Of a stretch of DNA of 64,000 nucleotides, positions 1 through 64,000 are shown one piece after another. The translations under genes were made by a program, and so were the position numbers. Position 1 is the first letter of the stretch; every line of letters begins with the position of its first letter. Under the pieces are notes generated by a model. That model made no database searches. It saw nothing but the letters and a program-made list of their open reading frames with translations, and was not told the DNA's origin. Origin of the DNA: Mycolicibacterium aichiense (lineage in GTDB: Bacteria; Actinomycetota; Actinomycetes; Mycobacteriales; Mycobacteriaceae); NCBI RefSeq assembly GCF_010726245.1, contig NZ_AP022561.1, positions 3,906,001 to 3,970,000 of the forward strand, given 5' to 3'.

Positions 1-671
1 GGTCGGGTGGCCCAATCCCGTAACCGGACAAGCAGTTCGACGCTCTTGCGGAAGTCCATGTCCACCACGTGGCGCGCCGTGCACCCCAGCACCAGGGATT
101 TGCGCCCAGAGCGGTGATTCCACACCAGCGGAAGTTCGCGGTCGCCGATCGCCATCATCGCCCGCAGCGTCGGGTAGCTGGGTTCGGGCTCGTAGTAGAA
201 CAGCGTGTTCCACGCCGAGTGCATCACCCGCAGCGATTCGAGCGTGTGCTTGTCGGCTTCCTCCAGCGCGTCGTAGGCCGCGTAGGTATTGGCGAATTCG
301 GTGTCGCCGGAGCCGTCCGGGCACACGACCTTGCTCGACAGAAGCGAGGCGCGGATCGGCACGCTGTTCATCGTCCCGTCGATGTGCCAGTACAGCGAGC
401 CTTTCAGATAGTCGGCCAGCTCGTTGATGCTGGTGTCCAGGGTGACGGAGTAGACCTGCTCTCCAGTGCGTTCCGGCGCGAATGTGCCCAGCGTCTCGGT
501 GAATTCGACCTGTTCGGCGTCGCTGAAACCGATCTGCGGAAACACCAGCACACCACGGCGTTCGAGGAGGTCACGAAGACTGTCGGCATGCACACCGCTG
601 AGCAAGTCCGCCTTGGTGGCCCGGACTTCGGAGGCGATAGCCGGTGCGATATCGACAACCGACAGGCTCAT
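1..671 (-). CDS. TauD/TfdA-type 2-oxoglutarate/Fe(II) dioxygenase, N-terminal part (runs off window)
   Basis: Reading leftward from ATG at 671 the frame stays open to the window edge for about 223 residues. The translation contains YWHIDGT at residues 94-100, which fits the HxD iron-binding motif (H96, D98) of the TauD/TfdA family that hydroxylates substrates with 2-oxoglutarate and Fe(II). The N-terminal part (GVLVFPQIGFSDAEQ) also fits this family. The distal His and the Arg that binds 2-oxoglutarate lie outside the window. The start codon is separated by only 2 bases from a large palindrome, and a -10-like TATAGT (685 to 680) sits 8 bases before it, so the message may be leaderless. The TetR gene just upstream runs in the same direction and probably controls it. 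The substrate is unknown. Confidence 0.8.
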   Translation of the reverse strand, partial: MSLSVVDIAPAIASEVRATKADLLSGVHADSLRDLLERRGVLVFPQIGFSDAEQVEFTETLGTFAPERTGEQVYSVTLDTSINELADYLKGSLYWHIDGTMNSVPIRASLLSSKVVCPDGSGDTEFANTYAAYDALEEADKHTLESLRVMHSAWNTLFYYEPEPSYPTLRAMMAIGDRELPLVWNHRSGRKSLVLGCTARHVVDMDFRKSVELLVRLRDWATR

Positions 672-673
672 GG

Positions 674-705
674 CCGGTAACTATACACCGGCGTATAGTT
701 ACCGG
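674..705. promoter_or_regulatory. Large palindromic operator in front of the dioxygenase gene
   Basis: The arms CCGGTAACTATAC and GTATAGTTACCGG flank a 6-base centre and are perfectly complementary over 13 bp. The palindrome overlaps the last codons of the TetR gene and covers the -10-like TATAGT of the dioxygenase gene, so a bound dimer would block its promoter. No second copy is seen in front of the TetR gene itself. Confidence 0.75.
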
Positions 706-1343
706 GGCAGGACTCCGCGCAGGAACAGATCGACCGCGTGCAGCAGACGCCGGCGCTCTTCCTTCTGGCTGCGGTAGAGGCCGAAATCGGCCAACCGGGC
801 GGGCAACACCTCGACCATGGCCAGGAAATGCTCTGCCGCGAGCTCGATGTCGTCGACCTCGATGGCACCGGACTCGGCATGGCGCGCAAGGAGATCCATC
901 ACCTGCCGCTGGCGGCGCGCCCAGCCGAGAGAGTCAGCGCTGAGCGCGAATTCGGGAAAGCGGTGTGCTTCGTTGCGCGCGATTCGATGCAGCTGCACGA
1001 TGTCCGGATCGAGTGCTTGACGCAGCGCACCTTCGCCGATGGCTACCAAGGCGGCACGCAAATCCTGCTCGTCGGCGGCATCGCCAGTGTCGACCGGCAC
1101 CGCCCGGCTGAACGCCCACGGGATGACGTCGAGGAACACCGCGCGCTTGTCGGGGTAGCGAGCGTACAGCGTCGGTTTGGCGATTCCGGCGGCCTCGGCG
1201 ATCGCGACCATCGTCGTCGCGTCGTAGCCGTTCTCGAGAAACGTCCGCACCGCCGCTTCCCGGATCCGAAGGTGCAGAGCCGCGGCCTCGGCCTGCGTCG
1301 GCCGTCCGCCCCGCCGCTGCGCATCCGACGACGCCTTTGCCAT
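699..1343 (-). CDS. TetR-family transcriptional regulator
   Basis: A 214-residue protein of normal TetR length. Residues about 25-70 form the DNA-binding domain: an AAVRTFLENGYDATTM helix followed by the helix-turn-helix IAEAAGIAKPTLYARYPDKRAVF. The C-terminal ligand domain is unremarkable and gives no ligand clue. The stop codon lies inside a 32-bp palindrome that serves as the promoter region of the downstream dioxygenase gene (28 bp away, same strand). The likely role is local repressor of that dioxygenase. The ATG at 1343 is the only start that keeps the whole basic N-terminal leader (MAKASSDAQRRGGRP). Confidence 0.9.
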   Translation of the reverse strand: MAKASSDAQRRGGRPTQAEAAALHLRIREAAVRTFLENGYDATTMVAIAEAAGIAKPTLYARYPDKRAVFLDVIPWAFSRAVPVDTGDAADEQDLRAALVAIGEGALRQALDPDIVQLHRIARNEAHRFPEFALSADSLGWARRQRQVMDLLARHAESGAIEVDDIELAAEHFLAMVEVLPARLADFGLYRSQKEERRRLLHAVDLFLRGVLPR

Positions 1344-1425
1344 TCGCGAGAGTTTACGGCGCGATCTATCACATCGGGCGTTGCCGCGTGAGTTCCTCGC
1401 CGGCGCAGCCGCTGTTCGCTAGCCT

Positions 1426-1926
1426 GTGCCGGTGACCGACGCGGCAATGGATATCGAAGAGATCAAGAAGCTCAAAGCCCGATATTGCCGCCTGCTCGAC
1501 ACCAAAGACTGGGCTGGCTGGCGGGACGTCTTCACCGACGACTTCGTCAGTGACACCACCCCATCCGGCGGTGTGCTCATCACCGGCGCCGACAACATGG
1601 TCGAGTTCATCAAGAAGACTCTGGGCAAGCCCTCTCAACCCACCGTGCATCAGGTTCACGCTCCGGAGATCGAGCTGACCTCGCCGTCCACCGCCACAGG
1701 AATCTGGGCGCTGAACGACGTTGTGCGCCTTGCCCCCGGCGTCAACCTCGCGGGGTACGGCCACTATCACGAGACCTACGAGAAGTCCGGCGGACAGTGG
1801 CGGATCAAGACTTCCACCCTGACCAGGCTGCGCGAGGACGTATTCAATCCCCTATTCTCCATTCGGATTTCGCCACGCCTGCGTGATTCCGCGGCGCGGC
1901 TGGCACGAAAGCGAGGCATGGTCTGA
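1426..1926 (+). CDS. SnoaL-like / NTF2-fold protein
   Basis: A protein of about 166 residues with the typical start of the SnoaL-like family (IEEIKKLKARYCRLLDTKDW, then FTDDFVSDTTP). Members of this alpha+beta-barrel family act as small isomerases, hydratases or cyclases, or have no known activity. No catalytic assignment can be made. GTG at 1426, GTG at 1432 and ATG at 1447 are all possible starts, and the family homology begins near the ATG. The stop overlaps the start of the next gene (TGATG), so the two are translationally coupled with an NAD-dependent epimerase-like enzyme. Confidence 0.8.
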   Translation: MPVTDAAMDIEEIKKLKARYCRLLDTKDWAGWRDVFTDDFVSDTTPSGGVLITGADNMVEFIKKTLGKPSQPTVHQVHAPEIELTSPSTATGIWALNDVVRLAPGVNLAGYGHYHETYEKSGGQWRIKTSTLTRLREDVFNPLFSIRISPRLRDSAARLARKRGMV

Positions 1927-3032
1927 TGTCACAACGCACAGTTCTGGTCACCGGGGCATTCGGTCAAGTCGGCTGGCGTTGCACCGAAATCCTCGTGAAC
2001 CGCGGGTACACCGTCGTCGCCACCGACCTGCCGACCGAGACGTCCCGGACGGTCGCGGCCCGGCTGGCCGCCGGGCGACACCCCGGAGCATTCCTGCCGG
2101 TGTACGCCGACCTGACCGACGCCGATGCGGTGAGCGAAATGCTTGGTGACCACCCTCCTACCGCGATCGTCCACCTGGCCGCGATGCTGGCACCGGCCTC
2201 ATACCGCAATCCGAAACTGGCTCGCCGGGTCAATGTCGGCGGTACCACCAACCTGGTGTGGGCCGCCGCCGCACTGCCCGAACCACCGACGATCATCTAT
2301 GCATCCAGTGCGTCGGTGTACGGGTCCCGAAACCCTTATCGCTACCCCGAACTGATCACTCCGACGACACCAGTGAATCCCATCGACCAGTACGGCGAGG
2401 ACAAGGTGCTGGCCGAGAAGGTGATCACCGATAGCGGCCTGCCGCATGCGATGTTGCGTCTGGCCGGTGTCATCTCCCCCGACGCCGCAGGCTCGATGAA
2501 CAGTGACTACCTGGTTCTGATGCGAGCAACTCCCGGCGACAACCGGTTGCACACCGTCGACGCCCGCGACGTCGCGTTGGCCTTCGCCAACGGGGTCGAC
2601 CGCACCAAGGCCATCGACGGCAAGGTACTGTTGATCGGCGGCGATGAAACCCACCTGCACACGCATCGCGACGTCGAAGACGACATGATGTCCGCGATGG
2701 GACTCGGCCGGCTCGGGGCCGGTGCCAGTCTTCCCGGCGACCCCGACGACGAGCGGGGCTGGAGCTTCACCGGGTGGTATGACACGACGGAATCCCAAGC
2801 GTTGCTGGACTTTCAAGAACACCCCTGGCCCGAGACCGTAGCCTGGGTGGCCGGATCGCAAAGCGGCGCACTGAAGACAGTCCTGGGACTGGCGGGACCT
2901 GTTATCAGGCCCGTGATGCGACTGGTGCTGGCCGCGCAACGCCGCCAGGAAGGCCGCGGCCGGTACGCCGACCCGTGGAACTTCATCGCAGGTAAGTACG
3001 GCCCCGAAGTCCTGGCCGGTGCGGGCGACTAG
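1926..3032 (+). CDS. NAD-dependent epimerase/dehydratase-family SDR
   Basis: A 368-residue extended SDR. The N-terminus VLVTGAFGQVGWRC has the GxxGxxG nucleotide-binding loop, and the active site shows a Ser-rich strand (YASSASVYGS) and YGEDK, the YxxxK catalytic pair. It would bind NAD(P) and oxidise, reduce or epimerise a hydroxylated substrate. A C-terminal extension of about 60 residues beyond the usual core contains a hydrophobic, possibly membrane-associating stretch (LAGPVIRPVMRLVLA). It overlaps the SnoaL-like gene by one base and ends 6 bp from a convergent gene. No sugar-nucleotide genes are nearby, so a lipid or xenobiotic hydroxyl group is more plausible than a sugar substrate. 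Confidence 0.85.
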   Translation: MSQRTVLVTGAFGQVGWRCTEILVNRGYTVVATDLPTETSRTVAARLAAGRHPGAFLPVYADLTDADAVSEMLGDHPPTAIVHLAAMLAPASYRNPKLARRVNVGGTTNLVWAAAALPEPPTIIYASSASVYGSRNPYRYPELITPTTPVNPIDQYGEDKVLAEKVITDSGLPHAMLRLAGVISPDAAGSMNSDYLVLMRATPGDNRLHTVDARDVALAFANGVDRTKAIDGKVLLIGGDETHLHTHRDVEDDMMSAMGLGRLGAGASLPGDPDDERGWSFTGWYDTTESQALLDFQEHPWPETVAWVAGSQSGALKTVLGLAGPVIRPVMRLVLAAQRRQEGRGRYADPWNFIAGKYGPEVLAGAGD

Positions 3033-3038
3033 GGACGC

Positions 3039-3878
3039 TCAGTTCGGGAAGGCCGCGATCACCGTTTCGCCGAACTCGGCGATCGACTCGGGTGCACCGA
3101 AATCGGCAAACCAAATGTAAAACCGTTGCGCCCCTTGGTCACGCAGTCGGGCGAAGTACGCGATGAGTTCGTCGGCACGGCCACAGACCAGACCGGGACC
3201 GAGATGTCCCCAGCGTCGGCGGCTCTTGTCAGCCACCTCGTCGCCGTCGGCGTTGCGGCCGATGAACCCGACCATCTGCTGGACTGAGGCGCGCGCCGCG
3301 CCGATGGCGGGCAACAGTTTCGGCAACTCCTGGACGTAGGTGGCGGGCAGGTTCCACCAGTCGGCGTACTGGCGTACCAGCTCCAGCATCCGGGGTCCGC
3401 GACCGCCGAGCAGCAGCGGGATCGGCCTGCTCGGTTGGGGCTGCTGGGCGTCGTCACCGGCCCAGTACCCCTTCAGCGCGATGAGGGTCTGCTCGAGAGC
3501 GGCTACCCGCTGCTTTCCTGTCGCGGTGCCGAATCCGAACTTGGCCAGCTCGTCGGGCATGGACCCGGAGCCCAGGCCCAAATCGAATCGTCCGCCCGAT
3601 GCCTCGGCAAGTGTGACGGCCTGCTTGGCCAACACCGCGGGCGCACGGAAGGGATCGCAGAGCACCAGGTGACCGATCCGCAGGCGCTCGGTTCGGGCGG
3701 CCACCCAGGTCGCCGTCGTCATCGCTTCCCAAATCGGGCTGGCCGGTGCCATCGGCGTCTCGAGATGATCGAGGAAGGCCACCCCGTCGAAACCGCTTGC
3801 TTCGGCCGTCTGGGCTCGCAGCACCAAATCGTCGATGCCCATTCGGCTTTGCGGGATGTACAGGTGCCACTCGACCAT
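3039..3878 (-). CDS. LLM-class (luciferase-like) oxidoreductase, probably F420-dependent
   Basis: A 279-residue protein starting MVEWHLYIPQSRMGIDDLV from ATG at 3878. The frame is open further upstream, but that part overlaps the divergent SDR gene and its promoter. The TIM-barrel LLM signatures are present (GFDGVAFLDH, RIGHLVLCDPFRAPAVLAKQ, GRFDLGLGSG, PIPLLLGGRGPRML). In mycobacteria such proteins commonly use F420, though FMN cannot be excluded. It is transcribed divergently from the SDR at 3974, with a perfect 14-bp palindrome between them. Confidence 0.85.
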   Translation of the reverse strand: MVEWHLYIPQSRMGIDDLVLRAQTAEASGFDGVAFLDHLETPMAPASPIWEAMTTATWVAARTERLRIGHLVLCDPFRAPAVLAKQAVTLAEASGGRFDLGLGSGSMPDELAKFGFGTATGKQRVAALEQTLIALKGYWAGDDAQQPQPSRPIPLLLGGRGPRMLELVRQYADWWNLPATYVQELPKLLPAIGAARASVQQMVGFIGRNADGDEVADKSRRRWGHLGPGLVCGRADELIAYFARLRDQGAQRFYIWFADFGAPESIAEFGETVIAAFPN

Positions 3879-3936
3879 GATTCGACCTTTCGCGTCCGTC
3901 GCGCCGAGGTGCAGGGTAACGTGATTCTCGCTTTCG

Positions 3937-3950
3937 GAGAACCGGTTCTC
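3937..3950. promoter_or_regulatory. Palindrome GAGAACCGGTTCTC (GAGAAY-family site A)
   Basis: A perfect 14-bp inverted repeat in the divergent promoter between the LLM gene and the SDR gene. It has the same half-site as the other GAGAAY sites of the window, but a 2-base instead of a 3-base centre. In that respect it also resembles the KstR core (AAC-N2-GTT), so it could belong to either regulon. Confidence 0.6.
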
Positions 3951-3973
3951 GGATAGTCGTGAGAGGAGCCGAC

Positions 3974-4759
3974 GTGTCAGGACGGTGCACAGGCAAGGTC
4001 GCATTGGTGACCGGCAGTAGCCGGGGCCTCGGCAAGGCGATAGCGCAGCGACTGGCCGCCGAGGGCGCCACCGTGGTGCTGACCGCCCGCACCGCCGAAC
4101 CCGATCCGAAGTACGACGGCTCACTGGTACAGACCCAGCAGGAGATCGTCGACGCCGGCGGCACCGCCGTCACCATCGCCGCGGACCTGTCCGACTCCGC
4201 GGACCGCGAGCGGTTGTTCGCCGAGACCGTTGCTCAGGTCGGCGCCCCGGACATCGTCGTCAACAACGCCGCGGTCACCTTCCTGCGCCCGCTGGACGGA
4301 TTCCCCGAGCGGCGGGTCCGGTTGATGCTGGAGATGCACGTCGTTGCACCGCTGCACCTGACGCAGCTCGCCATCCCGGCCATGCGGGAGCGCGGCCGCG
4401 GGTGGGTGCTCAACCTCACCTCGGTTGGCGGCGATCTGCCCCCGGGACCGCCGTTCTCCGAGTTCGACCGCACCGCCGGGTTCGGGATCTACGGCACGGT
4501 CAAGGCGGCGATGAACCGGATGACGAAAAGCCTTGCGGCCGAGTTGTACGACGACGGTATCGCCGTGAACGCCGCCGCGCCGACCAACCCTGTCGCCACT
4601 CCGGGGGCCGGCAGCCTGGACCTCGCGAAGACCGATACCGAGGACATCGAGCTGATCACGAGGACCGCGTTGGAGCTGTGTACCGGCGATCCGTCGACCG
4701 TGACCGGGCGCATCGTGCAGACCCAGACATTTCTTCGCGAGATCGGCGCGCTGAGCTGA
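3974..4759 (+). CDS. Short-chain dehydrogenase/reductase (classical SDR)
   Basis: A 261-residue classical SDR: TGSSRGLGKA is the TGxxxGxG cofactor loop, NNAAV the conserved NNAG-like motif, LNLTSVGG the Ser strand and YGTVK the YxxxK catalytic pair. The start is taken as GTG 3974, which has GAGAGGAG 6 bases upstream. An earlier GTG at 3959 lacks such a site. It probably oxidises or reduces a hydroxyl/keto group. It is followed at once by a phosphotransferase-type gene, and the pair is likely cotranscribed from the palindromic promoter at 3937. Confidence 0.88.
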   Translation: MSGRCTGKVALVTGSSRGLGKAIAQRLAAEGATVVLTARTAEPDPKYDGSLVQTQQEIVDAGGTAVTIAADLSDSADRERLFAETVAQVGAPDIVVNNAAVTFLRPLDGFPERRVRLMLEMHVVAPLHLTQLAIPAMRERGRGWVLNLTSVGGDLPPGPPFSEFDRTAGFGIYGTVKAAMNRMTKSLAAELYDDGIAVNAAAPTNPVATPGAGSLDLAKTDTEDIELITRTALELCTGDPSTVTGRIVQTQTFLREIGALS

Positions 4760-4779
4760 CCGGCGATCTCCTCGACGAG

Positions 4780-5721
4780 TTGCGGGACCGCCTTGCCTCC
4801 CAGGGGATTTCCGGGCTGCGGCCGTTGGCCGGTGGGGCCTCGAGCCTGACCTTCGCCGGTGACCTCGCCGATCGTCGTGTCGTGGTGAAGGTCGCCCCGC
4901 CCGGCCACGCGCCCATCGCGCACCGTGATGTTCTTCGTCAGGCCAGAATCATCCAGGCCCTGCAGGGCACGGCGGTGCCGGTGCCGGAGATCCTGTTCGA
5001 CGACGCGGGCGAACCACCGGACATACCACCGCTGTTCGTGATGTCGTTCTCCCCCGGAACGTCGGTGGAGCCGCTGTTCGGCCCCGACGACGCCGGTGCG
5101 GAGACCGCGGTCGCCGAGCGGTTTCATCGTGCCGCCCACACTCTGGGTGTGCTGCACCGGCTGTCACCTGCCGAGTTCGGCCTGACCGGCGAACCGGTCA
5201 TAGCCCCGGCTGCCGAGGTCGACAAATGGTGTCGCACATTGGAAACGGTGGATCCGGCGCTCGCGCCCGGTTGGCAACAGGTTGCGCACGCATTGCACGT
5301 CGCGACCCCGCCCCCGATCGCGCCGGCTATCGTGCACGGCGACTTTCGATTGGGCAACCTGCTGGCCGACGAGCAGGGCATCACCGCTGTGATCGACTGG
5401 GAGATCTGGTCGGTCGGCGACCCGCGTGTCGACGTCGGCTGGTTCCTGATCAACTCCGACCCGGACACCTATCGGCGAGCCACCCCGTACCGCGGGACGA
5501 CCCCGCCGGTGCGCGAATTGGTCGCCGATTACCGGGATGCGGTGGGAAGGCACGTACCCGACCTCGAGTGGTTCCAGGCGCTTGCCTGTTTCAAGTCGAC
5601 GGCCACCTGGTCGCTGATCGTCAAACACAACCGGCGCCGGATGACAGCCGACCCCTCGTTGGAGGCGATGGCCGAGGCCCTGCCCGGCTTACTCAACCGA
5701 GCGGCCCATTACCTGGCTTGA
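4780..5721 (+). CDS. Aminoglycoside-phosphotransferase-like (APH/choline kinase fold) protein
   Basis: About 313 residues. The kinase-like fold is clear: LRPLAGGASSLTF nucleotide loop, RVVVKVAPPG with the ATP-contacting Lys, IVHGDFRLGNLL catalytic loop (HGD..N) and VIDWE metal-binding Asp. Relatives sit beside acyl-CoA dehydrogenases in many actinobacteria (ACAD10/11-like N-terminal kinase domain) and may phosphorylate hydroxyacyl intermediates, which fits the acyl-CoA context here. The start is uncertain. TTG 4780 is the first standard codon in frame after the preceding gene, but a CTG at 4756 overlapping the SDR stop (CTGA) would give tighter coupling. Confidence 0.8.
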   Translation: MRDRLASQGISGLRPLAGGASSLTFAGDLADRRVVVKVAPPGHAPIAHRDVLRQARIIQALQGTAVPVPEILFDDAGEPPDIPPLFVMSFSPGTSVEPLFGPDDAGAETAVAERFHRAAHTLGVLHRLSPAEFGLTGEPVIAPAAEVDKWCRTLETVDPALAPGWQQVAHALHVATPPPIAPAIVHGDFRLGNLLADEQGITAVIDWEIWSVGDPRVDVGWFLINSDPDTYRRATPYRGTTPPVRELVADYRDAVGRHVPDLEWFQALACFKSTATWSLIVKHNRRRMTADPSLEAMAEALPGLLNRAAHYLA

Positions 5722-5807
5722 GGCACGAACGACGAAGCAGGGCAGAGTTTTCCACAGTTCTGACTTCATCCACAGGTCGGCTTTGGCGTCGGGTTTTTGT
5801 CGGTGGT

Positions 5808-5823
5808 TCGCACTAATGTTCGA
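5808..5823. promoter_or_regulatory. SOS box (LexA site) TCGCACTAATGTTCGA
   Basis: Matches the mycobacterial SOS box TCGAAC-N4-GTTCGA at 11 of 12 defined positions. It ends 3 bases before the ATG of the DUF222/HNH gene, so that gene should be DNA-damage inducible and possibly leaderless. Confidence 0.7.
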
Positions 5824-5826
5824 TGT

Positions 5827-7158
5827 ATGGGTTTGATCGACGGCGTGTTGGAGGCGCTCGACGATGTCGTCGAGGCGTTGGCCGCAGTCGATCTCGAGGG
5901 GTTGTCACCGCCGGATCGGTTCAGGGTTCTGCAGCGGTTGGAGACCGCGCGACGCCGGCAGGTCGCAGTGTCGCACGCGGTGGTGGGGCGGTTGGAGCAG
6001 GTCGAGGGCTGCCCGCCGGTACCGATCACCCTGGCCGATGTGTTGCGGATCAGTCCGCGGGAGGCCAAACGCCGCATGCGGGATGCCGAGCAGGTGGCGC
6101 CGCGGCGGGCGTTGACCGGTGAGCCGCTGCCGCCGCTGCTGCCCGAGACCTCCAAGGCCTGGCACGACGGGCAGTTGGATGGCGAGCATCTGAAGGTGAT
6201 CCAGAAATTCTTCCGTGACTTGCCCGATCATGTCCCGACGGTGGAGGTCGAGAGGGCCGAACGCACACTGGCCGAGCACGCCCAAACGATGCGGCCCGAT
6301 CAGTTGGACAAGATCGCCCACCGGTTGGCGCTGCACCTCAACCCGGACGGGACGTTCTCCGATGACGACCGCGCCCGCAAACGCGGCTTCGTCTGGTGCG
6401 GTGGGCAACAAGTCGACGGGATGAGTGTGGGCCGGCTGATCGCCACGCCGGAGTTGCGGGCGCTGCTCGATGGGTGGTTCACCAAGTTCGCCGCACCCGG
6501 GGTGTGCAACCCCGCCGACCAGACCCCCACCCTCACCCCATCCGAGGATGTGGCCGACCGCGACCTGCGCAGCCACGCCCAACGCCAACATGACGCGTTG
6601 ACCGCACTGGTGCGCGGTCAGCTCGGGGATCCGAAACTCGGTCAGCACAACGGGTTACCCGTCACGGTGATCGTCTCGGCCACCCTGCAGGACCTGCAGG
6701 CCAAGACCGGGCACGCGGTCACCGCCACCGGAACCCTGCTACCCATCCCCGACGTCATCCGGATGGCCAGCCACGCCTACCACTACCTGGCCCTGTTCGA
6801 CGGGATGCGCGGGCAGGCGTTATGGCTGGGCCGCACCAAACGGGTGGCATCGGCTGATCAGCGGATCATGCTGCACAGCAAGGAACGCGGTTGCACCCGC
6901 CCGGGATGTGACGCACCGGGCTATCTCACCGAGGTCCACCACGTCGACGAATGGGCCCAGGGCGGGCTGACCAACATCGACACCCTCACCCTGGCCTGCC
7001 CGGCCGATCACCGACTCCTCGACCACGGCTGGAAAACCCGAAAACTCGCCAACGGCAACACCGAATGGATCCCCCCACCACAACTCCCACTCACCGCAGG
7101 CACCAACACCTACCACCACCCAGAACGCCTGCTTGCCAAGGACGCCGAAAAGGACTAG
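5827..7158 (+). CDS. DUF222 / HNH endonuclease, 13E12 repeat family
   Basis: A 443-residue protein with an N-terminal DUF222 region (about residues 5-300) and a C-terminal HNH nuclease domain (about residues 345-410: CTRPGCDAPGYLTEVHHVDEW, then LTLACPADHRLLDHGW). This is the architecture of the mycobacterial 13E12 repeat proteins, several of which are known to be SOS-controlled. The start is set at ATG 5827 because the SOS box ends just before it, although the frame is open to 5797. Its stop codon overlaps the stop of the convergent acyl-CoA dehydrogenase gene (CTAG). The biological role of the family is not established, and repeated copies elsewhere in the genome are expected. Confidence 0.92.
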   Translation: MGLIDGVLEALDDVVEALAAVDLEGLSPPDRFRVLQRLETARRRQVAVSHAVVGRLEQVEGCPPVPITLADVLRISPREAKRRMRDAEQVAPRRALTGEPLPPLLPETSKAWHDGQLDGEHLKVIQKFFRDLPDHVPTVEVERAERTLAEHAQTMRPDQLDKIAHRLALHLNPDGTFSDDDRARKRGFVWCGGQQVDGMSVGRLIATPELRALLDGWFTKFAAPGVCNPADQTPTLTPSEDVADRDLRSHAQRQHDALTALVRGQLGDPKLGQHNGLPVTVIVSATLQDLQAKTGHAVTATGTLLPIPDVIRMASHAYHYLALFDGMRGQALWLGRTKRVASADQRIMLHSKERGCTRPGCDAPGYLTEVHHVDEWAQGGLTNIDTLTLACPADHRLLDHGWKTRKLANGNTEWIPPPQLPLTAGTNTYHHPERLLAKDAEKD

Positions 7159-8453
7159 CCGCGCGGAATGCCGGCCAGCCGGTCGGCGAACTTCTCTTCG
7201 GCGGCGGCTCGCAATCGCAAGAGGTGTTCGGAGGGAAACAGATCCGGCGCCGGTTCGCGGTTCTTCAGCAGCAGCCGGGCCAAGGTCACCTTGTGCACCT
7301 CGGTCGGCCCGTCGGCGAGCCCCAGCACGAACGACTCGGTCAGGTATTGCACGAACGGCATCTCGTGGCTGGTACCCAGCGAACCGTGAATCTGCAGTGC
7401 GCGCGCCGAGACGTCGTGCAACACCTTCTGCATCATCGCCTTGACGGCCGAGATATCGGCCCGTACCGCCTTGTAGTCGTTGTACTGGTCGATCTTCCAC
7501 GCGGTCTGCAAAGTCAGCAGCCGGAACGCCTCGATCTCCATCCAGGAGTCGGCGACCATCTCCTGCACCATCTGCTTGTCCGCCAGCACGCTGCCCTGCG
7601 TGTAGCGCGACACTTCCCGCTCGCAGATCATGTCGAATATCCGCCGCACCAGGCCGACGGTCCGCATCGCGTGGTGAATTCGACCGCCACCCAACCGGGT
7701 TTGCGCCACCACGAACGCACCACCGCGCGGGCCAAGCATGTGGTCGGCGGGGACACGCACGTTCTCGTACCGCACGTAGCCCTCGCGGCCGCCGCCCCCG
7801 AGCGGCTGGTAACCCAGCCCGACATCGCGCAGCACGTTGATCCCGGGGGTGCCGCCGGGCAGCACGAACATCGAATACCGGTCGTACGGCGCGGCATCGG
7901 GGTCGGTCATCGCCATCACGATGATGAACGACGCTTTGGACGCGAACGACGAATACCACTTCTCGCCGTTGATGACCCAATGGTCGCCGTCTTGCACAGC
8001 GGTGGTCTCGAAGATCTTGGGATCGGCGCCACCCTGAGGTTCGGTCATCGAGAAGCAGGAGATGATGCGGTTGTCCAGGAGCGGCTCGAGATAACGCTCC
8101 TTGAGCTCCGGCGTGCCGTAGTGCGCGAGGATCTCACTGTTGCCCGAGTCCGGCGCCTGCGAACCGAAAACGATTGGCGCGCACTCGGACCGGCCTAAGA
8201 TCTCATTGAGCAGCGCCAATTTCACCTGCCCGTAGCCCGGGCCGCCGAGATGCGGGCCCAGGTGAGTGGCCCATAAGCCGCGGTCTTTGACGATCTGCTG
8301 CAGCGGCGGAATCAACGCCTGGCGTACCGGGTCGGTGAGGTCATGCGATTCGGAGACGATGTAGTCGATCGGCTCGCACTCCGAGCGGACGAATTCCTCG
8401 ACCCACTTCAGTTGATCAGCCCAATCCGGATCGGTGGAGAAGTCCCATGACAT
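7155..8453 (-). CDS. Acyl-CoA dehydrogenase (FadE, ACAD10/11-like)
   Basis: A 432-residue FAD flavoenzyme that alpha,beta-desaturates acyl-CoA. Visible family features are the [11 protein letters not shown] flavin/substrate segment, [11 protein letters not shown] and the C-terminal helix [14 protein letters not shown]. The C-terminal active-site region reads [10 protein letters not shown], so the Glu-Gly-Thr of medium-chain enzymes is replaced by Asp-Gly-Pro, as in the ACAD10/11 branch. It is third in a thiolase, enoyl-CoA hydratase, dehydrogenase operon (18 bp after the hydratase). The acyl chain it handles cannot be told. Confidence 0.9.
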
Positions 8454-8471
8454 GTGTTTCGTCCCTTCCGA

Positions 8472-9244
8472 TTACGACCAGGTGGATCGGCGGTCGGCCG
8501 CGTCATCGGTCGCGTGGCTGAGAACCTGATTGCGGTTCTCCAGCTCCAGCGCCGGGCCCAGCCCCGCGGCGGCGATGTTGACCTGCAGCGCACGCTTTGT
8601 CAGCTGAACTCCGAACGGCGCCAGTTCGGCGACCCGACGGGCGATATCCACGGATCGCTCGACCAGCTCCTCGGGCTCCACCAGGTGGCTGACCAGCCCG
8701 CGACGGTCCGCTTCCTCAGCAGGCACGGTGCGGCCGGTGAGCATCCAGTCCGCGGCCACCCCCGCCCCGACGATCCGGGGCAGGTGATAGCTCATCCCCA
8801 TCTCCGCGCCCGACAGTCCGAGCAGGATCGCAGCGTTGCCGAATGTGGCTGCGGTGGAACAGATCCGGATATCGGCGGCCAAGCTCAGCGCCAATCCTGC
8901 GCCCACGCACGCTCCGTTGACCGCCGCGATCACCGGTTGCGGCAGGTCGGCGACCGCGCGCACCAGACCCGCCATCGCCTCCTGGAAGCGCAGCCGGTCG
9001 ATGGCGGGGGCGTTGGCATCGAGCATGCCCGGGCCGAAGTGACGGATGTCGATCCCCGAACAGAAGCCGCGACCGGCACCGGTGATCACCACCGCATGTA
9101 CCGACTGGTCCCGCCCCGCCGCAGCCACGGTGAGCGCAAGCTCGTCGCGCATGACCTCGTTGATCGCGTTGAGTTGCTTCGGGCGATTGAGCCGGATCAG
9201 AAGGACGCCGGGCGCCGGCGTCTCGAGCTCGAGGGTCTCGGTCA

Positions 9245-9245
<1 letters not shown>
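8472..9245 (-). CDS. Enoyl-CoA hydratase/isomerase (crotonase family)
   Basis: A 257-residue crotonase-fold enzyme that would hydrate or isomerise an enoyl-CoA. Oxyanion-hole segments are GRGFCSGID (about residues 66-74) and [19 protein letters not shown] (about 115-133), and an acidic residue is retained in [13 protein letters not shown]. The ATG at 9245 overlaps the stop of the upstream thiolase (TGATG), which argues for translational coupling and against the longer open frame to 9293. With the neighbours it makes a beta-oxidation cassette. Confidence 0.9.
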
Positions 9246-10474
<1,229 letters not shown>

Positions 10475-10513
10475 GGCCGACCCCCTTACTGGGAATGCTG
10501 CTTCGCCGAAAGC

Positions 10514-10528
10514 GAGAATAGAGTTCTC
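10514..10528. promoter_or_regulatory. GAGAAY-family site B: GAGAATAGAGTTCTC
   Basis: Matches GAGAAY-N3-RTTCTC at 12 of 12 positions. It lies between the thiolase operon (leftward) and the secreted-protein gene at 10607 (rightward). Confidence 0.65.
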
Positions 10529-10606
10529 TAAGCGCACTGTCGCATAGAAGGTCCCACCACACAAGAAACCGTGCCCCGGGAGGACTTTCCCATGCCAAAC
10601 TGAGCC

Positions 10607-11020
10607 ATGCGCTTAGTCCGGATGTGTTCTGCGGTTGCACTGGCTGCGGTGTGCGTCGCCGGTTCGTCGGCTCCCGCCGGCGCCGAGGAGCCGCTGCACC
10701 AAGTCACCTACAGCGTGTTCTCCGAGCTGCCGTTCCGGGCTGCCGACATCTACTACCGGGACACCGAACCGGCGAACTGGTCGGACTACAGCCACGACCC
10801 CTACGTCTTCAGCCCGAAGGTCGAGGCGGATATCGGCCCCACCAAGAAGTGGGTGCTCAACGTTCAGTTGGCAAACCCCGACGAGTGGGCGATGGTGGCG
10901 GCCACCAGCGGGCTATCGCCCACCCCGCCGAACGTTCACTGCGTGCTTGCGGTCGACGGCGTCGTCGTCGCGGAGAACTCCGGCCCCAAGGGCGCGCTCT
11001 GCTCGCTGCGCCACTGGTGA
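10607..11020 (+). CDS. Small secreted protein, paralogue of the gene at 15026
   Basis: A 137-residue protein with a Sec signal peptide (MRLVRMCSAVALAAVCVAGSS..., cleavage expected near PAGAEE, residue 27). The mature part is about 110 residues and shares IYYRDT, SDYSHDPYVFSP, GPKGALCSL and a terminal Trp with the protein at 15026, and two Cys residues could form a disulfide. The function is unknown. Position near the mce operon and the shared regulatory palindrome suggest an envelope or periplasmic role in the same process. Its last 85 bases overlap the convergent TetR gene. Confidence 0.8.
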   Translation: MRLVRMCSAVALAAVCVAGSSAPAGAEEPLHQVTYSVFSELPFRAADIYYRDTEPANWSDYSHDPYVFSPKVEADIGPTKKWVLNVQLANPDEWAMVAATSGLSPTPPNVHCVLAVDGVVVAENSGPKGALCSLRHW

Positions 11021-11622
11021 GCTGAGTCTTCCACCGACTGCGGCGGACCTTCCATCAGCGTGAGGTAGCGCTCGACCAGTTCCATGGTCTCCGCGTGGCC
11101 CGCGGTCACGCCGAGCGCCTCGCCCAGCATCACCACCGTCGACAGGCCGGTCAGCAGGATCGACCACACCACCGGCGGCACTTCGCTGGGCAGCACCCCG
11201 TGCCGGTCCAGGGCGGTCACGAACACCTCGCGCTGCTGCTCGCGGAACAGCTCGGCGTATCGCGACATCTCGGTGCGCAGCGCCTTGCGATGATTGGCCA
11301 GCGCCGCCATCTCCATGGTCAGACGGCTCGCGTCCGGGTTGATCCCGAATCGCCACAGCGCCCACAAGGGTTGCGGCGAGGCCAGCGCCACCCGGTGGGC
11401 TTCCATTCCCTGATCGGCGTAGCGGCGGAAGATCTCCAGGAACAGGTCGTCCATCGTGCGGAAGTAGTAGTGCACGAGTTGCGGCTTCAGTCCCGCTTTC
11501 TCGGCGACCCGGCGTGAGGTCACCGCCGCGTAGCCCTCTTCGATCAGCAGCTGTTCAGCGGCGTCCAACAGCACCGCGCGATTCTTCGCGTCGGGCGCAC
11601 CTATCCGCCGCGCCGATGCCAT
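10936..11622 (-). CDS. TetR-family regulator, divergent from a P450 gene
   Basis: A 228-residue TetR protein. Residues about 8-60 form the DNA-binding domain (NRAVLLDAAEQLLIEEGYAAVTSRRVAEKAGLKPQLV split by the turn, then HYYFRTMDDLFLE). The ATG at 11622 (MASARRIG) with AGAGGTGG upstream is preferred over the open frame to 11661. The C-terminal tail of about 28 residues (from about QWRSEQ) is read antisense from the end of the secreted-protein gene and is low-complexity (TTTPSTAST). It is divergent from the P450 at 11762, with a 9-2-9 palindrome between them, so local control of that P450 is likely. Confidence 0.88.
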   Translation of the reverse strand: MASARRIGAPDAKNRAVLLDAAEQLLIEEGYAAVTSRRVAEKAGLKPQLVHYYFRTMDDLFLEIFRRYADQGMEAHRVALASPQPLWALWRFGINPDASRLTMEMAALANHRKALRTEMSRYAELFREQQREVFVTALDRHGVLPSEVPPVVWSILLTGLSTVVMLGEALGVTAGHAETMELVERYLTLMEGPPQSVEDSAHQWRSEQSAPLGPEFSATTTPSTASTQ

Positions 11623-11714
11623 GTGCCACCTCTGCTCTGTCCACGACCGCCGATCGAACACGCCGATAGTACGTGGGCCTATGGGTTCCGGCCTTGACCA
11701 CGCACTTTACGCCA

Positions 11715-11734
11715 TGCTAAGCAGGTGCTCAGCA
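11715..11734. promoter_or_regulatory. Imperfect palindrome TGCTAAGCA-GG-TGCTCAGCA
   Basis: A 9-2-9 inverted repeat with a single mismatched pair, in the 139-bp divergent region between the TetR and P450 genes, 28 bp before the P450 start. Its size and position fit a TetR operator. The half-site is unrelated to the GAGAAY sites. Confidence 0.6.
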
Positions 11735-11761
11735 ATCAGCCCGCCGGGAGGAACTACACGC

Positions 11762-13039
11762 ATGACCGATTTCGCCACCGTTGACTTCCTCACCGATCAG
11801 TCGCTGGTTCCCGACCCCTACCCGTACTACGACTATCTGCGTGAGCAGAGCCCGGTGTTGCGACTTGAGCCGCACGGATTCGTCGCCGTCACCGGCTACG
11901 AAGAAGCCCTTGAGGTCTACAAGAATGCCGATGCCTTCTCCAACATCGTGGCTCTCGGCGGCCCGTTCCCGCCCCTGCCGTTCACCCCGGAGGGCGACGA
12001 CCTCAACGCGCAGATCGACGCGCACCGCCAACAGTTCCCCATGTACGAGCACATGGTGACGATGGACCCGCCCGACCACACCAAGGCGCGTTCACTGCTC
12101 AGCCGCTTGCTGACGCCCAAGCGCCTCAAGGAGAACGAGGACTTCATGTGGCGGCTGGCCGATCGCCAGCTCGACGAGTTCCTCTCGCTGGGTTGCAGCG
12201 AGTTCCTTGCCGAGTACGCAAAACCGTTCTCGCTGTTGGTAATTGCGGACCTGCTCGGCGTCCCCGAAGAGGACCACAAGGAATTCCGCACGGTGCTCGG
12301 CGCCGATCGGCCGGGCGCCCGGGTCGGAAACCTCGACCAGGAGACGATGGTCCTCAACCCGCTGGAGTTCCTCGACGAGAAGTTCTGCGCCTACCTCGAA
12401 GACCGTCGCCGCAACCCCCGCGGGGATGTCCTGACGGACCTGGCGAGCGCGACGTACCCGGACGGATCGATCCCGGAGGTCATCGACGTGGCCCGCACCG
12501 CGACGTTCCTGTTCGCCGCCGGGCAGGAGACCACCGCCAAGCTTCTGTCGGCGGCGATCAAGGCTCTGGTGGAGCGGCCCGACCTGCAGCAGGCGCTGCG
12601 CAAGGACCGCAGTTTGATCCCGACCTTCGTCGAGGAGTCACTGCGCCTGGAAAGCCCGGTCAAGAGTGACTCCCGGCTGGCCCGCCGGAGCACGACGCTC
12701 GGCGGCATGAACATCAAGGCCGGCACCGTCGTCATGGTGTTGCCCGGTGCGGCCAACCGAGATCCGCGGCGGTTCACCGACCCCCACGAATTCCAGGTCC
12801 GCAGGCCCAACGTCCGCGAGCACATCGCGTTCGGCCGCGGTGCCCACTCCTGCCCCGGCGCACCGCTGGCGCGGGTGGAGGGACGGGTCTCGCTGGAACG
12901 CATGCTGGACCGGATGGGCGAGATCACCATCGACGAGGAGTTCCACGGCTCGGCCGAGAACCGTCGATACAACTACGAGCCGACATACATCCTGCGCGGG
13001 CTGGCCGACATCCACGTCCGGTTCACCGGCAGAGGCTGA
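11762..13039 (+). CDS. Cytochrome P450
   Basis: A 425-residue soluble class I-type bacterial P450. I-helix AGQETT lies at about residues 252-257, the ExxR of the K-helix in EESLRLESPV (about 291), and the heme loop FGRGAHSCPG at 357-366 with ligand Cys364. It would hydroxylate a hydrophobic substrate using electrons from a ferredoxin. No ferredoxin gene adjoins it, so it must borrow one, for example those at 31936, 46389 or 52124. Start ATG 11762 has GGGAGGAA upstream. Regulation is probably by the divergent TetR. Confidence 0.93.
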   Translation: MTDFATVDFLTDQSLVPDPYPYYDYLREQSPVLRLEPHGFVAVTGYEEALEVYKNADAFSNIVALGGPFPPLPFTPEGDDLNAQIDAHRQQFPMYEHMVTMDPPDHTKARSLLSRLLTPKRLKENEDFMWRLADRQLDEFLSLGCSEFLAEYAKPFSLLVIADLLGVPEEDHKEFRTVLGADRPGARVGNLDQETMVLNPLEFLDEKFCAYLEDRRRNPRGDVLTDLASATYPDGSIPEVIDVARTATFLFAAGQETTAKLLSAAIKALVERPDLQQALRKDRSLIPTFVEESLRLESPVKSDSRLARRSTTLGGMNIKAGTVVMVLPGAANRDPRRFTDPHEFQVRRPNVREHIAFGRGAHSCPGAPLARVEGRVSLERMLDRMGEITIDEEFHGSAENRRYNYEPTYILRGLADIHVRFTGRG

Positions 13040-13046
13040 CGTTGTC

Positions 13047-13070
13047 GGGGCGGCGCCCAGCCGTCGCCCC
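13047..13070. terminator. Possible hairpin between convergent genes
   Basis: GGGGCG and CGCCCC face each other across about 12 bases just after the P450 stop and before the end of the convergent secreted-protein gene. There is no U-tract, so it is a weak, GC-type terminator candidate only. Confidence 0.3.
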
Positions 13071-13081
13071 GCACGGGTGAC

Positions 13082-13489
13082 TCAGGCGTCGCCCTGCACC
13101 CAGCGGGTCCGCCCGCCGGCCGCGACGCAGGTCAAAAACATCCCGTCGGGAGCCTGCGCGACGGAGTTCTCATAGCCCACACAGTCGGTGTTCAGATTCT
13201 TGACGCCCACCATCGGCGGCGACCGGAAATACCGCGGTTCGTAGCGCCGCGGTGAGCCGCAGAAGATCAACCGGCCCCAGTTGTTACGGGTGTCGACGCC
13301 GAACACGTAATACGTCGTATTGCTGCACGGGGCACCGAGTTCGACACCCGGCGTGATACCCGGGGTGCAGAACGCGTCATTGCATTCGTTGGCGTTGATC
13401 GGCGGCCCGTCGGGATCCGCGGACGCCGACGCCGGCATCAGCATTCCAGCCGCCATGAGTCCAGCAACAACTGCCACGGTCGATCGCAC
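13082..13489 (-). CDS. Small secreted Cys-containing protein
   Basis: A 135-residue protein with a clear signal peptide (MRSTVAVVAGLMAAGMLMPASASA, cleavage near residue 24). The mature part has six Cys (NECNDAFCTPG, GAPCSN, IFCGS, NTDCVG, LTCVAA), suggesting up to three disulfides in the periplasm or outside the cell. I do not recognise the family beyond the general class of mycobacterial small secreted proteins. It is convergent with the P450 and divergent from the Mce-associated protein at 13651. A degenerate GAGAAY-type site and a 15-bp palindrome lie upstream. Confidence 0.75.
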   Translation of the reverse strand: MRSTVAVVAGLMAAGMLMPASASADPDGPPINANECNDAFCTPGITPGVELGAPCSNTTYYVFGVDTRNNWGRLIFCGSPRRYEPRYFRSPPMVGVKNLNTDCVGYENSVAQAPDGMFLTCVAAGGRTRWVQGDA

Positions 13490-13505
13490 CCGAACACTCT
13501 CGCAT

Positions 13506-13524
13506 ATTCGGTAACCGAATTCTC
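13506..13524. promoter_or_regulatory. Overlapping palindromes: ATTCGGTAACCGAAT and GAGAAY-type site C
   Basis: Bases 13506-13520 form a 15-bp palindrome centred on one base. Bases 13510-13524 (GGTAACCGAATTCTC) match GAGAAY-N3-RTTCTC at 10 of 12 positions. The site is 17-35 bp upstream of the secreted-protein start at 13489. Confidence 0.4.
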
Positions 13525-13650
13525 CGGCTCAGAAAAGAAACCGGGAAGAAAAACCCGCCTCCCACAGACCGGGTTAGCCGCTGTGTAATGCTGGGCGGCA
13601 GTGCTAGCGTCGCGCGTCGCCATGCGACCGCGATGGACGAGGAGGGTCCC

Positions 13651-14427
13651 ATGCCGCCGGGCAACCGTGAATCCGAAGCTCCCGACCCCGACGACCTGAA
13701 CTCCGCCGAGGCGGCGGAGGCTGCGGCGGCGGCGGCGGAGGCTCGGGCCGAGGCAGCCCGGGCCCGCGCAAACGAATTGCGCCGCAAGCTGGCCGAGTCT
13801 CGCGACGAGGCGCCGGCAGTCCCGGAGACCGGGACCGATCCCGAGAACGCCGAAGTCGACACCACCGAGGGCACCGAACCTGCCCCTGCCGGGGACATCG
13901 AATCGCCTGCCGCGCCGGACAACAAGCGCCGACGGCGCCTGCCCGTCGGTAAGACCATCGCCGCCGCGGTGGCCATTCTTGCGATCATCGGCTTGCTCGG
14001 CGGCACCGGATGGATGGTGTGGAAACACCAGGACGCCGAGGCACAGCGGCATCGCACAGCCGAGTTCTCGGCCGCAGCGCGGCAAGGCGTGGTGAACCTG
14101 ATGTCGATGGACTTCAATCAGGCCAAAGAGAGCGTGCAGCGGGTAATCGACGACTCGACGGGCAAGTTCAAAGCCAATTTCCAAGACGGCGCCGACGATC
14201 TGATCAAGGCGATGCAGCAATCGAAGGTCGTCACCAAGGTCACCGTCAACGACACCGCCGTCGAGTCGATGGACAAGGATTCGGCCACCGTCCTGGTCGC
14301 GGCCACCTCGCAGCGCACCGGGCCGGATGCCCCCAAGGAGGACCAGCAGCCACGGGTGTGGCGGGTCGTGGTCAGCCTGCAGCGGGATGGCGACCAGCTG
14401 AAGGTGTCGGACGTCGAATTCGCCTGA
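13651..14427 (+). CDS. Mce-associated membrane protein (Mam-type)
   Basis: A 258-residue protein. It has a charged Ala/Glu/Arg-rich cytoplasmic N-terminus (residues about 17-50, coiled-coil-like), one transmembrane helix at about 102-124 (TIAAAVAILAIIGLLGGTGW) and an extracytoplasmic domain of about 130 residues with the pattern of Mce-associated proteins (AARQGVVNLMSMDFNQAKESVQRVIDDSTG, then VTKVTVNDTAVES). Related Mam proteins stabilise or assist Mce transporters. ATG 13651 is chosen because of GAGGAGGG 4-5 bases upstream. It lies 2.3 kb from mceF but on the opposite strand. Confidence 0.8.
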   Translation: MPPGNRESEAPDPDDLNSAEAAEAAAAAAEARAEAARARANELRRKLAESRDEAPAVPETGTDPENAEVDTTEGTEPAPAGDIESPAAPDNKRRRRLPVGKTIAAAVAILAIIGLLGGTGWMVWKHQDAEAQRHRTAEFSAAARQGVVNLMSMDFNQAKESVQRVIDDSTGKFKANFQDGADDLIKAMQQSKVVTKVTVNDTAVESMDKDSATVLVAATSQRTGPDAPKEDQQPRVWRVVVSLQRDGDQLKVSDVEFA

Positions 14428-14467
14428 CCGGCGAACAGAACCACCAAACCCTTTCTCCGGGAAGGCG

Positions 14468-14504
14468 GAAGATAGTATTCTCCGATGACGAGAATGCCAA
14501 TCTC
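14468..14504. promoter_or_regulatory. Tandem GAGAAY-family sites D and E
   Basis: Two 15-bp sites separated by 7 bases: GAAGATAGTATTCTC (14468-14482, 10 of 12 positions) and GAGAATGCCAATCTC (14490-14504, 11 of 12). They precede the secreted-protein gene at 14562. Confidence 0.55.
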
Positions 14505-14561
14505 GCGGCGTGCGATATCCGGGGCTTCGCACCGTGCGCACCGAACGTGGAGGAAGCCAGC

Positions 14562-15023
14562 GTGAAATCCCTTGTGATCACCACAGTCGTGGTGGCGGCA
14601 ACGGTGGCACTCGCACCGCCGGCATCCGCTGAGATGAACCTCGGCAATTACGAGCTGATCATGCCCGACCGCAGGGACTTTCATACCTGGGTCTGGTCGG
14701 CGCTGACGCCATGCAAAGCACCGGACACATATGACAACCTCCCCAATTGCATCCACATCCTCACGCTGCCGCGGCCGATCGCCAAGGCCGTCCAGAGTGC
14801 CGGCGACGCGCCGCTCGTCAACGGCCAGTACACCTTCACCATCGACGACCCGTTCGGCCTGCGGTGTGGTGACATCTACTACGGCCCAACCATTCCCACC
14901 CACGACGTGTACACCTGGGACGCGAACACCCTTGCCGGTTCGATGGTCTCGACATTCGATGCCGGGTGCGACGGCGCCGCGGGCGGCAGCTTCACCTACC
15001 CGTTCAGTCTGAACCGGATGTGA
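14562..15023 (+). CDS. Small secreted protein
   Basis: A 153-residue protein from GTG 14562 (strong GGAGGAAG upstream), with signal peptide MKSLVITTVVVAATVALAPPASA. The mature part starts EMNLGNYELIMPDRRDFHTW and has four Cys. It lies 2 bp upstream of the secreted protein at 15026 and is certainly cotranscribed with it. No known domain is recognised. Promoter sites D/E suggest it is coregulated with the catabolic operons and mce genes. Confidence 0.75.
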   Translation: MKSLVITTVVVAATVALAPPASAEMNLGNYELIMPDRRDFHTWVWSALTPCKAPDTYDNLPNCIHILTLPRPIAKAVQSAGDAPLVNGQYTFTIDDPFGLRCGDIYYGPTIPTHDVYTWDANTLAGSMVSTFDAGCDGAAGGSFTYPFSLNRM

Positions 15024-15025
15024 CC

Positions 15026-15484
15026 ATGAGACTGTCTTCGAAGTTGTCCGGCACTGCCCTTGTCGTCCTCTGCGCCGCAATGGGTTTCGCGACGCCAGCG
15101 GTGGCCGACGAACCGCTACCCGGTGGCGATCCGGCTCCTCCCCCGCCACCGCCCGCGTACAACGTGCGCTACACCGTGACCTCCGACAAACCCGTCATCG
15201 CAGAGATCTATTACCGCGACACCGATCCGCCGACATTCTCGGACTACAGCCACGACCCGTATGTCTTCAGCCCCAATGTCGAAGCGACCGTCGGGCCGAA
15301 CAAGCCGTGGGTTCTCGAGGCCACACTGACCGACCCGATCCAGTGGAGCATGGTCGTCGTCCAGGCCACGGGCGCAATTCCCAAGGCCGCAGCCGGTTTC
15401 AACTGCACCCTGGAGATCAACGGCCAGGTCGTGAAGCGCGACAGCGGGCCCAAGGGCGCGCTGTGCTCGCTGAAGAACTGGTAG
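15026..15484 (+). CDS. Small secreted protein, paralogue of the gene at 10607
   Basis: A 152-residue protein with signal peptide (MRLSSKLSGTALVVLCAAMGFATPAVA) and a Pro-rich linker (DPAPPPPPPAY). The core is shared with the protein at 10607: EIYYRDTDPP, FSDYSHDPYVFSPNVEA, SGPKGALCSLKNW. Two Cys are conserved between the pair. The sequence suggests a small beta-sandwich in the periplasm, but the function is unknown. It ends 4 bp from the convergent end of the mce operon. Confidence 0.8.
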   Translation: MRLSSKLSGTALVVLCAAMGFATPAVADEPLPGGDPAPPPPPPAYNVRYTVTSDKPVIAEIYYRDTDPPTFSDYSHDPYVFSPNVEATVGPNKPWVLEATLTDPIQWSMVVVQATGAIPKAAAGFNCTLEINGQVVKRDSGPKGALCSLKNW

Positions 15485-15488
15485 TGGC

Positions 15489-15992
15489 CTACGCCGGTTT
15501 CATGTAGAACGGCATATGGATCACCGGCGGCTGATTGCGACCGCACGACCCGCTCGGTCCGATAACCCGATTCTCGCCGGTGTATTCCGTTGCTGCCAGG
15601 TCGAAGTGGCCGTCGGAGCCAACCGGATAGAGTTTGTACTCCTGGAAACCCTCGATTGCCGCTCCGTCGGCACAGAACCGCCAGTTCGGAATAGTGCGCT
15701 TGACGTAGTACAGACCATCGGTGGTGAAGATGGGGGCAGTCCAGCCCGCGTCACTGTGCACGGTTCCGGTGCACTCCGTGGGTGAAATGCACTGGGTGGA
15801 GATCGTCCAGGTTTGACGCTCGGACGGCTGGTCCTGATAACGGTCGTTGACCTTCGCCCACTCGCCGTTTGACGATGTCAGGAAAGTGCCGTTGATACCC
15901 CAATTCTGTTCTGCCGCAGCGGGCGCCGCGCTATAGATGGCAGCGAGGACGGCCACCGCGCCGATGGCGGTCGGTACCCGAGATACAGGCAT
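15489..15992 (-). CDS. Secreted protein at the end of the mce operon
   Basis: A 167-residue protein with a signal peptide (VPTAIGAVAVLAAIYSAAPAAAE), followed by a Trp/Tyr-rich domain with four Cys (STQCISPTECTG, WRFCADG, SGSCGRN). ATG 15992 is preferred over ATG 15998 because the AAAGGGG ribosome-binding site touches the latter. It starts 12 bp after mceF and so is the last gene of the mce operon. Small secreted partners after mceF are common in mycobacterial mce loci. The role is unknown, possibly substrate binding or complex stability. Confidence 0.8.
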   Translation of the reverse strand: MPVSRVPTAIGAVAVLAAIYSAAPAAAEQNWGINGTFLTSSNGEWAKVNDRYQDQPSERQTWTISTQCISPTECTGTVHSDAGWTAPIFTTDGLYYVKRTIPNWRFCADGAAIEGFQEYKLYPVGSDGHFDLAATEYTGENRVIGPSGSCGRNQPPVIHMPFYMKPA

Positions 15993-16004
15993 TGTCATCC
16001 CCTT

Positions 16005-17714
16005 TCAGCTCTGCAGCATGTCCTGCCACGTCGTCGCCGGCTTGGCCAGGTTCGTCTGGCGGTAGAGCGTGCCGTCGCTGCCCATGTACTGACCGGTACG
16101 CGGATCGTACTTGGCGACCTGCAAGGCGGGCGCCTTATGGCCGGCTGGACTGAACGAACTCGGAGTCACCTGCGGAACATCAGATTCCGGCGGCGGTGGC
16201 GGCTGCAGGTCGGGCGGCAGCATGTTCTCCGGTCCCGGCAGGTTGATCGGCGCGGGGCCGATATCGCCCTGCGGGCCGGGTGGTGTCACCGGCGGGGTTT
16301 CGTAGATCGGCTGACCGGGCAACAGCGGACCCGGTCCGGTGCCCGCGAAGTTCGGTGGTGGCGAGTCGATCGGCGGGGCACCGGGCGGCGGCGCACTCAC
16401 CCCCGGCGGCAGCGGCGTGCCCTGCAGCGGCCCATAGATGTTGGAATCCGGTAGCACTCGGCTGTCCACCGGAATGCCCTGGGCTATCAGGTTCGGGTCG
16501 ATCGGATAGGGACCGGTCACATGTTGCCGCTGAGCCAACGGCTGAAAACCTTTGGGGTCGTTGCACAGCTCGACTGTCGGCGCCCGCTTACCCGGATGTT
16601 CAATGCACGGATAGTTGCGCGCACCGCGAACCGCGACCGGCGAGTCCTGCGGCAGTTTGCAGTACAAATCATCGGGTGTGTCGATGACCGAGGTATCGGC
16701 CGGGTTGCGCCACGACGACGGCGGCATGAACCCGACCGTGCACGCCGCGGGATCGCCGAGGCCCAAGGCGAAGTCACCGTTCGGCAGGCCCGCGGGACTG
16801 TTGCTTGGTAGGTAGGTTTGGATCTGGGCGACGAACGGAGGAACGAGCACCAGCAGCTGCTCGATGGACTTGTTGTACGTCAGGAAGATCTGACCGAATG
16901 TCGTCATGTTCGCCAAGAGCAACGGCAGCGTCGGCTTGATCTGCTCGAGCAGCCGTGAGGTCTCCTGCGCGAAGCCGGGACCGTCACGCAGGATCGACCG
17001 GAACTGCGGGTCATTGTCGGCCACCTGCTCGGTGATACCGGCCAGGCTCTGCGCCCAGGTTCGGATCGAGTCGGTGGTCATTTCCTGCGCCCCGATGAAC
17101 GGGCGGGCGTCGTCGATCAAAGCCCTGGTGTTGTCGGCGATCCCGTTGACGTCGCGGGTGATTGTCGCTCCCGAGTCGAGGAGTGAACCGAAGTCATAGC
17201 CGGTGCCGTTGAACGCCTGGTAGGTCTCACCGAGCAGTTGGCTGAGCTTGTCCTTGGGGATGGTGTCCATCAGCTTGCTCACCTGGTCGAGCATCGGGCC
17301 CACCGATTGTGGGATCGACGTGCTGCCGACCGGAATGACGGAACCGTCTTGCAGATACGGCGCTTTGTCATTGCGAGGCAACAATTCCACGTACTGCTCA
17401 CCCACCGCCGACATGCTGCGTACCTCGGCCTTGAGGTCGGCTGGGATCTTCGGTGAGGTATCCAGCGACAGCGTCGCCTGGGCGCCGGTATCGGTGAGCT
17501 CGACCGAGGTCACCTTGCCGACCTGCAGGCCCCGATACGTCACATTGCTGAACTGGTACAGACCGCCGGTAGCGGGCAAGTCGAGCGTGACCGTGATCCT
17601 GCCCAATCCCAGCAGGGTGGGCAACTGGACGTAGGCGAACATCATGATGGCCACGCCGACGATCGAGGCGATCGTGAAGATGATCAGCTGGGTGCGTACG
17701 AACCGTGTGAGCAT
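16005..17714 (-). CDS. mceF: MCE-family protein MceF
   Basis: A 569-residue protein: one N-terminal transmembrane helix (about residues 7-28, TQLIIFTIASIVGVAIMMFA), the MlaD/MCE domain (about 38-115, LYQFSNVTYRGLQVGKVTSV), a long helical region to about 330, and a Pro-rich tail of about 200 residues (PPPGAPPIDSPPPNF and similar). MCE proteins form the periplasmic lipid-conducting tunnel of the Mce transporter. The ATG overlaps the mceE stop. The Pro-rich tail is long for MceF and may span or anchor in the cell wall. Confidence 0.92.
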   Translation of the reverse strand: MLTRFVRTQLIIFTIASIVGVAIMMFAYVQLPTLLGLGRITVTLDLPATGGLYQFSNVTYRGLQVGKVTSVELTDTGAQATLSLDTSPKIPADLKAEVRSMSAVGEQYVELLPRNDKAPYLQDGSVIPVGSTSIPQSVGPMLDQVSKLMDTIPKDKLSQLLGETYQAFNGTGYDFGSLLDSGATITRDVNGIADNTRALIDDARPFIGAQEMTTDSIRTWAQSLAGITEQVADNDPQFRSILRDGPGFAQETSRLLEQIKPTLPLLLANMTTFGQIFLTYNKSIEQLLVLVPPFVAQIQTYLPSNSPAGLPNGDFALGLGDPAACTVGFMPPSSWRNPADTSVIDTPDDLYCKLPQDSPVAVRGARNYPCIEHPGKRAPTVELCNDPKGFQPLAQRQHVTGPYPIDPNLIAQGIPVDSRVLPDSNIYGPLQGTPLPPGVSAPPPGAPPIDSPPPNFAGTGPGPLLPGQPIYETPPVTPPGPQGDIGPAPINLPGPENMLPPDLQPPPPPESDVPQVTPSSFSPAGHKAPALQVAKYDPRTGQYMGSDGTLYRQTNLAKPATTWQDMLQS

Positions 17715-19066
17715 CAGCCGCCCCCTCCCGTCGACGCCGCCGGCGGTGTGTTGGCCGGCGGATTTGCCGGGGCCCCATAGGGTCCGGCGAAAATCGGTTG
17801 CACTCCCGTGGCGGCCAGTTGCTCCTGGGTGTAGATCTGCGTCCCCGGGGGCCCGGTCGGCGACGGTGGCACAAGAGGCAGGATCGGGCCCGCGGCGGCG
17901 ATCGCCGCCGGCGGCGGTGTCACCGGCGGATTGTCGTCCAAGCCATCAGGTGGCGGGGGCGCAACTCCCGTCTTGAGCGGGTCATAGGTGTAGTTGAGAT
18001 ATGCCGGATCGCCGGGCGCGGGAACGAGCTGTGCGCTGGCGTCTCCCCACCTCGTCCCGAGCATCAGCGTGCGCTTCAACCGCGGGATGGTCAGGTCGAT
18101 GGTGGCGAACAGGTTGTAGTAGTCACCTCGGATAGCGCGGTCCATGAAGCTCTGGGTGAACGGGAAGTGGATCGCATACTCGAGCAACGCGTCCAGGTCT
18201 GGCCCCACGTCGGCGAACGCCTTGATCGCCGGTTCCAGGTTTTTCAGGTTGGCCACCAGGTCGGCCTGCGACTCGTTGACCAGTCGGTTCGCCGTGTCGC
18301 TGAAGGTACCGAGCTTCTGCAAAGCCGTTGTGAGCGTTGGCCTTTCCTTGATGAGTACATCAATGGCCGGCGGAATCTTCTGCAGCGCCCGACTCAGATC
18401 GTCACGCTGCCCGGCAAACGTCGATGCCATCCGATTGAGTGACTGAATCACCGAGACGATGTTGTCGCGCTGGCCGTCCAGCGTTCCTACGAACGTGTCC
18501 AGTCGGGTGATCAAGTCGCGGAACGCAGCCTCGTTGCCGGTGACAGCAGTGCTGAAGTTGTGGATGACATCGCCGATCTGGCCCAGCCCGCCGCCGTTGA
18601 CCACAGCCGCCAGCGAGGCCAGTGTCTGCTCGGTGGTCGGATAGGTCGAGGATGCATTCAGCGAGATAGTCGCGCCCGGATTGAGCTTCCCGCTCGGCCC
18701 TTGGCCGATCGGAGTGTTCAACGACAGGTGCATGGAACCGAGCAGGCTGGTCTGGCCGACGCTGACCACAGCGTTCGCCGGCACGACAACATCGGGCTTG
18801 ACCGAGAATTCGACGTCGGCGTGCCAGTTCTTGACCGTTAGCTTCCGCACGCTACCGACGACGACGTCGTTCATCATGACCGGCGAGTTCGGTTCCAGGG
18901 TCGCAATATTCGCGACCTCGGCGTGATAGACGTCGGCATCGGACCCGCGGCCCACGGCGCCGGGCAGTGGCAGCGAGTTGACGCCCTGGAACGCACACGC
19001 ACTGGTGGCCAGCGCAACGCAGGACCCGGTGATCACAGCCCGCTGCAGGGCTTTTCCGCTGATCAT
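17714..19066 (-). CDS. mceE: MCE-family lipoprotein MceE (LprK-type)
   Basis: A 450-residue protein with a lipobox-type signal peptide (VALATSACAF, Cys24), as expected for the fifth Mce protein, which is usually the lipoprotein. The MCE domain follows (VYHAEVANIATLEPNSPVMM, VVVGSVRKL), then a long alpha-helical region and a Pro-rich C-terminus. It overlaps mceD by 4 bp (ATGA) and mceF by one base. It acts in the periplasmic needle of the lipid importer. Confidence 0.92.
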   Translation of the reverse strand: MISGKALQRAVITGSCVALATSACAFQGVNSLPLPGAVGRGSDADVYHAEVANIATLEPNSPVMMNDVVVGSVRKLTVKNWHADVEFSVKPDVVVPANAVVSVGQTSLLGSMHLSLNTPIGQGPSGKLNPGATISLNASSTYPTTEQTLASLAAVVNGGGLGQIGDVIHNFSTAVTGNEAAFRDLITRLDTFVGTLDGQRDNIVSVIQSLNRMASTFAGQRDDLSRALQKIPPAIDVLIKERPTLTTALQKLGTFSDTANRLVNESQADLVANLKNLEPAIKAFADVGPDLDALLEYAIHFPFTQSFMDRAIRGDYYNLFATIDLTIPRLKRTLMLGTRWGDASAQLVPAPGDPAYLNYTYDPLKTGVAPPPPDGLDDNPPVTPPPAAIAAAGPILPLVPPSPTGPPGTQIYTQEQLAATGVQPIFAGPYGAPANPPANTPPAASTGGGG

Positions 19067-20490
19067 GGTGTCCCTCCTGCTTCCGCGGCCATCGGGGGAC
19101 CTGGTGCCGGACCGGGCGACGCGCCAGCCGGGTTCAACATGCCGGGCAACGACGAGATCACCGAAGGCGGTATCGCCGGAGATCCACCCGGCAGCAACTG
19201 CGCCGCACCCGGCGGTGCCTCACCTGGTGCGCGGCCGGTGAACGGCGCAGGTCCCGGCGTAACACCCTCGTACGCCGAATGGTAGGGCGGCAGCGGCGGA
19301 ACATCGGGCGTCGGGCCGCCGGCGCCCGGTGCCAGATTCGGCTGTGAATACACGATCTCGTCGGGAGCGGCGGCGGGCATCAGATACGGATCGATACCGA
19401 TCGGCAGGTAATTGAAGTTCAGCAGGCGAAGGGCCGGACCGAGGTATTGGCTGCACAGCTTCGCCGTTTCCGGGGCTGTCGTGTTCTCGATGGCTCCGAT
19501 TGCCCCGCAGACGAATTCCGTCGGGTTGGAGAAGTTGTTCAACACGAACTGTCCCACTGCGCTTCCCGACGACGGGTTGTAGATGTTGTATGCGTTGGTC
19601 AACGCGTTCGGCGCGATATGCAGGATGTTCTCGATCTCCATCTTGTTGTCCAGCAGGTTCGTGGTGACATTCGAAAGCCGCTGAAGTTGTTCCGATGTCT
19701 GATCACGACTGCCCGCGACGAACCGCTGGATGTCCACGATCGCCACCGACAGGTTCTTCAGAGCGGCGTCGAGGTCCGAGCGGTTGCCGTCTATCACGCT
19801 GGTCAACGTCGCCAGCCGGTTCTGGAACATGACCACCTGCTCGTTGCTGTCGCGCAAGGTCGTGACGAAGGTCTGCAGGTTCTTGATGATGTCGACGATG
19901 TTGCCGCTGCCGCCGGCCAGGACGCGGGAGACTCCGGCCAGCTCGGTGATGGTCTGGCGCAGCTTGTCACCGTTGCCGTCGAGTGCGTTGGCGGCGCTGT
20001 CGATGAAGCGTGACACCGACGTACCGGAGACGCCGCTTTGCGGTCCGAGGTCGGTGGCCAGCCGCATGAGCTGTGCCTTCACTTCATCCCACTCCACCGG
20101 GATTGCCGTGCGGTCCAGCGGGATAACCGCATCGTCGGCCATCTTCGGGCCGACGTTGTTCCGGTAGGCCGGCGTCAACTGCACGTAGCGGGCGGCGACC
20201 AGGTTCTGCGCCACGATCACCGCCTTGGCGTCGGCGGGAATCGGGACGTCGCGGTTGACGTCGAGTACCAGCTTGGTCTGGGTGCCCTGCGGTTCGATCG
20301 CCTTGATGGTGCCGACCTTGACACCCGAAACCCGGACGTCGTCACCGGGGTAGATGCCGGTCGCGGTGGTGAAAATGGCGTTGACCGTCTTGGGGCCGAA
20401 GAAGATGTTCCGCACGAGAACCGCCGCACCCACCACCAGCAGCCCGGCCAGCAGAACCGACAGCACCTTCACCCAACGTCTGCGCATCAT
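19063..20490 (-). CDS. mceD: MCE-family protein MceD
   Basis: A 475-residue protein. The N-terminal transmembrane helix is about residues 7-28 (VKVLSVLLAGLLVVGAAVLV), the MCE domain is about 36-115 (AIFTTATGIYPGDDVRVSGVKVGTI in two parts), then a helical region and a Pro/Gly/Ala-rich tail. Start ATG 20490 shares one base with the mceC stop. A component of the Mce periplasmic tunnel. Confidence 0.92.
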   Translation of the reverse strand: MMRRRWVKVLSVLLAGLLVVGAAVLVRNIFFGPKTVNAIFTTATGIYPGDDVRVSGVKVGTIKAIEPQGTQTKLVLDVNRDVPIPADAKAVIVAQNLVAARYVQLTPAYRNNVGPKMADDAVIPLDRTAIPVEWDEVKAQLMRLATDLGPQSGVSGTSVSRFIDSAANALDGNGDKLRQTITELAGVSRVLAGGSGNIVDIIKNLQTFVTTLRDSNEQVVMFQNRLATLTSVIDGNRSDLDAALKNLSVAIVDIQRFVAGSRDQTSEQLQRLSNVTTNLLDNKMEIENILHIAPNALTNAYNIYNPSSGSAVGQFVLNNFSNPTEFVCGAIGAIENTTAPETAKLCSQYLGPALRLLNFNYLPIGIDPYLMPAAAPDEIVYSQPNLAPGAGGPTPDVPPLPPYHSAYEGVTPGPAPFTGRAPGEAPPGAAQLLPGGSPAIPPSVISSLPGMLNPAGASPGPAPGPPMAAEAGGTP

Positions 20491-21572
20491 CAGCGGGACC
20501 CTCCCGGAATACCGTTGTACGGCAGCGGCAATTCGGCGCGCGGCCCCGCGTTGTCCGGCGGCTGGCCTGCGTTGACGCCACGGCGGAAGCCGAACGCATA
20601 GTCCATGAACGGCTGAAGCAACTGTGCGGGCTGCAGGTTCGGCACATACGCGTTGTAGTACGGGCCGTTGGCCAGCGTCTCGCCCTCGGACAGGATGAAC
20701 TTCTTCACACTCGGCAGCATCTTGCCGATGTTGTCTTTGTTCTTCTCCAGCATTGCGACCACTGAATTCAGCCGCTGCAACGTCGGCGCCAGCTTGTCCT
20801 CGTTGTCGTGCACCAGACCGGTCAGCTGCGCCGACACCGCGGCGGTGTTGGCCAGTAGGTCGACGATCGCCTCACGCCGGTCGTTGAGCACGGCCAGCAG
20901 GTCATTGGCGTTGAGGATCAACGTATTCAGCTGCTGGCTGCGCTGCCCCAACACTGTGGTGACGTCGGCGGCGCTCTTGAACAGACCGGCCAGGTTCTCG
21001 TTTCGACTGTTGAGCGATCGCGACAACCTGCTCAGGCCGTCGAAGGTCGGTCCCAGTTTCGGTGCGAGTTGGTCGATCGTCGCCGACAGGGTGTCGAGCG
21101 ACTGGTTCAGCGACGCAGTGTCGGTGCCGGCCGTGTTACTGGTCAGATCACTGACGGCCTCGGTGAGAGAGTAGGGCGACGACGTGCGGGTCGTCGGGAT
21201 CACGTCGCCGGAGCGAAGAGTGCCGCTGCCTGCCGATTCCAGCGTGAGCACTCGCTCGCCGAGAAGCGAGCCGGTGCGGATGTGCGCCGCGGTCTGCGAG
21301 CCCAGCGCGTACTTGCCCGCCGTCGTGAAGGTGACCAGCGCATCGCCGTTGTCCAGTGCAACGTCGGTGACCGAACCGATCTTGATGCCGGACAGCGTCA
21401 CGTCGTTGCCGACGGTGATCCCACCGGCCTCGGTGAATAGCGCCTGATGACGCACCGAAGTGGCCAGCTGCACCAAACGCTCGGGCTGCAACCCGACAGC
21501 GATCACCAGCATGATCAGGACCGCGCCGAGAAAGCCGGCGCGCCAAAGGTTTGAAGCTCGGTATTTCAGCAT
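20490..21572 (-). CDS. mceC: MCE-family protein MceC
   Basis: A 360-residue protein from ATG 21572 (MLKYRASNLWRAGF), which overlaps the mceB stop as TAATG. The open frame to 21587 is not needed. Transmembrane helix about residues 12-30 (GFLGAVLIMLVIAVGL), MCE domain about 45-120 (FTEAGGITVGNDVTLSGIKI, then GSVTDV), then a long helical region. It is shorter than the neighbouring Mce proteins because it lacks a long Pro-rich tail. Confidence 0.92.
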   Translation of the reverse strand: MLKYRASNLWRAGFLGAVLIMLVIAVGLQPERLVQLATSVRHQALFTEAGGITVGNDVTLSGIKIGSVTDVALDNGDALVTFTTAGKYALGSQTAAHIRTGSLLGERVLTLESAGSGTLRSGDVIPTTRTSSPYSLTEAVSDLTSNTAGTDTASLNQSLDTLSATIDQLAPKLGPTFDGLSRLSRSLNSRNENLAGLFKSAADVTTVLGQRSQQLNTLILNANDLLAVLNDRREAIVDLLANTAAVSAQLTGLVHDNEDKLAPTLQRLNSVVAMLEKNKDNIGKMLPSVKKFILSEGETLANGPYYNAYVPNLQPAQLLQPFMDYAFGFRRGVNAGQPPDNAGPRAELPLPYNGIPGGSR

Positions 21573-22597
21573 TAGGGCTCCGAACACCTACCGGATTCTT
21601 GTTTGATCATCGGGAAGACCCCGGTCCGTCCTTGCAGATCAGTCACCCGGATGGACAACCCGCAGATGTAGTACATGATCCAGCTGCCATAAGCCCCAAG
21701 TCGGGCCAGTTTGCGGTAGGTCTCCGGACCGCGCTGCAGACCCCGATCGAGCACTATCTTGTGGTCGTCCAGCAGCGGTGCCAGACGATTGAGTTGCTCG
21801 ACATCACCTTTCAACGGCTCGCGGGCCTGGTCGAGAAGGCTGGTCAGCGAGGCAGTTCCGTTGTCCAGCTGCGTAATCGCCGTCCCGATGGGCTCGCGGT
21901 CCTGGGACAAACCGGAGATCAGCTTCTCGAGCTTGTCGATGGCGCCGGAGAACTTGTCGCCGTCCTTGGCCAGTGTGTCGACGACGACCTTGAGGTTGTC
22001 GATGAGCTGCTCGACGGTTTGGCTGTTGTCGGCCAGCGCATTCGAGAATGACGTGGTCTTACTCAACAGCGAATCGAGAGTGTCACCCTGCCCTTGCAGG
22101 ATGTTGATCAGCGATGCGGTGAGGGCATTGACATCCTGCGGGTTGAGCCCCTGAATCACCGGCCGCAGCCCACCGAGCAACAGGTCGAGATCCAGCGCGC
22201 TCTGAGTTCGGTCCTTGGGTATTCGGGAGCCTGCCGGCAGCACCCGGGTCGAGCCGGGTCCATCGACGAGTTCCAGGTACCGATCGCCGGTCAGGTTCAA
22301 ATACCGCACTGCCGCTTGGGTTCCCGTCGTCAACACGATGTCGCGGTCGGCATCGAAGGTGACCAGGACATTCTTGTCTGCCAGCAGGTCGACACTGTCG
22401 ACGGTGCCCACCCGAACACCGGCGACGCGGACCGTGTCTCCCTCCTTCAAGCGGGAGGCGTCACCGAACACAGCCGAATATCCGTTGGTGGAGCCGCTGC
22501 GGTAGTTGCTGAATGTCAGGAACAGGAACGCGGTCAGGACCACCATCACGACGGCGAACACGCCGAACTTGACCAATGTGCTTGTGGTGCGCATCAT
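21572..22597 (-). CDS. mceB: MCE-family protein MceB
   Basis: A 341-residue protein from ATG 22597 (MMRTTSTLVKFGVFAVV), overlapping the mceA stop (ATGA). A transmembrane helix at about residues 10-30 is followed by the MCE domain (YSAVFGDASRLKEGDTVRVA, then GVRVGTVDSV) and a helical region. The C-terminus YYICGLSIRV...CSEP contains two Cys. The frame upstream to 22780 is the mceA gene read out of phase and is not used. Confidence 0.92.
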   Translation of the reverse strand: MMRTTSTLVKFGVFAVVMVVLTAFLFLTFSNYRSGSTNGYSAVFGDASRLKEGDTVRVAGVRVGTVDSVDLLADKNVLVTFDADRDIVLTTGTQAAVRYLNLTGDRYLELVDGPGSTRVLPAGSRIPKDRTQSALDLDLLLGGLRPVIQGLNPQDVNALTASLINILQGQGDTLDSLLSKTTSFSNALADNSQTVEQLIDNLKVVVDTLAKDGDKFSGAIDKLEKLISGLSQDREPIGTAITQLDNGTASLTSLLDQAREPLKGDVEQLNRLAPLLDDHKIVLDRGLQRGPETYRKLARLGAYGSWIMYYICGLSIRVTDLQGRTGVFPMIKQESGRCSEP

Positions 22598-23871
22598 CCG
22601 GGTTGTCCGATCTGTGCGGTGTTGCGCGGCGGTCCGTCCAGCGGGCCGAACAACAGCTGCTTGAGACCATCGGAGTTCAGCACGATGCCCTGGTTGCCGT
22701 ACTGCCACGGGTTGGCACCGGTGTCGGTCACCAGGTACTTGGACTTGTTGCCGAAACCGATGTTCGGCAAGCCCATGCACTGCGGACCGCCGGTGGCCGC
22801 GACCTTCGGCAGGTTGGACGGATAGCGGTATCGCTCGATGCCCAATGTGAAAGCAACGTTGACGATCACGCCAGGATCCATAGCAGGCGGCTGCAAACGG
22901 GCGACGTTCATGCCCTCGAGCGTGCAGTTGATCGCCGGTGCATATTCGTTGAACAAGGCTGTCGTGGGCGCCAGCAAGTGAAGCACCTTGCTCAGCGCCA
23001 GCTGATTGGTGCCGAGTACCTCGTTGCCCTGATCGGCCAGGCCGATCATGTTGACCAGGAAGGTATCCAAGTTCTGTTGCTCGTCGACGATGCTCTGGCT
23101 GATCTTGTTGGTGTTCTGCACCGTCCGGACCAGATCCGGTGCGGCGTCAGCGTAGGCGGCCGCCACCGGTGCGGTCAGTTCGATGTCCTTGGCCATATTC
23201 GGCAGGCTGGGCTCCAGCCTGGCCAGCAGGCTGTCGAAATCGGCAACGGTCTGTCCGAATTGCTCACCGCGCCCCGCGAACGCCTTCGACAATGCACCCA
23301 GCGTTGCATTGAGCTGGGTCGGGTCGATCTTGTTCAAGACCTGGTTCAGCTGTTGGAACACGGTGTTGATCTCGACCGTGACGTGCTGGCCCTGCAGAAC
23401 CTGTCCTGCGTACATGGGTTTCGGCGAGGGATCGGTCGGGGGTTCGAAGTTGACGTACTTGGCGCCGAAGACCGTCGTCGAGGCGATGTCGGCGACCACG
23501 TTGGACGGGATCTTGCGCAGCTGCGCGGGATCCATCGCCAGCCGCAGTTCGGCAGTGCCGTCGGGCCGGGTTTGGATCGACTCGACCTTGCCGACCTGCA
23601 CACCGCGCATCTTCACCCTGGCGTCCGGATTCATCACCAGGCCGGCACGGTCCGAGATCACGGTCACCGGAACAGTTTTGGTGAAGTCGCCACGGAACAG
23701 GCCGACCGCGACCGCGACGATCGCCGCCACGACGACCACTGTGGACAGGCCGGCCACTGGTCGCGCCCACCCGGTCGCGCCGAAGCTTGCGCCTGTTCGG
23801 GCCGCCACCGGTGCGGCGGCGGTTTCGGTTTCCGACCGGTCGGCCGGACCCGGACCGAGATTTCGTGTCAC
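22594..23871 (-). CDS. mceA: MCE-family protein MceA
   Basis: A 425-residue protein from GTG 23871. A cytoplasmic N-terminus of about 38 residues precedes a transmembrane helix (about 39-60, VAGLSTVVVVAAIVAVAVGL), the MCE domain (about 65-145, LVMNPDARVKMRGVQVGKVE) and a helical region containing two Cys (NCTLEGM, GPQCMG). It lies 9 bp downstream of yrbEB. It is the first periplasmic subunit of the Mce lipid importer. Substrate class cannot be read from sequence, and the surrounding acyl-CoA and oxygenase genes point to a hydrophobic carboxylate or polycyclic compound. Confidence 0.92.
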   Translation of the reverse strand: MTRNLGPGPADRSETETAAAPVAARTGASFGATGWARPVAGLSTVVVVAAIVAVAVGLFRGDFTKTVPVTVISDRAGLVMNPDARVKMRGVQVGKVESIQTRPDGTAELRLAMDPAQLRKIPSNVVADIASTTVFGAKYVNFEPPTDPSPKPMYAGQVLQGQHVTVEINTVFQQLNQVLNKIDPTQLNATLGALSKAFAGRGEQFGQTVADFDSLLARLEPSLPNMAKDIELTAPVAAAYADAAPDLVRTVQNTNKISQSIVDEQQNLDTFLVNMIGLADQGNEVLGTNQLALSKVLHLLAPTTALFNEYAPAINCTLEGMNVARLQPPAMDPGVIVNVAFTLGIERYRYPSNLPKVAATGGPQCMGLPNIGFGNKSKYLVTDTGANPWQYGNQGIVLNSDGLKQLLFGPLDGPPRNTAQIGQPG

Positions 23872-23880
23872 GTCATCTCC

Positions 23881-24729
23881 CTATCCGGACAGGTTGAAGT
23901 TGCCGTTGGAGCCGTAGATGGCCAGGGATATGAGCAGGGTGACCGAGACGACGACGATCAGGGAGGTGCGTACCGCGTTGCCGACCGCGACGCCGACCCC
24001 GGAGGGTCCGCCGGTGGCGAAGTAGCCGAAGTAGGTGTGGATCAACAGGATCGTGATGGCCATCAAGATCGCCTGCAGGAACGACCAGAGCAGGTCGATC
24101 GGGTTCAAGAACGTGTTGAAGTAGTGGTCATAGAGGCCGCCGGACTGGCCGAACAACACCACGGTGGTGAACTGGGAGGCCACAAACGACAGGATCACCG
24201 CGATCGAGTACAGCGGGGTGATCGCCACCATGCCCGCCACAATCCGGGTGGACACCAAATATTCGACCGGGGGGATGCCCATCGATTCCAGGGCGTCGAT
24301 CTCCTCGTTGATCCGCATCGCCCCCAACTGGGCGGTCACCCCCGCCCCGAAGGTGGCGGCCAGGCCGATCCCGGCCACCACCGGGGCGCTGATGCGCACG
24401 TTGATGAACGCGGCCAAAAAGCCGGTGAGTGCTTCGATACCGATATTGCCCAGCGAGGAATAGCCCTGCACCGCCAACGTCCCACCGGCGGCCAACGTCA
24501 AGAACCCGACGATCACCACGGTGCCACCGATCATCGCCAACGTGCCCGCACCCATCGAGATCTCGGCGATCAACCGGATGATCTCTTTACGGAAATGCAA
24601 CGCCGCGTGCGGGGTGCCCGCGATCGCCCGACCATAGAAGATCGTGTGATCCCCGATCCGCCCGATCGTGCCCAACGGGCGGCGCACCTGCCGGGCGATC
24701 CGCGGATACAAAGCCTGTAACGACGCCAT
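23881..24729 (-). CDS. yrbEB: YrbE/MlaE-family permease, second subunit (YrbEB)
   Basis: A 282-residue integral membrane permease with about five to six membrane helices. It has the family signature EEIDALESMGIPPVEYLVSTR, the cytoplasmic segment thought to contact the Mce ATPase (MceG), which is not encoded in the window. Codons in its first half are often TTG/GTG/GGT, unlike the C-ending codons of the neighbours. ATG 24729 lies 1 base beyond the YrbEA stop. Confidence 0.93.
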   Translation of the reverse strand: MASLQALYPRIARQVRRPLGTIGRIGDHTIFYGRAIAGTPHAALHFRKEIIRLIAEISMGAGTLAMIGGTVVIVGFLTLAAGGTLAVQGYSSLGNIGIEALTGFLAAFINVRISAPVVAGIGLAATFGAGVTAQLGAMRINEEIDALESMGIPPVEYLVSTRIVAGMVAITPLYSIAVILSFVASQFTTVVLFGQSGGLYDHYFNTFLNPIDLLWSFLQAILMAITILLIHTYFGYFATGGPSGVGVAVGNAVRTSLIVVVSVTLLISLAIYGSNGNFNLSG

Positions 24730-25540
24730 CTACCGGGCGCTCATCCGGATACCGATGGCCGTGACCACCACGTTCACCACGAACAACGCCATAAACGCGT
24801 ACACCACCGTCTCATTGACCGCATTACCCACCGCCTTGGCGCCACCCCCGGTGATCGTCAACCCCGATAACAGGCCACCAACCCGCGATCAACCCGAACA
24901 ACGCCGCCTTGACACACGAGATGATCACCTCCGGCACCCCGGTCAACAACGTGATCCCCGCCGCGAACGCCCCCGGATTCACATCCTGAACGAACACCGA
25001 GAACACATAACCACCCAAAATCCCGATGATCACCACCAACGAATTCAACAGAAGCGCAACCAAACCCGAAGCCAACATCCGCGGCGTCACCAACCGCTGC
25101 ACCGGGTTGATCCCCAGCACCTCCATCGCGTCGATCTCCTCACGAATCGTGCGCGACCCCAAATCCGCACACATCGCCGTCGCCCCAGCACCCGCAACGA
25201 TCAACACCGTCACCAACGGACCCACCTGAGTCACCGCACCAAAGGCCGCCCCCGCCCCCGACAGATCAGCAGCACCCAACTCCCGCAACAAAATATTCAG
25301 CGTGAAAGACACCAACACCGTGAACGGAATCGCCACCAACAACGTCGGCGCCAACGACACCCGCGCCACAAACCACGCCTGCTCCAAAAACTCCCGCCAC
25401 TGAAACGGCTTCCGAAACACAAACCGCACAGCATCAGCCGACATCGCAAACAAGCCACCAATAGCCTGCATCGGACCCGACAGCCCATTCAGAGCGATGC
25501 CCGGCGACCAACGCTCGGCCCCCTTACCCGCCATGGCCAC
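24730..25540 (-). pseudogene. yrbEA: YrbE/MlaE-family permease, first subunit (YrbEA), broken by two 1-base deletions
   Basis: From GTG 25540 (or ATG 25534) the frame encodes a normal YrbEA up to ALFGLIAG, including REEIDAMEVLGINPVQRLV and several membrane helices, then runs out of phase to a stop at 24824. The expected end is all present in another frame: LVACYRGLTITGGG, AVGNAVNETVVYAFMALF, then VTAIGIRMSAR and TAG at 24730. Restoring one T (two A remain at 24880-24881 on the plus strand) and one G (four C remain at 24862-24865) rebuilds exactly the family consensus over 270 residues. Both losses are in short homopolymers, so sequencing error is as likely as true inactivation. Confidence 0.85.
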
Positions 25541-26693
25541 CCGGTCCTTCCAAGATTGTCACCGCAGCGACTGCTGTCGGACCACCGATGTTGTGAGCCA
25601 AACCGATTCGGGCGCCATCCACCTGATTGCCGGCTTCCCCGCGCAACTGGTCGAAGAGTTCCACGCACTGGGCCACTCCGGTGGCACCCGGAGGATGGCC
25701 CTTGGACTTCAGGCCGCCGCTGGGATTCACCGGCAAAGCTCCACCCACACAAGTCACCTCGGCCTCCATTAACTTGTAGGCCTCTGCGGGTTCGGCGAAG
25801 CCGAGATCTTCATAGCTGATCAATTCGATGCCGGTGAAGAAATCGTGAACTTCCGCCACATCGATATCCGAGGGCGTCAAATTTGCCATTCTAAAAGCCC
25901 TTTTCGCCGCACGGGTTGTCGCCGGGAACGTCGTCATATCCGCTTTGTGCTGATGCATCACGGAATCCAAACCCAGCCCCACCCCGCGGATCCACACCGG
26001 CCGGTCGGTGAAACGGTCCACCACATCCTCGGCTGCTAACAAAAGCGCTGCGGCGCCGTCACTTTGAGGCGCGCAGTCGTAGACGCCGAACGGTGTGACC
26101 ACCATCGGCGCGGCGAGAACCTCATCGATGGTGACCTCGAAGCGGAGCCGCGCCTTTGGATTTGACAGGCCGTGCCGGTGATTCTTGACCGCCACCATCG
26201 CCATGTGTTCACGCGTGGCCGGAGTTTCGTGCAAATAGCGCGCAACATGGAGAGCAAACCCCGCGGGCGCGACCAATCCCAGCGGATAGTCCCACGCCAT
26301 GTCGCGGGCCATCGCCTCCCACTCCCACAGCAGTTGCTTGGAAGCGGTCTCCCGCAATTTGTCCGCACCCATCACCAGCGCGACATCGGCCGCACCGGAG
26401 GCGATGCCGTAGAGGGCATTGCGGACCGCGTCGTTGCCGGTCGCACAGGAGTTCTCGATCCGGGTCACCGGCAGGTCGGGCAGTCCGAGCGAATCGGCAA
26501 GTATCCCCGCCGGGAAACCGTCGGCCGTTCCCATCGCACCGAACCAGGCGGCGTCGATCTCAGACTTGTTGACGCCCTTGTCAACCCGGGCGGCACACTC
26601 GGCGAACGCCATCGGGAGCAGGTCCTTCAGCCCGAGGGCGAAGTGCTCGCCGAACGCCGTCATCCCGGCGCCGACGATGGCGACACGTCTCAT
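25524..26693 (-). CDS. Thiolase-fold lipid-transfer protein / acetyl-CoA acetyltransferase (SCPx-like)
   Basis: A 389-residue non-decarboxylating thiolase-like protein of the SCPx/Ltp class. The nucleophilic Cys is present (IENSCATGND, Cys83), with DVAEVHDFFTGIELISYEDLG and VNPSGGLKSKGHPPGATG near the end. It would cleave or condense 3-keto-acyl-CoA of bulky substrates, as sterol side-chain thiolases do. The ATG 26693 overlaps the upstream DUF35 gene by 4 bp (ATGA), and the end overlaps the yrbEA start. DUF35 proteins are typical partners of this thiolase class. Confidence 0.88.
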   Translation of the reverse strand: MRRVAIVGAGMTAFGEHFALGLKDLLPMAFAECAARVDKGVNKSEIDAAWFGAMGTADGFPAGILADSLGLPDLPVTRIENSCATGNDAVRNALYGIASGAADVALVMGADKLRETASKQLLWEWEAMARDMAWDYPLGLVAPAGFALHVARYLHETPATREHMAMVAVKNHRHGLSNPKARLRFEVTIDEVLAAPMVVTPFGVYDCAPQSDGAAALLLAAEDVVDRFTDRPVWIRGVGLGLDSVMHQHKADMTTFPATTRAAKRAFRMANLTPSDIDVAEVHDFFTGIELISYEDLGFAEPAEAYKLMEAEVTCVGGALPVNPSGGLKSKGHPPGATGVAQCVELFDQLRGEAGNQVDGARIGLAHNIGGPTAVAAVTILEGPGGHGG

Positions 26694-27901
26694 GCCGCAC
26701 CCCATGACCGGACCGACGGTGTCCGCGGGGTCGCGGGCGCGTACGGCTCGAACGCGTACCCGTAGTCGGGCACACCCGATCGCACGGCGACCCGGCGCAG
26801 CGTCAGCCGACCACGATCTCCGATGCGCACGGTCCCGGCCTCGAATCCGGTGACTTTGACCAGTGCGCGCACACCGACACCGTCGAGCTCGACGATCACC
26901 AACGAGTAGGGCGTTCGCAGACCCGGTACCGGAATGTGAACGGTGACTTCGGTGTAGACGCTTCCCACCCGGGGCAGCGGCACCAGTTCGTAGTCGGTGG
27001 CCAGCCGGCCGGCATCGTCGAGACGGTAGCGGGGCGGGAAGTCCAGTTCCTCGCTGCCGCTGTGGCGGCCGGCCTCCCACCGCACCTTGGCTTCGAACGC
27101 CCGCTCATAGGCGGCCAGTGAGATCGGGATGTCGGGTCCGGCGACAGCCCTGGTCTGCGGTCGCGGTTGCGCCGTCGGCTCGCGCCGGTAGACGGCAGCA
27201 CCGCCGCCGGCCACCGTCACGCCGGACAGGCTGGCCTGTTCCACGGCAACCAACGGGCCGTTGACATTCGACTCGGCCAGCGCCGCCAAGGCGAACAGCC
27301 CTGCGCTGGCACCCGCGGTCGGCACGACAGGTGGCTCGCCGCCGCACAGTTCGATCGCGCGATCATGGTCGACGCCGGCCAGCGCGACCGGAGTGTCGAG
27401 CCAGGCCGCTGCCAGCGAGGCGACCAGCCCGCGCTCGTGGAGTAGCCGCGGGTCGCCATAGTCGTGCACCACCCCGTCGGCATTGCGGGTGCGGACCGGC
27501 AGACTGCGGGCCACCCGCGCGGCGGTACGAACCTGCAAGCCGTCCTCGCCGGTCAGGATCGCCGCTGCCCCAGCCGGATCCAAGTCGGAGCCGATGACCA
27601 GCGTGCGCGGCCGAGCCGAGCTGACCGCGTCGAGCGTGGCCGGGGCGCCGCCGAGCCGCTCGTCGACCTCGAGCTCAGGATCCAGACCGAGACCGGCCAG
27701 CAGCACCGCGGCGTTACTGCTCTCCACCAGGGGCAGGTCCCGGCTGACGAGCACCACCCGCTCGACGGCGCCGCCCTCGGACAGCGCCGCCCGGCCCGCT
27801 TCAACAGCAAGTGTGATGGCGTCCTCATCATCGCCGGCAATGCGATGTGTGTCACACCCCCATGAGGGTAGATAGGTGCCAATGGCGACGATGTGGGGCA
27901 T
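26690..27901 (-). CDS. HMG-CoA-synthase-like domain fused to a DUF35 OB-fold
   Basis: A 403-residue protein. Residues about 1-250 resemble a thiolase-fold/hydroxymethylglutaryl-CoA-synthase-like domain (MPHIVAIGTYLPSWG, AVEAGRAALSEGG). Residues about 270-390 resemble a DUF35 OB-fold (LDFPPRYRLDDAGRL, then YTEVTVHIPVPGLRTPYSLV, ELDGVGVRALVKVTG). The Cys pairs of the usual DUF35 zinc ribbon around FPPR are absent. Such proteins assist the adjoining thiolase/aldolase, so a noncatalytic partner of the gene at 25524 is likely. Start ATG 27901 has GGAG close upstream. Confidence 0.8.
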   Translation of the reverse strand: MPHIVAIGTYLPSWGCDTHRIAGDDEDAITLAVEAGRAALSEGGAVERVVLVSRDLPLVESSNAAVLLAGLGLDPELEVDERLGGAPATLDAVSSARPRTLVIGSDLDPAGAAAILTGEDGLQVRTAARVARSLPVRTRNADGVVHDYGDPRLLHERGLVASLAAAWLDTPVALAGVDHDRAIELCGGEPPVVPTAGASAGLFALAALAESNVNGPLVAVEQASLSGVTVAGGGAAVYRREPTAQPRPQTRAVAGPDIPISLAAYERAFEAKVRWEAGRHSGSEELDFPPRYRLDDAGRLATDYELVPLPRVGSVYTEVTVHIPVPGLRTPYSLVIVELDGVGVRALVKVTGFEAGTVRIGDRGRLTLRRVAVRSGVPDYGYAFEPYAPATPRTPSVRSWGAA

Positions 27902-27917
27902 GGATCTCCGGCGCGAC

Positions 27918-29123
27918 CTAGGTGACCGCGCCAGCGGTCTTGAGTTCGATGATGCGGTCCCAGTCCAGGCCGATCTCGGCGAGGATCTCGTCGGTCTGCT
28001 CGGCGAATCCCGGCGCCGGGCCGCTGCGCGGAGCGGCGACGTCGAACTGCACCGGATTGGCGACCAGCTCCAATTCCCCGGCCTTCACCAGGTATTCGTT
28101 GGCCCGCACCTGGGCATCGGCCGCGGCCTGCAGGGTGTCCTGCACCGGCGCCCACGGACCGGCCAGCGTGGCGAACCGCGTCGACCATTCCGACAGGGTC
28201 CGAGTGGCCATCGCTTTGCCCAGGATCTCAACGGCATCAGCGGTGTTGGCGGCGATCTGCTCGGCGCCGCCGAACCTCGGATCGTCGATGTACTCCGCGA
28301 TATCCATGTGGCGGCACACGTCCGCCCAGAACTTGGTCGGCTGCATCATCACAAACGAGATGTAGCGGCCGTCGGCGGTCTCGTAGAGGCCCACCAGCGG
28401 ATTGATCGGTGAGCCGTGAACGCCCGGCACGGGTGCCACCAGCTGCTCACCGAGATGCTGAGTCAACGCGATGGTGTGGCCCATCGCCCAGAGGCCGCTG
28501 CCGAGCAGCGACACGTCGACCACCGAGGCTTCGCCGGTGCGTTCGCGCTTGAACAACGCCGCCGCGATTCCGCCTGCGAGGTTGGTGCCGGAGATGGTGT
28601 CACCGTAGGCCGGTCCGGGCGGGGCGATCATGCCCTCGGTTCCCGGCGGTGTGATCGTCGCCGCCGTGCCTGCCCGGCACCAGAACGCGGTCATGTCATA
28701 ACCGCCCTTTTCCGACTCCTGGCCACGCGGCCCGAAGGCGCTGCCGCGCGCGTAGATGATGTTCGGGTTGACCGCACGGATGTCGTCGACGTCGATGCCG
28801 AACTTGGCGCGGTGCCCGGGCAGGAAGCTGGTCAGGAACACGTCGGACCGGCGGGCGAGTTCGTAGAGAACCTCTTTGCCCTCTGGGACCGACATGTCCA
28901 GTCCGATGCTGCGCTTGCCCCGATTGGCGTGCTCCACATTGGGATTCGGATCACCCTCGACCCGCAGCGAGCCGGTCTGCCGCAAGCCGCGTTGCGGATC
29001 ACCGGTGACCGCGTGCTCGACCTTGATGACTTCGGCGCCCCACTCCCCCAACACCGCACCGCACGACGGCACGAAGCCGTACATCGCCACCTCGAGGATG
29101 CGGACCCCGTCGAGCGGCCTCAC
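27918..29123 (-). CDS. CaiB/BaiF-family CoA-transferase
   Basis: A 401-residue family III CoA-transferase starting at GTG 29123, which overlaps the aldehyde dehydrogenase stop (GTGA). Signatures: LDGVRILEVAMYGFVPSCG, GAEVIKVEH, NRGKRSIGLDMSVPEG, and the probable catalytic Asp in GPAYGDTISG (about residue 170). It would move CoA onto a carboxylate made by the neighbouring aldehyde dehydrogenase, or activate an imported acid without ATP. It resembles the second CaiB of the window (55964) only at family level. Confidence 0.9.
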   Translation of the reverse strand: MRPLDGVRILEVAMYGFVPSCGAVLGEWGAEVIKVEHAVTGDPQRGLRQTGSLRVEGDPNPNVEHANRGKRSIGLDMSVPEGKEVLYELARRSDVFLTSFLPGHRAKFGIDVDDIRAVNPNIIYARGSAFGPRGQESEKGGYDMTAFWCRAGTAATITPPGTEGMIAPPGPAYGDTISGTNLAGGIAAALFKRERTGEASVVDVSLLGSGLWAMGHTIALTQHLGEQLVAPVPGVHGSPINPLVGLYETADGRYISFVMMQPTKFWADVCRHMDIAEYIDDPRFGGAEQIAANTADAVEILGKAMATRTLSEWSTRFATLAGPWAPVQDTLQAAADAQVRANEYLVKAGELELVANPVQFDVAAPRSGPAPGFAEQTDEILAEIGLDWDRIIELKTAGAVT

Positions 29124-30622
29124 GACACCACCGCCGCGAGCGTCTTGCGCTCGAGGAATTCCTCCAGGCCGGCCACACCCATCTCGCGGCCGACACCGGA
29201 CTGCTTGTAACCGCCGAACGGACTGTCCGGGCCAAAGTAGTTGCCGCCGTTGATGCCCATCGTGCCGGTGCGAATCCGTCGGGCGATCGCCAGCGCGCGG
29301 TCCTGGCCACCGAACACTCCGCCGGACAGCCCGTAGATGGAGTTGTTGGCGATCCGCACCGCATCGTCGTCGTCGTCGTAGGCGAGGACCGCCAGGACCG
29401 GTCCGAAGATCTCCTCCTGCGCGAGCTCGCTGTCGGGATCGACTCCGGTGATCAGCGTGGGCTCATAGAAGAAGCCCGGGCCGTCGACCTTTTTCCCGCC
29501 GATGACCACGGTCGCGCCGGCCGCCACCGCGCGCTGGACCATGGCGTCGACCTTCTCGCGCTGGGTGTCGTTGATGAGCGGTCCCATGTAGGTGGCCGGG
29601 TCGGCCGGGTCGCCGTAGCGGACCATGCCCATGAAATTCTTTACCAGCTCGACGATCTCGTCGTGGTGCGCGCGGGGAACCAGCAGCCGCGTCGTAATCG
29701 CGCAGCCCTGGCCCGCGTGCGAGCAGATCATGAACGCCGCCATCATGGCGCAGTTCGTGAAGTCGGCATCGTCGAGCACCACCATGGCCGACTTGCCGCC
29801 GAGCTCCAGGAAGACCTTCTTGATGGTGTCGCTGGCCGCTGCCATGATCTTGCGTCCGGTCGCCGTCGACCCGGTGAAGGTCACGACGTCGACGTCGCGG
29901 CTGGTGGTCAGTGCGGCACCGACCGCGGGGTCGGTGGAGCTGATCACGTTGATGACGCCGGCAGGGATGTCGGTGTATTTGGCGATCACCTCACCAAGAG
30001 CGAGCGTGGTGAGCGGGGTGTCCGGCGCGGCCTTGAGGACGACCGTGCAGCCGGCCGCCAACGACGGACCCAGCTTGGCCAGCGCAAGCTGGTTCGGATA
30101 GTTGTAGGCGATGATGGCGGCCACCACACCGGCGGCTTCCTTCTCGACCCAGCGGTGGTGGCGTTGCCCCCGGCTCTCGATCTCGCCGAGGTCTTCGGAC
30201 ATCGAATACGTCTTCAGCAGGTTCGCGTAGTAGCCGACGATCCGGATCGGGTCATCGAGCTGGGCGCTCTCGGTCAACGCCTTGGTGGCACCCACCTCGG
30301 CGATCGTCAGCGCACGCAGTTCGTCGCTGTGCTCGACGAGCGCTGTGTGCAACTGCTCGAGGCACCGGATGCGCAGCTCGACGTTGGTGGACCAGTCGGT
30401 GGCGTCGAAGGCCGTTCGGGCCGCGGCGATCGCACGCTCGGCGTCGGCGACGTCCGCGTTGGGCGCGTAGCCCACCACGTCTCCGGTGGCCGGATTGATC
30501 GACGGATAGGAGTGCTGCGCATCGACGAGTTGGCCGTCGATCAGCATGTGCCGCTCGGACACGTGGCCCTGCCCCGCTTGCTCGCCGCTCGCGATGGTGG
30601 CCGTCGTGTCCTGGGCCGACAT
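29120..30622 (-). CDS. Aldehyde dehydrogenase (NAD-dependent)
   Basis: A 500-residue ALDH. Key parts are AYNYPNQLALAKLGPSLAAG, the general-base Glu in FLELGGKSAMVVLDD, and the nucleophilic Cys in HAGQGCAITTRLLVPR (about residue 300). The end ERKTLAAVVS is typical. It oxidises an aldehyde to the acid that the next gene (CaiB) could load on CoA. ATG 30622 has GGAGGAG 6 bases upstream, so TTG 30628 is less likely. It is the first gene of the long operon that runs through yrbE-mce, and a GAGAAY palindrome lies 22 bp upstream. Confidence 0.92.
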   Translation of the reverse strand: MSAQDTTATIASGEQAGQGHVSERHMLIDGQLVDAQHSYPSINPATGDVVGYAPNADVADAERAIAAARTAFDATDWSTNVELRIRCLEQLHTALVEHSDELRALTIAEVGATKALTESAQLDDPIRIVGYYANLLKTYSMSEDLGEIESRGQRHHRWVEKEAAGVVAAIIAYNYPNQLALAKLGPSLAAGCTVVLKAAPDTPLTTLALGEVIAKYTDIPAGVINVISSTDPAVGAALTTSRDVDVVTFTGSTATGRKIMAAASDTIKKVFLELGGKSAMVVLDDADFTNCAMMAAFMICSHAGQGCAITTRLLVPRAHHDEIVELVKNFMGMVRYGDPADPATYMGPLINDTQREKVDAMVQRAVAAGATVVIGGKKVDGPGFFYEPTLITGVDPDSELAQEEIFGPVLAVLAYDDDDDAVRIANNSIYGLSGGVFGGQDRALAIARRIRTGTMGINGGNYFGPDSPFGGYKQSGVGREMGVAGLEEFLERKTLAAVVS

Positions 30623-30643
30623 CAGCAACTCCTCCAGTCGTCG

Positions 30644-30658
30644 GATAACTCGGTTCTC
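30644..30658. promoter_or_regulatory. GAGAAY-family site F: GATAACTCGGTTCTC
   Basis: Matches GAGAAY-N3-RTTCTC at 11 of 12 positions. It lies just before the aldehyde dehydrogenase gene and hence before the whole CaiB-thiolase-yrbE-mce operon. Confidence 0.6.
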
Positions 30659-30811
30659 ATCTCCGGCGAATCATACATTCAGAGCGAGAGAACTCAAGCC
30701 GCGTTCACCGAACACGTCACATCCATGACGCACCCCTCTGGATGTCGTCCGGCGGCGCATCTCCGCAGTTAGACACATTGCGCGGATGTGTCTTGCGAAA
30801 TAGATCACACC

Positions 30812-30826
30812 GAGAGTAGCGTTCTC
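30812..30826. promoter_or_regulatory. GAGAAY-family site G: GAGAGTAGCGTTCTC
   Basis: Matches at 11 of 12 positions. It precedes the small ORF at 30846 and the SDR-ferredoxin-P450 operon on the plus strand. Confidence 0.6.
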
Positions 30827-30845
30827 ATATCAGAAAGGGCGATTC

Positions 30846-30980
30846 TTGAGCTACGAGATCCGCTGGATCGGCGACCCACCCAAAGTGCGGCGGAGATCGT
30901 TGGTGACGACGGCCTTGGCCATCGGCGGCCTGTCGGGCCGCACGTTGTTCCGGCGATTCCTCGACATCGCGCACACCTGA
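30846..30980 (+). CDS. Small basic protein of 44 residues (candidate)
   Basis: A TTG-initiated frame with a well-placed AAAGGG 6 bases upstream, starting 20 bp after site G. The protein begins LSYEIRWIGDPPKVRRRS and continues with a short hydrophobic segment (LVTTALAIGGLSG) and a basic end (RTLFRRFLDIAHT). It is too short for confident family assignment. The codons are C/G-ending like real genes of the region, and no longer alternative frame fits the same promoter. It may be a leader peptide or small membrane-associated subunit of the SDR-ferredoxin-P450 operon. Confidence 0.5.
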   Translation: MSYEIRWIGDPPKVRRRSLVTTALAIGGLSGRTLFRRFLDIAHT

Positions 30981-31039
30981 GCACCGGCACCACAAGACTT
31001 TTCAACACAACACGACAGCAGTCAGAGAGAGGAATACCC

Positions 31040-31900
31040 GTGGGACGAGTCCAGGGCAGAGTCGCCTTCATCACCGGTGCCGCGCGCGGGCAGGGCCGCA
31101 GCCATGCCCTGCGGCTGGCCGAGGAAGGCGCCGACATCATCGCTGTCGACTTGTGCAAGGACATCGACACCATCGGCTACAAGATGGCGACCCCCGAGGA
31201 TCTCGAGGAGACCGCCGAACTGGTCAAGAAGACCGGGCGCGGCATCGTCACCGCGCAGGCCGACGTCCGGGAAGCCGCCGAACTCAAGGCCGCCCTCGAC
31301 CAGGGGCTCGCCGAGTTCGGCAAGGTCGACATCGTCGTCGCCCAGGCGGGCATCGCCGGGATGAAAGGGCAGCCCCCACTGCAGGCGTGGTGCGATGTCA
31401 TCAACACCAACCTGATCGGAACCATCAATGCGATCCAGGTGGCACTTCCCCATCTGGAGGCAGGTGCCTCGATCATCGCGACCGGCTCCACCGCGGCGCT
31501 GATGGACGCACACCAGAAGGACAACCCCGGCGCGGACCCAGGCGGGATGTCGTACATGGTCGCCAAACGCCTGCTGTCCAACTATGTCCATGACCTCGCC
31601 ACCGAGCTCGCCGTGCGCGGTATCCGGGCCAACGTCGTTCACCCGACCAACTGCAACACCGACATGCTGCAGAGCGACCCCATGTATCGCTCGTTCCGGC
31701 CGGATCTCGAAAACCCGACCCGCGCCGACGCTGAGCCGGTGTTCGGCATCCAGCAGGCAATGAAGGTCAACTTCGTCGAGCCGCTGGACATCAGCAACGC
31801 GGTGCTGTGGCTGGCGTCGGACGAGGCTCGCTACGTCACCGGTATGCAGCTGCGCGTAGATGCCGGCGGCTACCTCAAGTGGTACGACTACCACGTCTGA
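31040..31900 (+). CDS. Mycofactocin-coupled-type short-chain dehydrogenase
   Basis: A 286-residue SDR starting at GTG 31040 (AGAGAGAGGAA upstream). TGAARGQGRSHA is the cofactor loop and YMVAK the YxxxK pair. The insertion after strand 2 (VDLCKDIDTIGYKMATPEDLEET, split by a charged turn) is the hallmark of mycobacterial SDRs that hold NAD tightly and pass electrons to mycofactocin. It would oxidise an alcohol to a ketone or aldehyde, logically the product of the P450 two genes downstream. No mycofactocin biosynthesis genes are in the window. The frame extending to 30788 is not used. Confidence 0.88.
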   Translation: MGRVQGRVAFITGAARGQGRSHALRLAEEGADIIAVDLCKDIDTIGYKMATPEDLEETAELVKKTGRGIVTAQADVREAAELKAALDQGLAEFGKVDIVVAQAGIAGMKGQPPLQAWCDVINTNLIGTINAIQVALPHLEAGASIIATGSTAALMDAHQKDNPGADPGGMSYMVAKRLLSNYVHDLATELAVRGIRANVVHPTNCNTDMLQSDPMYRSFRPDLENPTRADAEPVFGIQQAMKVNFVEPLDISNAVLWLASDEARYVTGMQLRVDAGGYLKWYDYHV

Positions 31901-31935
31901 ACCCCGGAACTACCAGAAGATTTGAGAGGGAATTC

Positions 31936-32133
31936 GTGAAGGTTCGGGTCGACCAGGACCGGTGCCAGGGGCACACGCTGTGCGCCATGATCGCTCCAGA
32001 CATGTTCGAGCTCAGCGATATCGACGGCAGCTCGTCGCCGGTGACCGAAGAGGTTCCGGCCGATCAGATCGAGCTCGTGCGCGAAGCCGCGCAGTCCTGT
32101 CCGGAACAGGCAATCCTCATCGAAGAGGACTGA
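31936..32133 (+). CDS. Ferredoxin, [3Fe-4S] type
   Basis: A 65-residue ferredoxin (GTG 31936, GAGAGGG upstream). Cluster motif: CQGHTLC followed by SCPEQA, that is Cys-X2-His-X2-Cys and a distal Cys-Pro. The variable residue is His where [4Fe-4S] proteins have Cys, so a [3Fe-4S] cluster is expected. It carries electrons to the P450 encoded 40 bp downstream. The acidic surface (DIDGSSSPVTEEVPADQIE) fits reductase/P450 docking. Confidence 0.9.
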   Translation: MKVRVDQDRCQGHTLCAMIAPDMFELSDIDGSSSPVTEEVPADQIELVREAAQSCPEQAILIEED

Positions 32134-32173
32134 CCCCCAGTCTTGCCAGCCAAATATCAAGGGAGACAATGCC

Positions 32174-33538
32174 TTGAGTATCGATGACGTCACCGACGAC
32201 ACCGAACGAAAGCAGCCGACCTATCACTTCGATCGGCACACGCCGGAATATCGGCAGCAGTTCGAGAAGATCACCGAGGAGATGCAGTCCCGCTGCCCGA
32301 TGGCGTGGACCGATGTTTACGACGGTCACTGGGTGGCCGCCGGCAGCAAAGAGGTCTTCGAGCTCGCGCGCTGTCCGGTGGTTTCCAACCACCACGACCT
32401 CACCGGTGAAACACCCTACAAAGGCATCACCATCCCAAAGGCTCAGCGGGCCACGGTGGTTCGCGGCGGCATCTTGGAAATGGACGAGCCCGAGCACAGC
32501 TCCTACCGCGGGGCACTGAACCCGTACCTGTCCCCCGCCGCGGTGAAGCGCTGGGTGCCGTTCGTCGACGAGATCGTACGAGCGTCGCTCGACGAGAAGA
32601 TCGAGACCGGGCACATCGACTTCGTCGATGACCTCGCCAACATCGTGCCCGCGGTGCTCACCCTCGCGATGATGGGGATCGAGCTGCAGAAGTGGCCGGT
32701 GTACAGCGAGCCCGCCCACCTGTCGGTTTCCACCCCGGAACACTCGCCGGACGCCGCGCGTGTCGCCGAGATGAACCGGCAGATGGGCCTCGACATGGTC
32801 ACCACCATGATGGAGGTCCGCGAGAATCCGCGGCCCGGTCTGGTGAACGCACTGCTGCAACTGCGGATCGACGGCGAGCCGGCCCCCGATCTGGAGATCC
32901 TGGGCAACCTCGGGCTGATCATCGGCGGGGGCTTCGATACCACCACCGCTCTCACCGCCCACTCACTGGAATGGCTGAGCGAGCATCCCGCCGAGCGGGA
33001 CCGGCTCAGCCGCGAGCGGGACGCGCTGCTGGACTCCGCCACCGAGGAGTTCCTGCGCTACTACACCCCCGCACCCGGTGATGGCCGCACGTTCGCCGGG
33101 GACGTGGAGGTCGAGGGCCACCGCTTCAAAGAGGGTGAGCGGCTGTGGCTGTCGTGGGCGATGGCCAACCGGGATCCCTCGGTATTCGACAAGCCCAATG
33201 AGGTTGTGCTAGACCGAAAAGGTAACCGCCACTTCAGCTTCGGTATCGGTGTGCACCGATGCGTCGGGTCGAACGTGGCTCGGACGGTGTTCAAGTCGAT
33301 GGTCACCGCCGTGCTCGACCGCATGCCGGACTACGTCTGCGATCAGGAGGGAACCGTGCACTACGAGACGATCGGCGTCATCCAGGGCATGAAACACCTG
33401 CCTGCCGATTTCACTCCCGGACCGCGTCTCGGTCCCGGGCTGGACGAGACGCTGGCCAACCTGCAGCGGATCTGCGAGGAGCAGGGTCTGGCCCGCCCCA
33501 TCACCGAGCGCAAAGAGGCCGCCGTCATCGATTGGTGA
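32174..33538 (+). CDS. Cytochrome P450
   Basis: A 454-residue P450 from TTG 32174 with AAGGGAG upstream. I-helix GGGFDTTT at about residues 250-257 (Asp in place of the more common Glu before the Thr), ExxR in EEFLRYYTP (about 291) and heme loop FSFGIGVHRCVG with ligand Cys363. The C-terminus is extended by about 45 residues after the last core strand. It is third in an SDR, ferredoxin, P450 operon, so ferredoxin-supported hydroxylation followed by alcohol oxidation is the likely sequence. Transcription probably ends at the hairpin at 33554. Confidence 0.93.
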   Translation: MSIDDVTDDTERKQPTYHFDRHTPEYRQQFEKITEEMQSRCPMAWTDVYDGHWVAAGSKEVFELARCPVVSNHHDLTGETPYKGITIPKAQRATVVRGGILEMDEPEHSSYRGALNPYLSPAAVKRWVPFVDEIVRASLDEKIETGHIDFVDDLANIVPAVLTLAMMGIELQKWPVYSEPAHLSVSTPEHSPDAARVAEMNRQMGLDMVTTMMEVRENPRPGLVNALLQLRIDGEPAPDLEILGNLGLIIGGGFDTTTALTAHSLEWLSEHPAERDRLSRERDALLDSATEEFLRYYTPAPGDGRTFAGDVEVEGHRFKEGERLWLSWAMANRDPSVFDKPNEVVLDRKGNRHFSFGIGVHRCVGSNVARTVFKSMVTAVLDRMPDYVCDQEGTVHYETIGVIQGMKHLPADFTPGPRLGPGLDETLANLQRICEEQGLARPITERKEAAVIDW

Positions 33539-33553
33539 ACGGTTGAACCAACG

Positions 33554-33587
33554 ACTGTGGCCCCCTCCTTCCGGAGAGGGCCACAGT
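33554..33587. terminator. Strong hairpin between convergent P450 and repeat-protein genes
   Basis: ACTGTGGCCCCCTCC and GGAGAGGGCCACAGT pair over 15 positions with one mismatch around a TTCC loop, followed by TCGTTTCG. It sits in the 63-bp gap between two convergent genes and could work in both directions. Confidence 0.75.
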
Positions 33588-33601
33588 TCGTTTCGTGCTG
33601 G

Positions 33602-36600
33602 TTAGGCAGCGCCCTTCTTTGCACTGCCGGCGGATCCGCCCTTGGCCGAACCCGAACCCGAACCGGAGCCCGAGCCCTTGGCGGAGCTGTCGGCCTTGGT
33701 GCCGGCCTTGGTGTCCGAGGATCCCTTGGTGTCCGAGGATCCCTTGGTCGACGGCTTCGGCAGCGACGGCAGCGACACCTTCGGCGGCGCAGGCAGCGAG
33801 ATCTTCGGCGGCGCAGGCAGCGAGATCTTCGGCGGCGCGGGCAGCGAGATCTTCGGCGGAGCCGGAAGGGTCAGCTTGGGAGCCGAGACCTTCGTGCTCG
33901 GTGCCGACGTCGACGGCGTCGTGTCGGCGGTCTTGTTCGCCGTCGGCGCGGGCGTGGAGTCCGCAACCTTCAGCGAGACCGTCGGCGCGTTGCCTGCGAT
34001 GCCCGTCACCTTGTCGTTGATGCTCGTCACCGTGGCGGCCCCTGCGGCACCGGCCGCAGCGAGGGCCGCGGCCCCTGCTCCGGCGTTGATGCCACCACCG
34101 ATGTGAATGCCACCGATGTCGAAGCTGATGTTGATCCCCAGGCTCGCGTTGATCCCCTTGACCAGGGTGTTCAGCCCTGCGGCGATCTGTGCGCCCGCGG
34201 TCGCAAGCGCGTTGACCACGATCTCCGGGTTCGGGAAGGCAGCCAGCGCGGCGTTGATCGCCGCGTTCAGAGCCGCACCGCCCTGGACCAGCCCGTTGCC
34301 GAGTGCATTGAGGAGCTGGTTGCCCACCTGCACACCGGCGTCGATTCCAGCCTGGAGTGCTGCTGCACCCTGGTTGAACACCTGCTGTGCGACCTGCAGA
34401 CCGCCACCGAGCGCTCCGGTGACCGCAGTGACGAACTCGCCCGGACTCGGGAGGTCGCTCAATGCCGCGTTGAAGGCCGCTGCCAGCTGCGCACCCCCGT
34501 TGGCCAGCGCGTCGATGATCGCCTGTGCCCCATCAAGGTTGACGTTGAGCGCTGCCTGCAAGGCCAGTGCCAGGTCGACATTGATGTTGCCCAGAGCGTC
34601 GACGAGCGCGTTGACGAACGCCTGCGGGTTCGGGAACGCAGCCAGAGCCGCCTGGAACGCCGCCGACAGCGCGGTGGCACCATTGCTCAACGCGTCGAGC
34701 ACCGCCTGGAAGGCGGTCCCACCGGCCGCGATGCCGGCCTGGATGGTGGTGGCCAGCTGACCGGTGAACGTGGTGAACGCGTTGGCCAGGATGCCCAGGG
34801 TCGGGTTCAGCGCCGCCAGTGCGTTGGCGAAGGCCTGCACGAACGCCTGCGGCGTCGGGAAGTTGGCCAGTGCGGCGTTGAACGCCGCCGCCAGTGCCGC
34901 CCCACCCGACACCAGCGCTTCGAGGAAGGCCTGCGGGCCCTCGATCGAGGCGTTGATCACGGCCTGCAGAGCCAGGCCCAGGTTGACGTCGATGTTGCCG
35001 AACGCCTGGACCAGAGCGTTGATGAACGCCTGCGGGTTCGGGAACGCCTCCAGTGCCGCCTGGAACGCTGCCGACAGCGCGCTCAGCGGGTTGCCCAGCG
35101 CATCGAGCAGAGCCTGGAAACCGGTGAGCCCAGCCGCAATTCCGGCCTGGATGGTCGCATTCAGCTGACCGGTGAACGTGGTGAACGCATCCGCGAGCAC
35201 GCCCAGGGCCGGGTTGATCGCTGCGAATGCCCCGACCAACGCGTCGACGAAGGCTTGCGGGCTCGGGAAGTTGGCCAGTGCGGCGTTGAATGCCGCAGCC
35301 AGCTGCGCTCCCCCGTTGACCAGCGCGTCCACGAAGCCCTGCAGCCCGTCGACGCCGACGTTGAGCGCGGCCTGCAAGGCCAGACCCAGGTTGACGTCGA
35401 TGTTGCTGAACGCCTGAACCAGCGCGTTGATGAACGCCTGCGGGTTCGGGAACGCGGCCAGCGCTGCCTGGAAGGCCGCCGACAGTGCACTCAGCGGGTT
35501 ACCCAGCGCGTCGAGCAGCGCCTGGAAACCGGTGAGCCCGGCCGCAATTCCGGCCTGGATCGTGGTCGCCAGCTGGCCGGTGAACGTGGTCAGTGCATTG
35601 GCCAGGATGCCCAGCGTCGGGTTGATCGCCGCCAGCGCGCCGGTGAGCGCGTCGACGAAGGCCTGCGGGGTCGGGAAGTTGGCCAGTGCGGCGTTGAACG
35701 CCGCCGCCAGTGCCGCCCCGCCGTTGACCAGCGCTTCGAGGAAGGCCTGCGGGCCGTCGATCGACGCGTTGATGATGGCCTGCAGCGCCAGACCCAGGTT
35801 GACGTCGATGTTGCCGAACGCCTGAACCAGCGCGTTGAAGAACGCCTGCGGGTTCGGGAACAGCTCCAGCGCCGCCTGGAAGGCCGCCGACAATGCACTC
35901 AGCGGGTTACCCAGAGCATCGAGTAGCGCCTGGAAACCGGTGAGCCCGGCCGCAATTCCGGCCTGGATCGTGGTGGCCAGTTGACCGGTGAACGTGGTGA
36001 ACGCGTCGGCCAGGATGCCCAGCGTGGGGTTGAGCGCTGCGAACGCGCCGACCAAGGCGTCGACGAAGGCCTGCGGGCTCGGGAAGTTGGCCAGTGCGGC
36101 GTTGAACGCTGCCGCCAGTGCCGCCCCACCCGAGATCAGCGCCTCGAGGAAGGCCTGCGGGCCGTCGATCGACGCATTGATCACGGCCTGCAGCGCCAGA
36201 CCCAGGTTGACGTCGATGTTGCTCAGCGCCTGAACCAGAGCGTTGAAGAACGCCTGCGGGTTCGGGAACGCGGCCAGCGCCGCCTGGAACGCTGCCGAAA
36301 GCGCACTCAGCGGGTTGCCCAGCGCATCGAGCAGAGCCTGGAAACCGGTGAGCCCGGCCGCAATTCCGGCCTGGATCGTGGTCGCCAGCTGACCGGTGAA
36401 CGTGGTGAACGCGTTCGCGAGCACACCCAGCGTCGGGTTGAGCGCCGCCAGCGCACCGGTGAGCGCGTTGACGAACGCCTCCGGGCTCGGGAAATCGCCC
36501 AGGGCTGCGTTGAATGCCGCGGCCAGGGTGACGCCACCGTTGACGAGAGCCTGGAGGAGGTCACCCACGCTGTTGATCTCGCCCTGGAGCGCGAGCATGA

Positions 36601-37486
36601 GCTGCAGGCCCAGGTTGGCGTTGATGTTGGTGAAGGCCTGAACCAGCGTGGTGATGAACGCCGCGGGGTTCGGGAATGCCGACAACGCAGCCTGGAAGGC
36701 CGTGAACAGGGCGCTGCCACTGTCAGCGAGTGCGGTGAGCACCGCCTGGAACATGTCGACCTTGGCCGTGATCGCCGCGCGGACGACGTCGCCCAGCGCA
36801 CCGGTGAGGTTGGTGATCACGTTGGCGACGATGCCGAGCGTGGGGTTGACGGCGGACAGCGCAGCTTCGAACGCCGCCGCGAAGTCGGCCGGCGTCGGGA
36901 AGCCCGCGACCGCGGCGTTGAATGCCGCGGCAAGAGCGGCGCCGCCGGCGATCAAGGCGTTGGCCAGTTCCTCCGCGTTCAGGTTCAGCGCCAGGTTCAG
37001 GTTCAGTGCCGCATTCAGCGCGGCCTGCAGCGCCAGCCCGAGGTTGACGTCGACGTTGGCGAAGGCCTGAACCACCGCGTCGATGAACGCCTGCGGGTTC
37101 GGGAATGCGGCGATCGCGTTGTCGACCGCGCGGGCAAGCGTGCTCCCACCGTCGAGCAGTCCGTCGACGACGGACTGCAGAGCGGTGTTGCCCGAACCGA
37201 TTCCGGCGATCAAGGTCGACTGCAGCGCATCACCGAACTGAGTGATCGCGGTGTCGGCAGCGCTGTTGAGAGCGTTGAGCCCGCCCTTGACACCGTTCCA
37301 CCCGTTGTTGATGGCTTGGATCACGTCTTCCAGAGAGGACAGTGAGACGTCGGCAAGTGCCGACATAGCGCGATCGCGCACCAGATGCAGATCTGGCGGC
37401 GTCACCTGAATGGGCGCCAGCACAATCGCGCTGGCCCCGAAGACTGCCACCCCCGCGGTCAGATACGACCGAACAGCAACGTCCAT
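33602..37486 (-). CDS. Giant exported repeat protein with 136-residue tandem repeats
   Basis: 1294 residues, ATG 37486 with AAGGGGAA upstream. The N-terminus (YLTAGVAVFGASAIVLAPIQ, residues about 8-27) is the hydrophobic export-type leader seen on many mycobacterial envelope proteins. Residues about 185-1010 consist of six 136-residue repeats plus a degenerate seventh, Ala/Leu/Asn-rich and predicted alpha-helical, each with motifs AAFNAALANFP, TPQAFVDAL, NPTLGILANA, FTTFTGQLATTIQAGIAAG and NIDVNLGLALQA. The C-terminal 140 residues are low-complexity: PAPPKISL repeats, KGSSDT repeats, GSGSGS and a Lys-Gly tail ending KKGAA, like cell-wall- or polyanion-binding tails. There is no known enzyme domain. 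A surface structural, adhesive or lipid-coating role is inference. It stands alone, between a terminator and 1 kb of non-coding DNA. Confidence 0.9.
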   Translation of the reverse strand: MDVAVRSYLTAGVAVFGASAIVLAPIQVTPPDLHLVRDRAMSALADVSLSSLEDVIQAINNGWNGVKGGLNALNSAADTAITQFGDALQSTLIAGIGSGNTALQSVVDGLLDGGSTLARAVDNAIAAFPNPQAFIDAVVQAFANVDVNLGLALQAALNAALNLNLALNLNAEELANALIAGGAALAAAFNAAVAGFPTPADFAAAFEAALSAVNPTLGIVANVITNLTGALGDVVRAAITAKVDMFQAVLTALADSGSALFTAFQAALSAFPNPAAFITTLVQAFTNINANLGLQLMLALQGEINSVGDLLQALVNGGVTLAAAFNAALGDFPSPEAFVNALTGALAALNPTLGVLANAFTTFTGQLATTIQAGIAAGLTGFQALLDALGNPLSALSAAFQAALAAFPNPQAFFNALVQALSNIDVNLGLALQAVINASIDGPQAFLEALISGGAALAAAFNAALANFPSPQAFVDALVGAFAALNPTLGILADAFTTFTGQLATTIQAGIAAGLTGFQALLDALGNPLSALSAAFQAALELFPNPQAFFNALVQAFGNIDVNLGLALQAIINASIDGPQAFLEALVNGGAALAAAFNAALANFPTPQAFVDALTGALAAINPTLGILANALTTFTGQLATTIQAGIAAGLTGFQALLDALGNPLSALSAAFQAALAAFPNPQAFINALVQAFSNIDVNLGLALQAALNVGVDGLQGFVDALVNGGAQLAAAFNAALANFPSPQAFVDALVGAFAAINPALGVLADAFTTFTGQLNATIQAGIAAGLTGFQALLDALGNPLSALSAAFQAALEAFPNPQAFINALVQAFGNIDVNLGLALQAVINASIEGPQAFLEALVSGGAALAAAFNAALANFPTPQAFVQAFANALAALNPTLGILANAFTTFTGQLATTIQAGIAAGGTAFQAVLDALSNGATALSAAFQAALAAFPNPQAFVNALVDALGNINVDLALALQAALNVNLDGAQAIIDALANGGAQLAAAFNAALSDLPSPGEFVTAVTGALGGGLQVAQQVFNQGAAALQAGIDAGVQVGNQLLNALGNGLVQGGAALNAAINAALAAFPNPEIVVNALATAGAQIAAGLNTLVKGINASLGINISFDIGGIHIGGGINAGAGAAALAAAGAAGAATVTSINDKVTGIAGNAPTVSLKVADSTPAPTANKTADTTPSTSAPSTKVSAPKLTLPAPPKISLPAPPKISLPAPPKISLPAPPKVSLPSLPKPSTKGSSDTKGSSDTKAGTKADSSAKGSGSGSGSGSAKGGSAGSAKKGAA
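33776..33863 (-). repeat. 24-bp tandem repeats encoding PAPPKISL
   Basis: The block around GAGATCTTCGGCGG recurs at about 33798, 33822 and 33846, exactly 24 bp apart, giving four consecutive PAPPK(I/V)SL units in the C-terminal part of the repeat protein. A separate pair of 18-bp units (KGSSDT) lies at about 33710-33745. Confidence 0.8.
34460..36930 (-). repeat. 408-bp in-frame tandem repeat array
   Basis: The marker CCTGGA recurs at 34705, 35113, 35521, 35929, 36337 and 36745, each exactly 408 bp (136 codons) apart. In the four central copies the shared string extends to CCTGGAAACCGGTGAGCC. There is no length variation between copies, although outer copies have diverged in sequence. Confidence 0.9.
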
Positions 37487-38511
37487 GACTTCCCCTTAAA
37501 AATGGCTGTGCCCCGACAGCCGCGAACATACCTGAGAAGAAGCTAAGTAGCCAAGTGTTTGCTCTCAGTTTTTTGGGGTTGCTGTGTCGAATCCGTGACC
37601 AATTCCATTCGAGTTAGCTAGATCGAAATTAGCCGATATTATTTAACGGGTCCGCATATATAGTTACAGCAAATAATTGTGCGTCAGCTGCCGTCCCGGC
37701 GGGGGTGCGCCTTCGCGGGGCGTCCCGGCCTCGGCCCACATAGCGCCTAAGCACGCCTAATGAGGTAGCCACACCCGCGCCTGGCCCACCGCACAAACCA
37801 CCGAAACCGGGGTAGTCTGGCCGGCCGAAATCATAAGCTAAGCGAACAGTCAGCAAGAACCAGTGTGTCAGTTGTGACCCGTGGCCGGGTTCGCTGCTGC
37901 TGGCAGACCGGCGTTCCGGCCGCCGAGAAAAATTCACCGCGAATCGCAGGCGCGACACGCCGCTCGCCGGCCCGGGGCCCGGTCCGTCGGGCGCTCACCG
38001 CGATGCATGCGCAGCAGCCCGACCAGTTTGCAGAAACCGGTTTGAACCGCGACGCGATGGGGAACATCGCGGTCTACGCAGTTCGGTGTCGAGTACGGGC
38101 GGGACCAGTCGGGAAGTGCCCAGGTGACGAGTTCTGCGACTGCGGTAACGCAGATCGGTCGCGGCGCGATAACTATTCGCTGGGATCGACTGATTATCGC
38201 TCTTTCGGTTGCACAGTGAGTTAACTGACGCTCATTTAAGTACCTGCGCAACTCGGAATAACCTGAGAATTCCTGAGAGCCTCTTGACGACGTCAGAAAT
38301 CAGTCAGCAAACGACTCACGGGGGGTGCCGGCAGGTTTCCAACACCTTGGATCCGATCGAGTGAGAGCTCTATACCCATCGCGCGCGGGAATTAACCCCA
38401 AGGCAGAAAGCTTCTCTCACCAGGCGCGCGACTGGCACACCCAGGATCGCCAACGGGTGCCTGGCGTGACCCGGCGGCGCACGCAGGCAGGGCTGAATCG
38501 GGTCGGATCGT
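37487..38511. other. Non-coding region of about 1 kb upstream of the repeat-protein gene
   Basis: No frame here has convincing codon use or a start with a ribosome-binding site. Bases about 37560-37680 are unusually AT-rich for this genome (runs such as TATTATTTAA and CATATATAG). A spaced inverted repeat GCGATAA (38166-38172) / TTATCGC (38194-38200) is present. It may hold a long leader, an Lsr2-type silencing site or a small RNA. I cannot identify one. Confidence 0.5.
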
Positions 38512-39690
38512 CTACTTCGACCGGGGCAGGCCCAGCACCTGCGCGGCGATGATGTTGCGCTGGATCTCGGAGGTACCGCCGGCGATCGTTCCGGAGAAAC
38601 TGCGGGCGTGACGCTCGAACCAGCTGGCGAAGTAGTGATCCAGGTTGAGGTGCGCGTAGGGCCCGGTGCTGGACGGATGAACCAGACCATCGGATCCGCT
38701 TGCCGTGAGCGCGTATTCGGACGCTCGCAGCTCGGCCTCGGAACCGAACAGCTTGACCACCGACACCGAGGCCACGTCGGTTTCCCCGCGGGCAGCCTTC
38801 GCCAATCCTTCCGAACCCATCAGTCGCAGCGCCTGGTAGTCCATGATCATCGACGCGTACTGGTCTTTCTCCAGGGGCGTTCTCGGCTCGAAATCCCCGA
38901 TCATGTTGGCGATCCGGTCGGCGAAGCCCAGCCACATCATCGTGCGCTCGTGGCCCAGCGATCCGTTGGCCACTCCCCAACCACCGTTGAGTGGTCCGAC
39001 CAGGTTCTCCGCCGGAACCCGGACATCGGTGAAGAACACCTCGTTGAAGTCCTTGTCGTCGATCCCGCAGATCGACGCGAACGGCCGGCACACCACCCCG
39101 GGCAGGTCGGTCGGGATCAGCAGCACACTGATGCCCTTGTGTTTGGGGGCGTCCGGGTCGGTCCGGACGAACGTCAGCAGGAAATCGGCGTCGTGGGCGC
39201 CAGAGGTCCACACCTTCTGGCCGTTGACCACGAAGTGATCGCCGTCCAAGACTGCGCGGGTGCGCAGCGAGGCGAGGTCCGAGCCTGCACTCGGCTCGCT
39301 CATCCCCAACGACGCGGTCTTCTCACCCTTGAGCACCGGCACCGCCCATCGGTGCTTCTGCTCGTCAGATCCGAACGAAATCAGCGATGCCGCAATGATA
39401 TTCACGCCCTGCGGATTGAAGCTGTGATAGATCCTGCGGCGGCAGAGCTCCTCGAGATGCACGAACTGCTGCAGGATCGAGGCGTTGCGGCCGCCGAACT
39501 CCGGCGGCTGACCGGGTAGCAGCCAGCCGTTGTCGAACAGCAGCCGCTGCCAGCGCCGCGCCCAGGCCGGCATGTGGGACACCGACCGCGGCCGCTCTTG
39601 GGTCTCGGCCTCGGTCGGCAGATTGGCGTCCAGGAACGCACTGAACTCGTCGCGAAACGCCTCGACGTCGGGATCGAATGAAAGTTGCAT
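38512..39690 (-). CDS. Acyl-CoA dehydrogenase, larger partner of a FadE pair
   Basis: A 392-residue enzyme with the full ACAD layout: GMSEPSAGSDLASL flavin segment, FVVNGQKVWTSG, a middle domain, and the C-terminal helices ending AGGTSEIQRNIIAAQVLG. The residue at the position of the medium-chain catalytic Glu (IYEGT) is Gly. It starts at 39690, directly abutting the stop of the 330-residue ACAD upstream. Such 390+330 pairs form alpha2beta2 heterotetramers in mycobacterial sterol degradation (FadE28/FadE29 type), oxidising short acyl side chains on bulky rings. Confidence 0.9.
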   Translation of the reverse strand: MQLSFDPDVEAFRDEFSAFLDANLPTEAETQERPRSVSHMPAWARRWQRLLFDNGWLLPGQPPEFGGRNASILQQFVHLEELCRRRIYHSFNPQGVNIIAASLISFGSDEQKHRWAVPVLKGEKTASLGMSEPSAGSDLASLRTRAVLDGDHFVVNGQKVWTSGAHDADFLLTFVRTDPDAPKHKGISVLLIPTDLPGVVCRPFASICGIDDKDFNEVFFTDVRVPAENLVGPLNGGWGVANGSLGHERTMMWLGFADRIANMIGDFEPRTPLEKDQYASMIMDYQALRLMGSEGLAKAARGETDVASVSVVKLFGSEAELRASEYALTASGSDGLVHPSSTGPYAHLNLDHYFASWFERHARSFSGTIAGGTSEIQRNIIAAQVLGLPRSK

Positions 39691-40683
39691 CTACAGTTCC
39701 CTGTACTCGTCGGCGATCACGGCGCGATGCTCGGCGGCGCCACCCAGCATGAGCTCGCCGGATTTGGCGCGCTTGAGCGCGAATTGAACGTCGTTCTCCC
39801 AGGTGAATCCCATGGCGCCGAACAGTTGCAGGCCATGGCGGAAGACCACCGACTGGCAGTCACCGGCCGCCGCCTTCGCCATCGCGGCGGCCAATCGGCG
39901 GCGCGGGTCGTCGGCGCTGATCGTCAGCGCGGCGAAATAGGACAGGGCGCGGGCCCGCTCGATCGCGACGTGCATGTCGACCGCTTTGTGTTGCACCGCT
40001 TGAAAGGAGCCGATGGGCACTCCGAACTGGTGGCGATCCCGGACATGCTGCAGAGCCAGGTCGAGAATCCGCTGGCATGCGCCGACGGTCGTGATCGCGA
40101 CTCCGGTCAAGGCGACGTGGCGGGCCTGCTCAGGGTCGGCGTGCACACGATCGTTGTCGGACACCACCACGCCAGGGAAGGTGACGTCGGCGACGTGCAT
40201 GACCGGATCGAACACCGAGAGCCGGGTGACGGTGGCGACGGCGGCGTCGACGAGGAATACGCCGGCGTCGGTCACCACCGCGAGCTTCTGCGCCCGGTCG
40301 GCGTCGAGAACGTACCGGCACGTTCCGGACAGCACCCACCCGCTGTTGTCGCGATGAGCGGTGATGCCCTCGAAGACCGCGGTCCCCGCCTGGCGGGGGT
40401 CGTAGCGATCACCGGCCAGCGGCGCGAACTGGGTGAGGGTGGCCAGGAACGGCGTCGGGTCGGTCGCCCGACCGAACTCCTCCAGCACGATCGCCAGCTC
40501 GACCGCGTTCTCCGGGTCGGCCAGCTCCGTCCAACCCGCGTCCACATAGGACTCCCACAGCGGTGTCGGGTCGATGCCGTCCTCGGCGATCCCGCGGATC
40601 AGCGAAGCGGGGCACTGCTTGGCCACCGCGTCACGCACCGTGTCCTGCCACAACCGCTGATCAGCATCGAATTCCAGTAGCAC
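39691..40683 (-). CDS. Acyl-CoA dehydrogenase-like protein, smaller partner of a FadE pair
   Basis: A 330-residue, shortened and more divergent ACAD (MLLEFDADQRLWQDTVRDAV...). The flavin-contact segments of the beta domain are weak (DPRQAGTAVFEGITAH), but the C-terminal helices are clear (FGVPIGSFQAVQHKAVDM, QLFGAMGFTWENDVQFALKRA). Such short partners help complete the active site of their larger mate. It is first in a two-gene operon, with zero bases between the genes. A degenerate GAGAAY site lies 35 bp upstream. Confidence 0.88.
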   Translation of the reverse strand: MLLEFDADQRLWQDTVRDAVAKQCPASLIRGIAEDGIDPTPLWESYVDAGWTELADPENAVELAIVLEEFGRATDPTPFLATLTQFAPLAGDRYDPRQAGTAVFEGITAHRDNSGWVLSGTCRYVLDADRAQKLAVVTDAGVFLVDAAVATVTRLSVFDPVMHVADVTFPGVVVSDNDRVHADPEQARHVALTGVAITTVGACQRILDLALQHVRDRHQFGVPIGSFQAVQHKAVDMHVAIERARALSYFAALTISADDPRRRLAAAMAKAAAGDCQSVVFRHGLQLFGAMGFTWENDVQFALKRAKSGELMLGGAAEHRAVIADEYREL

Positions 40684-40717
40684 TCGCCGCCTCCTACCCG
40701 GGTCAGAGCACCCGAAT

Positions 40718-40732
40718 GGAAATCTGATTCTC
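40718..40732. promoter_or_regulatory. GAGAAY-family site H: GGAAATCTGATTCTC
   Basis: Matches at 10 of 12 positions, just upstream of the FadE pair (minus strand). Confidence 0.45.
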
Positions 40733-40843
40733 TATTCGTGAACCACAGGTTCTCCTAAGACGGTATCGCACTCTACCGGCTGATTTGCTTGCTGCCTACG
40801 GTCGGTTGAGGCAAAGTGGTAATGAGGTTCTACTCTCAATCGT

Positions 40844-40858
40844 GAGAACAGTATTCTT
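40844..40858. promoter_or_regulatory. GAGAAY-family site I: GAGAACAGTATTCTT
   Basis: Matches at 11 of 12 positions, upstream of the amidohydrolase operon (plus strand). A second hairpin-type repeat, TCTCA-ATCG-TGAGA, overlaps its left half. Confidence 0.55.
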
Positions 40859-40911
40859 GCTCCTGAAGAACTCGGGTTTACTCGCAGACGGACCTCCGGA
40901 AGGCGGCTTTG

Positions 40912-42003
40912 GTGATAGAGCACCGCGACGGGACGACGACTCCCGTCATCGACGCGAGCGTGCACATCTTCTTCGGGTCCACGCCTGAGTTGCGGGGCGT
41001 GATGCGGGAGCCGTTCATGAGCCGCGGCTTCCCCGACTACGAAATGGACTGGTACGGCGCACCCGGCGGCGAATACCTCGAGGGGACGCGCGGGCCGGAT
41101 CGTCAGTACCCGGGTTCCGACCCGGCCTTCGTCGCCCATCAGCTATTCGACGATCGCGGAGTCGACGTCGCGGTGTTGCATCCGATGGGCCGCGGCATCA
41201 TGCCCGACCGGCACCTGGGCACGGCGATCCTGGCCGCCCACAACGAGATGATGGTGTCGCGCTGGCTGGATCATGCCGAATTCGGTGAGCGCTTCCGTGG
41301 CACCATCCGGGTCAACCCCGACGACATCCGCGGCGCGCTCCGGGAGATCGAGAAGTACAAGGATCACCCGCGGGTCGTCCAGATCGGCATCCCGATGCAG
41401 TCCCGGGAGCTCTACGGCAAGCCGCAGTTCTGGGATCTGTGGGAGGCGGCCGTCGACGCAGGCCTGCCGGTGGCCACCCACATCGAAACCGGTGAGGGCA
41501 TCGCGTTCCCCCCGACGCCGTCCGGGCATACCCGGACCTACGAGCAGTACCTGGGCTTCAGCTCACTGAGCTACATCTATCACCTGCTGAACCTGATCGC
41601 CGAGGGCGTGTTCGAGCGCATGCCGGACCTGAAGTTCGTGTTCGCCGACGGCGCCGGTGACATGTTGACACCGTTCATGTGGCGGATGGACTGCTTCGGA
41701 CGGCCGCACCTTGAACAGACCCCGTGGGCACCGAAGATGCCGAGTGACTACCTGCCCGGGCACGTCCACTTCATCCACAACAGCCTCGACGGGCCTGGCG
41801 AAGCCGAGTTCGCCGACGAATGGCTGTCCTTCACCGGCAAGGAGGACATGCTGATGTTCGGTTCGAGCTATCCGCACTGGCATTGCGGTGATGTCCGCGC
41901 GCTGCCCAGCGCGTGGACCGCCGAGCAGCGCGAGAAGGTCTGCTGGCGCAACGCCGCGGCGCTCTACGGCATAGACATCCCTGCCGGCGTCGGAACACAC
42001 TGA
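40912..42003 (+). CDS. Amidohydrolase-2 family (ACMSD-like) metal-dependent hydrolase/decarboxylase
   Basis: A 363-residue TIM-barrel protein (GTG 40912, GGAAGG upstream). Visible metal/active-site candidates: VIDASVHIF near the N-terminus (the usual DxHxH reduced to Asp and one His), VATHIETGEG (about residue 188), FVFADGAGD and MFGSSYPHWH. Family members hydrolyse or decarboxylate ring-derived acids. First gene of an operon with a homologous amidohydrolase, a Rieske ferredoxin and an alpha/beta hydrolase, all suited to processing an opened ring or an ester/lactone. Confidence 0.85.
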   Translation: MIEHRDGTTTPVIDASVHIFFGSTPELRGVMREPFMSRGFPDYEMDWYGAPGGEYLEGTRGPDRQYPGSDPAFVAHQLFDDRGVDVAVLHPMGRGIMPDRHLGTAILAAHNEMMVSRWLDHAEFGERFRGTIRVNPDDIRGALREIEKYKDHPRVVQIGIPMQSRELYGKPQFWDLWEAAVDAGLPVATHIETGEGIAFPPTPSGHTRTYEQYLGFSSLSYIYHLLNLIAEGVFERMPDLKFVFADGAGDMLTPFMWRMDCFGRPHLEQTPWAPKMPSDYLPGHVHFIHNSLDGPGEAEFADEWLSFTGKEDMLMFGSSYPHWHCGDVRALPSAWTAEQREKVCWRNAAALYGIDIPAGVGTH

Positions 42004-42030
42004 CTCGCATAGAGAGCTAAGGAGATCACG

Positions 42031-43176
42031 ATGACTCTCACCCACAGCCAGGAGCGAGTCGCTCCCGCCGAACGCATCGCGATCCGGTGCGTCGACTCCG
42101 ATGTCCATCCGGTGCCCAAGCGTGGCGTTCTGCAGGAGTACATCCCAGAGCCGATACGGACCAAGTACTTCAGGAACCATCGGGTCGGCGAAACGATCTA
42201 CTATGACGCACCCGACTACGCGCATGCCTACGCGATGCGTGTCGACACCTTCCCCGACGACGGCGAATTCGCCTGCAGCGACCCCGACCTCGCGCTACGC
42301 CAGGCCATCATGGAGGCCGGCGCCGACGTCTGCATCCTCGAACCGGCGCACGCGCCGTGCCGGATACCCGAAGCCACGGCGGCGTTGTCCTACGCGCACA
42401 ACACCTGGCAGGCCGAGCACTGGCTGGACAGCAAGACAAACTGGCACGAACGGTGGCGCGGCTCGATCCTGGTCGCCATCGAAGACCCCGAAGGCGGCGC
42501 TCGGGAGATCGAAAAGTGGGCCGAGCACCCGTACATGGCCCAGGTCATGATCAAGGCCGAGCCGCGACCGTCGTGGGGTGACCCGAAATACGATCCGATC
42601 TGGGCGGCGGCCGTCAAAGCCAACAAACCGGTCAGCTGCCACCTGTCGCGGGGTTTCTTCGAGACCCTGCCGATCCCGCCGGTGGGGTTGCCCAGCTACA
42701 ACCACGATTTCATGGTGAGCTACTCGTTGCTGGCCGCCAACCAAGTGATGAGCATGATCTTCGACGGGCTCTTCGACCGGTTCCCCACCTTGCGAATCGT
42801 GTTCGTGGAGCACGCCTTCAGCTGGATCCTGCCGCTGATGTGGCGGATGGACGCCATCTACGACGCGCGCAAGTCCTGGCTGGACATCAAGCGCAAGCCC
42901 AGCGAGTACGTCAAGGACCACATCAAATTCACCACCCAGCCGCTGGACTATCCCGAGGACAAGACCGAACTGCTGCGGGCCTTCGAATGGATGGAATGCG
43001 AGAAGATCCTGCTGTTCTCCTCCGACTACCCGCACTGGACCTACGACGATCCGCGCTGGCTGGTCAAGCACCTTCCCGAGCACGCGCGGGAAGCGGTGAT
43101 GTTCCGCAACGGGATCGAGACGTACGGCCTGCCCGACACCGTCCCGGCCCTCGAGGGTCAGACCCGGGTGTTCTGA
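42031..43176 (+). CDS. Amidohydrolase-2 family hydrolase/decarboxylase
   Basis: A 381-residue relative of the preceding protein. Motifs: IRCVDSDVHPVPKRG (DxDxH metal site, about residues 22-30), VSCHLSRGFF (about 200-209), FVEHAFSW (about 250) and FSSDYPHW (about 331). The near-complete metal motif makes it more likely catalytic than its upstream neighbour. ATG 42031 is preceded by AAGGAGATC. The pair may form a heteromeric enzyme or act on successive intermediates. Confidence 0.87.
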   Translation: MTLTHSQERVAPAERIAIRCVDSDVHPVPKRGVLQEYIPEPIRTKYFRNHRVGETIYYDAPDYAHAYAMRVDTFPDDGEFACSDPDLALRQAIMEAGADVCILEPAHAPCRIPEATAALSYAHNTWQAEHWLDSKTNWHERWRGSILVAIEDPEGGAREIEKWAEHPYMAQVMIKAEPRPSWGDPKYDPIWAAAVKANKPVSCHLSRGFFETLPIPPVGLPSYNHDFMVSYSLLAANQVMSMIFDGLFDRFPTLRIVFVEHAFSWILPLMWRMDAIYDARKSWLDIKRKPSEYVKDHIKFTTQPLDYPEDKTELLRAFEWMECEKILLFSSDYPHWTYDDPRWLVKHLPEHAREAVMFRNGIETYGLPDTVPALEGQTRVF

Positions 43177-43180
43177 GCAG

Positions 43181-43573
43181 ATGACCAAACCCGACAAGCA
43201 GCCCCGCCTGGCGCAGGGCCGAGAACACGTCGTCGCCAGTGTGGACGAAATTCCGCCCGGCACACACAAATTGGTGCCGATCGGCCGGCATGGCGTCGGG
43301 GTGTACAACGTCAACGGCACGTTCTACGCGATCGCCAACTACTGCCCGCACGAAGGCGGCCCGTTGTGCTCGGGACGCCCCCGCGGGCGCAACATCGTCG
43401 ACGAGAGCGTTCCGGGCGACGCGGTGATGGTCCGCGATCTCGAGTACATCTACTGCCCCTGGCACCAGTGGGGATTCGAGCTGGCGACCGGCACGACTGC
43501 GGTCAAGCCGGAGTGGAGCATCCGCACCTACCCGGTCCGCGTGGTGGGCGACGACGTTCTGGTGATGGCATGA
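43181..43573 (+). CDS. Rieske [2Fe-2S] ferredoxin
   Basis: A 130-residue Rieske protein. Ligands are in NYCPHEGG (Cys-X-His, about residue 63) and IYCPWHQWGFE (Cys-X2-His, about 97), separated by about 30 residues, including an insertion (SGRPRGRNIVDESVPGDAV). It can feed electrons to the Rieske oxygenase at 60566 or to an oxygenase elsewhere, since no oxygenase is encoded in this operon. The start is 4 bases after the amidohydrolase stop. Confidence 0.9.
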   Translation: MTKPDKQPRLAQGREHVVASVDEIPPGTHKLVPIGRHGVGVYNVNGTFYAIANYCPHEGGPLCSGRPRGRNIVDESVPGDAVMVRDLEYIYCPWHQWGFELATGTTAVKPEWSIRTYPVRVVGDDVLVMA

Positions 43574-43634
43574 GCGACGCTTGCGGAGCGAATCAACGGC
43601 AGGCATGCGGCACCCGAGCCTGCGAGGGGGCCGC

Positions 43635-44543
43635 ATGAGCAGCGCGGTTACGACCGGTCCGCAGCTGCGCGACGGCGAACAGGCGATGACGATCAACGGC
43701 GGAAACGTCGTCTACGAGATCCTGGGCGAAGCGGGTGATTTCATCGCCCTGACGCCCGGCGGCCGATACAGCAAGGACATCGAGGGGTTGCGTCCGCTGG
43801 CCGAAGAACTGGTCAAGGGCGGCTACCGGGTGCTGCTGTGGGACCGACCCAACTGCGGGAAGTCCGACCTCCAGTTCTACGGGCAGAGTGAATCCCACAT
43901 GCGCGCCGAGACGTTGCACGGGTTGATCACCGGCCTGGGTATCGGTCCGTGCATCATCGCCGGCGGATCCGGCGGCGCCCGGGACTCGATCCTGACCACG
44001 ATCCTGTACCCGGAGATCGCCACCAAGCTGGTGACCTGGAACATCGTCGGCGGCGTCTACGGCAGCTTCGTGCTGGGCTCGTACTATCTGGTGCCCAGCA
44101 TCCTCGCGGTGCGAGGCCTCGGCATCAAAGGGCTTCTGCACGTGGACGAATGGAAACAGCGCATCGCCGAGAACCCGGCGAACAGAGAGCGCATCCTCGC
44201 GATGGACTCCGACGAGTTCCTCCGGGTGATGCTGCGCTGGCTCAATGCGTTCGTCCCCAAGCCCGGTCAGGCGATCCCCGGCGTCGATGACGAGTTCTTC
44301 GGCGACATCACGGTACCCACCTTGATCATCCGCGGCGGCGAGAACGACTGGGACCACCCCAAGCGCACCTCGCTCGAGGTGAACTGCCTCATCAAGGGCT
44401 CAACGCTGATCGACCCGCCGTGGCCGGAGGATGCCTGGGAGCGCGCCGGTGAGGACCGCGCATCGGGAAAGGTCAAGCACTTCAACATGTTCGATACCTG
44501 GGTGCAGGCGGCCCCGGCCATTCTGGACTTCCTGGGCCGATGA
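43635..44543 (+). CDS. Alpha/beta-hydrolase
   Basis: A 302-residue protein from ATG 43635 (GAGGGGGCC upstream). The open frame to 43581 overlaps unlikely sequence. VVYEILGEAGDFIALTPGGRYS and VLLWDRPNCGKSD are the typical early strands, the nucleophile elbow is GGSGGAR (Ser about 115), and late acid/His candidates are RGGENDWDHP and KHFNMFD. It would hydrolyse an ester, lactone or C-C bond (meta-cleavage-product hydrolases have this fold). Last gene of the plus-strand amidohydrolase operon, and convergent with the unknown gene at 44558. Confidence 0.85.
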   Translation: MSSAVTTGPQLRDGEQAMTINGGNVVYEILGEAGDFIALTPGGRYSKDIEGLRPLAEELVKGGYRVLLWDRPNCGKSDLQFYGQSESHMRAETLHGLITGLGIGPCIIAGGSGGARDSILTTILYPEIATKLVTWNIVGGVYGSFVLGSYYLVPSILAVRGLGIKGLLHVDEWKQRIAENPANRERILAMDSDEFLRVMLRWLNAFVPKPGQAIPGVDDEFFGDITVPTLIIRGGENDWDHPKRTSLEVNCLIKGSTLIDPPWPEDAWERAGEDRASGKVKHFNMFDTWVQAAPAILDFLGR

Positions 44544-44557
44544 GCACCCGGTTGCAT

Positions 44558-45031
44558 TCAGACCAGGCGGATGCGGATTTCGCAGTTGGTCGACGCCTCC
44601 AACGCCGTGTGCACCCGGCTCTCCGGGATGCGCGCCATGTCGGCCTTGCTCAGCGAGACGTCCAAAATGTCGTAGCCGTCGTCGCCCTCCGTTCGGGCGA
44701 TCTCACCGCGCAACCCGAATCCCGCCAGCACCCCGTGCGCATCTTCGTCAGTCCCACGGCTGACGTAGGTCACCACACCGATCACCGGTTCGGTGCCGAA
44801 TGCCCTGGCGCACAAGGTGACACCGACACCCGTCAGATCGGCTTCCGTGGCGTTGCTGATCAAAAGTTCGGCTTCCCTGCGGCCGCGGGGCATCGCGGCC
44901 AGGTTGTTGTCGACCACGGTCACACCGCTGTCCTCGGCGAGTTTGCGCAGCGCCGCCACGCCCTCGGTGAGCTGCGCGGGCGTCAGCTCACCGGCCGGGT
45001 CGACATCGACACGCACCACCGCCGTTCTCAT
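44558..45031 (-). CDS. Hypothetical protein of unknown family
   Basis: A 157-residue protein (MRTAVVRVDVDPAGELTPAQ...) that I do not recognise. It has no signal peptide or membrane segment. The central VVDNNLAAMPRGRREAELLI and the acidic DVSLSKADMARIPESRV suggest a compact soluble alpha/beta protein. It is the only minus-strand gene between two plus-strand operons and has its own promoter region (45032-45084) shared with the NuoF-like gene. Codon use is normal for the region, so I regard it as real. Confidence 0.65.
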   Translation of the reverse strand: MRTAVVRVDVDPAGELTPAQLTEGVAALRKLAEDSGVTVVDNNLAAMPRGRREAELLISNATEADLTGVGVTLCARAFGTEPVIGVVTYVSRGTDEDAHGVLAGFGLRGEIARTEGDDGYDILDVSLSKADMARIPESRVHTALEASTNCEIRIRLV

Positions 45032-45084
45032 GGGTCCCAGCCTAGCGATCTCGTGACGGGTGCCCGAATCAGAAGAGGTGACCG

Positions 45085-46392
45085 ATGAATGCGACTGCAC
45101 CCGCAGGCACGGCCTTGACCGTCGCCAGCGTCCCGGGTTGCACCCCGCGGTTGTTGCGGCTGCCCGCAACGGTGGAGAGCATGAGCGCCTATATGTCCGT
45201 CGGTGGATACTCACCGCTGGACAGCGCCGAGAGCCTGCTCACCGAGGTGGAGGGCTCGGGCCTTCTCGGCCGCGGCGGTGCCGCCTTCCCGCTGGCGGTC
45301 AAACTGCGCACGGTGCGCGCCGCGCACTCCCGCGGCCATGAGACCGTCGTGTTGGCCAACGGCGAAGAGGGCGAGCCCGCGTCGGTGAAGGACCGTTGGC
45401 TGCTGCGCCACCGTCCGCACCTCGTGCTCGACGGCGTGCGGCTGGCCGCCCGCGTGGTCGGCGCCCAGCGTGCCTACATCTACGTCTCCGACCTCGATGC
45501 GGCGCGCGCCGTCGACGACGCGCTCACTGAGGTCGGTTTCGATACGCTTGGCGGCCTTCAGATTTCGATCGTCACTGTAGCCGCCGGTTACGTGGCCGGT
45601 GAGGAAACCGCCGCGGTGCGCGCCGTCAACGGCGGACCGGCCAAGCCGAGTGACAAACCGCCACGGCCGTTCCAACACGGCGTCGCAGGACACCCCACTC
45701 TGGTGAGCAACGTCGAGACACTGGCGAACCTGCCGTATGTCCAGCGCAACGGCGCCGCGGCCTTCCGCTCGGCAGGCACGGCGGCCTCGCCGGGCACTTT
45801 CCTGATGACGATCACCGGAGCCGGACGGCCACCGGCCCTCTACGAGGTGCCCCACGGCATGCCCTTCCGCGATGTGCTTGCCATACACGGCGTTTCGCCG
45901 GACTCGGTGCAGGGCGCCCTGATGGGCGGATACTTCGCGGGGTTGCTCAACCGCGATGTGCTCGACACCACCCTGGATCACGAGACGTTCCGCGAGCTGG
46001 GATGCGGCCTCGGTTGCGGCGCGGTGGCGATTCTCACCGACGATTGTCCGGTGGCCGTGGCCGCGTCGGTGCTGGCCTACTTCGACCGGGAGAACGCCGG
46101 GCAGTGCGGGTCGTGCTTCAACGGCACGGCGGCGATGGCCGCGGCTGCAGGAGCGCTGCGCGACGGTGCGGCCACCGCCGAAGACGTGGCCCGTCTTGAG
46201 CGCTGGTCCGTCGTGCTGCGCGGCCGGGGTGCCTGCGCCACCCTCGACGGCGCGGCCAATGTGGCGGGCAGCCTGCTCAGGCATTTCCCCGCGGTTGTCG
46301 AACAGCATCTGGCCGGCGCCTGCGATCCGTGCGGGGCAGGCCGATTCAGCGCTCAGCGTCCCTACGAGGTGGAGGCGGTGACGCAGCCATGA
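45085..46392 (+). CDS. NuoF-like FMN/NADH-binding flavoprotein
   Basis: A 435-residue protein resembling the 51-kDa NADH-binding subunit of complex I. GRGGAAFPLAVK (FMN/NADH site), ANGEEGEPASVKDR, AAGYVAGEETA and an SLBB-type domain are present. The C-terminal cluster motif reads ENAGQCGSCFNG (Cys341, Cys344), with Ala338 where the first Cys of ESCGxCxPC is expected, and a later Cys384 in RGACATLDG, so only three canonical ligands remain. Directly followed by a ferredoxin gene (4-bp ATGA overlap), it is probably an NADH:ferredoxin reductase that powers P450s. ATG 45085 has GAGGTG upstream. Confidence 0.85.
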   Translation: MNATAPAGTALTVASVPGCTPRLLRLPATVESMSAYMSVGGYSPLDSAESLLTEVEGSGLLGRGGAAFPLAVKLRTVRAAHSRGHETVVLANGEEGEPASVKDRWLLRHRPHLVLDGVRLAARVVGAQRAYIYVSDLDAARAVDDALTEVGFDTLGGLQISIVTVAAGYVAGEETAAVRAVNGGPAKPSDKPPRPFQHGVAGHPTLVSNVETLANLPYVQRNGAAAFRSAGTAASPGTFLMTITGAGRPPALYEVPHGMPFRDVLAIHGVSPDSVQGALMGGYFAGLLNRDVLDTTLDHETFRELGCGLGCGAVAILTDDCPVAVAASVLAYFDRENAGQCGSCFNGTAAMAAAAGALRDGAATAEDVARLERWSVVLRGRGACATLDGAANVAGSLLRHFPAVVEQHLAGACDPCGAGRFSAQRPYEVEAVTQP

Positions 46393-46682
46393 GTGGTGAG
46401 ATCCGAATTCGGCTGGACCGGACGATCTGTGACGGTTTCGGCGCCTGCGCCAAGCACGCGCCGAAGCACTTTTCGCTCGACGACTGGGGCTATGCGTCCC
46501 TGATCGGGGACGGCAGGGTGGCCGAGGCCGACCGGGACGATGTGCTGCGGGCGCTGTTCGACTGCCCGGTGCACGCGATCATCGAGATCAGCGACAACGA
46601 GTTCGACGGCGAAACCCGGCCTGCGGACACACCGGCCGACGACTCACCGGTCTTCGAGGCCCGCTGGGGCTACGCGCAGTGA
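46389..46682 (+). CDS. Ferredoxin, [3Fe-4S] type, with C-terminal extension
   Basis: A 97-residue ferredoxin. The motif CDGFGAC with distal DCPVHA has Phe at the variable position, pointing to [3Fe-4S]. Unlike the 63-65-residue ferredoxins of the window, it carries a tail of about 30 residues (DNEFDGETRPADTPADDSPVFEARWGYAQ in two parts) that may dock to the NuoF-like protein. Both ends overlap its neighbours (ATGA and GTGA), so the three are tightly coupled. Confidence 0.88.
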   Translation: MSGEIRIRLDRTICDGFGACAKHAPKHFSLDDWGYASLIGDGRVAEADRDDVLRALFDCPVHAIIEISDNEFDGETRPADTPADDSPVFEARWGYAQ

Positions 46683-48325
46683 GCCGCGCCCCGCTGCCTC
46701 AGGTCACCGGCGAGAACGAGTTCTTCTGGACGTCGGGAGCCGACGACACCCTTCGCATCCAGGAGTGCCAAGGGTGCTGCTCGTTGATCCATCCGCCGCA
46801 GCCGGTATGCCGGTACTGCGGAAGCCACGACCTCAAGGCCCGGCCGGTCAGCGGCAAGGCGGTGTTGTCGGCGTTCACTGTCAACGAGCGGTTCAGCATT
46901 CCGGGCCTGCCTGCCCCCTACGTGGTGGCCCAGGTGGCGATTCAGGAAGATCCGCGAGTCCGCTTGACCACCAACATCATCGACGCCGACCCCGCCGATC
47001 TCGAACTGGGTCAGCTGGTCGAGGTCGTCTTCGAGCAGAACGACGACGTCTATCTGCCGCTGTTCCGCCCGGTGACACCGAAACAGCTCACCGACCAGCC
47101 TGCCGACGACATCGCCCCGCAGGACTTCGCCAAGCATGTCCGGCCACCGCTGACCACCACGAAGTTCGAGGAGCGCTCGGCGATCACCGGGATCGGCGCG
47201 TCACGGCTGGGCCGCCGCCTGATGGTGAACCCGCTGGCGTTGACCGTCGAGGCCTGCGAAGCCGCGGTGGCCGACGCCGGGCTCACGTTCGCCGATATCG
47301 ATGGGTTGTCCACCTATCCCGGCCTCGACATCGCCGGCATGGGCGAGGGCGGGGTGACCGCACTGGAGGGCGCTTTGGGACTGCGCCCGACGTGGATCAA
47401 CGGCGGCATGGACACGTTCGGGCCGGGCGGATCCATCATCGCCGCGATGATGGCCGTCGCCACCGGGATGGCCCGACACGTGCTGTGCTTCCGGACGCTG
47501 TGGGAGTCCACCTTCCAGGAGCTGCTCAAGCAGGGCAAGATGGCGCCGCCCGGCGGGGCGCGCACCAGCAGCTGGCAGATGCCGTTCGGCGCGACGTCCG
47601 CTGCACACACGTTGGCGCTCAACGCCCAACGGCACTTCGCCCGGTACGGCACCACCCGCGAAACTTTGGGCTGGATCGCGATCAACCAGCGGTCCAACGC
47701 CGCGCTGAATCCGACCGCCATCTACCGCGACCCGATGACGATGGAGGACTACCTGTCGGCGCGGCCGATCACCACACCGTTCGGGCTCTACGACTGCGAT
47801 GTGCCCTGTGACGGCGCTGTCGCCGTGATCGTGTCCGCGGTGGAGGCCGCCCGCGACCTGCCCAAGCCGCCGGTGTTGTTCGAGGCGGTCGGCACCCAGA
47901 TCATCGAACGCACCGACTGGGATCAGACGACGCTGACCCACGAGCCTCAGGTGCTGGGCCAGTCGGCGCATCTGTGGACGCGAACCTCGTTGCGCCCCAG
48001 CGATGTCGACGTTGCCGAGCTCTATGACGGGTTCACCTTCAACTGTTTGTCGTGGCTGGAGGCGCTCGGCTTCTGCGGGATCGGCGAGGCGAAGGACTTT
48101 CTGGACGGAGGCGCCAACATCGCCCGCGACGGTGTGCTCCCGTTGAACACGCACGGTGGCCAGCTCTCCCACGGCCGAACCCACGGCATGGGCCTGATCC
48201 ACGAGGCGGTCAGCCAGCTGCGGGGCGAGGCCGGCGACCGGCAGGTCGCGGGCGCCCGCGTCGCGGTGGCGAGCAGCGGAGGGCTGACGCCGAGCGGGGT
48301 TCTTCTGATGCGGGTCGACCGGTGA
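46679..48325 (+). CDS. DUF35 zinc-ribbon/OB-fold fused to a Cys-less thiolase-fold domain (possible retro-aldolase)
   Basis: A 548-residue fusion. Residues about 15-150 are a DUF35 protein: zinc ribbon C30-X2-C33...C44-X2-C47 and OB-fold (SAFTVNERFSIPGLPAPYVV, then IQEDPRVRLTTNI). Residues about 160-548 are an SCPx/Ltp thiolase fold (ITGIGASRLGRRL, ELYDGFTFNCLSWLEALGF, NTHGGQLSHGRTHGMG). Where the paralogue at 25524 has SCATG, this one has WINGGMDTFGPGG, so the nucleophilic Cys is absent. Sterol side-chain aldolases (Ltp2) are Cys-less thiolase-fold enzymes that need a DUF35 partner. A fused version of that pair is the best inference, cleaving a 3-hydroxyacyl-CoA. Confidence 0.8.
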   Translation: MSRAPLPQVTGENEFFWTSGADDTLRIQECQGCCSLIHPPQPVCRYCGSHDLKARPVSGKAVLSAFTVNERFSIPGLPAPYVVAQVAIQEDPRVRLTTNIIDADPADLELGQLVEVVFEQNDDVYLPLFRPVTPKQLTDQPADDIAPQDFAKHVRPPLTTTKFEERSAITGIGASRLGRRLMVNPLALTVEACEAAVADAGLTFADIDGLSTYPGLDIAGMGEGGVTALEGALGLRPTWINGGMDTFGPGGSIIAAMMAVATGMARHVLCFRTLWESTFQELLKQGKMAPPGGARTSSWQMPFGATSAAHTLALNAQRHFARYGTTRETLGWIAINQRSNAALNPTAIYRDPMTMEDYLSARPITTPFGLYDCDVPCDGAVAVIVSAVEAARDLPKPPVLFEAVGTQIIERTDWDQTTLTHEPQVLGQSAHLWTRTSLRPSDVDVAELYDGFTFNCLSWLEALGFCGIGEAKDFLDGGANIARDGVLPLNTHGGQLSHGRTHGMGLIHEAVSQLRGEAGDRQVAGARVAVASSGGLTPSGVLLMRVDR

Positions 48326-49197
48326 GCACAGCCACCCCGGTGCGCCGGATGGTTCCGGTCGACGGGATCCCGATGTCGGGCTTGTTCGCCGAGGCGGCGG
48401 ATCCACAGGGAGTCATCATCGCCCTGCACGGCGGGGCGTCTTCGGCGGCGTACTTCGACTGCCCCAACCACCCCGAGCTGTCGTTCGTACGGGCCGTGGC
48501 CGCAGCGGGTTTCAGCGCGGTGGCACTCGACCGGCCGGGCTACGGAGCGTCGGCGCCCTACGCCGATTCGATGTGGGACCCGCAACGCCGGGTCGGGTTG
48601 ACCTTTGGGGCCGCTGACGCCATCCTCGGTAAGCGCGACCGTGGCGCGGGCCTGTTCATCCTGGCGCATTCCAACGGCTGCGAACTCGCGTTGCGGATGG
48701 CCGTCGCCGAGCGTGGTCACGACCTGCTGGGCCTCGAACTGGCCGGCACCGGCCTACGCCAATATCCGGCTGCCCGAGCCATTCTCAAGCAGGCAACCCC
48801 GACCCATCGGCCCGCCGGTCTGCGGGAGTTGATCTGGGCGCCCGAAGAGCTCTACCCCGCCGACGTGATCAACGCCGTCGGCTCCGCCGGCGCGCCGCCG
48901 CAAGAGGCGGAGATCTCGACCCACTGGGCCGGGCGGGATTTCCCGGCACTCGCCGGCCATGTCACCGCGCCAGTGCGCTTCACCGCCGCCGAGCACGAAC
49001 GGGTATGGGACTCGACGCCTGAAGCGCTGGCCGACATCGCCGCACTGTTCGGCTCGTCGCCGCGGGTCCAGATCCACCACCAGGACGGCGCCGGCCACAA
49101 TCTGAGCTTGGGTGTTGCTGCGGCGCAGTATCACTCGAGTGTCTTGTCGTTCTTCACGCACTGCATCACCGCCGATTTGGGCAGAGAGGCCGGCTAA
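48322..49197 (+). CDS. Alpha/beta-hydrolase
   Basis: A 291-residue protein from GTG 48322, overlapping the upstream stop. IIALHGGASSAAYFD is the oxyanion strand, ALDRPGYGAS the canonical second motif, AHSNGCELAL the nucleophile elbow (Ser about 114) and DGAGHNLSLG carries the catalytic His near the C-terminus. It could act as an esterase or thioesterase releasing a product of the DUF35-thiolase fusion. The family does not reveal the substrate. The stop overlaps the ATG of the next gene. Confidence 0.86.
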   Translation: MSTATPVRRMVPVDGIPMSGLFAEAADPQGVIIALHGGASSAAYFDCPNHPELSFVRAVAAAGFSAVALDRPGYGASAPYADSMWDPQRRVGLTFGAADAILGKRDRGAGLFILAHSNGCELALRMAVAERGHDLLGLELAGTGLRQYPAARAILKQATPTHRPAGLRELIWAPEELYPADVINAVGSAGAPPQEAEISTHWAGRDFPALAGHVTAPVRFTAAEHERVWDSTPEALADIAALFGSSPRVQIHHQDGAGHNLSLGVAAAQYHSSVLSFFTHCITADLGREAG

Positions 49198-50015
49198 TGC
49201 GCGTCGGATTCATCGGGCTGGGCAGCCAAGGCGCACCCATGGCACGCCGGATCGTCGAGGGCGGCTACCCGCTCACGCTGTGGGCCCGGCGCGCGGCATC
49301 GGTGGAACCCTTCGCCGACACCGCGGCCACGGTCGCGGCCTCGCCGCAGGAGCTGGCTGCCAGCAGTGACCTGGTGTGCCTGTGTGTCGTCGGTGACGCC
49401 GACGTGCTCGAGGTGGCGACCGGCGACGGCGGCGTGCTGTCCGGACTGCAGCCCGGTGGCGTCATCGCCGTGCACGCCACCGTGCATCCCGACACCTGCC
49501 GTCAGTTGGCCGAGCAGGCCGCAGCTCAGGGAGTCTCGGTTATCGATGCGCCGGTCAGCGGCGGTGGCCCGGCGGCCGACGAGGGAAAGCTTCTGGTGAT
49601 GGTCGGCGGTGAGGATGCCGTCGTGGACAAGGTCCGCCCGGTGTTCGCCACCTACGCCGATCCGATTGTGCACCTGGGTGACGTCGGCTCCGGGCAGGTG
49701 ACCAAACTGCTGAACAACCTGTTGTTCACCGCGAACATCGCGACCGCCAAGACCGCGCTGGATCTCGGTGCGGCGCTGGGTATCACGCCCGAGAACCTGT
49801 CGGAGGTGATCACCCGGGGGTCGGCCAACAGCTTCGCGCTGGGCAGCGTGGCCCGCTTCGGCGGCAACCTGGACATTCTCAAGCAGGTCGCCGCGGGGCT
49901 GCTGCACAAGGACGTCAGCCTGATCGCCGGCATCGCCGAGAAGGCCGGCGCGCAGCCCGGCGCGGTGCTCGACGCCGCCGACGCCGCACTGAGGTTGATG
50001 GACAACCCACGGTGA
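49197..50015 (+). CDS. NAD(P)-dependent beta-hydroxyacid dehydrogenase (3-hydroxyisobutyrate dehydrogenase family)
   Basis: A 272-residue enzyme. MRVGFIGLGSQGAPMARRIV is the dinucleotide fold, DAPVSGGGPAADEGKL the substrate motif (about residues 118-133), and GQVTKLLNN supplies the catalytic Lys (about 168). The family oxidises beta-hydroxy acids or reduces the matching aldehydes. It is followed by a paralogue in the same operon (4-bp GTGA overlap), suggesting a heteromer or two successive steps. Confidence 0.88.
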   Translation: MRVGFIGLGSQGAPMARRIVEGGYPLTLWARRAASVEPFADTAATVAASPQELAASSDLVCLCVVGDADVLEVATGDGGVLSGLQPGGVIAVHATVHPDTCRQLAEQAAAQGVSVIDAPVSGGGPAADEGKLLVMVGGEDAVVDKVRPVFATYADPIVHLGDVGSGQVTKLLNNLLFTANIATAKTALDLGAALGITPENLSEVITRGSANSFALGSVARFGGNLDILKQVAAGLLHKDVSLIAGIAEKAGAQPGAVLDAADAALRLMDNPR

Positions 50016-50827
50016 AAGTCGGCTTCATCGGCGCGGGCCGGATGGGTGCACCCATGGTGCGGCGGCTGGCCGGCGCCGGCCACGACGTGACCGTGCTCGG
50101 CCGGACTCCCGAGAAGCGCTCCTCGGCAACGGAATTGGGCGCCACCGGGGTCGGCTGCGCCACTGAGGTGGCACATGACGCCGAGGCAGTGGCTCTCTGT
50201 GTCTTCACCGACGAGCAGGTGCGCCAGATCGTCCTGGCCGATGACCTGCTGGGTGCCATGCGGCCGGGCTCGGTGCTGATCGTGCACACGACGGGCAATC
50301 CGCGCACCGCCGAGGCGATCGCCGCGCAGGCCGGCGACCTCGGCGTCGGCGTGCTCGACGCACCGGTGAGTGGTGGACCGCATGACATCGCCGCCGGAAC
50401 GGTGACGGTGTTCGTCGGCGGCGACGACGACGCGTATGCGCGGGCGCGACCGGTGCTGTGCAGCTATGCCGACCCGGTGCTGCACGTCGGACCGACCGGT
50501 TTCGGTCAGCGGGTCAAGTTGATCAACAACGCGCTGTTCGCCGCGCAGATCGGCATCGTGGCGGAGGCGGTCGGGCTCGCCGGTCGCCTCGGTGTCGACG
50601 AGGCCACTCTGCTCAGCGCGCTCCCCCACGGCAGCGGTACCAGCCGGGCTCTGGAGTCGATCGCACGCGTCGGCTCGGCGAGCGGATTCATCTCTGCCGT
50701 CGGCGAATTCATCGGCAAGGACGTCGCCGCTGTCCGCGCGACCGCCGCCGATCTGGGAACCGACCTCGGACTCCTCGCCGCGGTGGTCGACGCCGGCCTG
50801 TCCAGCGCGAAAGGTCAGGGGAATTAG
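50012..50827 (+). CDS. NAD(P)-dependent beta-hydroxyacid dehydrogenase, tandem paralogue
   Basis: A 271-residue homologue of the preceding gene: MKVGFIGAGRMGAPMVRRLA, DAPVSGGPHDIAAGTV and GQRVKLINNALFA with the catalytic Lys. The two share the fold and motifs throughout but differ widely between them, so the duplication is old. Last gene of the operon that begins at 45085. The 97 bp to the next P450 hold an inverted repeat. Confidence 0.87.
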   Translation: MKVGFIGAGRMGAPMVRRLAGAGHDVTVLGRTPEKRSSATELGATGVGCATEVAHDAEAVALCVFTDEQVRQIVLADDLLGAMRPGSVLIVHTTGNPRTAEAIAAQAGDLGVGVLDAPVSGGPHDIAAGTVTVFVGGDDDAYARARPVLCSYADPVLHVGPTGFGQRVKLINNALFAAQIGIVAEAVGLAGRLGVDEATLLSALPHGSGTSRALESIARVGSASGFISAVGEFIGKDVAAVRATAADLGTDLGLLAAVVDAGLSSAKGQGN

Positions 50828-50859
50828 CCATTTTCCGCTCTCCCGCCGACCCCACTGTT

Positions 50860-50891
50860 AGCGTTACACTCAACCAACCTTCCGTAACGCT
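50860..50891. promoter_or_regulatory. Inverted repeat AGCGTTAC...GTAACGCT before a P450 gene
   Basis: Perfect 8-bp arms at 50860-50867 and 50884-50891 separated by 16 bases, located 34 bp upstream of the P450 start. The loop contains ACCAACCT, the same string as the operator arm beside the TetR gene at 53443, so that TetR may act here too. Confidence 0.5.
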
Positions 50892-50924
50892 TATAGCCCA
50901 GCTCTCGCCTCGGAGGAGAACGCA

Positions 50925-52127
50925 ATGACTCAGGCTGAACTCGTCTTCGATCCGTTCTCGCAGGAGTACTTCAACAACCCGTTCGACATCTACGCGCGCA
51001 TGCGAGCCGAGGCCCCGCTGTACTACGACGCAGGCGAGGACTTCTACGCCATCTCCCGGCACGAGGATGTCGCGGCGGCGCTGAAGGATCATGAGAGTTT
51101 CTCGTCGACCCGCGGCTGCGATCTGGCCATGGTGAAGGCGGACGAGCCGCCGCAGAAGTCGATCATCTTCATGGACCCGCCCGAGCACCGGCACATGCGG
51201 AGTCTGCTCAACAAAGCCTTCACCCCCCGCGCGGTGCAGTCGCAGCGTGAGGTGGTCATCGAACTGGTGGACAAGTATCTGGCAGCAGCCGATCCGGACA
51301 ACTTCGACGTGGTCCAGGATTTCTCCGGGCCGTTCCCGGTCGAGGTCATCACCCGGATGGCCGGCGTCCCCGAGGAATACCGGCAGCAGGTTCGGCACTG
51401 GATCGACACCAGCCTGTCCCGTGAACCGGGGCAGATCGGGACCAGTGAGGCCGGCATGCAGGCCAACATCGAGACCGCGATGTACTACTACGGCCTGGTG
51501 CAGGAACGGCGTGAGAACCCGCAGGACGATATGATCAGCCGCCTGATCGCCGCCGAGATCCCCGATGACGACGGCAACATGCGCAGGCTGGATGACATCG
51601 AAATCTGTGGTTTTGCAACACTTCTCGGCGGTGCGGGCGCCGAGACCGTGACCAAGCTGATGGGGACAGCAGCGGTCAACTTCGCCCGCTTCCCCGAGCA
51701 GTGGCGCAAGCTGCTCGACGACCGGGACAAGATTCCCGCGGCGGTGGAGGAACTGCTGCGCTACGAGGGGCCGGTGCAGTACAACGTCCGGTACACCCTC
51801 AAGGACACCGAAGTGCCCAGCGGGAAGATCCCGGCGGGTAAGCCGGTGTTCCTCCTGCTGGCGTCGGCCAACCGGGACTCGGACGCCTTCACCGACGCCG
51901 ACGCCTTCGACATCGACCGCGACCGCACCGAGGCGCAGAACCTCGGACTGGGTTACGGCATCCACAGCTGCCTTGGCGCCGCCTTGGCGCGCATGGAAAG
52001 CGCACTCGCGCTGGAGAAGCTGCTCGACTTCATGCCCCGCTACGAAGTCCAGTGGGAGGGGCTGCGCCGGGTTCAGATGCAGAATGTGGCGGGTTTCTCC
52101 CACGTACCGGTGAAGGTCCTGCGATGA
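50925..52127 (+). CDS. Cytochrome P450
   Basis: A 400-residue P450. I-helix GGAGAETVT at about residues 235-243, ExxR in EELLRYEGP (about 275) and heme loop LGYGIHSCLG with ligand Cys349. The first loop residue is Leu instead of the usual Phe. ATG 50925 has GGAGGAGAAC upstream. It overlaps its ferredoxin gene by 4 bp (ATGA), a sure redox pair. Hydroxylation of a hydrophobic substrate is expected. Possible control by the TetR at 53443 through shared ACCAACCT strings. Confidence 0.93.
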   Translation: MTQAELVFDPFSQEYFNNPFDIYARMRAEAPLYYDAGEDFYAISRHEDVAAALKDHESFSSTRGCDLAMVKADEPPQKSIIFMDPPEHRHMRSLLNKAFTPRAVQSQREVVIELVDKYLAAADPDNFDVVQDFSGPFPVEVITRMAGVPEEYRQQVRHWIDTSLSREPGQIGTSEAGMQANIETAMYYYGLVQERRENPQDDMISRLIAAEIPDDDGNMRRLDDIEICGFATLLGGAGAETVTKLMGTAAVNFARFPEQWRKLLDDRDKIPAAVEELLRYEGPVQYNVRYTLKDTEVPSGKIPAGKPVFLLLASANRDSDAFTDADAFDIDRDRTEAQNLGLGYGIHSCLGAALARMESALALEKLLDFMPRYEVQWEGLRRVQMQNVAGFSHVPVKVLR

Positions 52128-52315
52128 AGATTGAAGTGGATTTCGGCCTGTGTGAGGCCAATGCGATCTGTATGGGGATCATCCCGGAGGTATTCCAGGT
52201 TGACGACCAGGATTACCTGCACGTCCTGTCCGACGAGGTGACCCCGGAGAACGAGGCCCAGATTCGCGACGCGGTGCGTCAGTGCCCCCGGCAGGCCATC
52301 TCCATCACGGAGTAG
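52124..52315 (+). CDS. Ferredoxin, [3Fe-4S] type
   Basis: A 63-residue ferredoxin, ATG overlapping the P450 stop. CEANAIC with distal QCPRQA: the variable position is Asn, so a [3Fe-4S] cluster is expected. It is the cognate electron donor of the P450. It ends 13 bp from a convergent gene. Confidence 0.9.
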   Translation: MKIEVDFGLCEANAICMGIIPEVFQVDDQDYLHVLSDEVTPENEAQIRDAVRQCPRQAISITE

Positions 52316-52328
52316 GTTCCGGTCGGCC

Positions 52329-52835
52329 TCAGCCGGCCGGGACCAGGTCGGCGCCGATCGGCGGGCAGCTCATCGCGCCGCTTCGGAAGGTCTCGGTCGC
52401 CGCGACTGATACGTCGTCGACGTCGGCGGCGGCCAGTGCCTGTGCTTTGAACACCCGCGCCGCTGAGCTCAGGCGGTGCTCGACGCACGCGATGGCGCGG
52501 TCGAGATCACTCGGCTGCGCGTCGCCCCACAACGCCACCTCGGTCATGCCGTAATCCAGCGCGCGAAGCACGCCCTCGCGGACCCGTGCATCGGTGTCGA
52601 GCAGATCGGCGGCCACCGCCAGCGCCTGCGGGTGCGGCTGATCGTCACCGGCCGCGATCATCGATTCGAAGTCGGAAGTCTGGGCGCCGAGGATCGTCAA
52701 GGGGCGGGTGTCCCCGGGCTCCGCGAGCAGGACGTTGACATCCCAGCCCGCCATCACGCGGTCGAAGATCCAACCGCCTGCGTGTCGCACCGCCTCGGCG
52801 ACGCTGGGGGCGACGATGTCGAGCCGGTATCTCAT
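52329..52835 (-). CDS. Hypothetical protein cotranscribed with a TetR regulator
   Basis: A 168-residue protein from ATG 52835 (MRYRLDIVAPSVAEAVRHAGG), whose start overlaps the TetR stop by 4 bp. No family recognised. The motifs GGWIFDRVMAGWDVNVLL and TRPLTILGAQTSDFESMI suggest a soluble alpha/beta protein, and no signal peptide is seen. The tight coupling to the regulator suggests a role in sensing or in the same pathway. Longer in-frame extension to 52925 overlaps the TetR gene and is rejected. Confidence 0.7.
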   Translation of the reverse strand: MRYRLDIVAPSVAEAVRHAGGWIFDRVMAGWDVNVLLAEPGDTRPLTILGAQTSDFESMIAAGDDQPHPQALAVAADLLDTDARVREGVLRALDYGMTEVALWGDAQPSDLDRAIACVEHRLSSAARVFKAQALAAADVDDVSVAATETFRSGAMSCPPIGADLVPAG

Positions 52836-53443
52836 GATCCGGCGGGCGCCATCAGCTGGCTCGCCAGCGACCTGGAGTACTCCCGGAACACATCGATCAG
52901 CGGTATCGACGGGTCGAGCAGCCATGAGGTCTCCATTCCATTCACAAATGCCAGGATTTCCACGGCCTTCCGGGCCGGGTTCACGTCTGATCGATATCGG
53001 CCTTCGGCCTGACCGCTGCGGATCCGGTCGGCGATGATGTCGACCGCCTGCCGGTAGCGGTCCACCAGCCGGTCGTGCAGCGGGGCGTCGGGTGCGATGT
53101 TCTCCACCATCAGCACCGCGAAGGTGCCGACGAGCTGCGGTGACCGGTCGAACCGGTCAGCGGCATTGGCGATGCCCTCGACCAGGTCGCCGGTCAGGTA
53201 GTCGGCGTGCTCGCTGTCGTCGGCATCCCGGGCGTCGAGCACCGCGTGAAGCAGCTGTTCCTTGGACTCGAAGTGATGCAGTAGCCCCGCGGCGGTCACG
53301 CCCGCCTCCTTGGCGATCTGCGCCAGAGTGGTGTTACGCCAGCCGTTACGGGCCAGCAGCCGCTGCGCGACATCGAGAATGCGCTGCTTACGGTCCTCGC
53401 CTTTGGCGAGAAGGGTGGCGTAGGGCCGAGTCGTCGTCGTCAC
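52832..53443 (-). CDS. TetR-family transcriptional regulator
   Basis: A 203-residue TetR protein: DNA-binding domain at about residues 17-65 (RKQRILDVAQRLLARNGW, LAQIAKEAGVTAAGLLHHF, ESKEQLLHAVL). The C-terminal domain carries no obvious ligand signature. A spaced inverted repeat (ACCAACCTA/TAGGTTGGT) lies 18 bp upstream and probably mediates autoregulation. The same ACCAACCT string occurs in the promoter of the P450 at 50925. Confidence 0.9.
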   Translation of the reverse strand: MTTTTRPYATLLAKGEDRKQRILDVAQRLLARNGWRNTTLAQIAKEAGVTAAGLLHHFESKEQLLHAVLDARDADDSEHADYLTGDLVEGIANAADRFDRSPQLVGTFAVLMVENIAPDAPLHDRLVDRYRQAVDIIADRIRSGQAEGRYRSDVNPARKAVEILAFVNGMETSWLLDPSIPLIDVFREYSRSLASQLMAPAGS

Positions 53444-53461
53444 CGCGCTCCCTTCCGCCAG

Positions 53462-53491
53462 ACCAACCTAGTGAACACACAGTAGGTTGGT
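53462..53491. promoter_or_regulatory. Operator-like inverted repeat ACCAACCTA-N12-TAGGTTGGT
   Basis: Perfect 9-bp arms in the promoter of the TetR gene at 53443. A further TTGGTC follows the right arm at 53492-53497. It is the best candidate for this TetR's own binding site. Confidence 0.65.
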
Positions 53492-53634
53492 TTGGTCGTG
53501 TGTGACAAGGGTCTCAGCGGAAATTTTTTGGTCAGCAAACCGCTTAGCCCGAGACCGACGTCAGGGCCGTGAATTGGCGCCGTCAGCAGCCATGGAGTCG
53601 ATCTCGCGACGGGTCCAGCGCGACGGCGGGCCGG

Positions 53635-54783
53635 CTACAACCCCAGGGACTTGGCGATGATCACCTTCATCACCTCGCTGGTGCCGGCATAGATCCGGGT
53701 CACCCGCGCATCGGTGTAGAGCCGGGCGATCGGATACTCCATCATGTAGCCGTAACCGCCGAACAGCTGTAGGCAGCGGTCGATCACGCGCTGCTGCATC
53801 TCGGTGCAGAACAGCTTCACCCGGGCGGCGTCGGCGCCACTGAGCTCGCCCTCGACGTGCAGGGCGACCGCCCGGTCGAGCATGGCCTGGGCGGCCTCCA
53901 CCTCCGTCGAGCAGGCGGCGAGTTCGAACTTGGTGTTCTGAAACGAGGCGACGGGCGTGCCGAAAGCCTTGCGGCTCTGGGTGTATTCGATCGCCGCGGC
54001 GATCGCCGAGCGGGCTTGGGCCACCGAGCCCACCGCCACGGTGAGCCGCTCCTGGGCCAGGTTGTGCCCGAGGTAGCTGAAGGCCTGCCCCTCCTCCCCC
54101 AGCACGTTGGCCGCAGGCACGCGGACGTCCACGAATGACAGCTCCGCGGTGTCCTGAACTTTGCAGCCCATCTTCTCGAGTTCGCGTCCGCGGGTGAAGC
54201 CCGCCATCCCGTCCTCGACGACCAGCAACGTCAGCCCGGCGCGACGATTGTCCGGGTCGGTGGACGTCCGCGCCACCACGACCACCAGATCGGCTTGCAT
54301 GCCGCCGGTGATGAAAGTCTTTGCACCGTTGACGATGTAGTGGTCGCCATCTCGCACCGCGGTCGTGCGCACCCCGGCCAGGTCCGACCCGGTGCCGGGC
54401 TCGGTCATCGCGACCGCGGTCAGCAGCGTGCCCGCTGCCAGACCCGGGAACCAGCGGGCTCGCTGTTCGTCGTTCGCGTAGTGCAGGAAATACGGCAGGA
54501 TCACCTCGAGCTGGGTGCGGACCGTCGACAAGGTGACCAGTGCGCGGGCGGCTTCTTCCTGCAGGACCACGTTGTAGCGGTAGTCGTCCTGGCCGCCGCC
54601 GCCGTATTCTTCGGGCAGCGTGACGCCCATGATCCCGGTCTCCCCGAGCTTCGCGAACGTCTCGCGCGGCATCCGGCCCGCCTTCTCCCACTGCGGATAG
54701 GCGGGCACCACCTCCTTCTCGATGAAGTCCCGAGCGAGCTCGCGAAACGCCTCGTGGTCGGCGGTGAACAGATCGCGACGCAT
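53635..54783 (-). CDS. Acyl-CoA dehydrogenase (FadE)
   Basis: A 382-residue ACAD with a complete layout: MTEPGTGSDLAGVRTTAV flavin segment, YIVNGAKTFITGG, QSRKAFGTPVASFQNTKFEL and QLFGGYGYMMEYPIARLY. The terminal motif is IYAGTSEVMK, Ala in place of the medium-chain catalytic Glu, as in isovaleryl/long-chain types that use a Glu in another helix. Last gene of the five-gene minus operon (amidohydrolase, ACAD, CaiB, thiolase, ACAD), starting 8 bp after the thiolase stop. Confidence 0.91.
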   Translation of the reverse strand: MRRDLFTADHEAFRELARDFIEKEVVPAYPQWEKAGRMPRETFAKLGETGIMGVTLPEEYGGGGQDDYRYNVVLQEEAARALVTLSTVRTQLEVILPYFLHYANDEQRARWFPGLAAGTLLTAVAMTEPGTGSDLAGVRTTAVRDGDHYIVNGAKTFITGGMQADLVVVVARTSTDPDNRRAGLTLLVVEDGMAGFTRGRELEKMGCKVQDTAELSFVDVRVPAANVLGEEGQAFSYLGHNLAQERLTVAVGSVAQARSAIAAAIEYTQSRKAFGTPVASFQNTKFELAACSTEVEAAQAMLDRAVALHVEGELSGADAARVKLFCTEMQQRVIDRCLQLFGGYGYMMEYPIARLYTDARVTRIYAGTSEVMKVIIAKSLGL

Positions 54784-54791
54784 CGAGCCCG

Positions 54792-55937
54792 TCAGCCGAT
54801 CAGCTCGACGACGGTCGCGTTGGCAGTGCCACCGCCTTCACACATCGTCTGCAGTCCGTAGCGAATTCCGTTGTCGCGCATGTGATACAGCATGCGTGTC
54901 ATCAACACCGCGCCCGAGCCGCCCAGCGGGTGGCCCAGCGCGATCGCGCCGCCGAGCGGGTTGAGACGCTCGGTCTTGGCGCCGGTGTCGGCTTGCCACG
55001 CCATCGGCACCGGCGCGAACGCCTCATTGACCTCGAACACTCCGATGTCGTCGATGCTCAGACCGGTCTTGCCCAGCACCTTCTCCGTCGCAGGAATCGG
55101 GCCGGTCAGCATCATCACCGGGTTGGCGCCGGCGACTGCCCCCGCGACGTAGCGCGCCAGCGGTGTCCAGCCCTGTGCGGCAGCATATTCGGCGGTGGTG
55201 ACCAGCAGGGCGGCCGCGCCGTCCGAGATCTGCGACGAGTTACCGGCGTGGATGACGCCGTCCTCGGTGAACGCCGGTTTGAGTCCGGCCAGTTTCTCGA
55301 CGGTGGTCCCCCGGCGGATGCCTTCGTCGGCGCTCACCACGCATGAGTCGGTGGCCACCGGGACGATCTGGTCGTCGAAGGCCCCGCGATCCTGTGCCGC
55401 AGCGGCCAATTCGTGGCTGCGCGCCGAGAACTCGTCGAGGTCGGTGCGTGAGAGTCCCCACTTCTGCGCGATCATCTCCGCGGAGATGCCTTGGTTGAAC
55501 GAGAAGTCGTCATAACGTTCGAGCACTTTCGGGCCATACGGCATGCCGGTGGCCCGCGCCGACCCGAGCGGAACACGGCTCATCACCTCGACGCCGCCGG
55601 CGACCACCACGTCCTGCTGGCCCGACATCACTGCCTGCGCGGCGAAATCCAGTGCCTGCTGGCTTGATCCGCAGGCCCGGTTGACCGTGGTGCCGGGAAT
55701 GGACTCCGGCCAGCCGGCGGCCAGAACCGAGAACCGGCCGATATTGCTCGACTGGTCACCAACCTGGGACACGCAGCCCCACACCACGTCGTCGACCGTC
55801 GCCGGGTCCAAGCCGGTGCGCTCGGCGAGTGCGTTGAGCACCACCGCCGCCAGGTCGGCGGCATGCATGCCGGACAGCCCGCCGTTTCGCCTACCGACCG
55901 GGGTGCGGACCGCCTCGACGATCACCGTTTCCCGCAT
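54792..55937 (-). CDS. Acetyl-CoA acetyltransferase / 3-ketoacyl-CoA thiolase
   Basis: A 381-residue thiolase: nucleophilic Cys89 in NRACGSSQQAL, NEAFAPVP, GHPLGGSGA and a C-terminal MCEGGGTAN with the second Cys. Start MRETVIVEAVRTPVGRRNG is canonical. It performs the last step of beta-oxidation in the operon with CaiB and two ACADs. It is the second classical thiolase of the window (other at 9245), implying separate chain-shortening routes or substrates. Confidence 0.92.
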   Translation of the reverse strand: MRETVIVEAVRTPVGRRNGGLSGMHAADLAAVVLNALAERTGLDPATVDDVVWGCVSQVGDQSSNIGRFSVLAAGWPESIPGTTVNRACGSSQQALDFAAQAVMSGQQDVVVAGGVEVMSRVPLGSARATGMPYGPKVLERYDDFSFNQGISAEMIAQKWGLSRTDLDEFSARSHELAAAAQDRGAFDDQIVPVATDSCVVSADEGIRRGTTVEKLAGLKPAFTEDGVIHAGNSSQISDGAAALLVTTAEYAAAQGWTPLARYVAGAVAGANPVMMLTGPIPATEKVLGKTGLSIDDIGVFEVNEAFAPVPMAWQADTGAKTERLNPLGGAIALGHPLGGSGAVLMTRMLYHMRDNGIRYGLQTMCEGGGTANATVVELIG

Positions 55938-55963
55938 GGCTTCTCCTTAGTTGTGACGATCAT

Positions 55964-57178
55964 TCACGCGACGGCACCCTGCTCACGCAGTCTGCCGATG
56001 TCGTTGTCCGACAAGCCCAATTCGGCCAGCAACGCATCAGTGTGCTCACCGAGGCCGGGTACCGGGCCCATCGGCTGCTCGTAGTTCTCGATGATCGGCG
56101 GCGGCAGGATGGCCTGGATCGGACCCGCGGTGGTTTCCACCGTCCGCCAGCGGTCACGATCGGACAACTGCGGGTGCGCGAGCACCTCGCTGGGCAGATT
56201 GTAGCGGGCGTTGCCGATGCCCGCCGCGTCGGCCGTCTTTTGGATATGCGCGAGATCGTGCTGCGCACACCAGGTTTGGATGGCCGAGTTGAGTTCGTCG
56301 CGGTGGGCGCACCGATCGGAGTTGCTGGCGTACCGCGGGTCGTCGGCCAAGTCGGGCCGGTCGATGATCTCGCGTGCCAACCGTTGCCATTCCCGGTCGT
56401 TGGTGGTTCCCAGCACCACCGTCTGATTGTCGGCGGTATCGAAGGAGCCGTACGGCGCGACCGCCGGCGAGTTCATCCCCAGCGGCTCCTGATCGATGCC
56501 GGAGTGCTGCGCATAGGTCAGCGGATACCCCATCAGGTCCATCATCGTGTCGAACAGGCTCACGGTGACGGCGGAGCCGCGCCGCTCCCGCTGACCGCGC
56601 GAGATCAGCAGCGCCATGATCGACAACGCCGAGTACAGCCCGGTGGAGATGTCGGCGATCGGCGGTCCGGGCTTGGCCGGTTTCCCGGGATAACCGGTCA
56701 CCGCGCACGATCCCGACTCCGACTGCGCCAGCAGGTCGTAGGCGCGCTTGTTCGACAGCGGCCCGCCTGCGCCGTACCCGTCGATCTCGACCGCGATCAC
56801 ATCAGGGTGCCGATCACGCAGCTGGTCGGCTGAGATGCCGAGCCGGGCGGTGGAACCCGGCGCAAGATTGGACACCAACACATCGGCGCGGTCGAGCAAC
56901 CGGTGTAGGACCTCCAGGCCCTCGGCCGATTTCAGATCCAGCGCAATCGATTCCTTGTTGCGGTTGGCCCAGACGAAGTGGGCCGCAAGGCCGCCCGGGC
57001 CGTTGACGACGTCGTCGTAGTGCCTGGCGAAATCCCCGCCCGCGGGGTTCTCCACCTTGATCACGCGAGCGCCGAAGTCAGCCAGGACGCGCGTACACAT
57101 CGGTGCCGCCACCGCCTGCTCCAACGCCACGACAGTGATGCCGGCCAGCGGCGCTGCCGGTCCTTGCGCAGAAGTCAT
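55964..57178 (-). CDS. CaiB/BaiF-family CoA-transferase
   Basis: A 404-residue family III CoA-transferase from ATG 57178 (MTSAQGPAAPLAGITVVALEQ). The frame to 57247 runs into the upstream gene's end. ARVIKVENPAGGDFARHYD, NRNKESIALDLKSAEG, YDLLAQSESG and the probable catalytic Asp in PPIADISTGLYSAL are visible. It loads CoA on a carboxylic acid, giving the substrate of the two neighbouring ACADs. Confidence 0.92.
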   Translation of the reverse strand: MTSAQGPAAPLAGITVVALEQAVAAPMCTRVLADFGARVIKVENPAGGDFARHYDDVVNGPGGLAAHFVWANRNKESIALDLKSAEGLEVLHRLLDRADVLVSNLAPGSTARLGISADQLRDRHPDVIAVEIDGYGAGGPLSNKRAYDLLAQSESGSCAVTGYPGKPAKPGPPIADISTGLYSALSIMALLISRGQRERRGSAVTVSLFDTMMDLMGYPLTYAQHSGIDQEPLGMNSPAVAPYGSFDTADNQTVVLGTTNDREWQRLAREIIDRPDLADDPRYASNSDRCAHRDELNSAIQTWCAQHDLAHIQKTADAAGIGNARYNLPSEVLAHPQLSDRDRWRTVETTAGPIQAILPPPIIENYEQPMGPVPGLGEHTDALLAELGLSDNDIGRLREQGAVA

Positions 57179-57212
57179 CAGATCACCATACGGTCGGCCA
57201 GACTCCCGGCTC

Positions 57213-58403
57213 CTAGTAGCTCTTGGGCAGGCCGAGCACATTCGCACCGAGGAAGTTCAGGATCATCTCCTGACTGACGGGCGCGATCTTCATCAGGCGC
57301 GCCTCCCGGAAGAACCGGGAGATGTGGTACTCCTCGGAATAACCCATGCCGCCGTGGGTCTGCAGCGCGCGATCGGCTGCCGCGAAACCAGCATCCGCGC
57401 ACAGATACTTGGCCATGTTGGCTTCCCGGCCGCACGACTTTCCGTTGTCGTAGAGCCACGTTGCCTTGCGCAGGATCAGCTCTGCCGCGTCGAGGCGGGC
57501 CAGCGAGTCGGCCAGCGGGAACTGGATGCCCTGGTTCATCCCGATCGGCCGGTCGAACACCACACGCTCGTTGGCGTACTTCACTGCGCGGTCCAGCGCC
57601 ACCCGGCCGATCCCCAGCGCCTCGGCCGCGATCAGCATCCGCTCCGGATTCAGCCCGTGCAGGATGTAGGAGAAGCCCTTGCCCTCCTCGCCGATCCGGT
57701 CGGCGACCGGGACCCGCAGATCGTCGATGAACACCTCGTTGGAGCTGACCGCGTTGCGGCCCATCTTCTTGATGGGGCGGATGTCTACGTGGTCCCGATC
57801 GATGTCGGTGAGGAACAGCGAGAGCCCTTCGGTCGGCTTGCCGCCCCGCTTCTCGACGTCCTCGCGGCTCTCGGTGCGGGTCAGCAACAGGATCTTCTCG
57901 GATTCCAGCGCCTTGGAGATCCACACCTTGCGGCCGTTGACGACATAACTGTCACCGTCGCGCCTGGCGAATGTCGTGATGCGCGAAGTATCAAGTCCGG
58001 CACCGGGTTCGGTGACGCCGAAGCATACGTGCAGATCGCCGTTGACGATGCGCGGCAGGGTCGCGGCCTTCATCTCGTCGGAGCCGAAGACCACCACCGG
58101 CTGCATCCCGAAGATCGACATGTGGATGGAGCTCGCCGCGTTCATCCCGCCGCCGGAGCGGGCGACCTCCTCGGCCAAGATGGTCGCCTCGGTGATGCCC
58201 AGACCGTGGCCGCCATACTCCTCGGGGATCGTCATCCCGAGCCAACCGCCACCTGCGATGGCGTCGTAGAATTCCGAAGGGAATTCGTGCTGCTGGTCCT
58301 TCTCCATCCAGTAGTGGTCGTCGAAGCGTGATGCCAGCTCCCGCACCGACTTACGGATCAGCTCCTGATCCTCGGTCAGTTCGAAGCTCATACCTGAAGA
58401 CAC
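57213..58403 (-). CDS. Acyl-CoA dehydrogenase (FadE), divergent active-site tail
   Basis: A 396-residue ACAD (GTG 58403 with GAGGAG upstream; ATG 58391 is an alternative). GVTEPGAGLDTSRI, YVVNGRKVWIS and TYGGMGYS-like QTHGGMGYSEEYHISRFF are typical. The final active-site motif usually reading YxGTSE is replaced by KIAPVSQEMI, so the Gly-Thr that contacts flavin is lost. Some actinobacterial FadEs share this. Altered substrate scope or dependence on a partner is possible. Confidence 0.88.
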   Translation of the reverse strand: MSSGMSFELTEDQELIRKSVRELASRFDDHYWMEKDQQHEFPSEFYDAIAGGGWLGMTIPEEYGGHGLGITEATILAEEVARSGGGMNAASSIHMSIFGMQPVVVFGSDEMKAATLPRIVNGDLHVCFGVTEPGAGLDTSRITTFARRDGDSYVVNGRKVWISKALESEKILLLTRTESREDVEKRGGKPTEGLSLFLTDIDRDHVDIRPIKKMGRNAVSSNEVFIDDLRVPVADRIGEEGKGFSYILHGLNPERMLIAAEALGIGRVALDRAVKYANERVVFDRPIGMNQGIQFPLADSLARLDAAELILRKATWLYDNGKSCGREANMAKYLCADAGFAAADRALQTHGGMGYSEEYHISRFFREARLMKIAPVSQEMILNFLGANVLGLPKSY

Positions 58404-58497
58404 AACAACGCTCCTCTACTCGATGTCGGCACACAGGCCCGTGCACCGGCGCGATCTCCCGCTGTGCGCACCGGCGCCCTGTCGCCTACGGACCTTG

Positions 58498-59793
58498 TCA
58501 GTCCTTGTTGCCGGACAGCTCCTTGGCGTTCGCCGCGAAGTCGGCGAAGTTGGCGCCGGTCTTCTCCTTCTTCGACAGCGCCTGGATGGAGACATCGTGA
58601 CCTTCGGCAGCCTTGCGCAGCGCGCCGATCGTCGCCTGTTCCTTGGCAATATGTGTGAACGGGTCCCAGTGGTACCAGCGCATGGCGTTCTGGTAGGTCA
58701 TCTTGTTGATCTCGTCGTCGGGCACATTGTGCTCACGAAGGACGTCGTCGAGTTGCTCGGGGGCACCGGGCCACATCGAGTCCGAGTGGGGGTAGTCGGC
58801 TTCCCAGCAGATGTTGTCGATGCCGACGTCGTTACGCAGTTGGACCCCGACGTGATCGGAGATGAAGCAGGTCAGGAAGTGATCGCGGAACACCTCTGAC
58901 GGCTTCTTGCCCTTGAAGTCCTGCCCGGTCCAGGTGGAGTGCATCTCATAGGTGCGGTCGGCGCGCTCCAGGAAGTAGGGAATCCAGCCGGTGCCGCCCT
59001 CACTCAGGGCGATCTTGAGGTCCGGGTATTCCTTGACCGGCCGTGACCACAACAGGTCCGCGGCGGCCTGGACGATGTTCATCGGCTGCAGCGTGATCAT
59101 CACGTCCATCGGCGCGTCGGGGGCGGTGATCGCGAGCCGTCCCGAGGAGCCGATGTGCACATTGAGCACGGTGTCGGTGTCGACCAGGGCGTCCCACATC
59201 GGCTTCCAGTGCTCGAAGTCGTGAAAACTGGGATAGCCCATCGCCGCGGGGTTTTCGGTGAACGTCAGCGAGTGCACCCCTCGGTCGGCGTTGCGGCGGA
59301 TCTCGGCCGCACAAGCCACCGGATCCCAGATGACCGGCAACGTCATGGGGATGAAGCGCGCCGGGTAGGCCCCGCACCACTCCTCGACGTGCCAGTCGTT
59401 GTAGGCCTGCACCAGCGCCAGCGAGAACTCCGGATCCTCGGTGGCGAACAACCGGCCGGCGAATCCCGGGAACGAGGGGAAACACATCGAGCCCAGGATG
59501 CCGCCGGCGTTCATGTCCTTGACCCGCTCGTCGACGTTGTAGCAGCCCGGCCGGATCTCATCGAGCCCCTGGGGTTCCAGGCCGTACTCCTCCTTCGGCC
59601 GGCCCGCCACCGCATTGAGCGCGACATTGGGGATGGTGATGTCGCGGAACCGCCACATGTCTGAGCCGTCGGGATTGTGCACCAGCCGGGGAGCGTCGTC
59701 GGCATATTTCTTCGGCAGATGATTGGCGAACATGTCGGGCGGTTCCACGATGTGGTCGTCGACGCTGATCAGGATCATGTCCTCTTTGCGCAT
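58498..59793 (-). CDS. Amidohydrolase-2 family metal-dependent hydrolase
   Basis: A 431-residue TIM-barrel protein. ISVDDHIVEPPDMF (about residues 9-22) supplies the DxH metal motif, NVHIGSSGR (about 212-220) the barrel His, and WEADYPHSDSMWPG (about 334-347) the late Asp. First gene of the minus operon with FadE, CaiB and thiolase, and divergent from the Rieske oxygenase operon. It likely opens or decarboxylates a ring-derived acid before CoA-dependent degradation. A Lys/Ala-rich tail of about 40 residues follows the fold. Confidence 0.88.
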   Translation of the reverse strand: MRKEDMILISVDDHIVEPPDMFANHLPKKYADDAPRLVHNPDGSDMWRFRDITIPNVALNAVAGRPKEEYGLEPQGLDEIRPGCYNVDERVKDMNAGGILGSMCFPSFPGFAGRLFATEDPEFSLALVQAYNDWHVEEWCGAYPARFIPMTLPVIWDPVACAAEIRRNADRGVHSLTFTENPAAMGYPSFHDFEHWKPMWDALVDTDTVLNVHIGSSGRLAITAPDAPMDVMITLQPMNIVQAAADLLWSRPVKEYPDLKIALSEGGTGWIPYFLERADRTYEMHSTWTGQDFKGKKPSEVFRDHFLTCFISDHVGVQLRNDVGIDNICWEADYPHSDSMWPGAPEQLDDVLREHNVPDDEINKMTYQNAMRWYHWDPFTHIAKEQATIGALRKAAEGHDVSIQALSKKEKTGANFADFAANAKELSGNKD

Positions 59794-59824
59794 ACCGGCT
59801 CCTTCCGTCGCGGACCTCTGTAAT

Positions 59825-59839
59825 GAAAACTAGCTTCTC
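59825..59839. promoter_or_regulatory. GAGAAY-family site J: GAAAACTAGCTTCTC
   Basis: Matches at 10 of 12 positions. It lies 32 bp upstream of the amidohydrolase start (minus strand) and so controls the five-gene acyl-CoA operon. Confidence 0.45.
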
Positions 59840-59994
59840 ATTCCACGAGAATCAACATCCGGTAAAGCGCTCACCGGTGCACGCGGTCCGTCAGCCGACC
59901 CGCCGACACGCCTGCTCGACCTTGGTTTTTCGGCCCTGCTCAAGTGCGGGGATTGACCTTGCGCCCCGTTCATGGAAACCTGTTATCCCGATAT

Positions 59995-60009
59995 GAGAAT
60001 GCGATTCTC
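59995..60009. promoter_or_regulatory. GAGAAY-family site K: GAGAATGCGATTCTC
   Basis: A perfect palindrome apart from its centre base, 12 of 12 positions, 21 bp upstream of the start of the CMD-Rieske operon. The best single copy in the window. Confidence 0.7.
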
Positions 60010-60030
60010 CACTGCGAGAGGGTGTTACCT

Positions 60031-60561
60031 ATGCGTCTGACACCGCTACCTGCGGAGCAGTGGGACGACGAGGTCCAGCTCGCGCTCAAGGGCATGGTGC
60101 CGCGCGACCGGCAGAACCCCGAGGGCGCCGGCACAGCACTGTCGACTCTCGTTCGCCACCCCGACCTGGCCAAGGCGTACCTCGGCTTCAACGTTTATCT
60201 ACTGTTCCGCTCCACGCTGCCGGCCCGGCTGCGTGAGGTCGCGGTCCTGCGGGTGGCGTATCGCCGGGATTGCACCTACGAGTGGGCCCACCACGTCGAG
60301 ATGGCCAAGGCGGAAGGGCTGACCGACGACGACGTCGAGGCCATCCGCAGCGGCGGGGCCATCGACGAGCTCGACCGGCTGGTCGTAGAGGCCACCGACG
60401 AGCTCGAGGAGAAATCGAATCTCACCGACGAAACCTGGGCCGCGCTCGGCAACCATCTCACCGAGCGTCAGCGCATGGACTTCGTCTTCACCGTCGGCGC
60501 CTACGGCATGTTGGCGATGGCGTTCAACACTTTCGGCGTACAGCTCGAGAACGAAAGGTAA
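60031..60561 (+). CDS. Carboxymuconolactone decarboxylase (CMD)-family protein
   Basis: A 176-residue CMD-fold protein from ATG 60031 (GAGAGGG upstream). RLREVAVLRVAYRRDCTYEWAHHVEMAKAEGL carries the family core in RRDCTYEWAHH (about residues 75-85), with Cys and His but no CxxC, so the AhpD-type peroxidase activity is unlikely. Members decarboxylate lactones or have unknown roles in aromatic catabolism. The gene is immediately followed by the Rieske oxygenase (4-bp gap). Confidence 0.88.
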   Translation: MRLTPLPAEQWDDEVQLALKGMVPRDRQNPEGAGTALSTLVRHPDLAKAYLGFNVYLLFRSTLPARLREVAVLRVAYRRDCTYEWAHHVEMAKAEGLTDDDVEAIRSGGAIDELDRLVVEATDELEEKSNLTDETWAALGNHLTERQRMDFVFTVGAYGMLAMAFNTFGVQLENER

Positions 60562-60565
60562 GTAC

Positions 60566-61909
60566 GTGGCGTTTTTCAAGAAGCCGGATGTCGGCAGCTG
60601 GACCGAGAATTGGCCGGAACTCGGCACCGGTCCGGTCAACTACGAGGACTCGATCGATCCCGAACACTGGAAGCTGGAGCAGCAGGCCATCTTCCGCAAG
60701 ACATGGCTGCAGATGGGCCGCGTGGAGTTGATCCCCAAGAAGGGCAACTACATCACCCGCGAACTGCCGTCGGTCGGACCGGGTACGTCGATCATCATCG
60801 TCAACGACGGCGACGAGGTCCGCGCCTTCTATAACCTGTGCCGCCATCGCGGCAACAAGCTGGTATGGAATGACTATCCCGGCGAAGAGGTTTCGGGCAG
60901 CTGCCGGCAATTCGTCTGCAAATACCACGCCTGGCGGTACTCGTTGAAGGGGGACCTGACCTTCATCCAGCAGGAGCAGGAGTTCTTCGACGTCGACAAG
61001 GCCGACTACCCACTCAAGCCGGTGCGCTGCGAGGTGTGGGAAGGCTTCATCTTCGTCAACTTCGACGACGACGCGGTCTCGCTCGAGGAGTACCTCGGCG
61101 AGTTCGGTCAAGGCCTGAAGGGCTATCCCTTCCACGAAATGACCGAGCACTACAGCTATCGCGCGACGGTCGGCTCCAACTGGAAGCTGTTCATCGACGC
61201 CTTCGTCGAGTTCTACCACGCGCCGATCCTGCACATGAAGCAGGCGGAGAAAGAAGAGGCCGAGAAGCTCGCCAAATTCGGCTTCGAGGCGCTGCATTAC
61301 GACATCAAGGGCGACCACTCGATGATCTCGTCCTGGGGCGGCATGAGTCCGCCGAAGGATCTGAAGATGGTCAAGCCCATCGAACGGATCCTGCACAGCG
61401 GTCTGTTCGGCCCGTGGGACCGCCCGGCTATCAAGGGCATCCTGCCCGACGAGCTGCCACCCGCCATCAATCCTGGCCGGCACTCGACGTGGGGCCAGGA
61501 CTCGTTCGAGTTCTTCCCGAACTTCACATTGCTGTTCTGGGCGCCAGGCTGGTACCTGACCTACAACTACTGGCCCATTGCGGTGGACTCCCACATCTTC
61601 GAGGCCGATCTGTACTTCGTGCCGCCGAAGAACCTGCGCGAACGACTCTCCCAGGAACTGGCAGCGGTGACCTTCAAGGAGTACGCGTTCCAGGACGCCA
61701 ACACCCTCGAAGCCACGCAGACCCAGATCGGCACCCGCGCCGTACTGGATTTCCCGCTCTGCGATCAGGAGATCCTGTTGCGCCATCTGCACCACACCGC
61801 GCACAAGTACGTGGATCGGTACAAAGAGTCATTGGCCGCCGGGAACGGAAACGGGGCGGCCGCCGCGCCCAGCCCGAGGGCTGAAGAAAGGGATCCAGCA
61901 AATGTCTAA
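60566..61909 (+). CDS. Rieske non-heme iron oxygenase, catalytic (alpha) subunit
   Basis: A 447-residue ring-hydroxylating-type oxygenase. Rieske ligands: Cys92-X-His94 (CRHRG) and Cys118-X2-His121 (CKYHAW). The catalytic domain shows FVEFYHAPILH with iron ligands His218 and His223, and a later Asp candidate in the C-terminal part. GTG 60566 has GAAAGG upstream. A low-complexity tail (AAGNGNGAAAAPSPRAEE) ends the protein. No beta subunit follows, so it is a homomeric oxygenase. Electrons could come from the Rieske ferredoxin at 43181, which has the same type of promoter site. Confidence 0.92.
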   Translation: MAFFKKPDVGSWTENWPELGTGPVNYEDSIDPEHWKLEQQAIFRKTWLQMGRVELIPKKGNYITRELPSVGPGTSIIIVNDGDEVRAFYNLCRHRGNKLVWNDYPGEEVSGSCRQFVCKYHAWRYSLKGDLTFIQQEQEFFDVDKADYPLKPVRCEVWEGFIFVNFDDDAVSLEEYLGEFGQGLKGYPFHEMTEHYSYRATVGSNWKLFIDAFVEFYHAPILHMKQAEKEEAEKLAKFGFEALHYDIKGDHSMISSWGGMSPPKDLKMVKPIERILHSGLFGPWDRPAIKGILPDELPPAINPGRHSTWGQDSFEFFPNFTLLFWAPGWYLTYNYWPIAVDSHIFEADLYFVPPKNLRERLSQELAAVTFKEYAFQDANTLEATQTQIGTRAVLDFPLCDQEILLRHLHHTAHKYVDRYKESLAAGNGNGAAAAPSPRAEERDPANV

Positions 61910-62231
61910 GTTGCCAGCGGAATTCGCCGATCTGGAGCGCTTCAGCGACTGGTGCCTGCCCACCGAGGAAGAGCGCTATCAGAAGCGACTGAACTCGACG
62001 ATGGCCGAGATGCAAGAGCTGTATGACGCCGGCTTGGCGCGACTGGAGGACATTATGGTCTACGTCGACGCCCGCTTTCCGCTCCAAGGCATGCCGGAAG
62101 ACGCCAAGGCTCTGGTACACCTAGGACAGTCGATCGTGCAGGTGAGCTTTCCGGTCGAGGTGTGGAAGCAGCCCCGCGTGCTCGACAGCGGCGCCGCGTA
62201 TATCGAACTGATCAAGGAGCCGGTGGTCTAG
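61902..62231 (+). CDS. Hypothetical small protein in the Rieske oxygenase operon
   Basis: A 109-residue acidic protein (MSKLPAEFADLERFSDWCLPTEEERYQKRL...) overlapping the oxygenase gene by 8 bp. No family recognised. The N-terminal half is predicted helical and the second half (VHLGQSIVQVSFPVEVWKQ) beta-like. Tight coupling suggests an accessory subunit of the oxygenase. It is about half the length of a usual beta subunit and shows no similarity to one. Confidence 0.7.
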   Translation: MSKLPAEFADLERFSDWCLPTEEERYQKRLNSTMAEMQELYDAGLARLEDIMVYVDARFPLQGMPEDAKALVHLGQSIVQVSFPVEVWKQPRVLDSGAAYIELIKEPVV

Positions 62232-62232
62232 G

Positions 62233-63492
62233 TTGTCTGCTCTTCGCGCAAGCGGCTCGTCGCCACGCGCAACGACCCTCAAGGCAGCCGGGTACGTCGA
62301 CGTCGACGCGGGTGAGATCGTCCGCCCAGGCATCGTGAAGGTCGAGGGCGACCGGATCGTCTCCGTCGGGGGCGAAGTCGACGAGAGCTCCGATGTCATC
62401 GATTTGGGAGACGCCATCCTCCTTCCGGGGTTGATGGACATGGAGGTCAACCTCCTGATGGGCGGCCGGGGCGAGAACCCCGGCCTCTCGCAGGTACAGG
62501 ATGATCCGCCCACCCGGGTGTTGCGCGCGGTCGGCAATGCCCGCCGCACGCTGCGCGCGGGTTTCACCACGGTGCGCAACCTCGGGCTGTTCGTGAAGAC
62601 CGGCGGCTACCTGTTGGACGTCGCGCTGGGCAAGGCGATCGATGCGGGCTGGATCGACGGTCCGCGGATCGTGCCTGCCGGGCATGCCATCACGCCGACC
62701 GGCGGGCATCTGGACCCGACCATGTTCGCCGCGTTCATGCCGGGCGCCCTGGAGCTGACCGTCGAGGAGGGTATCGCCAACGGCGTCGACGAGGTCCGCA
62801 AGGCAGTGCGCTACCAGATCAAGCACGGCGCGCAGCTGATCAAGGTGTGCGTGTCCGGGGGCGTGATGTCGCTGACCGGTGAGGCAGGGGCGCAACACTA
62901 TTCGGACGAGGAACTGCGGGCGATCGTCGACGAGGCGCACCGGCGCGGGCTGCGGGTGGCCGCCCACACCCACGGCGCCGAGGCCGTCAAGCATGCGGTG
63001 GCGTGCGGGATCGACTGCATCGAGCATGGCTTCCTGATGGACGACGAGGCCATCCAGATGCTGGTCGACAATGATCGTTTTCTGGTGACCACCCGCCGGC
63101 TCGCCCAGGCGATGGATGTCTCGCACGCACCGAAGGTGTTGCAGGACAAGGCTGCCGAGATGTTCCCGAAGGCGGAGACGTCGATCAAGGCCGCCTACGA
63201 GGCCGGGGTGAAGATCGCGGTCGGCACCGATGCACCCGCGATCCCGCACGGCAAGAACGCCGATGAACTGGTGACCCTGGTGGAATGGGGGATGCCGCCG
63301 GCCGCGGTGCTGCGGGCGGCCACCGTCGTCGGAGCCGACCTGATCAACGTCACCGACCGGGGCCGGATCGCCGAAGGACTGCTCGCCGACATCATCGCCG
63401 TGCCCGGTGATCCGTTGTCCGACATCACCGTCACCCAGAACGTCACCTTCGTCATGAAAGGCGGGAAGGTCTATGTCAACAAAACGGACTGA
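62233..63492 (+). CDS. Amidohydrolase-1 family (prolidase/imidazolonepropionase-like) with altered metal site
   Basis: A 419-residue TIM-barrel amidohydrolase (TTG 62233, 1 base after the previous stop). The small beta-sandwich and barrel are complete (VKVEGDRIVSVGGE, GRIAEGLLADIIAVPGDPL). Lys204 (LIKVCVSGG), His245/His247 (AAHTHG), His265 (IEHGF) and Asp333 (GTDAP) fit the binuclear site. However the first-strand HxH reads MEVN (Glu71, Asn73), so two ligands of the alpha metal are missing. It may be mononuclear or have a new activity. Confidence 0.85.
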   Translation: MSALRASGSSPRATTLKAAGYVDVDAGEIVRPGIVKVEGDRIVSVGGEVDESSDVIDLGDAILLPGLMDMEVNLLMGGRGENPGLSQVQDDPPTRVLRAVGNARRTLRAGFTTVRNLGLFVKTGGYLLDVALGKAIDAGWIDGPRIVPAGHAITPTGGHLDPTMFAAFMPGALELTVEEGIANGVDEVRKAVRYQIKHGAQLIKVCVSGGVMSLTGEAGAQHYSDEELRAIVDEAHRRGLRVAAHTHGAEAVKHAVACGIDCIEHGFLMDDEAIQMLVDNDRFLVTTRRLAQAMDVSHAPKVLQDKAAEMFPKAETSIKAAYEAGVKIAVGTDAPAIPHGKNADELVTLVEWGMPPAAVLRAATVVGADLINVTDRGRIAEGLLADIIAVPGDPLSDITVTQNVTFVMKGGKVYVNKTD

Positions 63493-63907
63493 CGACATCG
63501 TCGAGATCCAGCAACTGCTCGCCCGCTACGCGGTGACCATCACCCAGCTGGATGTCGAGAATCTGGTGAAAGTCTTCACCGAAGACGGCACCTACAGCGC
63601 GTTCGGCGAAACCTATTCACTGGGACGGTTCCCCGAGCTCGTCGACGCCGCACCCAAAGGGCTGTTCATGACCGGCGAGTCGCTGGTCGAATTCGACGAG
63701 AACGACCCCGACAAGGCCACCGGCACCCAGCCGCTGTGCTTCATCGAGCATTCGGCGCACGACATGCGCATCGGCTACTACCGCGACACCTACCTGCGGA
63801 CCGAGAAGGGGTGGCGGTTGAACACCCGCGCGATGACGTTCATCCGGCGCACCGGTGTGCACGATTCGGGCCGCCCGCACGCGATCGGCCGGCCGGCCGG
63901 CGGATGA
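63473..63907 (+). CDS. SnoaL-like / NTF2-fold protein
   Basis: A 144-residue protein (IVEIQQLLARYAVTITQLDV, VFTEDGTYSAFGETYS, YYRDTYLRTEKGWRL), the classic SnoaL-4/NTF2-like pattern with a hydrophobic pocket. It overlaps the amidohydrolase gene by 20 bp and the next ACAD gene by 4 bp (ATGA). It may act as isomerase, dehydratase or small lyase. The second such gene of the window (other at 1426). Confidence 0.85.
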   Translation: MSTKRTDDIVEIQQLLARYAVTITQLDVENLVKVFTEDGTYSAFGETYSLGRFPELVDAAPKGLFMTGESLVEFDENDPDKATGTQPLCFIEHSAHDMRIGYYRDTYLRTEKGWRLNTRAMTFIRRTGVHDSGRPHAIGRPAGG

Positions 63908-64000
63908 CCACGGCAGCCGAATCCGGCACGACCGCCGACGAATTCCGCAACGACCTGCGAGCCTGGCTCGACGCGCACGATCTGAGCCCCGGCCCGGATC
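63904..64000 (+). CDS. Acyl-CoA dehydrogenase, N-terminal fragment (runs off window)
   Basis: Begins at ATG 63904 overlapping the upstream stop. Only 32 residues are visible (MTTAAESGTTADEFRNDLRA and then WLDAHDLSPGPD). The pattern of EFRxxLRAWLxAH is typical of the N-terminal helix of many mycobacterial FadE proteins. The assignment is tentative because of the short length, but it fits the operon context. Confidence 0.55.
   Translation, partial: MTTAAESGTTADEFRNDLRAWLDAHDLSPGPD

Follow-up and report, generated by a model that had tools for sequence, protein, structure and literature searches.

A conserved 15-base palindrome as the probable operator of a TetR-family regulator of a CoA-linked catabolic island and its mce importer in Mycolicibacterium aichiense

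The window, i.e., the whole analysed stretch of 64,000 nucleotides of Mycolicibacterium aichiense DNA, carries a recurrent palindromic motif, and most gene groups behind it are most likely involved in the breakdown of some fatty or ring-shaped compound. These groups are listed below with two TetR-family genes from outside the window. Supporting models are given in brackets, products without a model were assigned from sequence only, gene calls were made within this analysis, and operon limits are guesses.

4007..5721, plus strand: SDR (PF00106) and APH-type phosphotransferase (PF01636) genes
7155..10447, minus strand: operon of acyl-CoA dehydrogenase (PF00441), enoyl-CoA hydratase and thiolase (PF00108)
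10607..11020, plus strand: protein with a signal-like N-terminus (upstream in-frame start picked by eye)
13588..15023, plus strand: two membrane/exported-protein genes with signal-like stretches (no match in a Pfam search at E 1e-5)
16005..30622, minus strand, with one internal 124-nt gap: aldehyde dehydrogenase (PF00171), CaiB-type and thiolase genes (NCBIfam), YrbE permease genes (one MlaE/YrbE-type by NCBIfam) and Mce genes (one by PF11887/PF02470)
31040..33538, plus strand: mycofactocin-coupled SDR (TIGR03971, over cut-off), ferredoxin, cytochrome P450 (model matches under their cut-offs)
38512..40683, minus strand: two acyl-CoA dehydrogenases (PF00441)
40912..44543, plus strand: two amidohydrolases (PF04909), Rieske ferredoxin, hydrolase
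53635..59793, minus strand: amidohydrolase (PF04909), acyl-CoA dehydrogenase, CaiB, thiolase (NCBIfam), acyl-CoA dehydrogenase
60031..64000, plus strand: CMD protein (PF02627), Rieske oxygenase (PF00848), amidohydrolase (PF01979), SnoaL-like protein, acyl-CoA dehydrogenase; the run extends beyond the window to the TetR-1 gene
C1:3971992-3972648 (= L019:1992-2648), plus strand: TetR-1 gene, 218 aa, 1,992 bases beyond the right end of the window
C1:2319662-2320279, minus strand: TetR-2 gene, product 32% identical to TetR-1

The motif, GAGAAY-N3-RTTCTC, is a 15-base palindrome found with at most two mismatches at 19 places of the window, compared with 4.9 expected (100 shuffles: mean 4.87, sd 2.12, maximum 12). 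An earlier sequence-only reading had named eleven sites; the motif scan found all eleven coordinates to be right, but two more places, 3915 (10/12) and 15561 (11/12), had been omitted. The latter was rejected as a regulon site and is taken as a chance match due to its position within a called gene and the lack of conservation in three relatives (G004, G136, G018). The other twelve places, all putative operators without assigned strand, are given with the number of matching arm positions and their state in the relatives.

3915..3929: hybrid operator GGTAAC-N3-ATTCTC, 10/12, predicted from sequence, tandem partner of 3937; identical in G018, exact counterpart absent from G004 and G136, both without an orthologue of gene 3039-3878
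3937..3950: GAGAAC-CG-GTTCTC with a 2-base centre, predicted from sequence, 22 bp from 3915; 14/14 identical in G018, unaligned in G004 and G136
10514..10528: perfect operator, 12/12, before the thiolase/enoyl-CoA hydratase/acyl-CoA dehydrogenase operon (minus) and an exported-protein gene (plus); 12/12 in all three despite a changed centre
13510..13524: hybrid operator GGTAAC-N3-ATTCTC, 10/12, between divergent exported/membrane-protein genes; scores 10, 10, 9
14468..14482: weak operator, 10/12, tandem partner of 14490 (22 bp); drops to 9 in all three
14490..14504: operator, 11/12, before exported-protein gene 14547-15023; 11/12 kept in all three
30644..30658: operator, 11/12, before the ALDH-CaiB-thiolase-YrbE-Mce run (minus); 11/12 kept in all three
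30812..30826: operator, 11/12, before the mycofactocin-type SDR/ferredoxin/P450 genes (plus); identical in G004, unaligned in G136 and G018
40718..40732: operator, 10/12, before two acyl-CoA dehydrogenase genes (minus); 12/12 arm positions identical in all three
40844..40858: operator, 11/12, before amidohydrolase/Rieske ferredoxin/hydrolase genes (plus); 11/12 kept in all three
59825..59839: operator, 10/12, before an amidohydrolase gene, then acyl-CoA dehydrogenase, CaiB and thiolase genes (minus); scores 10, 10, 9
59995..60009: perfect operator, 12/12, before the CMD/Rieske oxygenase run (plus) leading to the TetR-1 gene; 12/12 in all three

Identity in the relatives is 96.7% in the sites versus 87.6% in the flanks, with the decoy 15561 included in the counts and leaving out site/genome pairs that are unaligned or lack an orthologue; the motif is thus conserved in orthologous promoters, a comparison that the sequence-only reading had proposed. 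Elsewhere, perfect sites precede homologues of the genes behind 40718 (51 sites in 59 loci for g093, eight in eight for g094) and of the gene behind 59995 (67 in 68 loci).

At 11 of the 12 sites in the window a called start codon lies 29–74 nt from the site centre, with 29 nt at site 30644; for 30812 the called SDR start is 221 nt away, and a possible earlier in-frame start, 30848, about 30 nt away. Paired sites spaced by 21–22 bp recur at some promoters, and the best reading of 3937 (correctly described earlier as having perfect arms around a 2-base centre) and of 14468 is that each forms a tandem pair with a site at a distance of 22 bp. Site 13510, called weak earlier, scores 10/12 and is assigned here, like 3915, to a hybrid class with a GGTAAC half-site, which a second TetR may also use. 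One site per direction is confirmed for the divergent operons at 30.7, 40.8, and 59.9 kb. How far the motif links "most" catabolic operons, as had been claimed, depends on the operon rule: with a 100-nt gap the 64 genes form 26 transcription units, of which 13, with 30 genes, have a site in front, and with a 130-nt gap the figures are 12 of 21 units and 45 genes.

The length of the spacer is specific. In 164 kb joined around the window, spacer 3 yields 15 places with at least 11/12 matches, whereas other spacers from 0 to 15 yield 0–4 each; for perfect matches the numbers are eight and 0–1, respectively. All eight perfect places fall outside called genes, although 93% of this DNA is called coding. 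The excess is weaker at 10/12 or better (36 places versus 6–22), and thus the score alone does not prove any 10/12 site; individual weak 10/12 sites, 14468 among them, are uncertain. The density check suggested earlier separates the island from the rest of the genome: among places with at least 11/12 matches, 14 of 15 in the island are outside called genes, while 27 of 32 elsewhere are within them, i.e., represent background. CoA-type genes follow most intergenic places elsewhere in the genome, but not all. Places of uncertain status in the genome are 3696078 (perfect, its centre 244 nt from the start of a 2-oxoacid oxidoreductase gene), 13397 and 5605176 (11/12 each). Place 3895543 lies in an intergenic region shared with the IclR-family gene g048, the divergent gene being nearer to it.

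The earlier reading had proposed a regulon of a single metabolic theme with a regulator encoded beyond the window, and both proposals are supported, the candidate being TetR-1. Its promoter contains two tandem motif places, 12/12 and 10/12, and among the best 80 of 257 orthologues, including those from Nocardia and Aldersonia, all 80 have a perfect site at most 250 bp upstream. The DNA surrounding these orthologues, 1.52 Mb in total, contains 223 perfect sites with spacer 3, whereas any other spacer length between 0 and 10 gives 0–1 (at least 11/12: 249 versus 1–30); 211 of the 223 are followed, at a distance of no more than 320 nt, by an island-gene homologue. TetR-1 has a single HTH match, an N-terminal TetR domain (PF00440, 30.5 bits, cut-off 24); its DNA-binding part is near-invariant and the C-terminal part, expected to hold the ligand domain, is variable. 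The AlphaFold2 model (pLDDT 80, ten helices) has an all-helical TetR fold. All 50 listed Foldseek rows look TetR-type, with FadR proteins and EthR2 among the neighbours, which are only about 20% identical and point to no particular ligand. A PDB sequence search with TetR-1 returned no close relative (best 38.9 bits).

We compared the presence of TetR-1 with that of sites in an even sample of 148 genomes taken from a larger group within the genus. Of these, 137 reach 90% completeness or more and do not exceed 5% contamination; absence was defined as no match at E 1e-60. TetR-1 occurs at 74–100% identity in 122 genomes (116 of the 137 filtered by quality). Four or more perfect sites are found in 118 of these 122 genomes, and in none of the 26 without TetR-1; the median is nine sites with TetR-1, and at most two occur in each of the 26 without it (Mann–Whitney p 1.3e-15, relatedness ignored; p-values here are descriptive, since genomes and orthologues are related). 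Four genomes with TetR-1 (G026, G056, G063, G089) have 0–2 perfect sites despite an unchanged HTH sequence.

The palindrome is therefore very probably the operator of TetR-1, which would repress the CoA-linked catabolic island and its mce importer. In this reading the 15-bp site near a start codon is occupied by a dimer of TetR-1, which would keep about a dozen operons from being transcribed: those for catabolism, for the mce importer, and for exported proteins, as well as the TetR-1 gene itself. Some promoters may hold a pair of dimers with a spacing of 21–22 bp, equal to two turns of the helix. Release of TetR-1 would then be expected from a CoA ester or another intermediate of the pathway, so that uptake and breakdown are switched on together.

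Other candidates near the motif were considered. The three TetR genes of the window (g058, g069, g109), said earlier to adjoin different palindromes, indeed have other imperfect palindromes and no place of at least 10/12 within 250 bp upstream; such places are likewise absent from the same distance upstream of g022, g030, LysR g032, and IclR g134 near the island, and all seven were rejected as the regulator. Cross-genome association cannot by itself separate a binder from a target, and another conserved regulator could read the motif and control the TetR-1 gene as a mere target. The conserved g109, adjoining the regulon, occurs in 112 of the 148 genomes, always together with TetR-1, and this co-occurrence alone separates the two poorly. 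They are separated by six of the ten TetR-1 genomes lacking g109, which have 4–9 sites, while every genome with at least four sites has TetR-1; the g109 promoter has no place of even 9/12, and a TetR-1 paralogue changes together with its operator, which makes a different reader improbable among the TetR-family and island-adjacent regulators covered here. In this paralogue HTH residues are altered, and GAGAAG-N3-CTTCTC stands ahead of it in all three loci examined and, exactly, in five of seven two-copy genomes (none in G069 and G130). A genome-wide scan finds this variant in 27 of the 148 genomes, with one copy per genome; an isolated copy therefore carries little weight, and only the position before the paralogue counts.

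TetR-2 as the main binder would fit the presence of a hybrid site, GGTAACGTCATTCTC, in the TetR-2 promoter and the SLRSFY stretch that its HTH shares with TetR-1. However, it is absent from 16 genomes with TetR-1, among them G016, G022, G069, G073, and G101 with 9–10 perfect sites, and the two genomes having TetR-2 without TetR-1 hold one perfect site each; moreover, its own symmetric operator appears to be GGTAAY-N3-RTTACC, with half-site GGTAAC, present in all 106 genomes with both TetRs versus three of 24 with neither. This role for TetR-2 is thus very unlikely. Activation by TetR-1 has precedents, as some TetR-family proteins activate and NCBIfam NF053731 names a FasR activator; against it stand the start codons close to nearly all sites of the window and the TetR-1 promoter being itself a target, as for the repressor KstR2 (22–82 bp, in the accessible part of PMC3068626), and we consider it unlikely. 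Finally, the mostly genic background matches and the chance-like 15561 would fit chance matches in GC-rich DNA, but spacer specificity, the shuffle test, conservation, and co-occurrence of the set as a whole refute chance as its origin, with hardly any room for doubt.

The hybrids GGTAAC-N3-RTTCTC, found in the TetR-2 promoter and at 3915 and 13510, may, as a tentative possibility, be shared by TetR-1 (GAGAAY) and its paralogue TetR-2 (GGTAAC), competing or forming a mixed dimer, with two ligands opening two pathways in order. The symmetric site replaces the hybrid in eight of 30 TetR-2 promoters. Against a required mixed dimer speak G009, in which the hybrid persists with TetR-2 as the sole TetR of the two, and the exact hybrid in ten of the 16 genomes with TetR-1 but without TetR-2, in several cases no more than about 30 kb away from TetR-1.

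A large catabolic island with an mce importer thus gains a defined candidate control protein. If TetR-1 controls the island, deletion or the ligand of one protein should switch the whole pathway on, and the question of its substrate becomes testable. For studying how TetR helices read DNA, a natural set is available in the hybrid sites and in the paralogue, whose half-site is changed.

FadR proteins repress fatty acid degradation. Those of Bacillus, Thermus, and Sulfolobus are neighbours of the TetR-1 model, several solved with acyl-CoA according to their titles, but are only about 14–22% identical to it in alignments, and TetR-1 scores far below the NCBIfam cut-offs for FadR (27.8 bits versus 200), FasR (31.5 versus 330), and the KstR equivalog NF033703 (21.1 versus 280). 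Among the titles and abstracts searched, none describes the motif or regulon; the 30 M. tuberculosis TetR motifs of Balhana 2015, whose logos are outside the text (PMC4482099), may include it. In the accessible parts of the respective papers, BkaR is, like TetR-1, a mycobacterial TetR beside its genes, repressing neighbouring genes of branched-chain keto-acid metabolism, a different set (PMC3920632), and Mce3R is a double TetR of 406 aa with 25-bp nonpalindromic sites (PMC11667970). TetR-type control of an mce operon would be common to Mce3R and TetR-1, but the latter, a single TetR of 218 aa with a palindrome, does not fit the description of Mce3R; the hybrid GGTAAC/RTTCTC sites recall its asymmetric operator, though two separate proteins are concerned here. 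The closest likeness in arrangement is to KstR and KstR2. According to the portion of the KstR2 report at hand (PMC3068626), this TetR repressor of CoA-linked catabolism is encoded within its own catabolic cluster, has a site in its own promoter, and uses a short palindrome 22–82 bp before most target start codons, and TetR-1 shares the location in its cluster, the site in its own promoter, the palindrome near starts, and the CoA-linked genes. The systems differ in the operator, AnCAAGnnCTTGnT of 14 bp, with three sites and 15 genes for KstR2, versus the 15-bp GAGAAY-N3-RTTCTC with about 20 sites here, and it is the latter motif, not AnCAAGnnCTTGnT, that is found in the TetR-1 promoter.

On rescanning the window, all palindromes assigned by the sequence-only reading to an eleven-site regulon in the CoA-linked catabolic island were found where it had placed them, and 19 places with at most two mismatches to GAGAAY-N3-RTTCTC were counted, where 100 shuffles averaged 4.87 (sd 2.12). 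Flanking DNA totalling 100 kb was then added, and genes were called on the joined 164 kb. The 3-base spacer is decisive for the motif in this region: 15 places match at 11 or more of the 12 arm positions, compared with 0–4 at each of the other spacers from 0 to 15, and eight are perfect (12/12), compared with 0–1; at 10 or more the contrast is weaker (36 vs. 6–22). Fourteen of the 15 places lie outside called genes, while 93% of this DNA is called coding. A place at 15561–15575, matching at 11/12 but located inside a called gene and decaying in relatives, was rejected as an example of a false positive.

Synteny of the island is largely retained in three relatives, and comparison of orthologous promoters upholds the conservation expected of regulatory sites: site positions agree in 652 out of 674 cases, and flanking positions in 5281 out of 6028. 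The arms are retained while the free centre varies, e.g., at 10514 and 59995. Sites 3915/3937 cannot be aligned in two relatives, both of which also lack the neighbouring gene.

The candidate reader of the motif is TetR-1, a 218-aa TetR-family protein whose gene lies 1,992 bases past the right end of the window, with promoter places at −85 (12/12) and −64 (10/12). It is present in 122 out of 148 genomes of the genus (E 1e-60); the mean number of perfect sites per genome is 9.0 with TetR-1 and 0.38 without it, and at least four perfect sites occur in 118 out of 122 vs. 0 out of 26 genomes, respectively. The TetR-1-containing exceptions, G089 (no perfect sites), G026 and G063 (one each), and G056 (two), retain the HTH sequence, but a perfect site precedes the TetR-1 gene in G056 alone. 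Another conserved TetR, encoded inside the window (g109, 52832–53443), is found in 112 out of 148 genomes, each with TetR-1 too, and has its own upstream palindrome, CAACCTACTG-N6-CACTAGGTTG; comparison of its presence with site counts in the 148 genomes shows that it is not required for the sites.

A scan of genome contigs yielded 257 TetR-1 loci, of which the best 80 were considered. In all of these 80, a 12/12 site is located at most 250 bp upstream of TetR-1; among their 223 perfect sites, 211 precede a homologue of an island gene by no more than 320 nt, and the remaining 12 follow TetR-1 at a distance of up to about 110 nt.

Sites before homologues of island genes (best 80 of 257 TetR-1 loci; sites, loci with homologue)
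TetR-1: 80 perfect sites, 80 loci
CMD gene: 67 perfect sites, 68 loci
Acyl-CoA dehydrogenase g093: 51 sites, 59 loci
Amidohydrolase g114: 43 sites, 63 loci; divergent region common with the CMD gene
P450 g037: 22 sites, 41 loci

Seven of the 148 genomes have two TetR-1 copies. All three second-copy promoters examined contain the palindrome GAGAAG-N3-CTTCTC, exact at the second-copy promoter in five out of seven two-copy genomes, and the HTH domains of these three copies are altered (VVDRSRQ to VVERSRQ, QFDGKHEL to QFNGKHEL). This joint change of operator and HTH points to direct binding, and is the best sign of it that sequences alone provide.

The closest TetR-1 paralogue in the M. aichiense genome is TetR-2 (32% identity; C1:2319662–2320279, minus strand). 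Its promoter contains GGTAACGTCATTCTC, and GGTAACGTCATTACC is found in the gap between TetR-2 and the following amidohydrolase-like gene. Across 30 loci, the TetR-2 promoter site is a hybrid, GGTAAC-N3-RTTCTC, with one half-site of each TetR, in 21, symmetric GGTAACGTCRTTACC in eight, and GATAACGCCATTCTT in one. Among the 106 genomes with both TetRs, symmetric GGTAAY sites, the proposed TetR-2 operator, occur in all 106 and hybrids in 103; among the 24 with neither, each kind of site occurs in three. At C1:1072081–1072095, the M. aichiense genome has a further symmetric GGTAAC-N3-GTTACC place, its second. The window contains hybrids at 3915 and 13510. We infer that hybrid sites are common to both regulators. 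Mixed TetR-1/TetR-2 dimers at these sites are conceivable; exact hybrids are also present in 10 out of 16 genomes without TetR-2 and in one without TetR-1, and thus each protein may bind hybrids alone.

Across its 5.93 Mb (one contig), the M. aichiense genome carries 10 exact places, eight of which fall in a 122-kb stretch around the window; places with at most one mismatch number 47, vs. two for the reversed control. Of these 47, 32 lie beyond the island, 27 of them intragenic and five not; hence a background is present, mostly in coding DNA. With relaxed GRKAAYN3RTTCTC, 20 distinct places are obtained, of which 14 belong to the island; the reversed control yields none. Intergenic places 3696078, 13397, and 5605176 show no clear fit to the CoA-type gene theme.

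Other intergenic places beyond the island, from both scans (gene names from our sequence reading)
304319: between phosphotransferase operon and CaiB
797547: between CaiB and aldehyde dehydrogenase
2320311: between TetR-2 and acyl-CoA thioesterase-like gene
3112924: overlaps an acyl-CoA ligase-like gene at its end; an enoyl-CoA hydratase-like gene follows after 20 nt
4301634: SDR; GAAAAC variant
5772011: abuts hotdog thioesterase-like gene

Genes behind the sites, some assigned by sequence only, encode acyl-CoA dehydrogenases, thiolases, CaiB-type transferases, amidohydrolases, a Rieske oxygenase, a mycofactocin-coupled SDR, P450-like proteins, aldehyde dehydrogenase, and the mce importer. The right flank encodes a MeaB-like GTPase and split acyl-CoA mutase subunits (L019:2655–3539, L019:10986–12961), as well as acetoacetate-CoA ligase, which hints that the pathway handles branched or ring-derived acyl-CoA. 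In the left flank, the starts of L018 g045–g046, in the run behind the place at genome position 3895543, resemble MhpB and MhpA of meta-cleavage pathways. The 1,294-aa protein at 33602–37486 has no site in front, and its sole Pfam match is borderline (PF04513, 38.2 bits vs. 38).

Sites may also act in pairs. Near 163 distinct perfect sites (flank likeness below 80%), a second place (at least 9/12) was counted 39 times at an offset of 21 or 22 bp; every other offset from 6 to 45 gave 0–3 cases. In loci unthinned for likeness, the partner is found mainly before acyl-CoA dehydrogenase genes (35/50 and 6/8 at −22), and before TetR-1 at +21 (10/22); in the window, 3915/3937 and 14468/14490 are so spaced. 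With partners two helical turns apart, two dimers may sit on one DNA face.

The AlphaFold2 model of TetR-1 has the TetR fold (pLDDT 80), and EthR2, several FadR proteins, and KstR2 are among its Foldseek neighbours; a CoA-ester ligand would agree with these neighbours, short of proof. A search of the open-access literature, one relevant motif-logo set excepted, found no paper describing the motif or the regulon. The TetR-1 system likely works in a similar manner to KstR2 (PMC3068626), but TetR-1 is set apart from KstR2 by the operator, from KstR by the model score, and from Mce3R by both size and operator.
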